Assembly (NCBI GenBank): GCA_030789695.1
Contig: CM061140.1
Location: 80,724,422-80,788,421 of the forward strand
Direction of reading: 5' to 3'
Length of the DNA stretch: 64,000 nt
Origin: Scilla litardierei
Lineage: Eukaryota; Streptophyta; Magnoliopsida; Asparagales; Asparagaceae
Shown: positions 1 to 64,000 of the stretch, piece after piece
Layout of the letters: the number at the start of each line of letters is the position of its first letter
Position numbering within the stretch: position 1 is the first letter of the stretch
Program-made: the position numbers and the translations under genes
The notes under the pieces: model-generated
What the model was told of the DNA's origin: nothing
The model's input: only the letters and a program-made list of their open reading frames with translations
Database searches by the model: none

Positions 1-180
1 TGGTCCACTCGGCCGAGTGAGATGCTGCTGAGCTTATTCTTCTTCTTTTCTCCTCCTCATCGCTCCTATTGATTCCCTTCTTCTTCCGCTCATCCTCTAT
101 CACTGATAATTCTTCGAATGAGCCGTGGGCGATACTCCTAGGTCCGTGCAAATCCCTTGATCTCAAATTCGCTCCAAATC
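1..180 (-). repeat. Remnant LTR of family-1-like element, left piece
   Basis: Read on the minus strand, this piece resembles the family-1 LTR around 5390-5590. It shares the GGAGCGATTTGGAG start, a purine-rich GAGCGGAAGAAGAA stretch, an AGGAGCGATGAGGAGG block and the ACTCGGCCGAGT palindrome (plus strand 6-17). It is clearly more diverged than the two LTRs of the intact family-1 copy. It is cut at 180 by the Tekay-like element, and its other part lies at 26321-26464. The rest lies left of the window, so a solo LTR and a full element cannot be told apart. Confidence 0.8.
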
Positions 181-3048
181 TGTAACGACCACTGTTCGGT
201 TGTACGAATTTTAGCGCGTATGTCGTTTATAGTGAGTATATCGTATTTGTTTGTATTATTTTGTTCTGTAGCCCAGACACATGATCAGACCCCGTTAGCA
301 CGACCCTCTCGGAGGCGCGATCGCCCCGGTACCTTCCTTTTAATTTTTGGATGTCGGGGCACAAATTTGTAATAATCCATTATCATTATTATATTAGTTG
401 AGATATATAAATAATATATATTGATTATTAAACTTTTATTTTATGTTTCTGAAGTTCAGATGGTGGGTTACGTATTAAAATTTTAATAATCAAAACCTTA
501 TAACCTTATATAAACATTTGTTATTAATCTTATAAACCTTTGTCATTAAAGGACCTAACATAACCCCTTTACTTGCTGTCACTTCCCAATTGGTACCAAA
601 TCGAATACTATACTGTGGATACAACGGAAGAAATCAAAAATTAAGTTAAAGACGAATCCTAAATTCGGTTAGAATCGAATCTTATAAAAAAATTATCTAA
701 ACCTATCTCTTAAAATCCCAACGGCTCCCTCAACCCACACGTCACGCAGCCCTCTGACCCGTTCTCCCCACTCCCCCACATTTTCTCTCCCTCTACCATA
801 CTCCATAAACAAAACCCATGACTTCTTCTCTAAAAAAAAGAAAACAACCCAAAGCCTAAAGTTCACGTGCTGCTCCCCAACTTTCCCCACACACAACCTA
901 TATTAAACTCTAAGGTCATTATTATTCCTCACCCTACAAAGCACAACGCAGCCTACCCTCTACTCTTATTAATATAATAAACCCTAGGTCCTTTCTTTCG
1001 TTTCCCTCTACTACACATGCATCCCCCTACCCTCCTTCCTCCATGCAAGAGCAGCGCGCGACCATCATCCCGACTCCTCTCTCGCCCACGTAACACAGCA
1101 AGCCCCACGCACAGGCGGCCACCGCTCAGATCTCCCCCTTGCCAACACAAGCCGCCGCTCCTCCCCATCTCGCTCGTACCCGCGGCCTCCTCCACACGAC
1201 AGCACCAACACCCCTTCACCGTCGCGCCTAGGAGATGCTGCTCCTCCCTCTTCGGGCGCAGCCCGCAGCGAACCGCATCATCTCCGAGAGCTGCAGTCTC
1301 CCCTTGCAACACAACCACGGCCTCCTTCTGAGCTCCAGACATTGTTCAGCCCGCACCCTGTCGCCGGAACAACTTCACCGCAGCAACACGCCTCAGATCT
1401 GACGCCATCAGCCCCGTGGACTCGCTGTTTCTCTCGCAACCGCCTGCATAGCCTCCAGACGCTGATGTCCACTGTTTCCCTCACTGTCGCGACGAATTTC
1501 AGATCTTAGACGTTGCACGCATCGCTGTCGCTGCCCCCACTCGCTACGTAACGGTTAGTCCCCCTACCTATAACTCATAACCCACACCGTAATTTAGAAG
1601 ACCTAATAAAAACGAATCGCTAGACGTCGTAGGAGCTAGTTTAACATTTGTTACCATCAAAAACAGATTAATCTGATTATATATTTTGTCAAAACAGCAA
1701 ACCGAACTCACGGTAGCGTAGTACCCGTCGAGACGATTCCAACGACACCAAGAAAGTCAAAAACAGGCGAGTATTTGATTTTATTTGAATTTCTGAAGTT
1801 TTGACACTTTTGCGCCATCTTTATGTATTGCTGTGTAACTCAAAAACTAGGCGTGTAATGACGTACAAAATTGACACCGTAATGACCAGGACGAAATTTG
1901 TGACCCAACGGTATATCATACGATATATCTCAATTTTAGACAATAAGAGTAAAGAATAAATTCTGTAGCAAGTTCAACAAAAAGGACGTGTTCGTCATTA
2001 ATTTAAACTGCGGTAAAAGTTGTTCAACCCACTTTTGCCTCGTAGATCTGTTACCATAATGTTATAATATCGTTGACAATAACTTTCTGAGAGTCTTGAC
2101 ATGCCTAACAAAATGGACATCGTGAAAATCGTGCGCCTCGAAGGCGGTATCGTGATATCGTGATGTCGTGTGAGTCGACTAGGCCGGCTCATGTTCCGGT
2201 AAACTTTTGGGTGGGGTTAGGGTTGAGCGGGCACTGGGCGTATGAAGGGTACTCTCCTCAAGAGCACCACCCGCACGCGGTGGGTTAGCGTCAATCACGG
2301 TAAGCCCCTGTGAGAGGAACGACCTTCTCATCACGACCTAAAGGGGAGAATCATAGATTAGAATGTTAACTCTTGACATGGAAATTACAATGATAACCTT
2401 GGTCTCTTGGAATAATGTCAAGCTAATGAACTCAGAGAAAATCCTAACTTTAATCTTGCAAACGTCTAAAACTACATGTTAGGAGTGCTTGTCATGCTTC
2501 AACAAAATTGTTCAATATTTAAATTGTGGCAGTTGCTTTCTTAAATTATTAATGCTTCTAAAATTCATATACATCAGATATCTTGCCTTGGGATGCTAAC
2601 ACTTTCTTGCAGACCCTAGCTGACATACATTCATTGTTTGTGGATGTATGTCAGATCCAGCGCTTGAGTACGCAGAGGACCCGTACGAGATGCCAGAATT
2701 GGAGAGTCAGGAGTTCGCACCTGACGCAGTGCCTCTTCCAGCTGAAGACTAGAGGACCCTCACTTCCAGCTTTCTTAGTTTACTTTCAGTCACTTGTTGT
2801 AGTTGTGTACGTCCCTTTGTTGCTACTTTAAGCCCAGCTGTGGCTGTTTAATTTCGTGTACGAACTTTTAATCTCTGGATGTGGCTTTTTATCATTGTTG
2901 TGCTCTGATTGTTCTGATATGCAAATGCAAGGACCCTTTTTCTGTCTTTTATCACAGACGCTTATTGAACTCGAGCTTCACCGCTCCAGTTCAAGCGGAC
3001 CGCGTAACGTTCTCGCTTCCGGTGTCTTTTGGGAAGCGGGGCGTAACA
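181..3048 (+). repeat. 5' LTR of the Tekay-like element
   Basis: About 2.87 kb, matching 19752-26320 once the solo LTR and duplicated target are removed. The AT-rich first third holds a TATA-like CCTATATTAAAC near 897-908. It is followed by a GC-rich stretch at about 950-1500. Open frames there (for example 953-1342 minus and 1017-1331 plus) are compositional and have no recognisable domain. By eye the two LTRs differ by a few percent. Confidence 0.92.
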
Positions 3049-3178
3049 GGTTTTGTTGGTGGCCCATGCAGGTCGTTGCAACTGGAAAATTCAGAACAAT
3101 GAGAACACTTTCTTAAGCCGAACATCCGGAGTAATCTTATACACGAGATTAACTCGGGCTTTCTTTCTCTTTTGCAGG
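3049..3178 (+). other. Leader between 5' LTR and gag
   Basis: The sequence just after the LTR, starting GGTTTTGTTGGTGGCCC, does not match the usual tRNA-iMet primer site TGGTATCAGAGC. Either the site is decayed or another primer is used. A TTTGCAG immediately before the gag ATG could be a splice acceptor, but no donor can be assigned. Confidence 0.5.
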
Positions 3179-4316
3179 ATGGCCGGAAGACGCATCACCC
3201 GACACGGAGCCGGAGCCGGAGCCGGAGCTGCTGGAGGCGGAGACGACGACATCCGCCAGATGCTGGGAGTTATGAGAGATATGCTGGAGGTTTAGCACCA
3301 CCTGGTCCAGCAGGGACGCCAGGCTGCGCCAGCCGTGCCAGTTGCTCCAGCTCCAGGAGCAAAGCAGTTCTGAGAGATGCGTCCAAAGAGCTTTTCCGGA
3401 CGAGAGGGCCCGCTAGCGGCCGAAGAGTGGCGTCAGAGCACTGAGGATGATTTGGGCCTTGCCCGAATCAATAAAGATGAATGGGTGGAGCTTGCCAGGA
3501 CGCAATTGATAGATAATGCATGCAGCTGGTGAACTGCGAAAGAGGCCAGGCTGACCAAGCCGATTTCATAGGATACCTTCTGCAAGAGGTTTGACGCCCA
3601 GTATTTTCCCAAGTCTGCAAAGCGAATGATGGAGAGTCGCTTCATCAACCTGGAGCAGGGTACTATGACTGTTGATGAGTACGAGGCGGAGTTCACTATG
3701 CTGAGTCGATATGCTCCTGCTATGGTGAAGGAACCTGAGGACTGTGCACATCGTTTCCTACAGGGCTTGGATCTGGACATCCAGAGTGTGCTGTCCGGGA
3801 ATACCTTTTCCATTCATAAGGATGTCCTGGTAGCCGCGAAGAATCAGGAGCAGATCGCCAATCTGAAGAAGGCACGTCAGGCGGGCAAGCGCCCGATGGA
3901 GATGTTGAGGAGTGCACCTAGGCCCAGTGTACGTCCAGTTCAGGCCACCTAGTTCAAGAGGCCAGCAGCACCTGTTCCCAACCGAGCTGAGCTGACTTGC
4001 CACTTCTGCGGCAAGCTTGGTCATGTGAAGAAGGACTGCAGGAGGATGCTGAATCAGTGTTTGGTCTGTGGATCGCCTGCTCATGTTGCGAGGGACTGCC
4101 CCAAAGGCACTCGACCTATGCCTGCTAGAGCACCTGGACCTGTTCAGCAGACAGCGCCTGCACCTGGACCCACTCAGAGACCAGTGCCTGCACCTGGACA
4201 GCGAGGACCACCACTGATACCACAGAAGCAAGCCTATCAGCAGGCCAACCCCCCGGTGCGTCGAGCTTACTCCATGACAGCCGTTGAGGCTGCGGCCGTT
4301 GACAACGTGATTGCAG
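3179..4316 (+). pseudogene. gag: gag of the Tekay-like element (broken)
   Basis: The start is ATG at 3179, opening MAGRRITRHG. An Ala/Gly-rich N-terminus is followed by a retrotransposon capsid region at about 3600-3850, with MTVDEYEAEFTMLSRYAP and HRFLQGLDLDIQ. Two CCHC zinc knuckles follow: CHFCGKLGHVKKDC (about 4001-4042) and CLVCGSPAHVARDC (about 4058-4100), then a Pro/Gln-rich tail. In-frame stops occur in the N-terminal third, at about 3530, and at 3949-3951 before the knuckles. Gag would form the virus-like particle and bind genomic RNA. This copy cannot make the whole protein. Confidence 0.85.
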
Positions 4317-4429
4317 GTAACTCCTAAAATAGTCTTTCCTTTTTTGCATTTATGTTTGATTAGTTAGTTTCCTGGTTTGATATAGTTGCATGTTACCCTT
4401 AGGTGTTATCTTAATTTCTTCCCACCCAG
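4317..4429 (+). other. Intron-like interruption between gag and protease
   Basis: A 113-nt AT-rich stretch starts GGTAACTCC-type GT at 4317 and ends TTCTTCCCACCCAG at 4429. It carries stops in the gag frame. Removing it joins the gag C-terminus (frame ending VIAG) to the protease sequence LTLFDSGAS in one continuous frame, with the junction inside a codon. I infer a spliced intron. A small insertion that mimics one is the alternative. Confidence 0.5.
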
Positions 4430-5258
4430 CCTTGACTCTGTTCGACTCTGGAGCTTCCATGTGCATCCTGTCACGGAAGTTCGTAGTCAAACACTCGATA
4501 CCCACCTACACACTTCCTAAGTGTTGAAACATCACGACTGGGAATGGTGTAGTGAAGGTTGCACTTGGTTGTAGACCTTGCCCGCTGGTGGTTAGTGGAC
4601 ACGAATTGTATGCTGACTTCATCGTCCATGACCTACCCAATTTCGATGCAATTCTCGGTATTGATTGGTTGGGAGATTTTTATGCCACGATCGACTGTCA
4701 CCGGAAGAAAGTGGTGTTTGAAATCCCTGGCCATCCAATCTTCGAGTTTGTTAGCGGAGGACGTTCGCTTGGACCTGCCAAGTTACGGGCCCAGCCGTAC
4801 AGTTTGACTGTTGCATCTATGATAACAGAACCGGAGAAGCCAGCAGTAGTGCGAGACTTCGAGGATGTTTTTCCTGAGGACATTTCCGGTTTGCCGCCTG
4901 ATCGAGCACTGGAGTTCGGCATTGATCTAATGCCAAGAGCTCAACCGATTTCTAAGGCGTCGTACCGTATGGCTCCTGCTAAGCTAGAGGAGCTGAGGAA
5001 GCAATTGGACGAGCTACTGCAGAAGGGTTTTATTCATCCCAGCGTATCTCCCTGTGGTGCACCTGTCTTGCTGGTGAAGAAGAAAGACGGATCGAGGAGG
5101 ATGTGTATCGACTATCGGGAGCTGAATCAGATCATTATGAAGAACAAGTACCCGCTGCACCGAATTGATGATATCTTCGATCAGCTTGGTGGATCGAAGG
5201 TGTTTTCGAAGTTAGATCTTCGGAGCAGATACCATCAGGTCAGAGTCAAGAAGGATGA
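4430..5258 (+). pseudogene. pol: Protease and first half of reverse transcriptase (Tekay-like pol, part 1)
   Basis: The aspartic protease motif FDSGAS lies at about 4441-4458 and a second conserved stretch, [10 protein letters not shown], near 4642-4671. RT then begins, with [27 protein letters not shown] and [13 protein letters not shown]. An in-frame TGA near 4525 breaks the protease. The frame is cut at 5258 by family 1 and resumes at 17167 after the target duplication GATGA, restoring the [10 protein letters not shown] junction. The catalytic IDD is in part 2. Confidence 0.9.
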
Positions 5259-5552
5259 TGATCACTCCATATTTTACACCTTTTTTCCCGCATGTTTGCA
5301 TGCCATTTAGATCGCTCAAATCATGTTTTTCACGATTTATCGACAATATTGCGATACTTTTCACGATTTGTTGTTTTTGTCGTATTTCAGGAGATTTGGA
5401 GCGATTTGGAGTGATTCCGAGATACACCTACTCCAGAGTGTCACCGACGACTTCCCTGAGGGGTATTTTGAGATTGGAGAGGAGCGGAAGAAGAAAGAAC
5501 GTCGTAGGAGCGATGAGGAGGCAAGAACATTCAGATTGGGCATTTTTAGCAT

Positions 5553-5947
5553 CTCACTCGGCCGAGTGAAGGAGTCGCTCGGCCGAGCATCGAGACACTG
5601 CTCGGCCGGCCAGATCGGACACGCTCCAAGCAATGTATCAGTGTGCACTCGGCCGAGCATCAATTGCCGTCCGCCCGAGTGAAGTACCCCGTCCGCCCGA
5701 GTGGCACTCAGACGACGCCCATCAAAAACTCCTGACTTACTGTTTTTCGTCAGTCTGAGCATCAGAAGCCCGACTCGGCCGAGTGGCAATTGCCGTCCGC
5801 CTGAGCGAACAAAGCCCATCGGTCGAGTGACTACAACTCCCTCGGCCGAGTGACCCCCGAAGTGAAGACCCCCAAGACCCTGGACTTACTGTAAATTCTC
5901 AGGGTTTATCACTCGGCTGAGCGACTTTTGTCACTCGGCCGAGTAAG
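5553..5947. repeat. Palindrome cluster ACTCGGCCGAGT (5' LTR, family 1)
   Basis: About a dozen exact or one-to-two-mismatch copies of the 12-bp palindrome ACTCGGCCGAGT lie in 395 bp at irregular spacing, mixed with CCGCCCGAGT variants. The cluster ends about 80 bp before the TATA-like box. The matching cluster in the 3' LTR is 15618-16013. Confidence 0.9.
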
Positions 5948-6028
5948 CCGCGCGCCTGTAGCGGAAAACACGATTTTGAAGAGGCGCATGGGCAGTTTGG
6001 TCACGAATTTTTGGGCAGTTTTGGGGGG

Positions 6029-6035
6029 TATTTAA
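6029..6035 (+). promoter_or_regulatory. TATA-like box of the family 1 LTR
   Basis: TATTTAA within GGGGGGTATTTAACCCC, the only good TATA candidate after the palindrome cluster. The same box lies at 16095-16101 in the 3' LTR. It would start the genomic transcript. Confidence 0.6.
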
Positions 6036-7095
6036 CCCCAGATCTAACCTAGTTTAAAGAGCTTTTTTATTGCTTTTGGCAGCCTTTTTAGATTAGACTT
6101 TTTTAGAGTTTATTCTTGTGATTGGAGAGGAGAAGAAAGTGATTTTTTGTTGGATTCTTGGAAAGCTACATTGGTTTGTCTCCCTCTCTATTAAAAATCC
6201 TATTTTTATTGCTATTTTGAATTTTTCCATGAATTCTATTGCTATTTCAATTGATTGTTCTTCCATTTGCGATATGATTTGTGAGTAGTCGTAACGTCTT
6301 AGGGCGTGGGGATGAACCCTACGAGCCCAATTTCCGATTCGTGATGATTTGGTAGAACTATTGCTAGAATTGCTATTACGGTTAGTTTGGGATTGATATA
6401 ATACGGATAGCTAGGTGTTCATATCGATTGGGATTTACAAGAGATTGGATCCCAATTCGATAGGAAACCCTAGAAATCCGAATTGGGTTGAAATTGAGTT
6501 TCCGTAGTATTGGTTTGCAAGAGATTGAACCGATACTAGGATCTCGGTTGCAATTCTATACTGATACCCGTTTGCAAGAGATTGGACGGGTAGGAACTAT
6601 CCCAACCTAGGCCGTAGCCCGAGTTTGCACGAGAGTGGGCTCGGGATGTGATTGAACAATGATGTTGATCCTAATGTTAGCTTGCCTAGGCTAGGGTTTG
6701 CAAGAGATTAGACCCGAGCCTAGGTTTGCTATAGACCCGCAACAGCGCGAGAGCGTGAGCTAGGTTTTACATTCAGTTGCAACTAGTTTACCCGACATTC
6801 TACCCTAGCAATTGTGAAACCGATGAATTAAAATGACGAGATACGGTGAGTAGCGGGGATTCCCTATTCCCTAGGTGTCTTTATTTGATTTTATATCTCT
6901 TTACATTATTTGACGATTGTGACAACATCGCCGAAAGGCAATTTCCTACTTTTCTGTCCCTATAGCCAGGTTGTTCGGAGAAGGCACTGTCATACGTCCT
7001 CCCTGTGTTCGATACCCACTCGCTGCTACACCGTGCGCTTGCTGTAAAACTACACGGTCGCTCTTTAGGGTGTACGCCCGGGCGCGATCAAGTTT

Positions 7096-7113
7096 TTGGC
7101 ACCGTTGCCGGGG
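7096..7113 (+). other. Primer-binding site, tRNA-Asp type (family 1)
   Basis: TTGGCACCGTTGCCGGGG starts 5 bp after the LTR end. It matches the Athila/Tat-type site TTGGCGCCGTTGCCGGGG except for one CpG-to-CpA transition. Confidence 0.85.
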
Positions 7114-7232
7114 AGGCGATTGTGTTTGATCCTACCACCCTAGCTATTTCTTTCTTTTTATTTTATTTCTTCATTTTTTATCTAACCCTTCCATTGTGCT
7201 AATCACTTCTTTGAAACTTTGTTTTCCCGTGC

Positions 7233-9929
7233 ATGTACACGAGATCCACAACGGACCCCATATATATATTGTTTGATCTTGAGATCGAGCGTACATTGCG
7301 GAGAATCAGAGCGGAGAGGAGACCCGATACGGAAGGGAGGTTTATGAACGTTCGGGAGACGCCTGAAGAGTTAGCGGCAAGAATGGCGAGGATTATTTCC
7401 ATTCGAGATAGGCTCCGGCCTAAGACTTCCTCCACAACCTCGTCCATAGCCATGCCGGAGTTGGCGGCCGACAAGAATTTTGAGTTGAAGACCAGACTTG
7501 TGGTTCTGATGCAGCAGGATCCATTTTATGGGAACGCCCATGAAAATCCTCACTACCACATCCAGCTCTTCCTATCAAAGTGCGCCACCTTCCAGATGCC
7601 GGGCGTCACCCTAGATGCCATCAGACTGCGCCTCTTCCCCTTCACACTAAAGGATAAAGCTCTTTATTGGTTGAGGACGCAAGCTGAAGGAGTCTTTACC
7701 ACATGGGACGAGTTGGCGAGCGCGTTTATTGACAAGTTCTATCCGCCCTCCAAGACGGTAAAGATTAGGAGTGCTCTCATGTCCTTCAAGCAAGGACCTC
7801 AAGAGACACTCTACGAGGCATGGGAGTGCTTCAAAGACCTGCAGCATCAGTGCCCCTACCATAGCATTGAAGATTGGAAGCTAGTCCATAGCTTCTACAA
7901 TGGTCTCCAACCGGGGACCAAGCAGATTATTGATGCCGTGACAAATGGGGCCATCCTATCGAAGACTCCCGACGAAGCTACGGCCTTAATTGAGGAGATG
8001 GCCTCGAATAATCAACAATGGGGCGACGAGCGAGGACACTCTTCGTCCTCCTTGAAGCCATCTAGCATCTATGAGGCCAAGGCCGTGGCGGAGCTGACCA
8101 ACAAGTTCGATTCTCTCCACATGGTGGTGGAGAGACTGGAGAAATATATCATGGAGCCCCAAGGAGCCCCCACATCCACACCAACAAGTCAAATGTGTGA
8201 TTGGCAAGACCAATCCTAAGCTATGTATTTGGGAGGAGAATAAGGAGAGGGATCTTTGGAGCAAGTTCAATTCGTCGCGGGGAACCAAGGATATTGGGCC
8301 AATCCGGCTGCTAGAAACCATCCCGGTTTCTCCTATGCAAACAATGATGGAGCATTGAACCCTCCGCAACAACCACCTTACCAAGCTCGACCACCACCAC
8401 AAAAACAACAACATTATCCACCGAGGGGGCCTCCGCAACAAAATTTCCCACCAAAGCAACAAGTGGGGCCCTATAGGCCTCCCGGATACAATCAAGGGTA
8501 GAGAAATCCAAACCCTCCACAAGCTCAACAACGTTCCGACTTTGAAGCTAGAGTGGAGGAGTTTATGGTCGAGCAGAAGAAGACTAATTCTTCCTTGAAG
8601 GCGAGCCAAGATTCCCTTGCAACTGTTGTAGGCCAAATCTCGGAGCAACTTGCGTTGCTCAATCGAAATAGTCAACAGTTGCCGGCTCAACCCGAGCAAA
8701 ATCCACGGGGCAACACCGGACATATCAACGTCGTGGTTGCAGTTACTACGAGAGGCGGGAAGGATACCACCCCCGTCATGATTCCAACCAAGGAGCACGT
8801 GGTGGAGAGAGTAGAGCCAAGTGAGCCGGTCATTGAAGTTGAGAGAGAGAAAGAGCCGCAAGGGGAAGAAAAGTCCAGAGCGGAGCAGCTGATTGAAGAG
8901 AGGCGTTTTATGCCACCGATCCCATTCCCTCAGAGGCTTGCTAGAGCAAAGATGGAGAAACGGCTAGCCAAGTTTCTCGAATATTTGAGGGGGGTAAGCC
9001 TCAATATCCCCTTCCTCGACGCTATCGTGGAAATCCCGACATACGCCAAGTTCTTAAAAGATTTGATTACGGGAAGAAAGAGGAATGAGAAAATCATGCT
9101 CGCTGAGGAGGGGACTTGGTTCACCAAGAGAGAGAAGGAGCCCGCCAAATTCAAAGACCCGGGGAGTTTCCGAATTCCTTGCACCTTAGGCGGCGTCCCT
9201 CTACAAAAGGCGTTAGTAGACTTAGGGGCTAGTTTTAGCCTCATGCCTCTCTCTATGTTCCGAAGACTAAACACCGGCACAAAATTGAAGCCTACCGACA
9301 TGCGGATACAACTAGCAGATGGTCGGATTACAAGGCCGGTAGGGATCGCAGAGGACATCCCGCTACAAGTCCCGGGAGGCATATGTTTGCCATGTGACTT
9401 TGTGATCATGGATGTCAAGGAGGAGGAAGATACGTCGCTAATACTTGGACGCCCGTTCCTCGCCACCGCCGGTGTCATTGTCGACGTACGTGAAGGGACT
9501 CTAACATTGAACGTCGGCAACATCGAGGTGGAGCTTCATATACCCAAGGCAATGAAACACATGCCTTATCATGAGAAGCTGGACTATATGGACCTCCTTG
9601 ACGAGGTCATTGAGGAGGCGATCCCCCATTCCATCGGCGCACTATTCAAGGATGATTTTGAGGAAGGGCCGGATTTGGGCCAAGAAGAAAAGATGGAGCA
9701 CTCCCCCGACCTCTCCGTAGAAATTGATAAAGGCGACGCTGATGTCGCAAGAATACGAGAGCTCTGCAAGCTCTCAAAGATGAAGTCTCCGAAGAAATCC
9801 CCACCGATACGAAAATCGGTGTCACCGGTGAAGCCAAGGCCCGGAGCAAGCACTAGCTTGGGGGATCCACCCCCCAACACTACCCGAGATGAAGGAGCAA
9901 TGAGGAAGAACACGCCGCCATCCCGATAA
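7233..9929 (+). pseudogene. gag-pro: gag-protease frame of family 1 (three in-frame stops)
   Basis: One frame runs from ATG 7233 to TAA 9929, broken by stops at 8217, about 8241 and 8499. The N-terminus has the family pattern LFDLEIERTLRRIRA. A retrotransposon gag domain follows at about 7530-7960, with LRLFPFTLKDKALYWL, FIDKFYPPSKT and FYNGLQPGTK. Next come a Pro/Gln-rich linker and a conserved region with FPQRLARAKMEK and IPTYAKFLKDLI. The aspartic protease has VDLGASFSLMPLSMF (about 9216-9260) and LILGRPFLATAG. Athila-type proteases use D-L/S-G-A-S, so the active site looks intact. A Lys/Pro-rich tail ends the frame. The stops fall around the expected zinc-knuckle region. Confidence 0.88.
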
Positions 9930-9988
9930 ATTCGACGGGTGCATCTCATATGCACCCAATATCCCGCATTAAATTGAATATCCAAGGG

Positions 9989-10036
9989 GGTCGAGCTCAG
10001 GACCTTAAACGAGCGCTTGTCGGGAGGCAACCCGAC
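9989..10036 (+). ncRNA. Conserved module with AGGCAA-loop hairpin (family 1)
   Basis: Sixty bases after the gag-protease stop, a conserved lead-in (GTCGAGCTCAGGACCTTAAA, then CGAGCGCTT) runs into the hairpin GTCGGG-AGGCAA-CCCGAC at 10019-10036. The 6-bp stem is perfect. Families 2 and 3 carry the same module with different but still perfectly paired stems (41417-41465, 52886-52932). This is a cis-acting RNA structure by inference, and its role is unknown. Confidence 0.75.
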
Positions 10037-10300
10037 GGTTATCGCTTTATTTTTACTTTGTTCTTTATTTTTTTATAGAAATTATTAGTGTTTTGAGTCG
10101 TTTGCCTGAAAAATTCGTGATAACGGGTCCTATTTTTCTTTGACAGGAGAGGAGAAAGGGATATCTATTATTAGGTGGATGAACAAGGAGACAAAGAGCG
10201 CTCCAGGAATGCGCTCGATGCTTAGGAGGAGGAAGAAATCAACTGGAGGAAGAAAAACAGAGATTAGAGCCCAAACGGAGCCAAACATCAGAAAACAAGG
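10037..10300 (+). other. Spacer with purine-rich tract before palindrome cluster
   Basis: A T-rich stretch (10043-10085) is followed by a purine-rich stretch with GAGGAGGAAGAAATC near 10226. The LTR cluster is preceded by a similar purine-rich block (about 5480-5520), so the LTR and internal modules share this order. No ORF with a recognisable domain. Confidence 0.6.
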
Positions 10301-10642
10301 GTCACTCGGCCGAGTAGAATATACACTCGGCCGAGTACATAAGTTCATCCGCCCGAGCGGCGCACAAACGAGGGAAGTCTGCTGTACCCAACTCTCTGTT
10401 TCTTTTCTTGATTTCAGTATAATTGCCACTCGGTCGAGTATATATCTTCACTCGGCCGAGTGAAACTGATACGCTCCTAGGGCGAGAACTGCTGAGTAGC
10501 TTGAGCCACTCGGCCGAATGGATTTTTTCCACTCGGCCGAGGGTGGCAAAGCCACTCGGCCGAGTCGTAAGCGGGGAGGAATTTTCAAAAATATTTCCGT
10601 TACGTTCACTCGGCCGAGCGACATAGTCACTCGGCCGAGTCG
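10301..10642. repeat. Palindrome cluster ACTCGGCCGAGT upstream of ORF2 (family 1)
   Basis: About nine copies of ACTCGGCCGAGT, about half of them exact, near 10303, 10325, 10429, 10451, 10508, 10531, 10553, 10608 and 10629. They carry the same word as the LTR cluster in otherwise different sequence and end about 10 bp before a TATA box. Confidence 0.9.
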
Positions 10643-10652
10643 TAACTTTTCC

Positions 10653-10659
10653 TATATAA
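10653..10659 (+). promoter_or_regulatory. Internal TATA box upstream of ORF2 (family 1)
   Basis: TATATAA in CCTATATAAGGC, a textbook plant TATA context, directly after the last palindrome. It implies a separate ORF2 transcript. Transcription itself is not shown. Confidence 0.65.
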
Positions 10660-11216
10660 GGCACTGCTGGCTCGGCACGGAATTCGAAGCGTTATTTTTC
10701 GATTTCTCGCCCGCGCCCGCGCCCGCGCCCGATCAGCTCCCTACACCCGCTGTGACCCCTCCACTCGCCCGACCGCCTTGCCTGCCGCCGCGCTCGGCCG
10801 ACCACCGCCGGCCGACGCCGCCGCCCCTCCGCCTGAGTCGCCGGCGACTCCCTCGCCATCGGCCGAGCTCCGGTATGCCCTATTTCGCCCATTTCTCCAT
10901 TTTTCTCCTATTTTTTGAGGATCCATATGCTAATCGAGCCCCTAGCCCAAATTAACTTCAATATCTATCCATTATAACCCTAACCCCCCATGCATTTTGA
11001 ATATTACTCGCTGATATCTTCGTTTGATGTGCAGGCTATATTGGGGAGCTTAGGGGAGCCTAGGGGAGCTTCCGGGGAGCGTTTTTGGCTTCGTGGAGGT
11101 GGCGTCTTCACACGCATCCGCTATTTTTGCTCTCGCGGCGTGTTACGGTACACTCGTTCCACTTATTTTCGCACGCCGCGTTTTTTTTCTATTTTTGGTG
11201 AGCACCCTGGGCACCT
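10660..11216 (+). other. ORF2 leader with possible intron (family 1)
   Basis: A GC-rich leader with a short GCGCCC repeat (about 10711-10730). A candidate intron runs from CCG|GTATGCCC (about 10873) to GATGTGCAG (about 11034). Support is only the GT/AG ends and the drop in GC content. Confidence 0.4.
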
Positions 11217-13365
11217 ATGCCGCCCCGGACACGGCCACAGTCTAGGAGAGCTTCCGCCAAGCGGAAGCGGCCGGATGAGCCCGGCCCCTCCCACGAGATG
11301 GAGGACTCTCCTCTGCCTACACCACCTCACCCCGCACAGCCACAACATGCAGACCCCGTTCACCCCGCACAGCCACAGCCTGCAGTCCCCGTTCACCCCG
11401 CACAGCCACTCCCTGCCGACCCACTGCCACCACCGGCTCCACTTGTCGGGCCGCTGGGGATTACGTTTCGAGACGACGCACACTGCGTCGTTTTTGAGCG
11501 CATTTCCCAACGCTCGATTGTACCCTCCAGGTTCGCACACCTTGCAGACCTAGGACGCCTGGGGGTACTTGAGGGGATGCTCACGTTGTATGACAACGTG
11601 GGTTGGCGAGATTTTTTCCAAGTGTCGGCGGACACCTTCATCCGTCCGACACTTGAGGTGATGAGTTCTATAGCCCGGACCGATGAGGGATGCTCGTTTA
11701 GGTGTATGGACCGAGAGTGCCAGGTCACTCTCGGTATGATGAGAGCATTCTTCTCGTGGCCCGATATCCCCGGGGCCGACCGTGGTTACGCACCCACTCA
11801 CATTCACCCACCTTCCTTCGATTCCCATGCTTTCTGGGCCCTGATCACAGGTTTACCAGCTGCCTTTGACCCTAGTAGGGCCAAGGCCTCGGCCATCGTC
11901 CACCCCTGCCTACGCATAGCTCAGCGCCTTATGGCGACTACTTTTTTGGCGAGGTATGAGCCTGGGACGATGTCCACGCCCGAGCTTTATATGCTCTATG
12001 TGATGACGCGCCCCAGAGTTCTAGCTAGGGGGAGTGACGAGTTGGTCCCCGCCGTCGTGATTGATATCGCGAGCTGGTTTTTGGACCGCATCATCGTATC
12101 GGTGGGCGCTCGCTCACCGATATGTTGCGGCGGTCTGATCACCCTGCTCGCCCTGATGACCGGCGAGGACCTACCGGTCAATTTGCGTCGTTCTCCGGGC
12201 CCCACTTCACTATCTATAAACGTCATGGCCCGGATGAAGATGCTTCGTCCGCACGGCCAGCGGCACTGGTTTTGGTTGCATGGTCCCTACGGTGCTGACT
12301 ACATGGTCCTTCCGAGCCCAGCTCGGACACAGATAGCACCAGCATAGGTGGACTAGCTTCCGGCGATGGATCTCCTGATCCCCGCCGCCTACGTGCTTGA
12401 GGCCGAGGAGGTTGAGTAGGCCCACGCTGCACACGCTGCACCCGTTGACCCCGTGGCCCCTCAGCCTGTGCCTGATATTTCTGCTGCTCCCGACACCTTT
12501 GTCCACACTTCTGCCGGTGTCGGGAGTACACTTACTGAGCCCACCACCACTCCCACCACAGCTGGCCCTCTGTCCGTTGAGCCCCTTTGCTCCGCACTAC
12601 CCGAGCGCCCACCTACTTTTGTTGAGAGCGGAGAGCCCTCTTTCGCTGCTGTCGTGGAGACCATGGCCAGTATGATCTCCGCTGGGATTTCGCCTTTTGG
12701 ACCCCACACTGCCTCCCCAGCGGTTGTCACTTCTGTCTCCACCACAGCCGTACTATCTGAGATTGTCGTGACGTCTGTTCCCACGTCTGTGTCACTGACC
12801 TCTCTTGCCGCCTCGTCGCCACTCTTATATTACACTCCCACTGCTGCTGCTTCCACCTCACACCAGCCTGCGCCCCAGCCTCGCACTGAGGCTTGGCCCC
12901 CCACTTGTGAGCACAGCACCCTTCCTCCACATGCCTGCTGAGCCCATCCACTACACCACCCGAGCCCGCCAGCCCCGTCCTGCACAGCACAGACACGTGC
13001 GTCCCTCTGCACCACCTCCCCCTGACACTATACTTCAGAGCATTCGTGCTCTTGAGGGGGCAGTGAGTGCCCTCAGAGGTTACCTCAGGACCATGTCTGC
13101 CACCGTCACCGCTATGGCCAGCCGCTTCGACCTACTTCCGGGCATTCACTATTGCCTCACTCAGATTCTCGAGCGGCTTCCTCGCGTACCGACCGTACCC
13201 ACACCCACCCAGCAGGTACCCACACCCACTCCTACACCCACCCAGCCTGCTCCTACACCCACACCCACACCCCCACCCCCACCCACCCAGCAGATTGTTC
13301 CCCAGCCACCACCACCTCCTCCGCCTCCGCCTCAGGACGGAGACGGCGCAGCACCACCCTCTTAG
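11217..13365 (+). pseudogene. ORF2 of family 1, Transposase_32-type (putative plant transposon protein)
   Basis: ATG at 11217 opens the basic N-terminus MPPRTRPQSRRASAKRKR, followed by a Pro/His/Gln-rich linker. The core (about 11455-12190) has GITFRDDAH, FERISQRS, FIRPTLEVMSS, FRCMDRECQVTLGMMRAFF and FLARYEPGTMSTPELYMLY. This resembles the Pfam family called putative plant transposon protein (Transposase_32). A Ser/Thr/Pro tail, a predicted coiled region and Pro-Thr repeats follow. Stops at 12345, 12354 and 12417, and a frameshift between about 12805 and 12940, break it. The core up to 12344 is uninterrupted. Molecular function is unknown; the position is that of env-like ORFs, but I see no signal peptide or membrane segment. 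Confidence 0.78.
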
Positions 13366-15308
13366 GCACCCTTGATGCCATTGATCTTTTTACCGTCATA
13401 CTGCCCGTCTCTGCTTGGTCCTGATGATTTTTGCCCACCCCCCTCCCCTCACTGTTTTGGGTCCACATTTTGATCATATCTTTCTATATCATTTTTGGGA
13501 GAGAGGGAGAGACTTTTTGGTGTGACACTCTTATATCTGATTCACTCATATATCTGCATGCATCATGTCCGCATCATATTTTCATTTTGTTATTTCTATT
13601 TCTTTTTCATCATGCATGCATCCTCACCTACCCCTCACATTACACGTCTCTCGGTGTGCCACACTTTGCACATTGAGGACACTGTGCACTTTAGCTTGGG
13701 GGAGTGAGTTCTCATGCTTTTTCGATTTACCACCTTTATTTTTAGTTTTTTCACGCCATTTTCCGCATTTGCACTCACTTTCATCACTTTTTCTTTTTTA
13801 CCATGCATCACGTTGTTCTTATTTTCTTCGTGTGCCGCATTGTAAATAATTTTATTTTCCCTTTTTTTATCTTTATTTCTTTCATCTCATGCTAGAGATG
13901 ACTTTTCTGTGATGACGATGACGTGGAGTTAGCTTTCTCTATATGCATGCTATATTTGTCATGTCTTAGCTTTTATTTTCGACATCATATGCTATGATTT
14001 GCCTTGCATTCAGAGATAGTAACCTACACTTTTTCCGTATGAAAATGGATGAAATTCTATTATTAGCTGAGTCTGAATATTCATATGTATGCTATCGTAG
14101 AAAACACACCAAGATTCAAGCATTGAATGCTTATATCTGGAGTACCATTTTCTTTTCCTATATCACTTCTATTTGCATGACTTGTACACTTCACTTCAGG
14201 ATGATTGAATGATGTTAGCTATGATAAATCTGGATTAGTTTGCTTTTTTGTGATCGAAACCGAGTAGATTAGATTACCCTGCTGAAGTTGTCGTGCACGT
14301 CTTATAGAGTGAACTGAGAGACATATTTATTTCTTTCTCCACATATCTTGAACATCAATTCTATATTTTAAAAACATTGGTGAATCTCCCCTTAGCGATT
14401 CTAGTATTTGGCATTTCCCCCGTTATTAAATTCCATGCTCCAAATTTCCCAAAACAAAAAAAAGATAAAGAAAAATTCTTATATATCCTTCTCTCTCTTT
14501 TGATTTGGTATCATTGAGTATATATGCTATTAAAAAAAGAGAAAAGAAAGAAAAGAAAAGAAAAAGATTTGAGAAAAAGAAAAGAAAAGAGAAAAGAACC
14601 TCGATAAACGATCCCATCCCATATACTCTCTCTTTCTTCCCTCTTTTTGTTTTTGTTTTTATTTTTATTTTTCTTTTGACTTTTGGAGCTTCATAAAAGT
14701 GGGGATGTAAATATAGTTTTGTATATGCCACCACGCTTATAGATAAGCTTGGGGGAGAGAATCCAATGATGTGTGAGAGAGTGACTACCTGACGGTGCAT
14801 GACAACCTAGGCTAAGTAATATTCTATACTCGGTGAGATTGTTTTAGCCTCACGAAATCCAGAAATCTACGCCTAGCATTCATTTCATGAAATCCACGCT
14901 TTTCTATTCTTTCTATTTTATTGCGTGATATTCTTATACTCCTCATAGAAAGCATTCAATTGAAAAGTGTGTGATCTGCGATATTGTATACCGCTTTAAA
15001 TGATTCAGACGATGTTAATCTTAGAATTATTCCATTTTTAATGCTATATCAATATTCTTGGGTTTTCTTTCTCTATTTGCACTATTATACTATGATATCG
15101 AAATAAAAGTCTTTGACATGTGTTTTACATTCGGTGCATGCTATATGAGTAAGCAAAACCCACGTCCTGAGAAAAATGATCTAGCAGCTTCCCTCTTCGC
15201 TTTCTTCTTTCTTCTTCGTTTTTTTCGTTTTCCGTTTTTCCATCGTTCTCATTTTCTAAATTCACCGGGTTCGCCTTTTACTTATCTTCCTCGAGGACGA
15301 GTAAGAGG
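13366..15308 (+). other. 3' noncoding region of family 1
   Basis: About 1.9 kb without a supported gene. It holds two internal AGCTTGGGGGA motifs (13693-13703, 14746-14756), a block with GTGAACTGAGAGACATAT (about 14308) shared with family 3, an A/G-rich tract (14530-14600) followed by a pyrimidine-rich tract (14625-14680), and the terminal TCTTCCTCGAGGACGAGTAA block (15285-15304). Confidence 0.7.
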
Positions 15309-15324
15309 TAAGCTTGGGGGATTT
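15309..15324 (+). other. Polypurine tract region next to 3' LTR (family 1)
   Basis: TAAGCTTGGGGGATTT immediately precedes the 3' LTR, the place where plus-strand DNA synthesis is primed. Families 2 and 3 have the same sequence in the same place. Confidence 0.8.
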
Positions 15325-17161
15325 TGATAACTCCGTATTTTACACCTTTTTTCCCGCATGTTTGCATGCCATTTAGATCGCTCAAATCATGTTTTTCACG
15401 ATTTATCGACAATATTGCGACACTTTTCACGATTTGTTGTTTTTGTCATATTTCAGGAGATTTGGAGCGATTTGGAGTGATTCCGAGATACACCTACTCC
15501 AGAGTGTCACCGACGACTTCCCTGAGGGGTATTTTGAGATTGGAGAGGAGCGGAAGAAGAAAGAACGTCGTAGGAGCGACGAGGAGGCAAGAACATTCAG
15601 ATTGGGCATTTTTAGCATCTCACTCGGCCGAGTGAAGGAGTCGCTCGTCCGAGCATCGAGACACCGCTCGGCCGGCCAGATCGGACACGCTCCAAGCAAT
15701 GTATCAGTGTGCACTCGGCCGAGCATCAATTGTCGTTCGCCCGAGTGAAGTACCCCGTCCGCCCGAGTGGCACTCAGACGACGCCCATCAAAAACTCCCG
15801 ACTTACTGTTTTTCGTCAGTCTGAGCATCAGAAGCCCGACTCGGCCGAGTGGCAATTGTCGTCCGCCCGAGCGAACAAAGCTCATCGGCCGAGTGACTAC
15901 AACTCCCTCGGCCGAGTGACCCCCGAAGTGAGGACCCCCAAGACCCCGGACTTACTATAAATTCTCAGGGTCTATCACTCGGCCGAGCGACTTTTGTCAC
16001 TCGGCCGAGTAAGCCGCGCGCCTGTAGCGGAAAACACGATTTTGAAGAGGCGCAGGGGCAGTTTGGTCATGAATTTTTGGGCAGTTTTGGGGGGTATTTA
16101 ACCCCAGATTCTAAGCTAGTTTAAAGAGCTTTTTTTGATTGCTTTTGGCAGCCTTTTTAGATTAGACTTTTTTAGAGTTTGATTCTTGTGATTGGAGAGG
16201 AGAAGAAAGTGATTTTTTGTTGGATTCTTGGAAAGCTACATTGGTTTGTCTCCCTCTCTATTAAAAATCCTATTTTTATTGCTATTTTGAATTTTGCCAT
16301 GAATTCTATTGCTATTTCAATTGATTGTTCTTCCATTTGCGATATGATTTGTGAGTAGTCGTAACGTCTTAGGGCGTGGGGATGAACCCTACGAGCCCAA
16401 TTTCCGATTCGTGATGATTTGGTAGAACTATTGCTAGAATTGCTATTAGGGTTAGTTTGGGATTGATATAATACAGATAGCTAGGTGTTCATATCGATTG
16501 GGATTTACAAGAGATTGGATCCCAATTCGATAGGAAACCCTAGAAATCCGAATTGGGTTGAAATTGAGTTTCCGTAGTATTGGTTTGCAAGAGATTGGAC
16601 CGATACTAGGATCCTCAGTTGCAATTCTATACCGATACCCGTTTGCAAGAGATTGGATGGGTAGGAACTATCCCAACCTAGGTCGTAGCCCGAGTTTGCA
16701 CGAGAGTGGGCTCGGGATGCGATTGAACAATGATGTTGATCCTAATGCTAGCTTGCCTAGGCTAGGGTTTGCAAGAGATTGGACCCGAGCCTAGGTTTGC
16801 TATAGACCGGCAACAACGCGAGAGCGTGAGCTAGGTTTTACATTCAGTTGCAACTAGTTTACCCGACATTCTACCCTAGCAATTGTGAAACCGATGAATT
16901 ACAATGACGAGATACGGTGAGTAGCGGGGATTCCCTATTCCCTAGGCGTCTTTATTTGATTTTATATCTCTTTACATTATTTGACGATTGTGACAACATC
17001 GCCGAAAGGCAATTTCCTACTTTTCTGTCCCTATAGCCAGGTAGTTCGGAGAAGGCACTGTCATACGTCCTCCCTGTGTTCGATACCCGCTCGCCGCTAC
17101 ACTGTGCACTTGCGGTAAAACTACACGGTCGCTCTTTAGGGTGTACGCCCGGGCGCGATCA
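15325..17161 (+). repeat. 3' LTR of family 1
   Basis: 1837 bp, starting TGATAACTCC and ending GCGCGATCA, with the same parts as the 5' copy: palindromes 15618-16013 and TATA-like box 16095-16101. It is followed by target duplication GATGA. Confidence 0.95.
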
Positions 17162-18736
17162 GATGACGTGCCCAAGACAGCTTTTCAGACCAAGTATGGG
17201 CACTATGAGTTCGTCGTCATGCAGTTCGGTGTGACCAACGCTCCTGCTGTGTTCATGAATCTCATGAACCTAATCTTTTACGACTTCCTTGATAAGTTCA
17301 TGGTAATCTTTATAGATGACATCCTGGTGTACTCGAGGAGCGAGGAAGAGCATGCAGAACACTTGAGATTGGTATTGGAGATGCTCCGCCATCATAAACT
17401 ATATACCAATTATAGCAAATGCGAATTTTGGCTGGACAGAGTTGCATTTCTTGGACATGTAGTATCAGGAGCCGACATCTCAGTGGATCTGGAGAAGGTC
17501 AGAGCAGTCAGTGAATGGTCTACACCGCGATCGGCTTCGGACATCAGGAGTTTTCTCAGATTGGCTGGCTACTATCGCATGTTTAATAAGGATTTCTCGC
17601 AGATAGCTGAGCCGATGACGAGATTGACACGAAAGGATGTCAAGTTCAGTTGGTCAGATTCTTGTGAGCAGGCATTTTCTACCTTGAAGGAGAGACTGAC
17701 AACTGCACCGGTCTTAGCTATTCCGGACCGAAGCAGAGGCTTTGAAATTTTCTGTGATGCTTCAGGAAAGGGACTTGGTTGTGTTCTGCACCAGCACAAC
17801 CATGTGGTCGCATATGCTTCGCGACAATTGAAGGTCCATGAGAAAAACTATCCGACCCATGATTTGGAACTCGCCGCTGTCATATTTGCACTGAAGATTT
17901 GGCGTCATTTCCTACTGAGTGAGAAAGTGAAAATATTCACTGATCACAAAAGTTTGAAATACATATTTACTCAGAAGGAGCTGAATATGAGACATCGTAG
18001 ATGGTTGGAGTTGATGGCAGATTACGACATCGACCTTCAGTATCACCCAGGGAAGGTGAATGTCGTATCGGACGCTTTGAGCCGACTTCCAGAGGTGATG
18101 ATTCTCACAGCTCAGTGAAGATTACAGCAGGATCTACGAGAGATGGATGTTGAAGCTGTTCTTCCGGGAGTCACTTCGTCGTTGATGAACATGCAGATTC
18201 AGTCGACGATTGTTGATCGGATCAAAACTGCTCAAGCTGGTGATGCCAAGTTGATGAAGATCAGAGAGCAAGTCGAAGCCGGACTCCGGACAGATTTTCT
18301 GATTCATGAGGATGGATTGTTGAGGCATGGCAGTAGGATCTGCGTGCCTGCAAGAGATATCAGAGAAGAGTTGATGAATGAGGCACACAGTTCGCCTTAT
18401 TCCATTCATCCTGGAGGCATGAAGATGTATAAGGATCTTCGTCGGAATTTTTGGTGGCATGGCATGAAGAGAAGCGTGGCACGGAGTGTTGCCAAATGTC
18501 TAGTGTGTCAGCAAGTGAAGGCTGAACATCATCGCACTGCCGGAATACTACAACCTCTGCCGATTCCGGAGTGGAAGTGGCAGCACATCACGATGGATTT
18601 CGTGACTGGTCTACCTCGGAGCACCAAACAGAATGACGCAATCTGGGTCATCGTCGATCGACTGACCAAGTCTGCGCACTTTATACCGTTCCGAGTAGGA
18701 CAATCCACGGAGATACTGGCAAGGAAATATATGGAG
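17162..18736 (+). pseudogene. pol: Tekay-like pol part 2: RT catalytic half, RNase H, integrase N-terminus
   Basis: RT resumes with [20 protein letters not shown] and carries the catalytic motif FIDDILVYS (about 17311-17337). RNase H follows, with [26 protein letters not shown] and DALSRLP. The integrase has the zinc-binding region (HPGGMKMY, CLVCQQVK) and the core start WQHITMDFVTGLP and IWVIVDRLTKSAHFIP. One in-frame TGA at 18116-18118 separates RNase H from integrase. The frame runs to a GT at 18737. Confidence 0.92.
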
Positions 18737-18804
18737 GTAATGATCCGACTCATCCTTTCGTATTTCTTTCTAGTACGAGTAGTGATGTGAAATATGTTGT
18801 GTAG
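18737..18804 (+). other. Intron-like interruption in the integrase
   Basis: 68 nt from GTAATGATCC to ATGTTGTGTAG. It begins GT, ends AG, and contains stops. Removing it joins RKYME to EIVRLHGVP in frame, which is the continuous integrase wording expected for the clade. With 4317-4429 this is the second such stretch in the element. Confidence 0.5.
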
Positions 18805-19706
18805 GAGATCGTGCGCTTGCATGGAGTCCCTATGAGCATCGTGTCTGATCGTCATACGAGGTTCACATCTCAGTTCTGGAAAAGTCTGCAGACCAATCTT
18901 GGTACCAGTCTGAAGTTCAGCACTGCGTATCACCCGCAGACGGACGGCAGTCGGAGCGGACCATTCAGATTCTGGAGGACATGCTGAGAGCTTGCATGCT
19001 AGATTTCAAGGGTTCGTGGGAGGATCATATACACCTAGTGGAGTTCTCCTACAACAACAGTTACCATGTGAGCATTGGCATGGCGCCATTCGCTGCTCTC
19101 TATGGGAGGAAGTGTCGTTCACCCCTGAGCTGGGACGACATTGGAGATAGAGAGTTATTGGGACCAGAGTTGATTGTCGAAGCAGTGGGCATTGTTCGAG
19201 ATATCAGAGACAAGCTTCGGATTGCTCAGGACCGTTATAAGCATTGGGCTGATGCTAAACGGTGTCCTCTGGAGTTTCATCCGGGTGACCATGTGTTCCT
19301 GAAAATTTCCCCGAATCGCAGAGTGATTCGCTTTGGGAAACGTGGAAAGCTCAGCCTTAGATACATCAGACCCTTCGATGTTCTGGAGAGAGTTGGCGAG
19401 GTAGCCTACCGCTTAGCCTTGCCACCATCTTTGGAAGGAGTTCACGATGTCTTCCATGTGTCTCAGCTTCGTCGGTACATCAGCGATCCATCTCACGCTG
19501 TTGACTACTCTGAGATCACCGTCCGCCCAGATCTGACGTATGACCAGCAGCCAGTGCAGATTCTTGACAGACATCAGAAGACACTCAGGAACAAGACTGT
19601 CGATCTTGTTAGGGTGATGTGGTGACACGACTCGCCAGGAGAGTCCACCTGGGAGAGAGAAGAAGTGATGAGAGAGCGATACCCCTATTTGTTTACTGAC
19701 GAGTAG
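18805..19706 (+). pseudogene. pol: Tekay-like pol part 3: integrase core and C-terminus
   Basis: The integrase core has [15 protein letters not shown] (catalytic Asp) and [11 protein letters not shown] one-base deletion near 18948 shifts frame in the segment that should carry the catalytic Glu. The next frame (from about 18981) continues YNNSYHVSIGMAPFAALYG, FHPGDHVFLKISP and VFHVSQLRRYI. A TGA at 19623 precedes a final stretch, STWEREEVMRERYPYLF, up to TAG 19706. This end resembles the weak chromodomain-like tail of Tekay/Del integrases. Confidence 0.88.
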
Positions 19707-19751
19707 GTGTTAGAAATTCCGAGGGCGGAATTTTCTGTAAGGTGGGTAGAA
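19707..19751 (+). other. 3' untranslated end with polypurine tract (Tekay-like)
   Basis: A short AT-rich stretch leads to AAGGTGGGTAGAA just before the 3' LTR, the likely polypurine primer. Confidence 0.65.
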
Positions 19752-20580
19752 TGTAACGACCACTATTCGGTTGTACGAATTTTAGCCCGTATGTCGTTTA
19801 TAGTTGTCACGCCTCGCTTCCCAAAAGATTGAGCAGCGAGGCATGACCAGCCAGCATGGACTAGAGCCGTTGAGGCTCGGGGTCCAATAAGCGTCCATGG
19901 TAAGTTATGATGCGGAGGGGAAGGTCCGATCAAATGATTTAGCATGAAACAATAGAAATAGCAGTAAAAAGATATTATTCAAACGCAGAAGGTAACCAAC
20001 AAAGAGTTTAACATAAAGACTAAAACTGTACGTATCGGAGGCAACAAAAAGGAAAGAGTCTGCGGGGTGTCCTCAGATTGTGGCAGCTCTGTCAAGTCTG
20101 GGACATGTGCAAAACACATGTCAGCAACGAACTAATGCGACTATAAGTTAATGCAATTATACAATTCTAGCAATTCTAAATGGAATTTAAAAGACAACTA
20201 CACAGGCAGTCCTAGAAAACAGGAAATAAGTAATGGTTATTCTAATCGATCTTCTAGGGGTGTCCATCTAGTCAGATCGTCTAAGAGTTGTTCATGTAGT
20301 TCTGTCAATCTGCCAGGGGTGTCCATATGGTCAGATCGTCCAAGTCTAGAAAAAGGTCAAACGACAGGAATGCATCCCTGCGAAGCAAACATGAGTGCAC
20401 CAACTGCGATACAAAGATAAAGCCTAAGGACTCAAGCTGCGTAGGCAGAGGGGAGCTACCCCCCCAGGCCCAGCTAGACTCTTTTATCCAACCCCACCCG
20501 CGAGTCGTTTGTGTTATGGACATGCGCCTACAAACGCTCCATCTAGACACGAGACAAGATAAGGATCACAAACGATACGG

Positions 20581-20886
20581 CGTATCATACCGGAGCACAC
20601 CAGTCACGAGTGAGCCAAAGCTGGGGAGCACCAGTCCTCAATGGTCACCCCCGTCGTCGATCCGAAACAAATCATTAATCATGAATGATACTACGTATCA
20701 TACCGGAGTGCACCAGTCATGAGTGACCCAAAGCTGGGGAGCACCAGTCCTCAATGGTCACCCCGTCGTCGATCCGAAACAAATCATTAATCATGAATGA
20801 TACTACGTATCATACCGGAGCGCACCAGTCACGAGTGAGCCAAAGCTGGGGAGCACCAGTTCTCAATGGTCACCCCCGTCATCGAT
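20581..20886. repeat. Tandem repeat of about 113 bp
   Basis: Units start at 20581, 20694 and 20806 (CGTATCATACCGGAG), a period of 112-113 bp and about 2.7 copies, inside the solo LTR. Copies differ by only a few bases, mostly transitions. Confidence 0.85.
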
Positions 20887-22657
20887 TAACTATCCGTAAG
20901 CGAGACATTCCTGGACGAGCCAGCAAACGCTCCACAAGTCCATAAGCGAGCCGTCTCTGGGCTAGCCAGCAGATGCTCCACAAGAGTAGTGCCAACCTCC
21001 GTATAGGAGAGGCCCACGCCGGTGATCTTCTACAAATATCCACACAATCATAATGTACGGCTTATTAATTAGCATATGAGGTTTAAGTTGCATCTTAAAA
21101 GTGGGTTCGAGCAGAAAGTAACATGCGATCATTTTCAAGTATTTTACAGAAATAAATCTAGCAGTTCTAACATCAATTCTAGAAAATCATAAAAGCAGTA
21201 ACTAAAGTCTCATTCCTTGCCTGAAAGATTCCGACAAGGATGTAGCCCAGCAGGGTCTGGGTCAACCAACGGATCTACAGAACCTCAACACGGCGCGAAA
21301 GCTACACTGACGTCAGGTAGCGACGTCAGGGGTTGGATTTCGGTATCGGGTAAGGTAACGGCGTCGACTCGGAAACGGTAACGGGTCGCAAAGGAAATGT
21401 ATCTTATCTGCGACATCAGAACCGCAATATCAAACTAAAAGTGATTCAGTCATAGCAATAACACTATACTTAACCATATATTTTCTTATAATACTTATAG
21501 CATGCTTCTGTTCTCATATAGAAGTGACTACTTATTTAGGAATCTACTAACCTACATCAAATGCTAACTTATATACTATGAACCGAGCTTACTTAATTAA
21601 TAGTTTATAAAACCACTTATATACATGTATGCTGTTTATTACCAACATCAACTAACCTTAGTTATACAGGACTAATTAAACTTCTATTTATCACATTGTT
21701 CTGTCCACACCAAAGCTTGTACATGGGAGTATAATAAACTAACATATATAGAGCTATGCAAGGGGCAATATAGTGCATGTACTCACTTAGATATTTAATG
21801 TTCACAAAACTTCACACAAAAACTTACGTAAGCTAGCAGTTCATCTCGCTGCCACTGATTCTCGTTTGCTTGCAAGCGGAGCACGCGGCGGCCATCGAGT
21901 TAAGGCCGGAGGGTGGCGGAAGCGGGGTTGTTGGGGTGTTTGTGACTGCCGCGAATTATAGTGGCAAGGGGGCCGACTCCGGCGACTAGGGCGAGCCCAC
22001 GGCGGCTACGTCAGCGCTGGGAGGGAGGAGCGTGGTCGGGACAAAGCGTGGAGGCCGTCGGAGTCTGCGGACGGCACCGCGGCAGCGTGCAGGTGGCTTG
22101 TTTGGGTGGTGGGCGATTGGAAACAACAGATGAGCGGGGGAGATGTCGGACAATGGGAGAGGTTGCAAGCGGTGATGGCGAGAAGGCGGGGAAGGGCTGT
22201 GATGGGGTTTCCGGCAGTGGAGAGAGACGCCTGGGTTTCGGGCTTGTGCCAGCATGGAGAAGGAGGTGCCGGCCTTGTGTGGAGTTATGCAGGCTACCGC
22301 GATCATGCAGCGGCGGCTACGAGCGTTTCCGGCGGCTGCGAGAGCCTGGCGGCGGTGCAAGCGAAGTCCCATGGTGGCGCAAGCAGTGGGGGACGTCGGA
22401 GAAGCCGTCGGGGTCGGGAGACGAAGTCGGGGGAGCGGGGTTTCGGGCTGCGAGCGCAAAAATACGAGGGAGGCAGTGGCTGCGAGAATTTTAGAGGGTG
22501 GCGTATCGCATTGTTTGCTGTTTGCGAAGATGAGAGGGTGGCTTATTAAGAGGCTGTGAAAAGACTTGCCCTAGGTTTTAAATACTAGGTCCCCTAGGTA
22601 TTATTAACTAGGGTTACAAGAGGGGAAAAAGCCCACGTGAGGCTACATGGGCTTAGG

Positions 22658-22672
22658 GTTATATATATAGGC
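22658..22672 (-). promoter_or_regulatory. TATA-like box of the solo LTR
   Basis: Minus strand CCTATATATATAACC, placed before the GC-rich part of the LTR, as expected if transcription ran toward lower coordinates. Confidence 0.45.
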
Positions 22673-25600
22673 TTAGCAGAATGTGAGAACACAAAACTAA
22701 GCCAGAATAATACAAGAAATGAGGAGAGGCTCACAGGTATGGGCTAGGTCTAGGTTAGTCTAGGCTGGGATTTTTACTATTCTTTTATTATTCATTTTCT
22801 TAAGGGATTGCAAAGACCAAGAAAACTGTGTGTGTAAGAGATGCGTGCGTGAGTGTAAGGGTCCGGCCTTGTGGGTTTGAAAATAGGCTAGTTTCAAAGT
22901 GGATTAAGACTTTAATAAATAATACTTAGGGAAAACTCAAAACTTAGGGTTAAATACAATGAGTTGGGCAAAAAGTGAAAGCAGGTCAAACGAAGCCCAA
23001 AAATTATGAAATAAATACTGGGGTGACCGGGGCGACGAGAGAAAGAAGACAGAGAAGACGGATCACAATTTCGACGTCGAGAAACGAAATTTAAAATAGA
23101 AGGGCCTCACGACAAAAGTGAAGATCGCGACGTCTCTTCAAATAAGATCTAGTTGTGGGAGAACGACCCGTAAAACGACGTTCCTAATTAATACCACAAT
23201 TTAATATTCTTCGAGAGAGTCACAACGACATATCACACTATAAGGTTTGGTTACGGACAAGGTCTAAAATAAATATGTGCACGAACAAGACTACGTGCAC
23301 AAAAGCGTATAAAGGATACGGGGTCCAAAGGCAACAATAATTCCAAATTGGGCACACGTCGGGGGTGGCTTGCTAAGGATGAGACTAAGGTGCTACGGCC
23401 CTATCAACTCAACGACACGACTCACACAAAGCACAAAAGAAAATCAGGTACTCAAAATTGCTATACGCACAGCCGTATGACGAATAGCGAGTACCGGCCG
23501 TTACAATAGTGCGTATATCCGTATTTGTTTGTATTATTTTGTTCCGTAGCACAAACGCGTGATCAGACCCCGTTAGCACGACCCTCTCGGAGGCGCGATC
23601 GCCCCGGTACCTTCCTTTTAATTTTTGGATGTCGGGGCACAAATGTGTAATAATCCATTATCATTATTATATTAGTTGAGATATATAAATAATATATATT
23701 GATTATTAAACTTTTATTTTATGTTTCTGAAGTTCAGATGGTGGGTTACGTATTAAAATTTTAATAATCAAAACCTTATAACCTTATATAAACATTTGTT
23801 ATTAATCTTATAAACCTTTGTCATTAAATGACCTAACATAACCCCTTTACTTGCTGTCACTTCCCAATTGGGACCAAATCGAATACTATACTGTGGATAC
23901 AACGGAAGAAATCAAAAATTAAGTTGAAGACGAATCCTAAATTCGGTTAGAATCGAATCTTATAAAAAAATATCTAAACATATCTCTTAAAATCCCAACG
24001 GCTCCCTCAACCCACACGTCACGCAGCCCTCTGACCCGTTCTCCCCACTCCTCCACGTTTTCTCTCCCTCTACCCTACTCCATAAACAGAACCCAGGACT
24101 TCTTCTCTAAGAAAAACAACCCAAAGCCTAAAGTTCACGTGCTGCTCCCCAACTTTCCCCACACACAACCTATATTAAACTCTAAGGTCATTATTATTCC
24201 TTACCCTACAAAGCACAACGCAGCCTACCCTCTACTCTTATTAATATAATAAACCCTAGGTCCTTTCTTTCGTTTCCCTCTACTACACATGCCTCCCCTA
24301 CCCTCCTTCCTCCACGCAAGAGCAGCGCGCGGCCATCTTCCCGACTCCTCTCTCGCCCACGTAACACAGCAAGCCCCATGCACAGGCGGCCACCGCTCAG
24401 ATCTCCCCCTTGCCAACGCAAGACACCGCTCCTCCCCATCTCGCTAGTACCCACGGCCTCCTCCACGCGACAGCGCCAACATCCCTTCATCGCCGTGCCT
24501 AGGAGCTGCTGCTCCTCCCTCTTCGCGCGCAGCCCGCAGCGAACCGCATCATCTCCGAGAGCTGCAGTCTCCCCTTGCAACACAACCACGACCTCCTTCT
24601 GAGCTCCAGACGTTGTTCAACCCGCACCCTGTCACCGGAACAACTTCACCGCAGCAACACGCCTCAGATCTGACGCCATCAGCCCCGGGGACTCGCTGTT
24701 TCTCTCGCAACTGCCTGCAGAGCCTCCAGACGTTGCTGTCCACTGTTTCCCTCGCTGTCGCGACGAATTTCAGATCTTAGACGTTGCACGCATCGCTGTC
24801 GCTGCCCCCACTCGCTACGTAACAGTTAGTACCCCTACCTATAACTCATAACCCACACCGTAATTTAGAAGACCTAATAAAACCGAATCGCTAGACGTCG
24901 TAGGAGCTAGTTTAACATTTGTTACCATCAAAAACAGATTAATCTGATTATATATTTTGTCAAAACAGCAAACCGAACTCACGGTAGCGTAGTACCCGTC
25001 GAGACGATTCCAACGACACCAAGAAAGTCAAAAACAGGCGAGTATTTGATTTTATTTGAATTTCTGAAGTTTTGACACTTTTGCGCCATCTTTATGTATT
25101 GCTGTGTAACTCAAAAACTAGGCGTGTAATGACGTACAAAATTGACACCGTAATGACCAGGCCGAAATTTGTGACCCAACGGTATATCATACGATATATC
25201 TCAATTTTAGACAATAAGAGTAAAGAATAAATTCTGTAGCAAGTTCAACAAAAAGGACGTGTTCGTCATTAATTTAAACTGCGGTAAAAGTTGTTCAACC
25301 CACTTTTGCCTCGTAGATCTGTTACCATAATGTTATAATATCGTTGACAATAACTTTCTGAGAGTCTTGACATGCCTAACAAAATGGACATCGTGAAAAT
25401 CGTGCGCCTCGAAGGCGGTATCGTGATATCGTGATGTCGTGTGAGTCGACTAGGCCAGCTCGTGTTCCGGCAAACTTTTGGGTGGGGTTAGGGTTGAGCA
25501 GCCACTAGGCGTATGAAGGGTACTCTCCTCAAGAGCATCACCCGCACGCGGTGGGTTAGCATCAATCACGGTAAGCCCCCGTGAGAGGAACGACCTTCTC

Positions 25601-26320
25601 ATCACGACCTAAAGGCGAGAACCCTAGATTAGAATGTTAACTCTTGACATGGAAATTACAACGCTAACCTTGGTCTCTTGGAATAACGTCAAGCTAATGA
25701 ACTCAGAGAAAATCCCAACTTTAATCTTACAAACGTCTAAAACTGCATGTTAGGAGTGCTAGTCATGCTTCAACAAAATTGTTCAATATTTAAATTGCGG
25801 CAGTCACTTTCTTAAATTATTAATGCTTCTAAAATTCATATACATCAGATATCTTGCCTTGGGATGCTACCACTTTCTTGCAGACCCTAGCTGAAATACA
25901 TTCATTGTTTGTGGATGTATGTCAGATCCAGTGCTTGAGTACATAGAGGACCCGTACGAGACGCCAGACTTGGAGAGTCAGGAGTTCGCACCTAACGCAT
26001 TGCCTCTTCCAGCTGAGGACTAGAGGACCCTCACTTCCAGCTTTCTTAGTTTACTTTCAGTCACTTGTTGTAGTTGTGTACGTCCCTTTGTTGCTACTTT
26101 AAGCCCAGCTGTGGCTGTTTAATTTCGTGTACGAACTTTTAATCTCTGGATGTGGCTTTTTATCATTGTTGTGCTCTGATTGTTCTGATAAACAAATGCA
26201 AGGACCCTTTTTCTGTGCTTTTATCACAGACGCTTATTGAACTCGAGCTTCACCGCTCCAGTTCAAGCGGACCGCGTAACGTTCTCGCTTCCGGTGTCTT
26301 TTGGGAAGTGGGGCGTTACA

Positions 26321-26464
26321 AAATCGCTCCATATTTCCTGACGACAAAAACAAGAAATAGTGAAAAGCATCGCAATATTGTCGAATAATCGTGAAAAACG
26401 CGATATGAGCGATCAAAATGACATGCAAACATTCAGAAAAAAGGTGTATAATATGGAGCGATTA
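26321..26464 (-). repeat. Remnant LTR of family-1-like element, right piece
   Basis: The minus strand matches the start of the family-1 LTR: ACACCTTTTTTC, GTTTGCATG, TTTTTCACGATT and CGACAATATTGCGA. It continues the 1-180 piece across the Tekay-like insertion. The LTR terminus lies at 26464, where the expected TG reads TA. Confidence 0.82.
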
Positions 26465-26559
26465 AGCACACACTCATCTTCATTTCAGTCATAGGAAATC
26501 ATTAAATCAATTTTCCTTTGACATCAATTCATATTTTCTCTAGAATGTGCAAAGTGTGA

Positions 26560-27315
26560 TCTCAACAGTCGACTGTTGAACGTTTCACAGTCGACTGTCT
26601 AAAAACAGTCGACTGTATTTTGTTCTACAGTCGCAGGTTATGTACTTATCTAATCAGTTGATTTTTGGGCTTCTAAGCTTTAACTCTATCAGGCGACTGC
26701 TGTACGTTTCACAGGCGCCTGTCCAAGCGACAGTCGACTGTGATCTGTAAATCAGTCGCCTGTCTATCATCTGCCCATGATCAGTCCATTTGATCTGGTC
26801 AGTCTGATGTTGTAATTACAGTCGCCTGTCCAAGGACCAGTCGACTGTAAATGCTTCAACAGTCACCTATCCATGATTCTTCTACGGGACTTGCTCTCTG
26901 AAATATTTCTTATTCTAGTGCCAGTCAACTGATGTTGTATTTACAGTTGACTGTCCAATGGCACAGTCGACTGTCAATGCTTCAACAGTCGTCTGTCTGT
27001 GAGCCTCTATGCAGACTCAACTCTCTGGAAAATGTCAGGGTTTGTGACAGTCGCATGTAGAAGGAATTACAGTTGCCTGTTGGATTTACTGTCGAATGTT
27101 TTTTCTTCATCAATCGCATGTCCTGTATTCCCAGACTTTTCTCAGACTTTCTTAACTTACCCAGATTATGGCCAGTCACCTGTAGAAGGATTTACAGTCG
27201 CCTGTGGTTAAACAGTCGACTGTCTACTCGTCATCAGTCGACCATTTGAATTCTCACCTATCCTCTGACACAGTGCAGCGGTCGACTGTGTTTTGTTCAA
27301 CAGTCGACTGTTGCA
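26560..27315. repeat. Palindrome cluster ACAGTCGACTGT (SIRE LTR)
   Basis: More than twenty exact or near copies of ACAGTCGACTGT, including CAGTCGCCTGT and CAGTCAACTG variants, in about 750 bp. Spacing is irregular, often alternating with ordinary AT-rich sequence. Confidence 0.9.
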
Positions 27316-27397
27316 AGTGCAGATTCTATCTGTTGGCTGTTTCTCAATGGATTTCTAAGGGGATTTTGGGGATTTTGTTTGAGGGCTTTATGGAAAC

Positions 27398-27406
27398 TAT
27401 AAAGGC
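27398..27406 (+). promoter_or_regulatory. TATA box of the SIRE LTR
   Basis: CTATAAAGG about 85 bp after the last palindrome. It is followed by a leader-like sequence to 28078. Confidence 0.6.
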
Positions 27407-28079
27407 AGCCTCTATTGTTCCATCGAGAGGTTAGAAAATTACTCATTCATTCAAGCTTTCATTCTTCCAAGATCAAAGCTCTCAAAATCCTAAAGCCCTA
27501 GAATTCATATCTTCAATCTCTTGCTCTCCAACCTAGAACCAAAGAGAAATCTTCTAGGTAGTTGGTGCAGTCAAGGCAAAGGGCTTTCCTCTCTTCTAAG
27601 AGAGTCATTCAACACACAACACAATCTCCTTCAAGTTCTACTTCAAGGCATAGGTGATTGTCAGTGTTGTTTATTTCAAATTTCATAACTTTCGTTATTT
27701 GATTTACTCTCAGGTTTTGAGAGTTGTTTGCTTGCTCCCATGTTGTGAGAGTCAAGGACAATCAAGTGTATTTCGATTTCACTTGTAGGGTTGCTACAAG
27801 TGGATTTTTAGGGAAACCTCAAGTTAGGGTTCTAACTTGAATATCCGGTTGTTACCGGGTGGAAGGGACGTAGGATTACCGGGAACAAGTTGGGAAGCGA
27901 CTTGGATAATCCGAACACTTGAAACATCCTTGTGTTTGCTTTGTTTCATTTTGCGGTTTACTTTTATTCCGTATTATTTGCTTGTTAGGAATTTAATTTG
28001 GTGTAACTTTATTTTTAAATTGCATAAACACTATTCAGCTTCCCTTCTAGTGTTTTCCTAGTAGACAGGGACCTTACAA

Positions 28080-28095
28080 TTGGTATCAGAGCACT
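28080..28095 (+). other. Primer-binding site, tRNA-iMet type (SIRE)
   Basis: TTGGTATCAGAGCACT starts 2 bp after the LTR end and matches the standard Ty1-type plant site. Confidence 0.9.
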
Positions 28096-28115
28096 GGTTT
28101 ATAGCTATAGCATCC

Positions 28116-29012
28116 AACAACAAAAACGTTCCTCCATCGACTTCGTACAACAATCACGATCGTGATGAAGCGTCCTTAGTATTCGAAGGATGATCAACTG
28201 TGCGTCCTTTGCATTTCAATGGCACGATCTTCGGCTATTGGAAATGCCGGATGGAGATGTTCCTAAGGAGTGCTTCCCTTTAGAGAACCCTCCACAAGGA
28301 ATACGTCGAGCCCACTGAAGAGGATTTTGATAAATGGACGCCTTTCAAAGAAATCCACCGAAGTCAACAACGCAAAGGGAATGAACACTCTTCATTGTGC
28401 GTTGGACCCGGATGAGTTCAACAAGATATGCACATGTACGAGTGCATATCAAATTTGGAACCATCTCGTCGTTAAACTATATGTTCCCGTGCAAAATTTC
28501 GATATGTTTCACATGCAAGAAAATGAAAGCATAACATCGATGTACGGACGTTTTACCGATTTCACCAATGAACTGGAAGCTCTTGGACAAGTCTACTCCC
28601 AACAAGTAAGGTAAGGAAGATCATAATGGGAATGACCTCCAAGTAGGAAAGAAGGGCTATCAACATCGAGGAGGTCAACGACTTGAAGACTTACACAGTT
28701 GTGAATCTCATCGGCACTCTCATGTCTTACGAAGTAAGACGTGAGAACCGATTTAAGATTCGAGCTATGATGAACCCTTCAGAGGCCAAGAAGAAAGCTT
28801 TAGCATTCAAAGTCAATTCTTCAACATCTAATAGTGAAGAATCAGAAAATGAGATAGACTTGGAGGAAATGGCTCAAATGGCGAAGAAGTTCCAACGCTT
28901 TATCGCAAGGGTAAATTTTCCTACAAGAATAGATTTGAGTCTACTAATAACACTTCTTCTCTTTGCTTCAAGTGTAATAAGATAGGGCACATCAAGAAGG
29001 ATTACCCAATGC
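28116..29012 (+). pseudogene. gag: SIRE-type gag, N-terminal part
   Basis: Frames with stops and shifts. Recognisable stretches are FNGTIFGYWKCRMEMFL (near 28215), LHCALDPDEFNKICTCTSAY, MFHMQENESITSMYGRFTDF (to about 28614) and KALAFKVNSS (about 28797). The zinc knuckle reads CFKCNKIGHIKKDY: the last Cys is Tyr (TAC at 29003-29005). The start codon is uncertain. The coding sequence is cut at 29012 by family 2 and continues at 46194. Confidence 0.82.
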
Positions 29013-29254
29013 TGACGTGTGTTTATATTTCATATATTTGCGCACGTTTTCTTCCGTGTTTTTCCGTTACTTACCGCCGTCTTGTATTCGTTTTCTCGTG
29101 TTTTCTTGTTTTCTTTCACTTTTTCGTGTTTTTGTATATTTGCAGGAGTTTACCGGCGTAGGGGACATAAAACGACGATATCATGAGTCCCTGGAGCAAC
29201 GGGAGGAGTCACGCGTGATCCAGGGGGTCAAACGATGAAGATCGCATCTTTCAG

Positions 29255-29630
29255 CCCCTCACCCGACCAGTTGGTCACTTCCAACCGATCGGGTGATGCA
29301 CGCGTGCATCACCTGGACACAAGTTGGAGCGGCCAAGAAGTCACCCGGTCGGTTCAGAGACCGGTTCAAATGCCCCAACTCTCTGGAATTTGATGCTGAA
29401 TGCCAACCTATCGGGTGACCTTCACCCGATCGGTTCACCTGTAGCCAATTCTTCGAAGCCAAGACACGGAGAGCTCAACCGACCGGTTCACCCGACGGCG
29501 CGAAGATCCAACCGGTCAGCTTCAACCCTCAACCGACCGTGCCGTATGACCGGGTGAAGTCCCGTGCTGAACTGCTGAAGAAACGAAGCAGGTCACCCGA
29601 TCGGTTGACTTTTCAACCGATCGGGTGATA
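29255..29630. repeat. Palindrome cluster ACCGATCGGT-type (5' LTR, family 2)
   Basis: About fourteen copies of ACCGATCGGT and its variants (CACCCGATCGGTT, AACCGATCGGGTGA, AACCGACCGG), all centred on CGATCG or CGACCG. The matching cluster in the 3' LTR is about 44845-45215. Confidence 0.9.
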
Positions 29631-29638
29631 TCGTATTC

Positions 29639-29651
29639 TATATATATGACC
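29639..29651 (+). promoter_or_regulatory. TATA box of the family 2 LTR
   Basis: CTATATATATGAC, about 10 bp after the last palindrome. The 3' copy (45226-45238) reads CTATATATATAAC. Confidence 0.65.
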
Positions 29652-30605
29652 CCTAAGTTTTCCAGAAACGAGAGTTGTTATTTTTTGCTGTTTTTTCTCT
29701 CTCTTGACGACTGTAATTTTTCAGATATTTGTAAGTTTTCCGATCTTTACCAAACTTTAATATAGTGTTATTAGCATTGCTCTTACTGCTTTTCAATCAC
29801 TTGATCATGTTTCTAACGGTCGATTTCGATTTAGATTGCTTTTTACTAAATATGTGTGAGTAGTTCCCAAATCTGGGATTTTGGTGGAAACCCCTCCGTG
29901 GGTTCTCCCCGATGCATCCATAGGACTAGGAAATCGATAGGGATTAGGAATCTACCGGTTACACGGGGTGTTTTATTGTCATCGGCAGGAAAAAGACCGC
30001 ATTTGACCGTTGGGCCAAGGGGGAATAAATTTGGCGGTTGACTCCCTAGCCATAGCTCACGTCCTTAGCGTAAACGTCGAATCCTAGCACGCGGGAGCGG
30101 TAGGATGAGACGTTGGGAGTTATCGTTGCGAGCTTAGTGCTCCCAGAGTCGGTCAGTGTTAATGGACATGGGAATGCCCACTGACCAAACCTGGGAGTCT
30201 GTCGTATCATCCTGGGCACCGACCGGAATATCGGGCCCATGGGACGCTGGTATCACTTTTAGAGGCAACGTCTCACCATTAGACCCTAATTCCGATCGCT
30301 ATCCTACTCGTAGGCTGTATCGCCGAGAATCGCACGATAGGGTGGAAACCAAAGTCCCGGGTTTTTCCTTTATATTTTTTATCCCTCGCATTCTATTTTC
30401 CATGACAACCCATCATCCGATTCGGGCTAGCTCGCCAATGGGGTGAATCCGATCCTTCTTGACACAAGCACAACCATGCCTCCCTGAGTTCGACCCCCAA
30501 GCCACACTACAACACCGTGCGCTTGCGGTTACAAATATTTAAATCTCACGCCCCCAATTATACATTGCACACAGCTGACGTGCAAAGCCGGGGGACGTCA
30601 AGCTT

Positions 30606-30625
30606 TATGGTGCTGTTGCCGGAGA
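30606..30625 (+). other. Decayed primer-binding site (family 2)
   Basis: TATGGTGCTGTTGCCGGAGA corresponds to the family-3 site TTGGCGCCGTTGCCGGGG. The differences include loss of both CpGs inside GGCGCCG (now GGTGCTG). Confidence 0.75.
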
Positions 30626-30793
30626 GGCAACGTGCTTGTTATTTTAGGATTTCATGAACCCTTGTGTCTAGCTCACATCCCTGTCTCGCGATAATTTTCG
30701 CATTCTTCTTTTTACTTTTTATTTTCTTTTTTTTATTTTTTATTTTATCTGTTTCTTTCCCACTTTTCGCTTCACGGGTGTTTGTTGTTTTTC

Positions 30794-31677
30794 ATGCGCA
30801 GGAGTTCAAGAAGTCTCGACGACTTGATTCCCATTGATCCAGAGATAAACGCCACCCTAAGGCGTTTGGCCGCCGAGAAGCGAAGAAGAGAGGATCCTGA
30901 AACCATGGGGGAGAACACCCCGCCTCACAAGTCCCTGCTGGAGTACTCGATGCCATCCATCGAGTCCACCTCCGCCATCCGTCCTCCTGCTATTACGGTG
31001 CAAAGCTTTGAGCTTAAGCCGTCTTTGGTGACGTGGATCCAGCAGGATCAATTTTTGGGTGCACCCATAGAGAGCCCCATTGAACATTTGAACTCCTTCT
31101 TGGAGAAATGTGACACCTTCCGGATAAACGGTGTCACAACTGAGGCGATCCGTCTGAAGCTATTCCCCTTCTCTCTGCGAGATAAGGCCAAGCTGTGGCT
31201 TAGGGAGAAGGACCCGAACACATTCAACACCTGGGAGAAGCTTTCAAATGCTTTCCTGACAAAGTTCTTTCCTCCGGGGAAGACCATGAAGCTGAGGAGT
31301 GAGATCTCCTCCTTCTACCAGGCCAGCCATGAGTCTCTGCACGAAGCCTGGACCAGATACAAGGAGATGCAGCGGAGATGTCCCCACCATGAGCTTCCCA
31401 AGTGGCAGATCATAAATCTGTTCTATAATGGGTTGAGGGACGATTTGAAATCTTCCATGGACACCGCGGCTGGAGGGTCCTTTATGTCAAGAAGTGAAGA
31501 AGATACCGGATAAATTCTAGAAAATATGGCATCAAACAATGAGCGGTGGTGTGACGAGAGAGCCACACCTAGATCTGGAGGTATCCACAGGGTCGAGGAC
31601 GTCGACAAATTATCCAGCAAGTTTGACTTGCTGTGGACCCAGATCTCCGCATTGATGGTAGGAGCCGGTGATGCCGG
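30794..31677 (+). pseudogene. gag: gag of family 2, first part
   Basis: ATG 30794 opens MRRSSRSLDDLIPIDPEI, matching the family start pattern. The gag domain includes SFELKPSLVTWIQQDQF, KLFPFSLRDKAKLWL, FLTKFFPPGKTMKLR and LFYNGLRDDLKSSMD. A TAA at 31511 interrupts it, then the frame goes on with ILENMASNNERW. It is cut by the minus-strand Ty1 element at 31677 and resumes at 39557 after GCCGG. Confidence 0.88.
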
Positions 31678-32285
31678 TGAAGGATCCTGTCCAAAACAGA
31701 GTTAGGATCGATAACATGAAGTTTAGACTTACGCTTGCGTACGCGGCACGGTAGTCTACGAACTTCGCCTTCGGATTCGCCACGACGGATCGAGTCTACT
31801 CACGAACGGAGTAAGGCTACTAATCCCACAATCTAAATCTCTATTTTAGATTAAGAACTTGGATGGAGGGAGAGGAAATATTTCTGCAGAGCTTCGCTAT
31901 GAAGAAGATGCATGCATGAATTTCATGCAAAATGTGTAAGGAAAATGGCTACCCTTGGGTCTTATTTATAGCCCCCAAGGTAGTTATTTTAGGGTAAGTT
32001 GTTCCTTTGGAACAACTTAATTAAGGTGTACCATGATACATGGCACATTATAAGCTTAAGTTGTACCATATGCATGGTACAACATAAGCTTAAGATATTC
32101 CCCCTTTATTAGCCATATGTCGCATGCACTTATGCATATATAATGCGAATTTCCCGCTCATACAGAGATCCTCTCCGCAAGGGAACAGATTCCCTTTGCA
32201 CATGACTTAGTGTGCGCGACGTTCGAGGTCCGTTTTCCCTCGTACATCCCCCACAAGGGTGTACAAACGTCTTCCATATCCAACA
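31678..32285 (-). repeat. LTR of the young Ty1 element (its 3' LTR)
   Basis: 608 bp, plus-strand ends TGAAGGATCC and ATCCAACA. It contains an inverted repeat TTGTACCAT-ATGC-ATGGTACAA near 32063-32084 and a minus-strand TATA-like ATTATATATG (32135-32144). Confidence 0.95.
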
Positions 32286-32300
32286 TCTCCCACTCACACT
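32286..32300 (-). other. Polypurine tract of the young Ty1 element
   Basis: The minus strand reads AGTGTGAGTGGGAGA directly next to the LTR. Confidence 0.75.
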
Positions 32301-33350
32301 TGAGGGGATTGTAAGAGAACGTCTTTCCCTTAGTTCTTTCATCTATCATACCGAGAAATAGACCATGCGACCGTCATGCGCGTAGAGTCTGTTGTTGTGC
32401 ACTTGTTAGAGATACACAACGACCTCGAAGGTGCAAAGTTGAGTAGTTCAACGCATGCTTTACCCTAGATTATTTCTTCACATTTCTTATACTTTATATT
32501 CAACAATTGAATCCCATCTGGATTACAATTGGCTGGCCAGCTTTGAATCATTAAAGTCCAAATGCGAACATGAAATCAATCTTCCTCTTCTTGAGAACCT
32601 TATGATCTTGACTTGATTCGCTTTTCTAACGTGCCCCGCCGAGCCGAATTACCATAGCCCATTAGTAACACGCTAAGATAGCGATCATCTCGTCAAATCT
32701 AAAGGAACCAATTGGAGTCCTTGAGGGTAAGAGTTAAGACCCGTATGGCCTTTGAGTCTCACATAATAGCAAACACTATTGCTACTAACTCAGTGGTCGA
32801 AATGTATACGTGGTATGAACACGTATTACAACATCACTCCTTTCCCAGGGAGAGTATGTCTTAATGATGTTATACGGATGAAAGATCAGACACCACAGTG
32901 CCTATCTTTTGAGTCCCCTTACTACTCAGGAAATATTCCCGGACTCTCATCCTGCATAAGACAGATAGGATTAAAAAATCCAATGAGATCTTTATATCCT
33001 TGTGATACAGATCTCAGATCTTTTGTAAGCATCCATATGATGCAGATCTTTCATTCGACTATCTTGTTAAAGTCTTGACTCTAAATCATTCGTCTAATGA
33101 TTTTGACTTTAAACTAGTCTCATCTCTATCTTATCCATCTGATAAGATAAGGCGGTTGCTCATGTGAGAGAGCCAACCTTAATCTGTCCGACATACACAC
33201 AATTCAGCTGAGATTTCAAAAATGTACACAAACATTTCTTAAGAAATTCATATGCAATGTTGGAAAAAGAACTTATTCTTTTATTAATTTTGATCATTTC
33301 TTAGACATGGGAATATATATTTGGTACAACTCAGCCCATACGCAATCCTT
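32301..33350 (-). other. 3' noncoding region of the young Ty1 element
   Basis: About 1 kb between the end of pol and the polypurine tract. I see no domain on either strand, and the open frames here are short and unsupported. Confidence 0.5.
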
Positions 33351-36020
33351 GAGATGATAAGTGTTTATAAAACACATTTCTGGGGATCGCTTTCGTAAGC
33401 TGATCCTCTATCGTCTCATGCGTAGATATGTACCTTATGTCTACCTTCTTGGTTTTATCATAGTCTTTTGCAAATCTGCAGTTCCTTTAAGATACTGCAT
33501 TATCCTCTTAACCGCTTTCCAGTGTTCTTGCCCTGGGTTGGATTGGTAACAGTTTACCATTTCCAACGGCAAAACAGATGTCCAGTCTCGTACACACCAT
33601 AGTGTACATAAGACTATCAACTGTACTGGAATATGGAACTTTTTCCATAATTTCCTTTTCCTTTTGGTTCTTTGGACGTGATTCCAGATATAAATTATCG
33701 CATATGCTTATATGAATATCAATGGACTTGCAGTCCTGCATATTAAATCGTTCTAGAACCTTCTTTATATAAGTCTCCTGTGAAAGAGAAAGAAGTTTCT
33801 TCGAACGATTCCTTGAAATCTTAACTCCAAGGATATATGCGGCTTTTCCTATGCCTTTCATCTAAAATACTGATGAAAGCCAAGCCTTGATACTCATTAC
33901 AAAGCCCTTGTCATTTCTGGCTATTAAAATGTTATCTACATATAGATACATGATAATATACTTGCTTTTAATCCTCTTGATATATACTCAGTTATCTTCA
34001 TCAAGCATGGAAAAAATCCATTTGATAAGACAACTTCTTGAAATCGTATATACCATTGCCTCGAGGATTATTTAAGACCATATATGGACTTACGAAGTTT
34101 ACAAACCTTATGTTTGTTTCCTTCTTTTACAAACCCTGTTGGTTGTTCCATATAGATCTCCTCGTCCAATTCTCCATTGAGAAAGGCAGTCTTTACATCC
34201 ATCTGATGTAATTCGAGGTATAAGCAAGCTACCATTGCGAATCAAGGTAAAACGCACAACAGGTGAGAAGTTTTCTTTGTAGTCTATCCCTTCCTGTTGC
34301 GTAAAACCTTTCGCGACAAGGCGAGCTTTATATCTATCTATAGAGCCATCAGCCTTATGCTTGATCTCGAGAACCCATTTGTTCCCAATTGCTCTATGTC
34401 CTCTGGGTGAGTTAACTAAGTCCCAGACTTGGTTAACTTTTATGGATTTCAATTCCTTCTTCATCGCTTCCATCCATTTGTCTTTTGCAGGGCATGATGT
34501 GGCATATTTGAGATTCTTCAAGTCCTTGTTGACTCGAATTTAGATCAATTCTAATATCACTCCCACTTGAAATGTTGTTAGAATTGCTCCCACTTGGATC
34601 ATTATTCCCGTATGGAATAGGATAATCGTCATTCGTATAATCCATTGGTGAAGGTTGAAAAGTATTTTCGTTTTCACCAAGAATTCTCCCACTCGAATGA
34701 GGTAATCCTTCTTGATCACAAATCTCAAATAGAGATAAGTCCTGACTTATCTCGCCCTGTCTTGGAAACTCGTTTTCCAAGAAAGTGACATCCCTCGACT
34801 CAAACTCAATTAGCACACCATTGTCTTCCTGACTAACAAAAACATAACCTTTGGAGTTTAATGCGTATCGTTTAAAGATACATTTCCTTCCCCATGGCCC
34901 AAGTTTGCCATACTTATGGGAGGAAATATGTGCGTTGAATGCACAAACTCAAGGTAAAATGTTTAAGTTAGGAGACCTTTGGTTCCACAACTCATAAGGA
35001 GTGGAGCTAACTGATTTCGAGGGTACGCGGTTTAAAATGAAAACGGTTGTCAATAATGCATCACCCCAGAAGGTGATTGGCAAGTTAGCTTGCGCCATCA
35101 TTGAACAGACCATTTTTCATTAAAGTCCTATACCTCCTTTCTGCAACACCAATTTGTTGAGGAGTATAAGGCATAGTTACTTGATGTACTATGCCTTTTT
35201 CATCACAAAGTTCCTTTAAACTTGTTGATTGATATTCACCGCCCCTATCGGTTCGCATGACCTTAATCTTGCGATCTAATTGATTCTCCACTAAACTCAT
35301 ATAGTTTTTAAAGCAGGTTTAGTGCTTTCACTTTTGTGGGATATCAAATAGATATTACCGAATCGGGTGAAATCATCAATTAAAAGTGATGAAATAGGAC
35401 TTCCCGCGTCTTGTCTTGACATTCATCGGACCATATATGTCCGAATGGATAAGCGGTAATGGAACCTTGGCCCTTGTGCCGGTTCCAAACGGCTTGCGAC
35501 AAGATTTCCTTTCAAGGCAATGTTCGCAGGTCGACATTTCAACCTTTGAAACATTGGATAGAAGGCCACGTTTGGCAAGTCTATCCATACGCGTTGGTCC
35601 AATATGACCAAGCCTTGATTGCCAACAAATTATATTAGACTCATTAGTCAAAGAATTTGTCATAAGGAAATGAGAAATCATATATTGTACTTATTACAAT
35701 GAATCCTTTAAATACATAACCCAGAACCAATAAAGGAATTATTACAAAAATAGGTCCATATTACAAACATGAAGGAACCAACTATCACAAAGACCCATTA
35801 AATTGACCACAGTTTTAATATTCCTTTGAATATATGGAATGAAGAGAACATCATGTAGTAGGAGAGTGAGGCCGTTGTCCAAGACAAGCTTGCGAGTCCC
35901 AACGCCTTTCACTTCAACACGTGTGTTGTTTCCTACATTGATCCACTTCATTCCTTGGGTATCCGGTGATACTCCACGAAGGACCGTCTGTCCTTTGCTA
36001 TGTGGTCGGTGGCACCTGAA
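33351..36020 (-). pseudogene. pol: pol of the young Ty1 element (broken)
   Basis: Reading toward lower coordinates: protease WIIDSGATDH (about 36025-36000), VGNNTRVEVKGVGT, the pre-integrase zinc region (SRLGHIGPTRM, CEHCLERK; the first His is Gln), integrase with LIHSDIYGPM, MRTDRGGEYQS and PYTPQQIGVAERRYRTLM. RT follows with WKL-type VNQVWDLVNSP, DRYKARLVAKGFTQQEGIDY and MDVKTAFLNGELDEE-like wording after a frameshift. The active site is YVDN (33931-33942), and then AAYILGVKISRN. RNase H begins (YQSNPGQEHWKAVKRIMQYL) but jumps to the distal end ISTHETIEDQLTKAIPRN, losing the catalytic core. Several stops and shifts lie between. Confidence 0.85.
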
Positions 36021-36947
36021 TCAATTATCCAAAAATGGATTAGATTCCACAAGAAATAGTGGACTAGAAACACATATGTAACTAGTATTACAAGTTACCT
36101 CGTCACTTCCACTCGTACACGAACGAGCATAGTGACCGAGCTTGTTGCACTTGAAGCACTTGATCCTTTTCAAGTCTTTCTTCTTGTGCCATTTCTTGTG
36201 CCCACCCTTATGTTTGGGTTCCTTGGTAGACTCAGGTTGCTTATTACGTTCATTAGAAGACTTCGAACGATCTTTACGTTTCTTTCCCCCATGTGAGGAA
36301 CTAGCAACCACGTGCACTTCTGCACTTGGCTTGGCAGCCGCAAGCCGCTCTTCCTCTAATTCGAGGTGCTTGGAAACGTCGTTGAAGGTCTTGATGCTCT
36401 CATTGTGAGTGAGATGCATCTTCATTTGATCCCACCCATTTGGTAGGGAACGTATGACTGCTTGGATTTGTTGCTCATCAGTGAGCACATGACCTGCGTC
36501 CTTTAACTCCGAGATAAGGTTCGCCATATGTCGCAGATGTTTCCCCATGGAATGATCTGGACGTTTCTTATATGTATCGAACTTTATAGTTAAGGCGCGA
36601 AGTTTGGACACCGATGTGCCACCGAACTTCTCCTCTAGCTTGGACCATATGTCCATGGCTAGGTCATGTTCTCGGAAGATGCGCATTATGTCATCAGCCA
36701 TACTGCTTAATAACGTAATGCGCGCTATCTTATTCTTCCGAGACCAAGCATCAAAAGCTTCCTTGTCTCTTCGGTGTTGGGCCGTAGTGCCCAACTCGGG
36801 TTCAATCATTACGTTCTTTAGAGTTTCGAGCACTTCTTGCTCCTCTAAAACGTATTGTATCTTAATGGACCAAAGTTTGTAATTATCGCCGTTGAGTTTT
36901 TCACCTTTGTTTAACTCAGCGACGATATTCTTTGAAGCGGAAGACAT
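36021..36947 (-). CDS. gag: gag of the young Ty1 element
   Basis: The start chosen is MSSASKNIVAEL (ATG at 36947); an upstream in-frame ATG exists at 37007. The protein is about 308 residues. It has the Ty1 capsid region (LNGDNYKLWSIKIQYVLEEQ; LEEKFGGTSVSKLRALTIKF; RSLPNGWDQMKMHL), a Lys-rich stretch and one CCHC knuckle, CFKCNKLGHYARSC. There is no interruption, in contrast to the broken pol. Gag forms the particle and binds RNA. The frame ends just as the protease begins in another frame. Confidence 0.88.
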   Translation of the reverse strand: MSSASKNIVAELNKGEKLNGDNYKLWSIKIQYVLEEQEVLETLKNVMIEPELGTTAQHRRDKEAFDAWSRKNKIARITLLSSMADDIMRIFREHDLAMDIWSKLEEKFGGTSVSKLRALTIKFDTYKKRPDHSMGKHLRHMANLISELKDAGHVLTDEQQIQAVIRSLPNGWDQMKMHLTHNESIKTFNDVSKHLELEEERLAAAKPSAEVHVVASSSHGGKKRKDRSKSSNERNKQPESTKEPKHKGGHKKWHKKKDLKRIKCFKCNKLGHYARSCTSGSDEVTCNTSYICVSSPLFLVESNPFLDN

Positions 36948-38928
36948 TTTACTTTTAAAATGCTGCAAAAGACACAAAACCGAAGGTTCGATCAAAAAAC
37001 ATTGCATAAAAAATTCTTAAAATATAACTCCCACTTGAAATGATAATAGAATATCCCATTTGGATAGTTCTAAAATTCAAATCCCACTTGGAATTATATT
37101 ATATTTGATAAGTTACTTTCGAAAAATATTGAAGGTGTTGTTCTAGAATCGAAAAGGTCTCTATGATTCCAATCACCATCTAGAACAACTTTCAATATTC
37201 CCCCATCACTTATCAAACAATAGTACTCTTATAGTACTAGCAGCGGAAAATAAGTATTTGATAAGTTACTTTCGAAAAATATTGAAGATGTTACTCTAGA
37301 ATCGGAAAGGTCACTATGTTTCCAATCACCATCTAGAGTAACTTTCAATATTTCTCCCTCACTTTATCAAATGTTAGTACTCTTATAGTACTTAGCAGCG
37401 GAAAAGCGTTTTTGAAAACGTATTTTTCAAAACGAATATAAAATACATTGGCTAATCTCCGTAGAGTAGAGCACAACGTCATAAGTTCATTGGCTAATCT
37501 CCGTAGAGTAGAGCACAATGACATGGCTAATCTCGCATGAAGTAGAGCATTACGGCTAATCTTCAAGGAGTAGAGCACAATTTCATAAGTACATTGGCTA
37601 ATCTCCGAAGAGTAGAGCACAATGACTTGGCTAATCTCGCATGAAGTAGAGCATTATGGCTAATCTTCAAGGAGTAGAGCCCAATGAAAACTTCATTAAA
37701 ACGTTAGTCCCGTATGAACTATTCGGCACTGTAGTTAGCCCCGTATGGACTAATCTACACATTCGAGTTTGACCAAGGCCATTTGTTACCCCGTATGGGT
37801 CATCTGGCAAGTTTACAATCGACCCAGACCATTTGTCGGATTGGTCGACCAAAAACACAAAATTGGTCGACCAATTTTCGAATTCAACTTCTTCCCGGTC
37901 AGGGCCTCTGCCCTGACCCGGGCTTGGCCAAAGGCCGGCCAGGGCCTCTGCCCTGGCCGGCCAGGGGGCCTGGCCCCCTCGGCCAGGGCCGGCCAGGCCC
38001 TGGCCTCTGCCAGGGCCGGCCGGCCAGGCCCTGGCCACTGCCAGGGCCTGCCGGCCAGGCCACTGGCCGGGGCCAGGGCTCCTGCCCTGGCCTCGGCCAG
38101 GCCCTGGCCTGAGGCCAGGGCGCCGGCCCTGGCCTCTGCCAGGGCCGGCAGGCCGCTGGCCGGGGCCAGGGCTCCTGCCCTGGCCTCGGCCAGGCCCTGG
38201 CCTGAGGCCAGGGCGCCGGCCCTGGCCACTGCCAGGGCCGGCCTGGCCCTGGCAGTGGCCAGGGCGCCGGCCCTGGCCTCTGCCAGGGCCGGCAGGCCGG
38301 CCAGGGCCGGCAGGCCCTTGGCCAAGGCCGGCCACTGCCGGCCCGGCCTTGGCCGGCCACTGCCGGCCTGGCCATGGCCGGTCATGGCTTGGCCATGGCC
38401 GGCCATGGTCAAGGCCTTTCGGCGTTGGCCGGCCATGGCCCCTTTGGCCATGGCCGGCCACCCCCTTTGAATGGGGTTGCCGCACTTTCTTCTCCCCCTT
38501 GATGGGGTGGTCGCCGGTGGTTATTGGCCGTAGCCAACCCCCTCCGCATGAGGAGAGGGGGTGCATGGCCTTCATGGCCCATTTGGCCATGGTGCACATG
38601 CACCAAATTTTCCTCTTACCCGATGGAAATAACTTCCATCATCTTCCTCGATGAAGCACCCGTTCGTCGAAGAAATTAGTTATCTCTTAATGGCCGTGTG
38701 CCAAAAATGAATAACGTACTACGTGAACGGTCGGTTCTTCCCGTCACGGAGAGTTCCTACCATATCCATAATGATAGGAGACCCTAACGTGAAAAGAACA
38801 ACCGCTGCGTTCTCTCCGTCACGAAGCGTTCCTACTATATCCGTAATAGTAGGAGACCCATTCGTGAAAAAGACAACGACTCGTTCGTAGTTTCGACGGG
38901 GCGGTGGATTGACCGGGGCGAACCCATA
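36948..38928 (-). other. Long repeat-rich leader of the young Ty1 element
   Basis: Two kilobases between primer site and gag, built of repeats. Two copies of a 153-bp unit (from 37107 and 37260) each contain an inverted pair around TTGAAAGTTGTTCTAGA-like sequence. Several short GGCTAATCTCC/GTAGAGTAGAGCACAA units lie at about 37445-37685. A GC-rich GGCCAGGGCC array lies at about 37905-38470. A further direct repeat of CGTTCCTACTATATCC-type sequence lies at about 38750-38880. The open frames in the GC-rich array are by-products. Confidence 0.7.
37905..38470. repeat. GC-rich GGCCAGGGCC array
   Basis: About 560 bp of GGCC-rich sequence made of CCAGGGCC, GGCCCTGG and GGCCGGCC words on both strands. 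It includes a roughly 93-bp longer unit (from 38063 and 38156). It could form stable stems and has very high CpG and GGCC density. Confidence 0.85.
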
Positions 38929-38943
38929 TGGCTCTGATACCAA
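38929..38943 (-). other. Primer-binding site, tRNA-iMet type (young Ty1 element)
   Basis: Minus strand TTGGTATCAGAGCCA directly next to the 5' LTR. Confidence 0.92.
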
Positions 38944-39551
38944 TGAAGGATCCTGTCCAAAACAGAGTTAGGATCGATAACATGAAGTTTAGACTTACGC
39001 TTGCGTACGCGGCACGGTAGTCTACGAACTTCGCCTTCGGATTCGCCACGACGGATCGAGTCTACTCACGAACGGAGTAAGGCTACTAATCCCACAATCT
39101 AAATCTCTATTTTAGATTAAGAACTTGGATGGAGGGAGAGGAAATATTTCTGCAGAGCTTCGCTATGAAGAAGATGCATGCATGAATTTCATGCAAAATG
39201 TGTAAGGAAAATGGCTACCCTTGGGTCTTATTTATAGCCCCCAAGGTAGTTATTTTAGGGTAAGTTGTTCCTTTGGAACAACTTAATTAAGGTGTACCAT
39301 GATACATGGCACATTATAAGCTTAAGTTGTACCATATGCATGGTACAACATAAGCTTAAGATATTCCCCCTTTATTAGCCATATGTCGCATGCACTTATG
39401 CATATATAATGCGACTTTCCCGCTCATACAGAGATCCTCTCCGCAAGGGAACAGATTCCCTTTGCACATGACTTAGTGTGCGCGACGTTCGAGGTCCGTT
39501 TTCCCTCGTACATCCCCCACAAGGGTGTACAAACGTCTTCCATATCCAACA
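38944..39551 (-). repeat. LTR of the young Ty1 element (its 5' LTR)
   Basis: 608 bp, nearly identical to 31678-32285. Confidence 0.95.
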
Positions 39552-39556
39552 GCCGG

Positions 39557-41401
39557 TACACAACATATTGCCACGGTGGAAATAGAAGTCATGGGGGACT
39601 TCGAAGGTGGTGACATCTCACCACCATTGGACCAAGCTAGCGCACTATTCTACAATCCTACGGGAAATGCACCGTATCCACCACGGACTAGCTCCAACCC
39701 GGCCTACTCTCCTAACCACCGGAATCACCCCAACCTTAGCTACCGGGGACCGTATCAGCAGCCGCCGCCTCAGCAGCAACAACAATAGATATATCAGCTG
39801 GCTAGGGCTCAGCAGCAGCAGTTTTAGCAGCAGCAGCCTCCACGACAGTATCAGCAATATGCCCCCAGGAATCAGCAACCCATTCAGCAGCAATATGGCC
39901 AGCAGAGGGCCATCTCTCCAGTTGAGTCCCTCTTGACTCAATACATCGCCAACCAGGAGAAGATAAATTTAAAGCTGGAGATGGGACAGAGAGTCCTCAC
40001 TGATCAGGTGACCCAGCTGGGGTTGCAAGTGGCGAACCTTCAGAGGCCGCAGAATCTGTTACCGCCACAGCCTGAAGTGAACCCGAGGGGGGTGAATCAG
40101 ACCTTGGCACTCACGCATGAGCATACGAACGTGTCTGCTATCGTCTTGAGGAGCGAAACACAAATCCCCACAAGAGTGCCCCCCAAGGAACTGGAAGCAC
40201 GTTGGTCATAGAACGACCAATTAAAAAATCGAATGACGACGGTGCTTCGTCGCCAAAGCAAACGACTCCGGAGGGAGTCTATGAAGAGGAGAAAAAGAAA
40301 ACCGAGGAAGAGAGCCTCAGAGTGTTCAAGCCCATTGTGCCTTTTCCACAATGGCTTGCCCAAGCCAAAATAGACGAGAAATATGGCAAATTCTTTGCCA
40401 TGGTCAAGGATCTGAGCTTGCAAATCCCCTTCCTCGAAGCTATCGAGACGATTCCCTCCTACGCCAAATTTCTAAAGGATTTGGTGATAAGAGGATCCAG
40501 AAAGGAGAAGGTCGTATTGACGGTGGAGTGCAGCACCCTCATTCAGCGCGCAAATCTGCCCAAGCTCAAAGACCCAGGAAGTTTCTCCATCCCTTGTTCG
40601 ATTGGGGAAGTGCAAATCCAGAGGGCGCTCGTCGATCTAGGAGCGAGCGTCAGTTTGATGCCTCTATAGCTATACAGAAGAATAGGGATGGGAGACTTGG
40701 AGCCCACCGGCATGACATTACAGCTTGCTGACCGTTCGGTGAAATACCCGGTGGGAGTGGTAGATGACCTCCCTGTTGATGTGAGTGGAGTGCAAGTGCC
40801 AGTGGATTTTGTGGTGATGGACATGCCGAAAGATAAGCACACCCCTATTATCCTTGGGCAGCCTTTCATGGCCACTGCCGGCGTTTTGATTGACGTGAAG
40901 AATGGGAAGCTTTCCCTTAACGTCGGTAAAGAAAAAGTCGAATTTGACTTGGGGTTGTCAATGAAGCACCCAAATCCCCTGGATGATCTTAGTATCAGTA
41001 TGCTGGAGAACGAAGAAGAGAGAGCTGTGGAGGCAAGCTCCTGGGAAATTCTCTCGAGAAATCCCCCCGATAGCTTGGGAGACCTTGGAGAGCAAGTTGG
41101 CTCACCAAAGGAAGAAGTTGCTGATGAGACGGTTGCCCGACATGTGATCCCTCCTGGATTCCCAAAAGCTCCTCCTACGAGGAGAAAAGGCAAAGAGCCC
41201 ATGGGGCTCACCGGAGATGAGATCCGGATCCTTAAACGAGTGGCGGTGAACGCCAATATGAAGGAGAAGCCCCCGGACCCCGTCAACAAAGGGAAGGTAG
41301 TTGAGCAAGTCTTCTTGTCGCCACCAACCACACCAAATGCTACCAGCCCTGGAGCTAAAATGATGCCAGACTTTGGGCATCGCCCGTATCGTCCACCTTG
41401 A
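39557..41401 (+). pseudogene. gag-pro: gag-protease of family 2, second part
   Basis: This continues the gag frame with TQHIATVEIEVMGDFEGG, a Pro/Gln-rich linker with stops at 39786 and near 39825, and a coiled stretch (LLTQYIANQEKINLKLEMG). A frameshift near 40195 leads to the protease region: FPQWLAQAKIDEKYGKF, IPSYAKFLKDLV and the active site VDLGASVSLMPL (about 40629-40666). A TAG at 40667 follows, then LQLADRSVKYPVGVV and PIILGQPFMATAGVLIDVK. It ends at TGA 41401. The protease motif itself is intact. Confidence 0.87.
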
Positions 41402-41416
41402 ACATCATCAATGGGT

Positions 41417-41465
41417 GTCGAGCTAACGACGTTAAACAAAAGCACTTCATGGGAGGCAACCCATG
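41417..41465 (+). ncRNA. Conserved module with AGGCAA-loop hairpin (family 2)
   Basis: Fifteen bases after the stop: GTCGAGCTAACGACGTTAAA, a short link, then hairpin CATGGG-AGGCAA-CCCATG (41448-41465). The 6-bp stem is perfect, with the loop identical to families 1 and 3. Confidence 0.75.
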
Positions 41466-41597
41466 CTCTAAACCTTTGTTTCCAATTTTAGGACTATTTT
41501 TAACTTTATTTTATCTATTTTAATAAATAAATCCAGCCGTAAAAACTTCTGTTGAGGGACTTAGGCCATTTGTGCACTTTTGCAGAAAACAAGGCCC

Positions 41598-41945
41598 CAA
41601 CCGATCGGTTGATAACTCAACCGATCAGTTGGGATGTATCAGCTGATGGCCGTATCAGTCACTCAATGAACCGATCGGGTGAAGACATGAGAGAGCGGTT
41701 GGCAGACCGGGTGAACTGGGGCTAAAGTCTCGGGAAATTTTCAGATTTTGTCAACCGATCGGGTGATGAGAAGCATGACCGGTTGATTGACCTGGTGAAC
41801 AACACCAAACTCTCGGGAAAATTTGTGGAGCGGCCAACTGATCGGGTGAGTTATCAACCGACCGGTTCGCCTGTAGCGTCTCTTCAGCTGAAAATCTCGA
41901 CCAATAAGTCAACCGATCGGGTGACAACTCACCCGATCGGTTGAA
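41598..41945. repeat. Palindrome cluster ACCGATCGGT-type upstream of ORF2 (family 2)
   Basis: About a dozen copies (AACCGATCGGTT, ACCGATCGGGTGA, ACCGACCGGTT and variants) in about 350 bp, using the same word as the family-2 LTR but set in different sequence. Confidence 0.88.
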
Positions 41946-41954
41946 CTTACACCC

Positions 41955-41960
41955 TATAAA
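41955..41960 (+). promoter_or_regulatory. Internal TATA box upstream of ORF2 (family 2)
   Basis: TATAAA in ACCCTATAAATTAACC, about 10 bp after the last palindrome. Confidence 0.65.
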
Positions 41961-42360
41961 TTAACCCCCGCTCTGCCCGTTCGTTCCCCCCTCACCCGAT
42001 TTCGAATTTCCGATCGCCGTTTCGACTCCTCCGCCTTCTTCCGACCTAGTTCTTCCTCTCAACCGACCCTAATCGATCTCTCCCCTCTCCTTTTCCATCT
42101 CTCCATCGATTTCTCCCCCTTCCTCTTCGACTTCTCCCGCACACAAAGCCCTAGTTTTCGCCCATCCCCCCCCATTTTCGAAAATTGCTGAAAGGATTCA
42201 CCGTGGCTTCACACGTGTTCGTGTTGCGTTGCATTGGGGCGTCTATGAGCAACGATCTTCATCTCAATTGGGTAACTTCGCTCCTTAGCTCAATTTTTAT
42301 TTTGCCCAAGAATTTCATTTTGCTCGATTGTCGTGTTAGTGTGTTTTCATCGTATTTTGC

Positions 42361-42363
<3 letters not shown>

Positions 42364-42406
<43 letters not shown>
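42364..42406. repeat. (AC)n microsatellite
   Basis: About 21 AC units in the leader, 12 bp before the ORF2 ATG. Confidence 0.97.
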
Positions 42407-42408
<2 letters not shown>

Positions 42409-42418
42409 CTCCTGCACA

Positions 42419-42823
42419 ATGCCTCCTCGCCGTGCTAAACCAACTGACGATAGCACTTCCAACCCTAGACCCACCCGGCACGCTCGTCGCACACAATCCT
42501 CCACCCAACCCACCACCGCCACCAATTCATCCACCACCCCATGCCCCTCTGACCCAGTTTACATTGGCGATGCCAAATACGAGGTGTCATTCCATGACGA
42601 TGACCAAGCCGACCGGTTCATGTCCATGCTCCTCCTAGCAGGAGTTGGTGGTCAGGTAGCTCAGCAGTCAGTTGAGCGTGACCTGCATGTCCTTCAAAGC
42701 CTCATTCGTCACATTCGCACTGACTCACCTGATGTCTCTGAGCTTCACATCCCACCCCCCACCACTCCTGGTCCTCAGCACAGGCCCCCATCACCACCCC
42801 CAGAGGGTGGTGCCTCTGCTTGA
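42419..42823 (+). CDS. Short ORF2 of family 2 (internally deleted form)
   Basis: ATG 42419, 134 residues to TGA 42823. The N-terminus MPPRRAKPTDDSTSNPRP is basic, as in family 1. YEVSFHDDDQADRF aligns with the start of the Transposase_32-type core (YGITFRDDTHRECF in family 3). The rest of the core is absent. The C-terminus PQHRPPSPPPEGGASA matches the end of family 3 (PQQRDPSPPPEGGAYA). Both ends are thus kept while the middle is lost, and the frame stays open. The function of a core-less form is unknown. An in-frame ATG at 42185 would read through the microsatellite and is less likely. Confidence 0.65.
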   Translation: MPPRRAKPTDDSTSNPRPTRHARRTQSSTQPTTATNSSTTPCPSDPVYIGDAKYEVSFHDDDQADRFMSMLLLAGVGGQVAQQSVERDLHVLQSLIRHIRTDSPDVSELHIPPPTTPGPQHRPPSPPPEGGASA

Positions 42824-44600
42824 TATATTCCCATCCAGCTTTTGCCTCCCCCTATTTTTTGTGCCCATCTGTCTTTGCGGGGCCCTGCTTTACCACAGCT
42901 ATGGGGACGACCCATTCACACTTCAGGTCCCTTCTTTTTTATTTTTATTTCCATTCTTGTCTTTTACTGACGTCCCCCTTGCATATCTCTGCATATTCAT
43001 GATCACATCATATCGCTAGCACTGTCACGTCTAGCTTGGGGGAAGTCAAATTTTTTGTGTATGCTGTCGTGTTTCATTTTTCTTTGTGCGTTTGTTTATT
43101 TGTCGTGTCGTGTGATTTTCCTTTTTTATTTTATTTTTATTTTCTGTTTATATTTCGTGTGGTGTGATTTTTATTTTTATTCTTATTTTCAGTTCCGTTT
43201 GTATTATTTTCTTGACTTTCTTATCTTTTTGTGTCTGTGCGTATTCCCCCCCATATTCATTGCCCTCCCGTATTTAATTCTATTGCATTGAGGGCAATGC
43301 AAGTTTCAGCTTGGGGGAGTCGCACTTCGTGCGTCATTTGTCTCTTTTTCTTCGTAATTTGAGTCGTTTTTCTCCGTCTTTTTCTTTTTCTTTTTCTTTT
43401 CTTCTTTTCATCTCCTTCTCCTAGAGATGAACCCTATGATGAATTGCCACAAAATCACACACACCTAGCATGGCATCGATAATCACATTCACTAACTCTA
43501 GGATATCGAGTCCTCTTGCATTTCATGCATCGTGGGTCCTCTTAGCTTTTTGTGAGTCATGAGTCGTGCCTAGCAGTTGGGTGTGCTTCTACTTTGTGAA
43601 TGTGTTTTATATACCTGTCCAGGAATGACCCCTAGATTATCATGCTTCGATTTGAATATGCGGTATTTGTTTCTCCTGTCTGCTTCTGCATGCTATATAT
43701 ATATCGTATACTTCATTTTGCATGTTTCGGGATTCCATAATTAAGGACTAGGATAACCCATTTAGCCCATGCTCTAATTAGCGAGAATAGTTTCCTTTGC
43801 CCAAGTGTTTAGATTCCGATTTCTTTTTTGTTTTACTTGGTGCAAATCCCCTCGTCGTGTACCATTCTCCCACTTGGGAGAGTACACATGTGTATAGCCA
43901 AAAACCCAAAAATTCAAAAAAAAGAGAAAAGAAAAGAAAAACCCAAAAAGAAAAGAAAAGAGAAAATTGTATAGCTAAAAAGCCAAAAAAAATACAAATA
44001 CCCAAAACCCAAAAAAAATTTCCAGTGTGAATATTTTCCTACTTACCGAGAATAAAGGGAAGGCGAGAGTTTGCACCGAGTGTTCTACTCCACAATATCT
44101 CAACCCCCATCGTTTTCGCAAACACTTGGCTTCGGAACTTTTTAGCTATTATCTAGGCTATAGTGTGGCGATTTCCTTAACCCTAGTAGTGGAGTCCCTG
44201 ACGCATGATATGTTTCGATTCTCGCTCTATTCTTATGCATGCTTGAGCTACATATTCACCGCTTAATTCAAATCGAACCGATATTTGGGTCATTTCTTGG
44301 ATTTGTGTATTTCGAGCTTCATTGCACATCGTAGATAGTGACACCGACTGCTAGCACACAACCACACTAACTCGCGCTTCACCGCGTGGGCCCACGGCAC
44401 TTGTTTGGACTCGTATTCCTCAGTTTAGTGATGTGATTTAGCGTTTGTTTGCTTGGTGTGTTTTTGATTTTGTTGGCCCTGACGGGAGATTTAGGGTTTT
44501 TGTTTTCTCCTTTTCTCTCTTCCTCTTAATTTTTTCCCTCCGAGCTCCTACTCTCACTCGTCTTCCTCGAGGACGAGGAAGGGTTCAGCTTGGGGGATTT
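42824..44600 (+). other. 3' noncoding region and polypurine tract of family 2
   Basis: No supported gene. AGCTTGGGGGA occurs at 43033-43043 and 43308-43318, and at 44587-44597 as the true tract before the 3' LTR. An A-rich AAAAGAAAAG tract lies at 43910-44010. CGTCTTCCTCGAGGACGAG (about 44559-44577) precedes the tract, as in families 1 and 3. Confidence 0.72.
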
Positions 44601-46188
44601 TGACGTGCGTTTATATTTCATATATTTGCGCACGTTTTCTTCCGTGTTTTTGCGCTACTTACCGCCGTCTTGTATTCGTTTTCTCGTGTTTTCTTGTTTT
44701 CTTTCACTTTTCCGTGTTTTTGTATATTTGCAGGAGTTTACCAGCGTAGGAGATATAAAACGACGATATCATGAGTCCCCGGAGCAACGGGAGGAGTCAC
44801 GCGTGATCCAGGGGGTGAAACGACGAAGATCGCATCTTTCAGCCCCTCACCCGACCGGTTGGTCACTTCCAACCGATCGGGTGATGCACGCGTGCACCAC
44901 CCGGACACAAGTTGGAGCGGCCAAGAAGTCACCCGGTCAGTTCAGAGACCGGTTCAAATGCCCCAACTCTATGGAATTTGATGCTGAATGCCAACCGATT
45001 GGGTGACCTTCACCCGATCGGTTCACCTGTAGCCAATTCTCCGACGCCAAGACACGGAGAGCTCAACCGACCGGTTCACCCGACGGCGCGAAGATCCAAC
45101 CGGTCAGCTTCAACCCTCAAACGACCGTGTCGTATGACCGGGTGAAGTCATGTGCTGAACTGCCGAAGAAACGAAGCAGGTCACCCGATCGGTTGACTTT
45201 TCAACCGATCGGGTGATATCGTATTCTATATATATAACCCCTAGGTTTTCCAGAAACTAGAGTTGTTATTTTTTGCTGTTTTTTCTCTCTCTTGACGGCT
45301 GTAAATTTTCAGATATTTGTAAGTTTTCCGATCTTTACCAAACTTTAATATAATGTTATTAGCATTGCTCTTACTGCTTTTCAATCGCTTGATCATGTTT
45401 CTAACGGTCGATTTCGATTTAGATTGATTTTTACTAAATATGTGTGAGTAGTTCCCAAATCTGGGATTTTGGTGGAAACCCCTCCGTGGGGTCTTCCCGA
45501 TGCATCCATAGGACTAGGAAATCGATAGGGATTAGGAATCTACCGGTTACGTGGGGTGTTTTATTCTCATCGGCGGGAAAAAGACCACCTTTGACCGTTG
45601 GGCCAAGGGGGAATAAACTTGGCCGTTGACTCCCTAGCCATAGCTCACGCCCTTAGCGTAGACGTCGAATCCTATCACGCGGGAGCGGCAGGATGAGACG
45701 TTGGGAGTTATCGTTGTGAGCTTAGTGCTCCCGGAGTCGGTCAGTGTTAATGGACATGGGAATGCCCACTGACCAAACCCAGGAAGTCCGGCGTATCATC
45801 CTGGGCACCGACCGGAATATCGGGCACATGGGACGCTGGTATCACTTTTAGAGGCAACGTCTCACCATTAGACCCTAATTTCGATCGCTATCCTACCCGT
45901 AGGCCATATCGCCGAGAATCACACGATAGGATGGAAACCGAAGTCCTGGGTTTTCCCTTTATATTGTTTATCTCTCGCATTCTATTTTCCGTGACAACCC
46001 ATCATCCGATTCGAGCTAGCTCGCCCATGGGGTGAATCCGATCCTTCTTGACACAAGCACAACCACGCCTCCCTGAGTTCGACCCCCAAGCCACACTACA
46101 ACATCGTGCGCTTGCAGTTACAAATATTTAAATCTCACGCCCCCAATTATACATGCACACATCTGACGCACAAAGCCCGGGGACGTCA
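44601..46188 (+). repeat. 3' LTR of family 2
   Basis: 1588 bp, same length and parts as 29013-30600, followed by AATGC. Confidence 0.95.
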
Positions 46189-46193
46189 AATGC

Positions 46194-47590
46194 TCCGAAA
46201 GAAAGAGAAGTGGAAAGCTCCGAAGTATCACAAGTTCGACAAGAATAAGAAAGGTAAGGAGAAAGGCCTAGTCGGTACATTTGATGACTCATGTGGAGAC
46301 TCATCAAGCAAACCCGATGATGAGAAGGGTGAAAGCACCAACATGTGTTTCATGGCCCGAGAAGATCCACTCTCCGATGAGAGTGATTTCGACATGGATG
46401 AACCCGAGGTAACAATGGATGAATTTCATATTGCTAATGAAGAACTACTTGCTAAGTATCAATCTTTAATGCTTAGATATACTAGTTTAAAGAAATTAAA
46501 TCTTAGCAAGTCATCCATTCCATGCATTATCAACAATGACACCATTGTTGATACACTAACCCTTGAGAAAACAAATTTGGCTTCTCAAAATGTCACTTTG
46601 AGAAATAAGGTGAATGCCCTCAAATCTCAACTAGATCAAATGTATCCTAAAGATAATAGTGATCTAGCTTCACGACACACACAATTGGGCTTAGAGAATG
46701 ATTCTCTTAAAACCCAAGTGCACGAGCTCAAAGAACGGGTGTCCACCTTGGATACCAATATTTCTTCTCTTAAGGAGAAATATGAGCTCATGTCCTCATG
46801 TGTTATGAGATTTAACAAAGAGAAAGGACAATTGGACGATTTGCTAGCAAACCAATTTTCGGCCACATATCGTATTAGTCTTGGTTTTATGGAAGCGAAT
46901 GCATCAAATGCTCCCACCTCCTATAGTGGTGTTATTATAGACTTTGTGAGGCCAACCTCCAGTGCATCCACAAGTAGTGTCAAAGACACTATGGGTAGCA
47001 AACCTACCAAGAAAGCCACCACTTCACTTTCACTCCCTTTTGGCAAGAAACTCGCTAAGGATGGAAACCAAAAGAGAGGCCATACTTACATGTACACTAA
47101 CCGTCATCCACGCAGGAAACCTCATACTTCACTAGTGGACACACATAACACATTTTATGCTCCACACCCACGGACACGTGCAAATCCACACATGAGAAAT
47201 ACTCATGCACGTGACCCTATACACTCATATGCTCATGCGCATCATTCTTACATGTATGCACATCCTCCACATGTCATGCATACTCCATATGTTTCATACA
47301 ACATGCATGTTCCTAAGCATGCATACAACCCATATATGTCTAATGCATATCCTTCTCCTCATTTTTATGCTAGAACTCATGTACCTAAGAAGCATGCATC
47401 ACATAGAAATCTAACAAATATGCATGCAACTAGGAAAAGGACTCCCAAAAAATACACAATTTGGGGTCCTAAGAACACAAGCTTAAATGATAGGAATGCC
47501 TATGTTAATTCCTATTTTCATGATATTATTAATAATGATAATTATGGTGGGAAGCGGAAGCCCACTTGGACTTGGCTTCAAAAGGGCTAA
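46194..47590 (+). pseudogene. gag: SIRE-type gag, C-terminal part
   Basis: It continues the gag of 28116-29012 in frame across the target duplication. It opens with a Lys-rich segment (KKEKWKAPKYHKFDKNKK), an acidic stretch (FMAREDPLSDESDFDMDEPE), then long heptad-rich helices (LLAKYQSLMLRYTSLKK; TLEKTNLASQNVTLRNKV; LKERVSTLDTNISSLKEKYE) that suggest coiled coils. It ends in a His/Tyr-rich region with many HAH and YMY words (about 47090-47420). This is typical of SIRE gag. It ends at TAA 47588-47590. The protease lies in the same frame downstream, so this stop may be a mutation. Confidence 0.85.
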
Positions 47591-48562
47591 TCCACTTAGA
47601 CCCAACAAAAATTGTGTACCATGAGCTTATGGTATACTATGTAGGTACCCGAGAAAAAGAAAGAGAGCAATAAAGGTCAACTTAGCTCTAAAAGGAAAGA
47701 ATGGATACTCTACAGTGGTTGCTTCAAAAACATGACGGGAGATCCCTCATTGCTCTCTGAAGTGATTAGCATCAAGGATGGTGCAACTGTCACTTTTGGA
47801 GGTAATCAAATGGGAACCATCATTGGAGTAGGTATAGTCGGTAATTCCTCCAAACCTTTAATTACTAATGTATATTTAGTTAGTAGTTTATGTCATAACC
47901 TTATCTCCATTAGTCAACTTTGTGACAAAGTTTATAAGGTTAACTTTGGAGAAGGTTTGCGTAAAATTGTTGATTCTAATTCACATGTTTTATTTACTTG
48001 TATTAGGCGTAAAAATATTTATTATTTGAGCTTGCCTAAAACCGTAGAACATTGCTTAGTTGCTAATACAAATGAACAATTATTTATGGCATCGTCGCTT
48101 TGGTCATATTCATTTTAAGCACTTATATAAGTTAGCTAAGCACGATCTTGTCAAAGGTTTTCCAAAAATTGCTTTTAGTAAGAAAAACTTTTGTGATTTA
48201 TGTCAAAGAGGTAAACTTAGTAAATCATCTTTCAAACTTAAAAAGCCATAACTTCTAAGATGCCCCTAGAATTACTTCATCTAGATTTGTATGGGTCGAC
48301 TAGAACCGCTTCTTTAGGCAATGCTCATTATGGATTAGTTATCGTTGACGACTGCTCCAGATTTACTTGGGTTTCATTTTTAACTAATAAGAATGAAGCC
48401 TTTGAAGAGTTTACCATATTTGCAATGAAGATTCAAAATTTCTTAGGATCCACCATTATCACTATTCGTAGTGATCATGGAGGAGAATTTGAGAATGAGT
48501 CTTTTACAAAGTTTTGTGATGACACCGAGATAACTCACAAATTTTCTTTTCCTCGTGCACCA
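47591..48562 (+). pseudogene. pol: SIRE-type protease and integrase, part 1
   Basis: The protease site reads WILYSGC (47702-47722). The catalytic Asp expected in DSGC is Tyr (TAC at 47711-47713). Then come ITNVYLVSSLCHNLISISQL, the integrase zinc region (WHRRFGHIHFKHLYKLAKH, CDLCQRGK) and the core with LLHLDLYGSTRTASLG, YGLVIVDDCSRFTW and IRSDHGGEFENESF. Two catalytic Asp residues are present. There are frame changes near 48060-48118 and near 48250. It is cut at 48562 by family 3 and rejoins at 59944, where the catalytic Glu (VERKN) lies. Confidence 0.87.
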
Positions 48563-50242
48563 TGATGTGTCCATATTTTCCACAATTTTCATATCATCAT
48601 TTCATTCATTCCATATCATTTTCGCATCCAACTCCCATATTTTATTACGATATTGCGTTTCTGACGTTATATTCGAGTTTCGTAGTGTATGGACACATCC
48701 GACATGCCCGTGAGCTCATTGGTGGAGCCATGTAGGAGTTTGCCACACTTTTGGAGACATTAGAGGAGAAGAGAGAGAGCAGAGGAGAGGGAGGAGCCTT
48801 CAGCAGCTCCTGGAGAATGTTTTCCAGACGGTTCAGTCGAGCAGTTCAGATGCTCGGACTGAGCAGCTTCAATTGTAAGAAAGGGGCAGATTCGCGGATG
48901 GCTCAGACCGAGCAGTTCGTATGCTCGGTCGAGTAGTGTCAATTTTCAAAGCTGAAGCAATTACAGTGCACGGCCCGTGCAGATCTTCAGTGACCGAGTT
49001 AGCCTCTGCTCGGACCGAGCTGAGCTGACTCGGCCCATGCAGGCAGAGCAAGGATTTTAGAGATTGTCAATTCCCTGTCGGGCTCGGTCAAGCAACATAA
49101 TTGCTTGGTCCGAGCAGTGGAACAAGCAACGCACTGCTCGACCGAGCAGCCTACTCAGTCGGCAGTGCCAGGGCCATTTTAGGAAAGATATGCTGAAGCC
49201 GTTGTGGGCGCGATCTTGGGGACTGAAAGCTGGAGCTCACGAGAGGGAAGAGGGGGTCACTCTGAAGAGTTTTGGGGAAGAGTTTCTGAGAGCGAAATTT
49301 TTAGGAGATTTTTGTTAGACTTTAGATTAATTTTTGTTATAGAATTTTGGATCGAGACTCTTGGATTGATATTTTGGTTTTCAATTGCTATTGCGTATTG
49401 GAATCTGGATTTTTATTGGATCTAATTCTCGTCTATTTTCTGCATCTCTTGCTGTGAGTTTCTGATCTTTATTCTATAAATTGCTATGATATTCTCTTCT
49501 ACAAAAATGATGTTTTTATTCGCCACTATCGCCATGTGTGAGTAGATCTTCCTAGGGTTGATGAGTTAGCCCTAAGATTCTAGGGGGAAGATGTGGATCT
49601 GAATCTCCATGTTGAATAGGGATTTAGGGATGTATTTCGGTCGATCCTAATGAATCCCTTGATAACCCGTACTGAGATCATGCCCACGGTCTGTGGAGTT
49701 GATGTGCTTAAGTTGTATCTTTGGGATTCGAATAGGGAAATCGGTGGATCCAACCAAGGCTTGTTGCCATGCCCAGCTCGTGCCTTGAGAGGATCCATCG
49801 ACGAACTATACCGCTACGTTGATGGCTACCGCCATTGCATCAATGGGAGCAACCGAAATACCTCACAATTCTAACCCATGAGAGTGGTACGAATTGTGAG
49901 ATTTATCCCCTAACCCTAATGCAACGTGAGGATTCTATTCTAACGTCGACCCCCGATTATCTTAGCGGTAATCGCTGATGCCCTAGTCCTTTTTATTAGT
50001 AAAACACCAACAACACCCCAATCAACTCTTCTAACCCGATAGCTATCTTACTTCGAGATTTAGAAGTAAACCGAGAATCCATATACACGGTCACCGTCCC
50101 TGTGGGATTCGATATCATTTATACTATAACTCGACACCGTCTGCTTGCGGATTGAGCCTGGAATTGAAGCCTAGGGGTCATACCACGCTTGGCGATCATG
50201 ACACCGCCAGGTGGAATCTAGGTATAGGTTTCGGGTGCGTCA
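48563..50242 (+). repeat. 5' LTR of family 3 (49-bp deletion)
   Basis: It matches the 3' LTR except for a 49-bp gap near 48690, after CGAGTTTCGTAGTG. The palindrome cluster is at 48825-49165, TGTGTGAGTAG near 49535, and the B-box-like GATTCGATATC at 50106-50116. No convincing TATA box after the cluster. Confidence 0.93.
48825..49165. repeat. Palindrome cluster GCTCGGTCGAGC-type (5' LTR, family 3)
   Basis: About a dozen copies of TGCTCGGTCGAGCA, TGCTCGGACCGAGCA and shorter forms. The cluster in the 3' LTR (58525-58860) is better preserved. Confidence 0.87.
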
Positions 50243-50247
50243 AGTTT

Positions 50248-50265
50248 TTGGCGCCGTTGCCGGGG
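50248..50265 (+). other. Primer-binding site, tRNA-Asp type (family 3)
   Basis: TTGGCGCCGTTGCCGGGG, 5 bp after the LTR, the best preserved of the three. Confidence 0.9.
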
Positions 50266-50405
50266 ATGACAATAGTGTTTATCTCAGTTTATTTTTATTT
50301 TTTGAAGTTTGCTAGCACTCTAATCATTTCTCACCTTTCCACCATTTTTATTCTTTTTATTTATCACGGTGCTACTGACGGCATTTGTTTGAGTTTTGTT
50401 GGTGC

Positions 50406-51720
50406 ATGAACACCCGCTTTAAGGGATCTACCAGAGAATTATTATTCGATCCCGAGATCGAGAAGACAGCAAGGACTTTGAGAGCCTCAAGTAGAAGTTC
50501 ATCTCCTTCCACTCAGATGGCGGACAACAACAATCATCCTCCTCCTCGCATCAGGTCCATCAGGGACCATATGCAACCAACGTTTGGGAACAACTCCTCC
50601 ATTCTTAGACCGCAACTGGCGGCGGCGAGCTTCGAGCTAAAAACAGGGTTGATTAATTTGATGCAGCAGGATCCCTTCTACAGGCATCTGCATGAAATTC
50701 CCAACCATCATATTAACACCTTCCTGGCGAAGTTGATACGTTCAAGGCAAAGAACGTTAGCGATGATGCTGTGAAGCATCGGCTTTTCCCGTTCACTTTG
50801 AGGGACCAAGCCTCATATTGGCTCCGGGCTTACCCTCCCAACCATTTCACCACCTGGGAGAAGCTTGCACTTGCCTTCGTGGATAAGTTTTATCTACTCT
50901 CGAAGACAGTGCGAATCAGGGGAGCGATTTCAAACTTCAAGCAGCTCCCACAGGAATCACTCTATGAGGCTCCTAAGGAGGCTATTAACTTGTTGGAGCA
51001 TATGGCGGCCAACACTCAACAATGGAATGATGAACGGATTGTTGTGATCTGAACCCCGGAGGTCAAGGCCGCTAGTCACTTGGATTCTCACATCGAGACC
51101 TTGTGCAAACAAGTGGCCCGGATTGAGCAGTGTCTGCACTCCATCCCTGCTTCACCCAGCACATCGTATCATCCTGCAGAAGAGTATGCCGATCAGGGAT
51201 ATATCCCTAGTGATGCCCACTACGATGGTTCTGAGACATCTGAGTCTGTACAATACGTCCAATGAGAGGGATGAAATCAGTGGCAGCATCCAGCTGCTAG
51301 GAATCACACGGGTTTTCTTATGGAAACCCAGGTGGAGGGCTGCAACCTCCACAATTTCAGAGGCCGCCACCCCCTCCTCAGCAGTAGCATCAGCAGTAGA
51401 AAAACCAGCAACAGGGCGGATTTAGGCCAACGGGGCCTTACAGGCCGCCAGGATATCAATTTAACCAGTCGCCTCTGCAGGGCTATGTGCCAAACCGCCG
51501 CGGTCAAATCTGGAGGCCACGTTGGAGACTTTCATGAGTGGTCAGATCCGTTTTAATCAAGACACCTCGAACCAGTTCAAAAGCATATATTCTTCACTTG
51601 ATGAACTGAGGGGTCAAATGTCGCATCTTTTGAAGAATCACGGGAGATTGCCCTCATAGCTGGAGACAACCCCGAGAGCCCATGCTAATGCCGTTGTTTC
51701 AGTTACCACACGTGGAGAAC
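50406..51720 (+). pseudogene. gag: gag of family 3 (frameshift and in-frame deletion)
   Basis: ATG 50406 opens MNTRFKGSTRELLFDPEIEK. The gag domain has SFELKTGLINLMQQDPF, and a small frameshift near 50733 moves reading into the frame of HRLFPFTLRDQASYWLRA and TTWEKLALAFVDKF. After QESLYEA the sequence jumps to PKEAINLLEHMAANTQQW: the 50 or so residues seen here in families 1 and 2, including the FYNGL segment, are missing. A stop at about 51050 and later frame changes mark the Pro/Gln-rich linker (about 51290-51520). Confidence 0.83.
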
Positions 51721-52873
51721 GGGTGACTGACCCCGTCATGGTCCCGATGTTGATCGAGGAGAAAGTCACTATTGAAGAAGCTGTCGATGATGACAATAGA
51801 GAAGAGGTCACTGAAAAGCATATCATTATTGAGGAGAAATTGGATACCCCACCCGTCATGCCTACTACAACACCACCTCCAGTCGATGCAGCAAAGAGTA
51901 AAGCTTCCCGACCTCCCCCTCCATACCCACAGAGGCTAGCCCTGGCCAAGATGGAAAAGAAATACTCCAAGTTCATGGAGTTATTGAAGGGAATTCAGCT
52001 GAACATCCTGTTCATGGACGCTATCACGGAGATCCCGATTTACGCCAAATTTTTGAAGGATCTTATTACGGAAAAGAGGAAGCCTGAAGAAATTAAGCTC
52101 ATGGAGGACTCCACCTCCGTTATTAAAAATCACCTCTCCCGAAAGCTACCAGATCTGGGGAACTTTACCGTGCCATGCTCCATTGGAGGGATGCCTATCA
52201 GCAGAGCATTGATTGACTTGGGGGCTAGCATCAGTTTGATGCCCCTCTCTATTGTCAGGAGATTACAGACTGGAAGTAATTTAGAGCCGACGAGCATGTC
52301 TATCCAGTTTGCAGATCATTCCATCACCTATCTGGTGGGTATAGTAAGGGATGTCATTCTTCAGATACCCACAGATTAAGTGTTCCCGTCGACTTTATTA
52401 TCATGGACATGCCCGAGGGAGGGAGCTCCCAACTCATACTCAGCTGCCCCTTCATGGCGATTGCCGGTGTTCTGATCGATGTCCGAGAAGGCACCCTATC
52501 TCTGAATGTGGAGAACATCGGAGCTGAATTCCGGCTACAGAAGCCGATGAAAGAGCATGCTCACGAGGAAAGGGTCAGCTATTTGGAGCTTCTTGAAAAC
52601 TAAGCCATTGAGGATTTCACTTTTTAGGGGGTCATAAAGGACCCCGTGAAAATAGGTATCGATGATGACGGTGACCCAACCTACCACAAAGCGGTGGCCG
52701 CGTACATCCGAGTATTGGATGAGGAATTTCTACTACATTCTCCGAACCATAAAGAACCGGAGACCATATACTATGCAGAGGAGAGTCTTGAAGTGGGCGG
52801 ATACCAAGTACCATCGGATCTCACCATCGGAAAGAACGACGTGCGTCTTCCACGTGCACTGAACGAGAACTGA
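51721..52873 (+). pseudogene. pro: Protease region of family 3
   Basis: An acidic linker leads to YPQRLALAKMEKKYSKFMEL and IPIYAKFLKDLITEKRK, the active site LIDLGASISLMPLS (about 52207-52248) and MSIQFADHSITYLVGIVRD. A frameshift near 52380-52400 leads to VDFIIMDMPEGG, FMAIAGVLIDVREGTLSLN and a C-terminal tail to TGA 52873, with stops at about 52601 and 52625. Confidence 0.83.
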
Positions 52874-52885
52874 TAATCAAGAGAA

Positions 52886-52932
52886 GTCAAGCTCACGACT
52901 AAAAACGAGCGTTTATTGGGAGGCAACCCAAT
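52886..52932 (+). ncRNA. Conserved module with AGGCAA-loop hairpin (family 3)
   Basis: Twelve bases after the stop: GTCAAGCTCACGACTAAAAA, CGAGCGTTT, then hairpin ATTGGG-AGGCAA-CCCAAT (52915-52932). The stem pairs differ from families 1 and 2 at three positions each, yet all pair. Confidence 0.75.
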
Positions 52933-53149
52933 TTCTTAGATTTCGGATTTTTTTTTTCAAATTCCCATTTTTATTTCATATTTTAGAGATAAAATTATAA
53001 AATCACAAAAATTTTATGAGTTCGTGTTTTGTACAGATTGGACATGTGGAGGCATACAAATCGACATTATAAACGGAAGGAAGTTGGAGGAGAGCACCAA
53101 ACTTGAGGAGAAAACAAAGGAAAAAGGAGAAAATGGAGACATATGTGAC

Positions 53150-53495
53150 TCGACTGAGCAGTTTCACTGCTCGGTCGAGCAGAGCAGAGACAAGAAAAGA
53201 GAGGAATTCATCACTCTGGTTGCACGGCCCGAGCATCCTTGGCTCGGTACAAGCAGCAAAAGACTCGGTCCGAGCAACCAATTACTCGGTCGAATACTAC
53301 AGGCTTTTGGATATAATGAGAAAACATCACTCTGCCTACACGACCCGAGTGGAGTTGGCACGGCCCGAGTAATGAACAGTTCGACCGAGCAGTACACTTC
53401 TCGGTCGAGCACGCGAGGGAGTATATGACAAATCAATTTATTGAATTTTTTTAGCTGATTGACTCGGTCGAGCAACTGAGCTGCTCGGACCGAGT
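53150..53495. repeat. Palindrome cluster GCTCGGTCGAGC-type upstream of ORF2 (family 3)
   Basis: About fifteen copies (TGCTCGGTCGAGCA, CTCGGTCCGAGC, CTCGGACCGAG and variants). It is preceded by a purine-rich stretch (53080-53140), as in family 1. A further group lies at 53925-54010. Confidence 0.87.
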
Positions 53496-54222
53496 CGTAT
53501 TATCCTTTCCGTGGGCCCCACCCCAAGCGAGTTGGGTTTTTAAACCCAACCCGTTTTTAATTTACCCTAATCTAAAAATTTTACCCTAACATTTACTTTT
53601 ACCCTCCCCGAGCTCTCTCCCTCTCTCCTTACTCGTTCACCCCCGCCGTCCTTCACTGCCGCTCCGTCGCTTGCACCGTCGGATCGTCGCCCATCTTCGG
53701 TCAGTCGCCGCCCCTCCGTTCTCTCTCTCTATCTCTCAACCCATCTCCCCCAGCCCCCATTTCTAATCGACGACACCGTCAACGGTGCCACCGCCGCCGA
53801 CTGTGCCGCCCATCCGATCAACGAAAAAACCCCCACTCTCCCACCCAAAACCCCCGCCTACCCCACCCCCTCCCTCATCCGATCGCCCAAAATCCCCCTT
53901 CTCTGATCTCCCGTGCCCTAGGGCACGGACCGAGCACATTTGTGCTCGGTCAGGACTTCCCACCGAGCAGAAAGACTCGGACCGAGCAGTCGTACTACTC
54001 GGTCGAGCACCCCAAGTTTTGCATGTACCCCATTTTTATTGCCTCGTTCTGACGTTTTGATCTTTTCTATTTTCAGGTACTCCCTGATTAAGTCAGCAGC
54101 TGCAGTCAGGACTAGCTTGGGGGATCTTTTGGCACTCGCATCGTTCGCATCACTCGCACATACGGTACACTCGTTCCCTTATTTATTTTTATATACCGTA
54201 TCATCATACCACCATCGCCACG
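53496..54222 (+). other. ORF2 leader of family 3 with extra palindromes
   Basis: An AT-rich stretch (GGGTTTTTAAACCC near 53535) is followed by a pyrimidine-rich leader. A second small group of the family palindrome lies at 53925-54010. TTTTCTATTTTCAG at about 54063-54076 looks like a splice acceptor, and AGCTTGGGGGA lies at 54114-54124. Confidence 0.6.
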
Positions 54223-56471
54223 ATGGTTCGCACAAGAGGTTCCCCCACCCCACCCATCTGTGGGAAGAGGCCCACTCCAGGCGCCTCTTCCTCCAGACCC
54301 TCGCGTCATGCAAGACTCACCACCACCTCCACCACTACCTCCACCACTACCACCCCTCTACTACAGCTCCCACCACTACCACACCTATCCCCACCACCTC
54401 AGCCCCTTTCCCCACCACATCACCATCCACTGCCTCTACATCATCACCCCCACACCTCGCCCCCACCAGGGATGCCTTGCCTGCTCGTCTCCGTACCTAT
54501 GGTATCACGTTCCGAGACGACACGCACCGAGAGTGCTTTGTTAGGATCTCTCAGCGTCGTCTCGTACTTACTTTGTTCATAGACGTGCCTACCCGGTGCT
54601 CCCTTGGACTCCTTCAGGGAGTCCATCACATCTACCGAGCGATCGGTTTCGACCGATTCCTCGGTGTCCATGCACCCACCTACACCCACATTGCACTCGA
54701 GGCACTCAGCTCTCTCGCTCGCACCCCAGCGGGTGATGGCATCACTTTTCGTCTCATGGACCACGACTGCACCATTACACATGCCATGATCTGTGAGTAC
54801 TTTCATTTCCCTGCCATCCCCGATCCCAGAGCAGCCTTCTCTCCACACTATGATGTGGACACATTTGATTCTCGAGCCTGTTGGGAGCGCATTTCAGGTC
54901 TTCCTCAGTATCGCCCTAGTCGGGGGAAGGCATCGTGCATCGTGCACTCATGCCTTTGTTACGCTCAGAGGCATTTAGCGACCACTCTATTCTGCAGGCC
55001 TGAGGTCGGGACCATGTCCCTACCAGAGCTCACCCACCTCATGGGCATGAACCGACTTCTGAGATTCCACCCTGATGGCTCACTCAACCCTTTCATGCTC
55101 TCTGACACAGCCCACTAGTTGTGTCATCGCCTACTCCACACTGCCACAACTGACTATGCCACTGACGTCTGTTACGGTGGCTTCTTTACTATTTTTTCCA
55201 GGATGCTTGATATTCACATCCCAGATGACCTTCACCGCCATGTTGGCCTGACACGCTTGACCCTCGGCGTGCTTGAGCACATGCATATTATCCGACCTTA
55301 TGGGTCTCGTTACTGGCTTTATCTCGTAAGCACTCACCACACTCCACATATGGTTTTTTTGGCCCCGCACCTCATCCATATTGCTCCAGTTCATCTTGAC
55401 TGGATGATCCCTCAAGTCTACCCACTACCTACCCTACACGTACTCGAGCCCCCCAGAGAACCCGTCGAGGGAGCTGCCGATGACCCAGTGCCACGCTCCC
55501 CGGAGTTCGAGTTACATGACATTGCTGCCTTAGTTGCTGGCCTCCCTGTACCACTTACTCACCCATCATCCTCCGGAGCCGTCTCTTCCACCATCATTGT
55601 AGTTATCGCTCCCATGACAGTCGAGTCTTCGGGGAATGTCTCTACCTCTTGCCCCGAGACTCAGATTTTTCTCTCCACCATTTCCGTGCCGGAGGGCACT
55701 GATTTCCTGTCTGCTCCTGACCTCATAGATCTAGACTTTTCAGAGCACGACCTTGTTCCCACTCTTCCTCCTCTCAGCGACCTGATAGCTACACTTACTC
55801 TCTCTCTAGGTCACCATATTCCACTTTCCGGCACCACTCTCCCATCATCCGCAGCCATTTTTACTGAGAGCATGTCGACGTCTGTCTATCCTTCTGTGTC
55901 GACGACGGCTCTTTCTTCTGCCACCGCTGAGTTACATTCGAGCTCACCCTCTCCTACCTTCCACTCTCGGCATCGTGCCTCAGCAGCACGGGACCGATTC
56001 ACGAGAGTGGTGACTCACAGACACATCCCCCGTCCTCCACCCGACTCCAGTACTACAGATGGTCCCCTGACGGTGTTAGAGGAGTCGACTTCTCTCCTTC
56101 GGAGAGATTTCGATGACTTTATACGATCCATGGCGACACACCACATGAGAGTCGAGTCAGACTTGGCATCCATCATAGATCTCCTGAGGACACGTGGACC
56201 CCCTCCAGTAATCCTTGCACATGCTCCACCACCCAGGCCTGACACTGTGACCCCCACTTCACCACTCAGTGCTTCACTTTCTCAGGCTTCTGCAGAGCCT
56301 GTTTCTGCCACTTCTGAGTTGGACATTATATTAGATCCCATGTCTGCCCTGGTGTTATATTCAGCTGAGCTCTCCACTGCCACTATTGATCTTACCACCG
56401 ACCCACCCACCGCTCATGGTCCTCAGCAGAGGGACCCATCACCACCCCCAGAGGGTGGTGCCTATGCTTGA
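54223..56471 (+). pseudogene. ORF2 of family 3, Transposase_32-type (near-intact)
   Basis: The likely ATG at 54223 (MVRTRGSPTPPICGKRP) is in another frame from the core. A shift in the Ser/Thr/Pro-rich stretch (about 54310-54440) separates them. The core, from about 54489, reads YGITFRDDTHRECFVRISQRR, FRLMDHDCTITHAMICEYF, RGKASCIVHSCLCYAQRHL and PEVGTMSLPELTHLMGM. A single TAG at 55116-55118 interrupts the frame, which continues to TGA 56471. A Ser/Thr/Pro-rich middle, a helical stretch (LLRRDFDDFIRSMATHHMRV) and the end PPPEGGAYA follow. It is the same protein type as family 1. The function is unknown. I see no membrane segment or signal peptide. Confidence 0.8.
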
Positions 56472-58209
56472 TGTCTTCCATACCAGTTTTGCCTCCCCCT
56501 ATTTATATTGAGCCCATCTGTCTGTTCGGGGCCCTACACTTGCATATCTTGGGGGAGGAGCCACCCATGCATCATCTCTTCATTTAGCATTGCATCATGT
56601 CATATTTTAGTTTCTTTTCGCATAGTTTTTATTTTTATTTCTGACCACGCCCACCCCACCCCTTTTAGCATCATCTCCAACTTACCAGCGTTTTCTTAGT
56701 AGTGAGGACGCTGCTAGGTTTAGCTTCGGGGATGAGCGCTACCGCTTTATTTTTGATTTTTTCTTTTACATTTTCTTCCCTTATTTCAGTTTTTATTTTA
56801 CGTTTTCACCACTTTTCCACGTCGATTTCTTTTTTCTCATTTTGCATCATATTTTTTATTTTCACCATGCATGCATCTCTTTTTTCTTTATTTTCTTATT
56901 TTCTCCGCCTTTTTCTCTTTATTTGCTAAGGATGGTCCACGTGATGATATTTCTCATAGCCTTATTAGTCTTTTACGATGCTCACTTTCGATGACATGCT
57001 ATTAGGGTAAATTTCAGTTTTACTATCTATATGCGTGCATTTCTATTGCTGATCTATCTGATTTAATGCTTAAAATGAATTGAAAATCGAATGCATGAAT
57101 TAGTATCTAGTATGATCTATGTTGGGTAATGCACCTAGGTTCACGCATCACTAGAACACTCGGAGCATCCATTTTTATCTTATTCACTTCTGATTGCATG
57201 CCTGCTCCTATGGTGCTATTTACTGCATTCCTTTTTCAGTATTCATCTAGAGGAATGAAAATACCCATGCTATTTATGAGTTTAGTTAGGGTATTATTTT
57301 ATCAAACCGTTGTGCACCTCTTATGAGTGAACTGAGAGATATACTACTTTCCTTCTCCACATATCTATATATTTCTCTACATATCAGCTGGTTACACCCC
57401 CACAGCTATCTTTACCGCATCTCACTTCCCAAACCCAAAAAGAAAAAGTGTAGCTTCTAAATGAAAAAAAAGAAAAAAAAGAGAAAAAGAAAGAAAGAAA
57501 GAAAAAAAATAGTGTATATATTCATATATGAGAAAGAAAAGAAAAAGGAAGAAAATGAATAAATATTGTTTTGTATCTTTTCATTAGAAGCTATCACTTA
57601 TACTAGGAAGAAAAAGAAAATTTTCATATCATATTCCTAGATGCGACGCCTCAAGCTAAGCTTGGGAGATAAACCAAATGATCACAAGAGTGAGCATGAC
57701 ATTAGAGTGGAGACAGTGCAAACAGGAAGATTTAATAATGCGTAAACTTTACGAAATGCTTTAGTTTTTGGAGACTTTTCATGAATCGAAATGAATAACT
57801 GATTGGCATGACTTTTTCTATTTTCTATTGCATGTCGTGTGATTTCAATTTGCTCCTTGTGTATCTGTGATTGAAAAGGGCATTGCCAACTTCTTTATAC
57901 TAGACTCTAGGGATTGCATGAGATTGATATGAATTGACGGTGCTATTTCAGTTGATCCCTATCTTTTGTCTGTATTGCATGCTAGTCATATGATTTGTAA
58001 AACTAGAAATTGCCAGTAGCATGTATGTTATTATTCAAAGCATCGTGATTTACTATTTAAGCCAGAGATCTGAACATCCTTAGCGTCCTCCTCTCACTTC
58101 TATTCTCTTCTCTTTTTATTTTTATTTCATATTTCCTTTTTGTTTTCCTCCCGACGTACCGATTATTCGTCTTCCTCGAGGATGAGTAAGAGGTAAGCTT
58201 GGGGGATTT
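56472..58209 (+). other. 3' noncoding region and polypurine tract of family 3
   Basis: No supported gene. AGCTTCGGGGA (56722-56732) and AGCTTGGGAGA (57659-57669) are one-mismatch copies of AGCTTGGGGGA, and the exact copy at 58196-58206 is next to the LTR. The GTGAACTGAGAGATATAC block (about 57327) matches family 1. An A/G-rich tract lies at 57460-57560. GTCTTCCTCGAGGATGAG is at about 58169-58186. Confidence 0.72.
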
Positions 58210-59938
58210 TGATGTGTCCATATTTTTCACTATTTTCGTATCATCCCTTCATTTGATTCCATATCATTTTCGCATCCAAATCTCACATTTTACTACAATA
58301 TCGCGTTTCTGGTGTTATATTCGAGTTTCGTAGTGTTATATGAGTTTCCAGGGATTTTGGAGCGATTTGGGACCCCACTTGGGTATGGACACATCCAACA
58401 TACCCGTGAGCTCATTGGTGGAGCCCTGTAGGAGTTTGCCACACTTTTGGAGCCATTGGAGGAGAAGAGAGAGAGCAGAGGAGCGAGAGGAGCCTTCAGC
58501 AGCTCCTGGAGAATGTTTTCCAGACTGCTCGGTCGAGCAGTTCAGATGCTCGGACCGAGCAGCTTCAATTGTAAGAAAGGGGCAGATACGCGGATGGCTT
58601 GGACCGAGCAGTTCGTCTGCTCGGTCGAGCAGTGTCAATTTTCAAAGCTGAAGCAATTAAAGCACACGGCCCATGCAGATATTCAGTGACCGAGTCAGCC
58701 TCTGCTCGGGCCGAGCTGAGCTGACTCGGCCCATGCTGGCAGAGCAAGGATTTTAGAGATTTCAATTCTCTATCAGGCTCGGTCGAGCAGCACAACTGCT
58801 CGATCCGAGCAGCTGAACAAGCAACGCACTGCTCGACCGAGCAGCCTACTCGGTCGGCAGTGCCAGTGCCATTTTAGGAAAGATTTGTTGAAGCCATTGC
58901 GGGCGCGATCTTGGGGACTGAAAGCTGGAGCTCGCGAGAGGGAAGAGGGGGGTCATTCTGAAGAGTTTTGGGGAAGAGTTTCTGAGAGCAAAAATTTTAG
59001 TAGATTTTTGTTAGACTTTAGATTAATTTTTGTTATAGAATTTTGGATCGAGACTTTTGGATTGATATTTTGGTTTTCGATTACTATTGCGTATTGGAAT
59101 CTGGATTTTTATTGGATCTAATTCTCGTCTATTTTCTGCATCTCTCGCTGTAAGTTTCTGATCTATATTCTATAAATTGCTACGATATTCTCTTCTACAA
59201 AAATGATGTTTTTATTCGCCACTATCGCCATGTGTGAGTAAATCTTCCTAGGGTTGATGGGTTAGCCCTAAGATTCTAGAAGAAAGAACTGGATCTGAAT
59301 CTCCATGTTGAATTAAAGATTTAGGGATGTATTTCGATCGATCCTAACGAATCCCTAGATAACCCGTACTGAGATTATGCCCACGGTCTGTAGAATTGAT
59401 GTGGTTAAGGGGTATCTTTGGGATTCGAATATGGAAATCGGTGGATCCAACCAATGCTTGTGACCATGCCCGGCTTATGCCTTGAGAGGATCCATCGACG
59501 AACTATACCGTTACGTTGACGGCTACCGCCATTGCGTCAACGAGGGCTACCAAAATAACTCGTAATTCTAACCCATGAGAGTGATACGAATTGTGAGATT
59601 TATCCCCTAACCCTAATGCAACGTGAGGACTTTATTCTAATGTCGACCCCCGACGATCTTAGCTGTAATCCCTGATGCCCTAGTCCTTTTTATTAGTAAA
59701 ACAACAACAACACCCCAATCAACTCTTCCAACCCAATAGCTTCTTACTTCGAGATTTAGAAGTAAACTGAGAATCCATATACACTATCACCATCGCTGTG
59801 GGATTCTATATCATTTATACTATAACTTCACACCGTCCTCTTGCAGATTGAGCCTGGAATTGAAGCCTAGGGGCCATGCCATACCTGGCGATCGTGACAC
59901 CACCAGGTGGAATCTAGGTATAGGTTTCGGGTGCATCA
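58210..59938 (+). repeat. 3' LTR of family 3
   Basis: 1729 bp, TGATGTGTCC to GGGTGCATCA, palindromes at 58525-58860. It keeps the 49 bp lost from the 5' LTR. Confidence 0.95.
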
Positions 59939-59943
59939 CACCA

Positions 59944-60600
59944 CCACAAAATGGTGCTGTAGAGAGAAAGAATAAGACTCTTATTGAGTGTGCTCGTACC
60001 ATGCTCAATGATAGTCATCTTGGACTACAATTTTGGACAGAGGCGGTGCACACGGTATTTTATGTGCTCAATAGGATCCTAGTGAGACTCCGAACGAACA
60101 AAACTTGCTTTGAGCTATCAAGTTAAATATTTTCGAGTTTTTGGTTCAAAATGTTTTATCAAGAACACCTTTGGTAACTTAGATAAATTTGAGCCAAGAT
60201 CCGATGAAGGAATTTTTGTTGGATAGTCCACACGTAGCAAAGCCTACCAGATATACAACAAAACCTCTTCAACGATCGAGGAATCACTTCACGTATCATT
60301 TTATGAATATTTTTATTTTCCTTATGTTATTGATGATAGTGTAGATGCTATATGTGATTCTCTTAGTAATGTCAAGATTAATGATTCTATTATTGAGACT
60401 AACACTACTAATAAGATTGTTGAAGATGTTCCAAGTGATGCAGGGATTTCCAAAGCTTACCCAACCGTTCGCAACCACCCTCATGACCAAATTATTGGAG
60501 ATATTGGTGTGGGTGTTCGAACGAGGTCTAGAATTGAAGAATTCTTTCATTGCGCATTCGTCTAGAGCCAAAGAACATCCAAGAAGCATATGAGGATAGC
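59944..60600 (+). pseudogene. pol: SIRE-type integrase part 2 and linker
   Basis: The integrase resumes with PQNGAVERKNKTLIECARTM (catalytic Glu in VERKN), then FWTEAVHTVFYVLNR. A gap and frame changes near 60120 precede FRVFGSKCFI-like, DEGIFVGYS-like and TRSRIEEFF wording. Several frames are needed to follow it. Confidence 0.82.
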
Positions 60601-62095
60601 TCTTGGATAGTGGCAATGGAAGAAGAGCTCATGCAATTTGAGAGAAATGAAGTTTGGGAGCTCGTTCCTCTTCCAAGTGGTCACCAAGTGATTGGGACCA
60701 AGTAGATCTTCAAGAACAAAATCGATGAGAACGAGGTCATCTCAAGGAACAAAGCAAGGTTAGTAGCTCAAGGTTACGGGCAAGAAGAAGGTATCGACTT
60801 CGAAGAATCTTTTGCCCCCGTAGCAAGATTAGAAGCTATTAGATTGCTTTTATATTTTGCATCTTATAAGAATTTAAAATTGTTTCAAATAGATGTTAAA
60901 AGTACATTTTTAAATGGTATTGTTAATGAAGAAGTTTATGTTTCTCAACCACCCGGTTTCATACATGAAAAATTTCCAAACCATGTTTTCAAACTTAAGA
61001 AAGCGTTATATGGGTTGAGACAAGCTCCCAGAGCTTGGTATGATCGACTCAAAACCTTTCTTTTGGATTTAGGTTTTAAAATGGTGAAGTTGATTCAACA
61101 CTTTTTATTAAGGATTATGAAAATGACATCCTATTGATTCAAGTTTATGTAGACGATATTATATTTGGTTCTACTAACTTTAATCTTTGCCAAGAATTTT
61201 CTAAGTCTATGAAGGATGAATTCGAGATGAGACATATAGGTGAGCTCAACTATTTTCTTGGATTGCAAATATGGCAAATGAAGGATGGGACTTTTATACA
61301 TAAAACCAAGTACACATGGGAGCTTATCAAGCGATTCGGGATGGAATCGTCTTCAAGCAAAAGGACTCCCATGAGTACGACAACCCATCTACACAAGGAT
61401 GAGAACGGAAAAGATGTAGACGTTCGTATATATCGAGGTATGATCGGTAGCTTACTCTATTTGACTGCTAGTAGACCCGATATCATATTTTCTGTATGCC
61501 TGTGTGCTAGATATCAAGCTAGACCTAAGGAGTCACACTTGCTTGCGGTTAAACGAATTTTTCATTACCTCAATCATTCACTAGATTATGGGTTACTTTA
61601 CCCTAAATCTAGCATATATGAGTTAATCTCATATAGTGATGCTGACTTTGTCGGATGCAAATCCAATAGGAAGAGTACTAGTGGCACTTGACATTTTCTA
61701 GGAAATTCCCTAGTTTCTTGGTTCTCCAAGAAACAAAACTCGGTATCATTGTCCACGACTGAAGAAGAATATATTACCGTGGGTCTTGCATGTGCACAAG
61801 TTCTTTGGATGAGACACACTCTTAAGGACTATGATGTCAGTCGTGATACTTGCCCTATCATGGTTGATAACCAAAGGCTAGATGTCTTTCCAAAAATCTG
61901 GTACATCACTCCCGTACCAAACACATAGATGTGAGACACCATTTTATCAATGATCATGTAGCTAAAAAGGACATCATCTTAGAGTACATTGAAATCCAAA
62001 AACAAATCGCTGATATCTTCACTAAACATCTTAATGAAGATTCATTTGTGAGGTTGCGTGGAGAATTAGGGATTATGGGTGAATCTGAAATTTAG
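60601..62095 (+). pseudogene. pol: SIRE-type reverse transcriptase and RNase H
   Basis: RT has [55 protein letters not shown] and [20 protein letters not shown] frameshift near 61085 leads to the intact active site VYVDDIIFGS (about 61143-61172). RNase H has ISYSDADFVGCKSNRKSTSG, where the next Cys is a TGA (about 61689), then WFSKKQNSVSLSTTEEEY. Another shift near 61880 precedes RTKHIDVRHHFINDHV and ADIFTKHLNED, with the stop at 62095. Confidence 0.87.
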
Positions 62096-62377
62096 GAGTT
62101 CAACCTTCTTGTTATATCATATTTGGACTCATATCATCATGGCACTTCTCTTCTTTTGATAAATTATATGTTTCATATATATATATATTTGTTTAAGAGA
62201 TGTTATTGAGATTTTGATGATTTTGTTAGCTTTTGGATTGGTTTAAGAGTTTTGTGTGTTAATCAATTATATTTTGATATTGATTTCGTAATTAGATTTA
62301 TGTTAGAGTATAGGTCCTAGGGTGAGTTGTCTATATCCTCAGGTTTTTAACCTCACTTTGCATTTCTGGACCAGGAC
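62096..62377 (+). other. Spacer after pol (SIRE)
   Basis: AT-rich, no gene seen. Confidence 0.6.
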
Positions 62378-62610
62378 AGCCGACTGTCATTCCTTCGACA
62401 GTAGACTATCCATATCTTCAGTGGTATCTGTTTATATCGTCATATTTTTGATTCTCAGGCAGTCGACTGATGAGTAAAATACAGTCGACTGTCTCTCCGA
62501 CAGGCGACTGTTATTTACCCAACAGTCAACTCTCTGTCAACTCATGCCTATCTTTATCCAACTTTCCAGTCGACTGACAAATGTTCTCCAGTCGAATGTC
62601 AACTGTTGTG
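62378..62610. repeat. Palindrome cluster ACAGTCGACTGT upstream of the extra ORF (SIRE)
   Basis: About nine exact or near copies (ACAGTCGACTGT, CAGTCGACTGA, CAGGCGACTGT and variants) of the same word as in the SIRE LTR at 26560-27315. Confidence 0.87.
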
Positions 62611-62675
62611 GCGGTTCGTTAACTTGATCTAAGCCGTCGATTTTTCGATCCAACGGCCCAGATTCTTTTGACCCT

Positions 62676-62685
62676 CTTTATATCG
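62676..62685 (+). promoter_or_regulatory. Internal TATA-like box upstream of the extra ORF (SIRE)
   Basis: CTTTATATCG, about 70 bp after the last palindrome. It is followed by a pyrimidine-rich leader with a possible acceptor, TTCACTGATTAG (about 62860-62871). Confidence 0.5.
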
Positions 62686-62941
62686 TCGAGAAATGTCGAT
62701 TCGTACTTTTGTTTTCTCTCTCATCCGACTGAAAACTCCCTCGTCTTCCTCCTTCAAACTCCACCGTTGATCTCTCCACCGTCGATTTCGTGCCGTTTCG
62801 AAGCCTCTCTCCTCTGTTCTTTCGATTTCTGAGTCGATTGTCTCCCTATTGATCGGTCTTCACTGATTAGGTATCGCTCTCTTTCATGTCCATTTTTTAT
62901 CGTACAGTTTTGTTCCTTCGCTCCTTTCGATTGATTGCGCA

Positions 62942-64000
62942 ATGGCACCCAAGACTAAGGGGAAGGATGTTGCTCCTAAACGTACTAGGATCTCTAAGCC
63001 AACCATTGTCAAAACCAAACGATCTCACAAATCCCGCACCCAGAACGCTGATCCGCCCTCTCATTCTTCTTCGAGTGGCTATTCCCCTTCGTCTGTTTCC
63101 TCCTCGTCTGAAGCTGAGCCCCTCATGCAGCGCCCGCGTTGGTGTTCACATCAATGAGCCTTGCGCGAGGCCGAACCTTCACATTCTGAGTCTAGTTCCA
63201 ATTCTCCTCTAGACCAAAGTGATGTGCCTCCTGCTGATCCCTTAGTTCCTATTTGCCGAGACGACTCTTGTCTGGCAAAGTTTCACTCCATGCTAGGGAT
63301 CTTGATTCCTCTTGAGCGATTTATTGTTTATCAGGCATTTACTGCCGAGAGACTCTCAGAGATTCTCTCATCTACCCATTTGGGTGATCTTTTTCGATTC
63401 TCCCAGATCGAATCCCCAAGTGCTTATCCCTTTCTGGTCAAATTACTCTATGCAAACCGCATTCGTTGTGATGTTGACACATGAGAGATAGACACCGTGG
63501 TTCAGGGGACCCACATCCGTTTTGATCCTACTCTCTTAGGGACCATTCTTAGGATCCCTTCTACTGGTTCTCTTCCTGCTGACATCTCTCTTTCAGATGT
63601 TAGTGATCTTGATCAGACTGTCCTTCAGGACATGTTTTGTGCGATCCTCACTGTTCTCTCTTCTAGAGTCCGAGCATCCATGTTCATTTCTAAGGGTTGG
63701 GCTGTTCACTTAGTGGTGAAGTCCAACATCCTGTCGAAGTATGGCTCCTTGGACCAGCCTTCTCAGGAGATCCTCAGATGCATGTATGCTATCTTCTCGG
63801 GTATGGCAGTAAACTGGGCCGGTGTCCTCCTTGATCGGATGGACAAGGTCGAGTTTACTTCTGCCTCCGCTCATATCCCTTATGGAGGTCTCCTTACCGT
63901 TATTTTCTGTCATTTTGGTATTGATTTCACTCCTTTCGAGCCTTTGCCTCTTGGTCCTCTCCTAAATGCTTCTGCGAAGTCGAAGTCTTCTTCGGCTCTG
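62942..64000 (+). pseudogene. Extra ORF of the SIRE-type element (partial, runs off the window)
   Basis: ATG 62942 opens the basic N-terminus MAPKTKGKDVAPKRTR. A Ser-rich linker and a core follow, in one frame with TGA stops at 63155 and 63482. The core has CRDDSCLAKFHSMLGI, PLERFIVYQAF, YPFLVKLLYANRI, then THIRFDPTLLGTILRIP, WAVHLVVKSNILSKYG and AHIPYGGLLTVIFCHFG. The order of elements (short basic start, RDD-type opening, FxxxLLYAN, IxFxPxLL) resembles the Transposase_32-type ORF2 of families 1 and 3. SIRE literature calls this position env-like. No signal peptide or membrane segment is seen in this part. Confidence 0.72.

Follow-up and report, generated by a model that had tools for sequence, protein, structure and literature searches.

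The clusters of palindromic words carried by four LTR retrotransposons in the window, by which we mean the whole 64,000-nucleotide stretch of Scilla litardierei DNA analysed here, are probably promoter-proximal sites for a dimeric, sequence-specific protein at both the LTR and an internal promoter, whichever protein that may be. The word arrays, their helical phasing, a 13-bp step to a TATA box in three of eight clusters and a near-restriction to the LTRs and the stretch ahead of the second open reading frame (ORF2) are established by sequence statistics, and from these we infer promoter activity, dimer binding and co-regulation. Such an element would have an LTR promoter for gag-pol and a second, internal one directly ahead of ORF2. 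A word shared by both promoters would let a single factor switch genomic RNA and ORF2 jointly, and steps of ~21 bp (two helical turns) would put bound dimers on the same face of the DNA, where they could cooperate beside the TATA box.

Word arrays in four retrotransposons

The arrays lie in three Ty3 families (F1, F2 and F3) and in one element whose name, SIRE, is the label of an earlier, sequence-only reading of this DNA. In SIRE an rve piece (48242-48562) stands ahead of an RVT_2 piece (61080-61688), which is the Ty1/copia order; F1 to F3 have Retrotrans_gag (PF03732) and did not classify as Ty1/copia. The layout is thus common to Ty1 and Ty3 elements, as that reading had claimed. The features are as follows.

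5253-17161, + strand: F1 element, outside the span 26560..62685 treated in the sequence-only reading, which takes in SIRE, F2 and F3
5253..7090, + strand: F1 5' LTR, self-BLAST pair with the 3' LTR at 15319-17161 (97.3%)
5556-5943, + strand: F1 LTR word array, 9 sites with <=2 mismatches
10305..10639, + strand: F1 pre-ORF2 array of 10 word sites (<=2 mismatches)
10653..10659, + strand: F1 internal TATA box, 13 bp beyond the last 10-bp core
11217..12344, + strand: F1 ORF2 core, PF03078 (ATHILA ORF-1, E=2.2e-9), frame broken downstream
26565..27311, + strand: SIRE LTR array of 22 word sites (<=2 mismatches)
27398..27403, + strand: SIRE LTR TATA box, 87 bp beyond the last core
29013..30601, + strand: F2 5' LTR, self-BLAST pair with the 3' LTR at 44601-46189
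29284-29625, + strand: F2 LTR word array, TATA at 29639 with 13 bp between
41600..41941, + strand: F2 pre-ORF2 array of 8 word sites, followed after 13 bp by TATA at 41955
42419..42820, + strand: F2 ORF2, short (134 codons), without PF03078 match
48563..50242, + strand: F3 5' LTR with word array, self-BLAST pair with the 3' LTR at 58210-59938 (89.3%)
53149..53494, + strand: F3 pre-ORF2 array, 12 sites CTCG-N2/3-CGAG, phased at 10.5 bp
53924..54007, + strand: F3 second small group, nearer ORF2, 3 sites
54223..56468, + strand: F3 ORF2 region, ATG at 54223, PF03078 core in a different frame to 55115, a stop, then open over 55119-56468
62377..62598, + strand: SIRE pre-ORF2 array of 8 word sites at spacings of 22, 61, 22, 19, 22, 44, 22
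62677..62682, + strand: SIRE pre-ORF2 TATA-like TTTATA, 78 bp beyond the last core
62942..64000, + strand: SIRE ORF2 (env-like), with two in-frame stops, running off the window end
63485-64000, + strand: SIRE piece resembling Transposase_32 (PF20167), E=1.6e-6, 28.5 bits, below the Pfam cut-off of 45, ending with the window

The exact F1 word ACTCGGCCGAGT occurs at 12 places (5556-5933, 10304-10629, 15622-15999, plus one at 7), the SIRE word ACAGTCGACTGT in 8 exact copies, and the F3 word GCTCGGTCGAGC in 4 exact copies and 2 reverse forms. The F2 word ACCGATCGGT has a single exact copy, at 41600, the majority of its copies being one-mismatch forms; its dyad extends further, as TCA(A/C)CCGATCGG(G/T)TGA. 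The F3 word takes two forms, CTCG-N2-CGAG and CTCG-N3-CGAG.

The arrays themselves are real: three of the words were recovered by an unbiased scan of all 1024 palindromic 10-mers (<=1 mismatch, 500-bp windows). GGCC-rich words at 37.0-38.6 kb gave the highest counts (up to 16 per 500 bp), and once this GC-rich stretch was excluded the first ranks fell to SIRE CAGTCGACTG, F1 CTCGGCCGAG and F2 ACCGATCGGT with 12, 10 and 7 per 500 bp, against a maximum of 3 in three dinucleotide shuffles (spacers of 0-4 allowed, GC-rich stretch removed, AT-only arms excluded). The F3 word, with its two spacings mixed, reached just 4 in the spacer-0-4 scan and is not distinguished by the scan alone, since unrelated dyads score equally, namely TCATT-AATGA at ~20.3-20.8 kb (4) and TCCAA-N4-TTGGA at ~16.3 kb (4).

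As 10-bp cores with <=1 mismatch, all four words were found in their own family's LTRs and pre-ORF2 stretch, and copies stand ahead of ORF2 in all four ORF2-bearing elements. The clustering claimed by the sequence-only reading is near-exclusive, with two F2-word matches as strays elsewhere, one in F2 gag-PR and one in F3 ORF2 plus 3' region (the placement table omits positions 1-228, which contain one F1 word at 7). An outer Ty3 element (14,183 bp) and a nested Ty1 element (7,883 bp) gave 0 matches to any of the four words. The words had also been called private to each family, which is right for F2 and SIRE and wrong for F1 and F3: these two have the half-site CTCGG/CCGAG in common and cross-match at one mismatch, the F3 word 14+8 times in F1 LTR/pre-ORF2 and the F1 word 6+4 times in F3 LTR/pre-ORF2.

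These identities bear on who would bind. It is conceivable, at rather less than even chances, that host transcription factors bind the words, that the families captured different factors, and that ORF2 is a passenger behind the second promoter, the arrays being the same and only the binder another. The half-site common to F1 and F3 points that way, as do the F2 arrays, which exist though F2 ORF2 lacks a PF03078 match; against it, the four coexisting elements of the window have three word types, each recurring at the LTR and pre-ORF2 stretch of the same element. A host LBD-type factor was considered as a possible binder, and a literature search on it brought nothing of use.

Helical phasing and TATA boxes

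For all families together, Rayleigh power had its maxima at 21.0 and 10.5 bp, reached by 0 of 400 placements; the Ty3 families alone were phased at 10.5 bp (0/2000 placements) and not significantly at period 21 (340/2000). Adjacent spacings of 18-23 bp numbered 37 out of 68, against 9.6 expected and a maximum of 20 in 5000 placements, and the spacing of single arrays was not significant for the F2 LTR (p=0.10) and F3 LTR3 (p=0.36). The SIRE LTR array holds three full quartets spaced 22-(18..20)-22, and two extra if a last site with 3 mismatches is accepted, and a 22-19-22 quartet occurs in both the LTR and the pre-ORF2 array.

In three clusters out of the eight (F1 pre-ORF2, F2 LTR and F2 pre-ORF2), TATAWA follows the final core after a gap of exactly 13 bp. 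The random probability of a gap <=14 is 0.0124, giving p=1e-4 for three of eight with a limit of 14 that was chosen after the gaps were seen. For the three F3 clusters the distance to the nearest TATAWA is 312-717 bp; for the F1 LTR it is 1317 bp, with a loose T/A match 85 bp on. Downstream of the SIRE pre-ORF2 array no TATAWA is present within the window. A loose T/A match lies 64 bp beyond the F3 pre-ORF2 array (42 from the widened motif), and the F3 LTRs are without even such a match within 150 bp. LTR words upstream of a TATA box are clear in SIRE and F2. Because of the helical phasing and, in three clusters, the short fixed TATA step, the arrays resemble protein binding sites, and protein arrays at LTR and internal promoters would fit what we see.

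Could the words act as RNA instead? Transcript hairpins serving as silencing targets, decoys or products are improbable, in our judgement, in spite of several points in their favour: folding z scores of -5.2 to -8.2 in 4/4 stretches tested (0/200 shuffles each), a weak nested spacer symmetry in six SIRE quartets (29/5000), and the report that palindromes of maize Sirevirus LTRs are hotspots of small-RNA mapping, so far as its accessible text goes (PMC5311732). However, any repeated-palindrome array folds strongly, the symmetry is missing in two F3 quartets (1621/5000), and a 10.5-bp period with a short TATA step is a trait of double-stranded DNA, unexpected for hairpins.

That the arrays are functionless remnants of tandem duplication of LTR segments is a far more remote prospect. 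With words masked +-4 bp, the LTR and pre-ORF2 arrays of F1 and F3 retain a flank similarity that 0/200 shuffles attain, while that of F2 is slight (5/200 shuffles), and a partial duplication of these arrays is possible; SIRE spacers, by contrast, are no more similar than shuffles (89/200), and word and spacing are conserved where spacers differ.

The promoter-site reading of the phased arrays predicts a function that depends on helical phase, makes the role of the env-like gene directly testable by indicating the DNA for binding assays, and links two superfamilies through one regulatory layout.

Relation to known systems

In Sireviruses the layout of LTR plus pre-ENV clusters was already published, the words being called repeated motif (RM) boxes (Bousios et al. 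2010, PMC2829016). Like those boxes, as far as the accessible text describes them, the present words are palindromic, contain CpG, are mostly element-specific, cluster in the LTR ahead of the TATA box and are repeated upstream of ENV; the word ACAATCGATTGT of Tnd-1, the published exception to the CGG-CCG core, is close to the SIRE word (PMC2829016). Here F1 has that core, as does F3 in its N3 form; F3 in its N2 form, F2 (CCG-AT-CGG) and SIRE (CAGTCGACTG) lack it. The RM-box paper is confined to Ty1/copia, and neither site phasing nor a fixed TATA step is apparent in its accessible portion (PMC2829016), whereas the layout here extends to three families of Ty3 elements, namely F1 and F3, whose ORF2 matches PF03078, and F2, whose ORF2 is core-less. 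Our literature searches did not find such arrays reported for Ty3 elements; the helix-phased sites and the 13-bp TATA step in three of eight clusters are new here.

Internal promoters for 3' genes have their own record. One is argued for ENV in Sireviruses (PMC2829016), that of the Athila6A ENV ORF is already published (PMC4977677), and the Grande accessory gene is described as having its own promoter and a nuclear protein product. Athila6A (PMC4977677) and Grande are Ty3 elements with an internal promoter for a 3' accessory gene, as F1 to F3 would be, and word arrays are not apparent in the accessible part of the Athila6A account.

The accessible part of the RM-box report also bears on the binder (PMC2829016). 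The sequence-only reading had proposed ORF2 as a family-specific regulator whose sites co-evolve with it, and findings that tell against such a pairing are partly in print: 4 of 13 word-bearing Sireviruses are without ENV, and six ENV-bearing ones are without boxes. The first of these, together with near-identical words in Osr10, Osr8, Vitis and Inga elements from distant plants, favours a host factor (PMC2829016).

For an element-encoded binder, the closer layout analogy is, we believe, the internal-promoter circuit of foamy virus Tas rather than VANC. Foamy viruses are described as having two promoters, the internal one ahead of the 3' accessory genes, with one factor at both (PMC4929722). 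The same words at the LTR and the putative internal promoter recall this, and the shared-factor part would hold if ORF2 is the factor; the analogy is one of layout, with no sequence relation claimed.

The likeness to VANC proteins put forward by the sequence-only reading stands as a loose analogy, and its interpretation as a whole is partly supported. In VANDAL elements, too, short family-specific motifs cluster in non-coding parts, and such clustered sites in non-coding DNA agree with an ORF2 that binds its own family's words and strips methylation. In the accessible text, though, VANC21 motifs (YAGTATTAY) form single-orientation arrays spread through tandem repeats, and the proteins, which have DUF1985/DUF287, belong to DNA transposons rather than LTR elements (PMC5735166). 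DUF1985/DUF287 had no match among the 11 proteins of our alignment A3 (2 window pieces and 9 from Lactuca; E<=10), nor in the F2 and SIRE pieces (E<=0.1). Transition differences at CpGs between LTR copies were rarer in words (7/53) than outside (72/283; one-sided p=0.035), and F1, F2 and F3 each show the lower rate in words; yet this difference is weak and may have other causes, and the word-free outer Ty3 element gave 29/154. We therefore hold VANC-like anti-silencing to be quite unlikely, slightly more so than an RNA role.

ORF2 proteins and the candidate binder

The F1 and F3 ORF2 pieces match PF03078 with 37.1 and 40.2 bits, above the Pfam cut-off of 20.2, and the F2 and SIRE pieces do not match it. 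In A3, matches at E<=10 were to PF03078 in all 11 proteins, to PF20167 in 2 (weak, best 0.0033) and to PF14626 in 1. F1 and F3 ORF2 are 0.55/0.63/0.37 identical by codon position (233 codons), gag and PR being similar; the changes fall chiefly at third positions, and ORF2 was therefore maintained as a protein. SIRE ORF2 aligned to F1/F3 ORF2 with an hhalign probability of 1.7% (E 0.03).

Protein relatives were one for the F1 ORF2 query and nine, the same one included, for profile A2, whose search scored the best 7994 candidates by shared words; all are from Lactuca saligna. The SIRE ORF2 piece as protein query gave zero, and a viral-contig search with F1 ORF2, the SIRE ORF2 piece, A3 and a SIRE RT piece gave no relatives. 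Two AlphaFold models had a pLDDT of 39.1 and 38.6, too low for use.

The role of plant env-like genes is termed controversial and unproven in print, and transmembrane and coiled-coil domains have been claimed for Sirevirus ENV. The customary threshold for a membrane helix is a hydropathy of 1.6. In a 19-residue window, 5 of 18 pieces (9 from our window, 9 from Lactuca) exceed it, F1 ORF2 among them with a peak of 1.79, and none exceeds 1.80, so the envelope reading of ORF2 from hydropathy is equivocal. This slightly lowered our estimate that the ORF2 product binds the words. Given also the unusable AlphaFold models, the missing VANC domain match and the published words without ENV and ENV without words, we rate such binding, in a loop like that of Tas, as doubtful, a host factor being somewhat likelier. 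Equally tentative is the fuller proposal of a foamy-virus-like control loop in plant LTR retrotransposons of the Ty1 and Ty3 superfamilies: the wrongly named env-like ORF2 would be a nuclear dimeric regulator, and phased family-specific dyads would mark both the internal promoter of ORF2 and the LTR for self-only switching, possibly countering silencing. With ORF2 as the binder, the old puzzle of the 'envelope' would turn into a switch for self-recognition; with a host factor in that role, the arrays would still indicate plant signals that may wake the elements.

The 3' aORF(+) of sunflower Athila is the same kind of protein as the present ORF2; in the accessible text it shows partial similarity to PF20167 (there related to PF03078), has an NLS and is predicted to be nuclear, and a link to DNA motifs is not apparent (PMC11728184). 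The first 40 residues of ORF2 contain 8 K/R in F1, 7 in F2, 7 in F3 and 12 in SIRE, and these K/R-rich N-termini, like the published prediction for the sunflower relative, would suit a nuclear ORF2 product.

Arrangement of the elements and their second ORFs

In four LTR retrotransposons of the window, a short CpG-containing palindrome (word, 10-bp core) is arrayed in the LTR and again before the second, env-like ORF (ORF2). Judged by sequence, such arrays resemble sites of cooperative protein binding, placed at two likely promoters in each element. Self-BLAST and ORF reading resolved a nest of LTR elements, one inside another:

229-3048 and 23506-26320: LTRs of an outer Ty3 element
5253-7090 and 15319-17161: LTRs of the Ty3 family 1 element (F1), within the RT of the outer Ty3
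About 26463 to beyond 64000: SIRE-type Ty1 element (SIRE)
29013-30601 and 44601-46189: LTRs of the Ty3 family 2 element (F2), within the SIRE gag
31669-39551: nested Ty1 within F2, assigned to Ty1 by visual inspection of its gag
48563-50242 and 58210-59938: LTRs of the Ty3 family 3 element (F3), within the SIRE integrase

As read from the frames, gag and protease are present in F1, F2 and F3, and the last protease-like frame lies 378, 201 and 548 bp, respectively, from the first word, leaving no room for RT and integrase there; the label Athila-type is based on gag and PF03078 (ATHILA ORF-1), not on an RT tree. PF03078 was matched above cut-off by the F1 and F3 ORF2. The SIRE ORF2, a piece ending at the window edge, matched PF20167 (Transposase_32, stated to be related to PF03078; PMC11728184) below cut-off, and the F2 ORF2 matched neither. 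Comparing the SIRE ORF2 with that of F1 and F3, hhalign gave a probability of 1.7% (E 0.03), and 2 of 11 aligned proteins of the F1/F3 type (2 from the window, 9 from Lactuca) matched PF20167 weakly (best 0.0033). In the F2 ORF2 (42155-42820) a start that appears ORF2-like by eye continues in a single open frame into an F3-ORF2-like end (81% DNA match); it looks like an in-frame deletion derivative. F1 and F3 ORF2 share 42% identity over 233 codons, with codon positions at 0.55/0.63/0.37 as in gag and protease, indicating that selection maintained the protein during at least some of the period after the two families diverged. The first 40 residues hold 8 (F1), 7 (F2), 7 (F3) and 12 (SIRE) K/R; hydropathy was equivocal (above 1.6 in 5 of 18 pieces), and a sunflower Athila relative is predicted to be nuclear (PMC11728184).

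Elsewhere, 26321-26462, adjoining SIRE, aligns in minus orientation to the starts of F1 LTRs (84-86%, self-BLAST); its other part, separated from it by the outer Ty3, is probably 1-228, which carries a single F1 word at 7. Downstream of the outer Ty3 integrase, 20536-20886 holds three tandem copies of about 112 bp.

Words and their spacing

Among all 1024 palindromic 10-mers, GGCC-rich words at 37.0-38.6 kb apart, the top counts were CAGTCGACTG (12, SIRE), CTCGGCCGAG (10, F1) and ACCGATCGGT (7, F2), against a maximum of 3 in three shuffles (GGCC-rich stretch removed, AT-only arms excluded). The GGCC-rich words reach 16; they are the window's strongest palindrome signal but of a different kind, imperfect repeats at 37700-38460 in the nested Ty1, where either strand holds long open frames. 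The F3 word scored 4, level with a few unrelated dyads, because F3 mixes CTCG-N2-CGAG and CTCG-N3-CGAG; with the motif widened to both forms after the sequence had been seen, F3 has (at most 1 mismatch) 15 sites before ORF2, 7 and 9 in the LTRs, 2 in gag-PR and 3 in ORF2 plus 3' region. A small separate group of three F3 sites (53924-54007) lies past the main array, about 220-300 bp upstream of the ORF2 ATG.

The extended dyads are CACTCGGCCGAGTG (F1), TCA(A/C)CCGATCGG(G/T)TGA (F2), TGCTCG..CGAGCA (F3) and ACAGTCGACTGT (SIRE); F1, F2 and the N2 form of F3 share a CG-NN-CG centre. Since the F1 and F3 words cross-match and have a common half-site, they are variants rather than independent words. 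Counted by region at up to 1 mismatch, the four words are confined to LTR and pre-ORF2 stretches save two stray F2-word matches, and neither the outer Ty3 (14,183 bp) nor the nested Ty1 (7,883 bp) has any. Arrays thus stand at both places in 4/4 elements with ORF2, and the other two elements are without these words; taken alone, this is a weak association across six elements, of which F1, F2, F3 and SIRE were searched for ORF2.

Eight clusters, an LTR array and a pre-ORF2 array from each family, gave 68 pairs of adjacent sites (at most 2 mismatches). Of these, 37 had a spacing of 18-23 bp, versus 9.6 by random placement (maximum 20/68 in 5000 runs). Singly, six clusters gave p from below 0.001 to 0.049, and the excess was not significant in the F2 LTR (p=0.10) or F3 LTR3 (p=0.36). 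Summed Rayleigh power, dominated by SIRE, peaked at 21.0 bp (35.1) and 10.5 bp (34.5), with null maxima of 20.2 and 20.7 (400 placements); in the Ty3 families without SIRE, 10.5 bp stood out (17.5 vs 5.6, 0/2000) and 21.0 bp was not significant (340/2000). With both spacer forms, 10.5-bp power reached 10.6 out of a possible 12 before the F3 ORF2 (0/2000), 4.8 in the 3' LTR (17/2000) and 3.8 in the 5' LTR (61/2000); F3 LTR spacing counts were weaker (84/2000 and 316/2000). The arrays fold strongly, and palindromes of maize Sireviruses are small-RNA hotspots (PMC5311732), but a hairpin or small-RNA role does not predict the 10.5-bp period, and we consider it unlikely.

SIRE sites form quartets of 22-(18..20)-22 bp. 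The LTR has three that are complete at up to 2 mismatches, and two further if the last site has 3; one quartet stands before ORF2. With words and 4 bp on either side masked, LTR and pre-ORF2 spacers were no more alike than shuffles in SIRE (89/200), slightly alike in F2 (5/200) and more alike in F1 and F3 (0/200). The F2 pre-ORF2 array (41835-41943) forms an imperfect inverted repeat (73.7%, self-BLAST), and the SIRE quartets likewise have weak nested symmetry (29/5000).

Candidate promoters and the putative binder

The last core precedes TATAWA by 13 bp in the F1 pre-ORF2 array, the F2 LTR (both copies) and the F2 pre-ORF2 array; a gap of up to 14, a limit chosen after the gaps were seen, has probability 0.0124 at a random position, giving p=1e-4 for 3/8 clusters. 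SIRE carries CTATAAAGG 87 bp past the last LTR core and TTTATA 78 bp past the last pre-ORF2 core. Only loose matches followed the F1 LTR array (85 bp) and the F3 pre-ORF2 array (64 bp), and within 150 bp of the F3 LTR arrays there was none, even loose. These TATA positions are good evidence that F1 and F2 have a predicted internal promoter, and are suggestive of one in SIRE. Upstream of the F1 ORF2, 10873-11034 is a possible leader intron (GT...AG, by eye).

Bousios et al. (2010; PMC2829016) described the same layout in 13 Sireviruses, so the SIRE arrays belong to an already published kind. There, 9/9 ENV-bearing, word-carrying Sireviruses had extra copies in the linker, 77/79 of the linker copies being upstream of ENV; 0/4 word-carrying Sireviruses without ENV had linker copies, and boxes were absent from six ENV-bearing ones. 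In the portion of the paper available, helical phasing found no mention, including by term search. An Athila6A ENV ORF promoter is mentioned in Genome Biology 2016 (PMC4977677); we found no report of word arrays in Ty3 elements in the open-licence literature.

The sequence-only reading saw in the words a possible self-recognition system, with ORF2 as family-specific regulator by analogy with VANC. That the ORF2 product binds them appears doubtful: the layout is common to two superfamilies, each element has the same word at both promoters, and the coding sequence is kept, but some published Sireviruses carry words and lack ENV while others carry ENV and lack words (PMC2829016), F2 has arrays though its ORF2 is core-less, and no DNA-binding fold was seen, the AlphaFold models being unusable. 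If ORF2 does bind, the putative loop would resemble that of foamy virus, where Tas binds the LTR and an internal promoter (PMC4929722). A host factor as binder is somewhat likelier, if itself tentative.

Between LTR copies, CpG transition differences numbered 7/53 inside words versus 72/283 outside (one-sided p=0.035), with F1 at 1/20 versus 18/98, F2 at 3/20 versus 21/102 and F3 at 3/13 versus 33/83, a difference that weakly fits lower germline methylation at the words; the outer Ty3 gave 29/154 and the nested Ty1 1/28.
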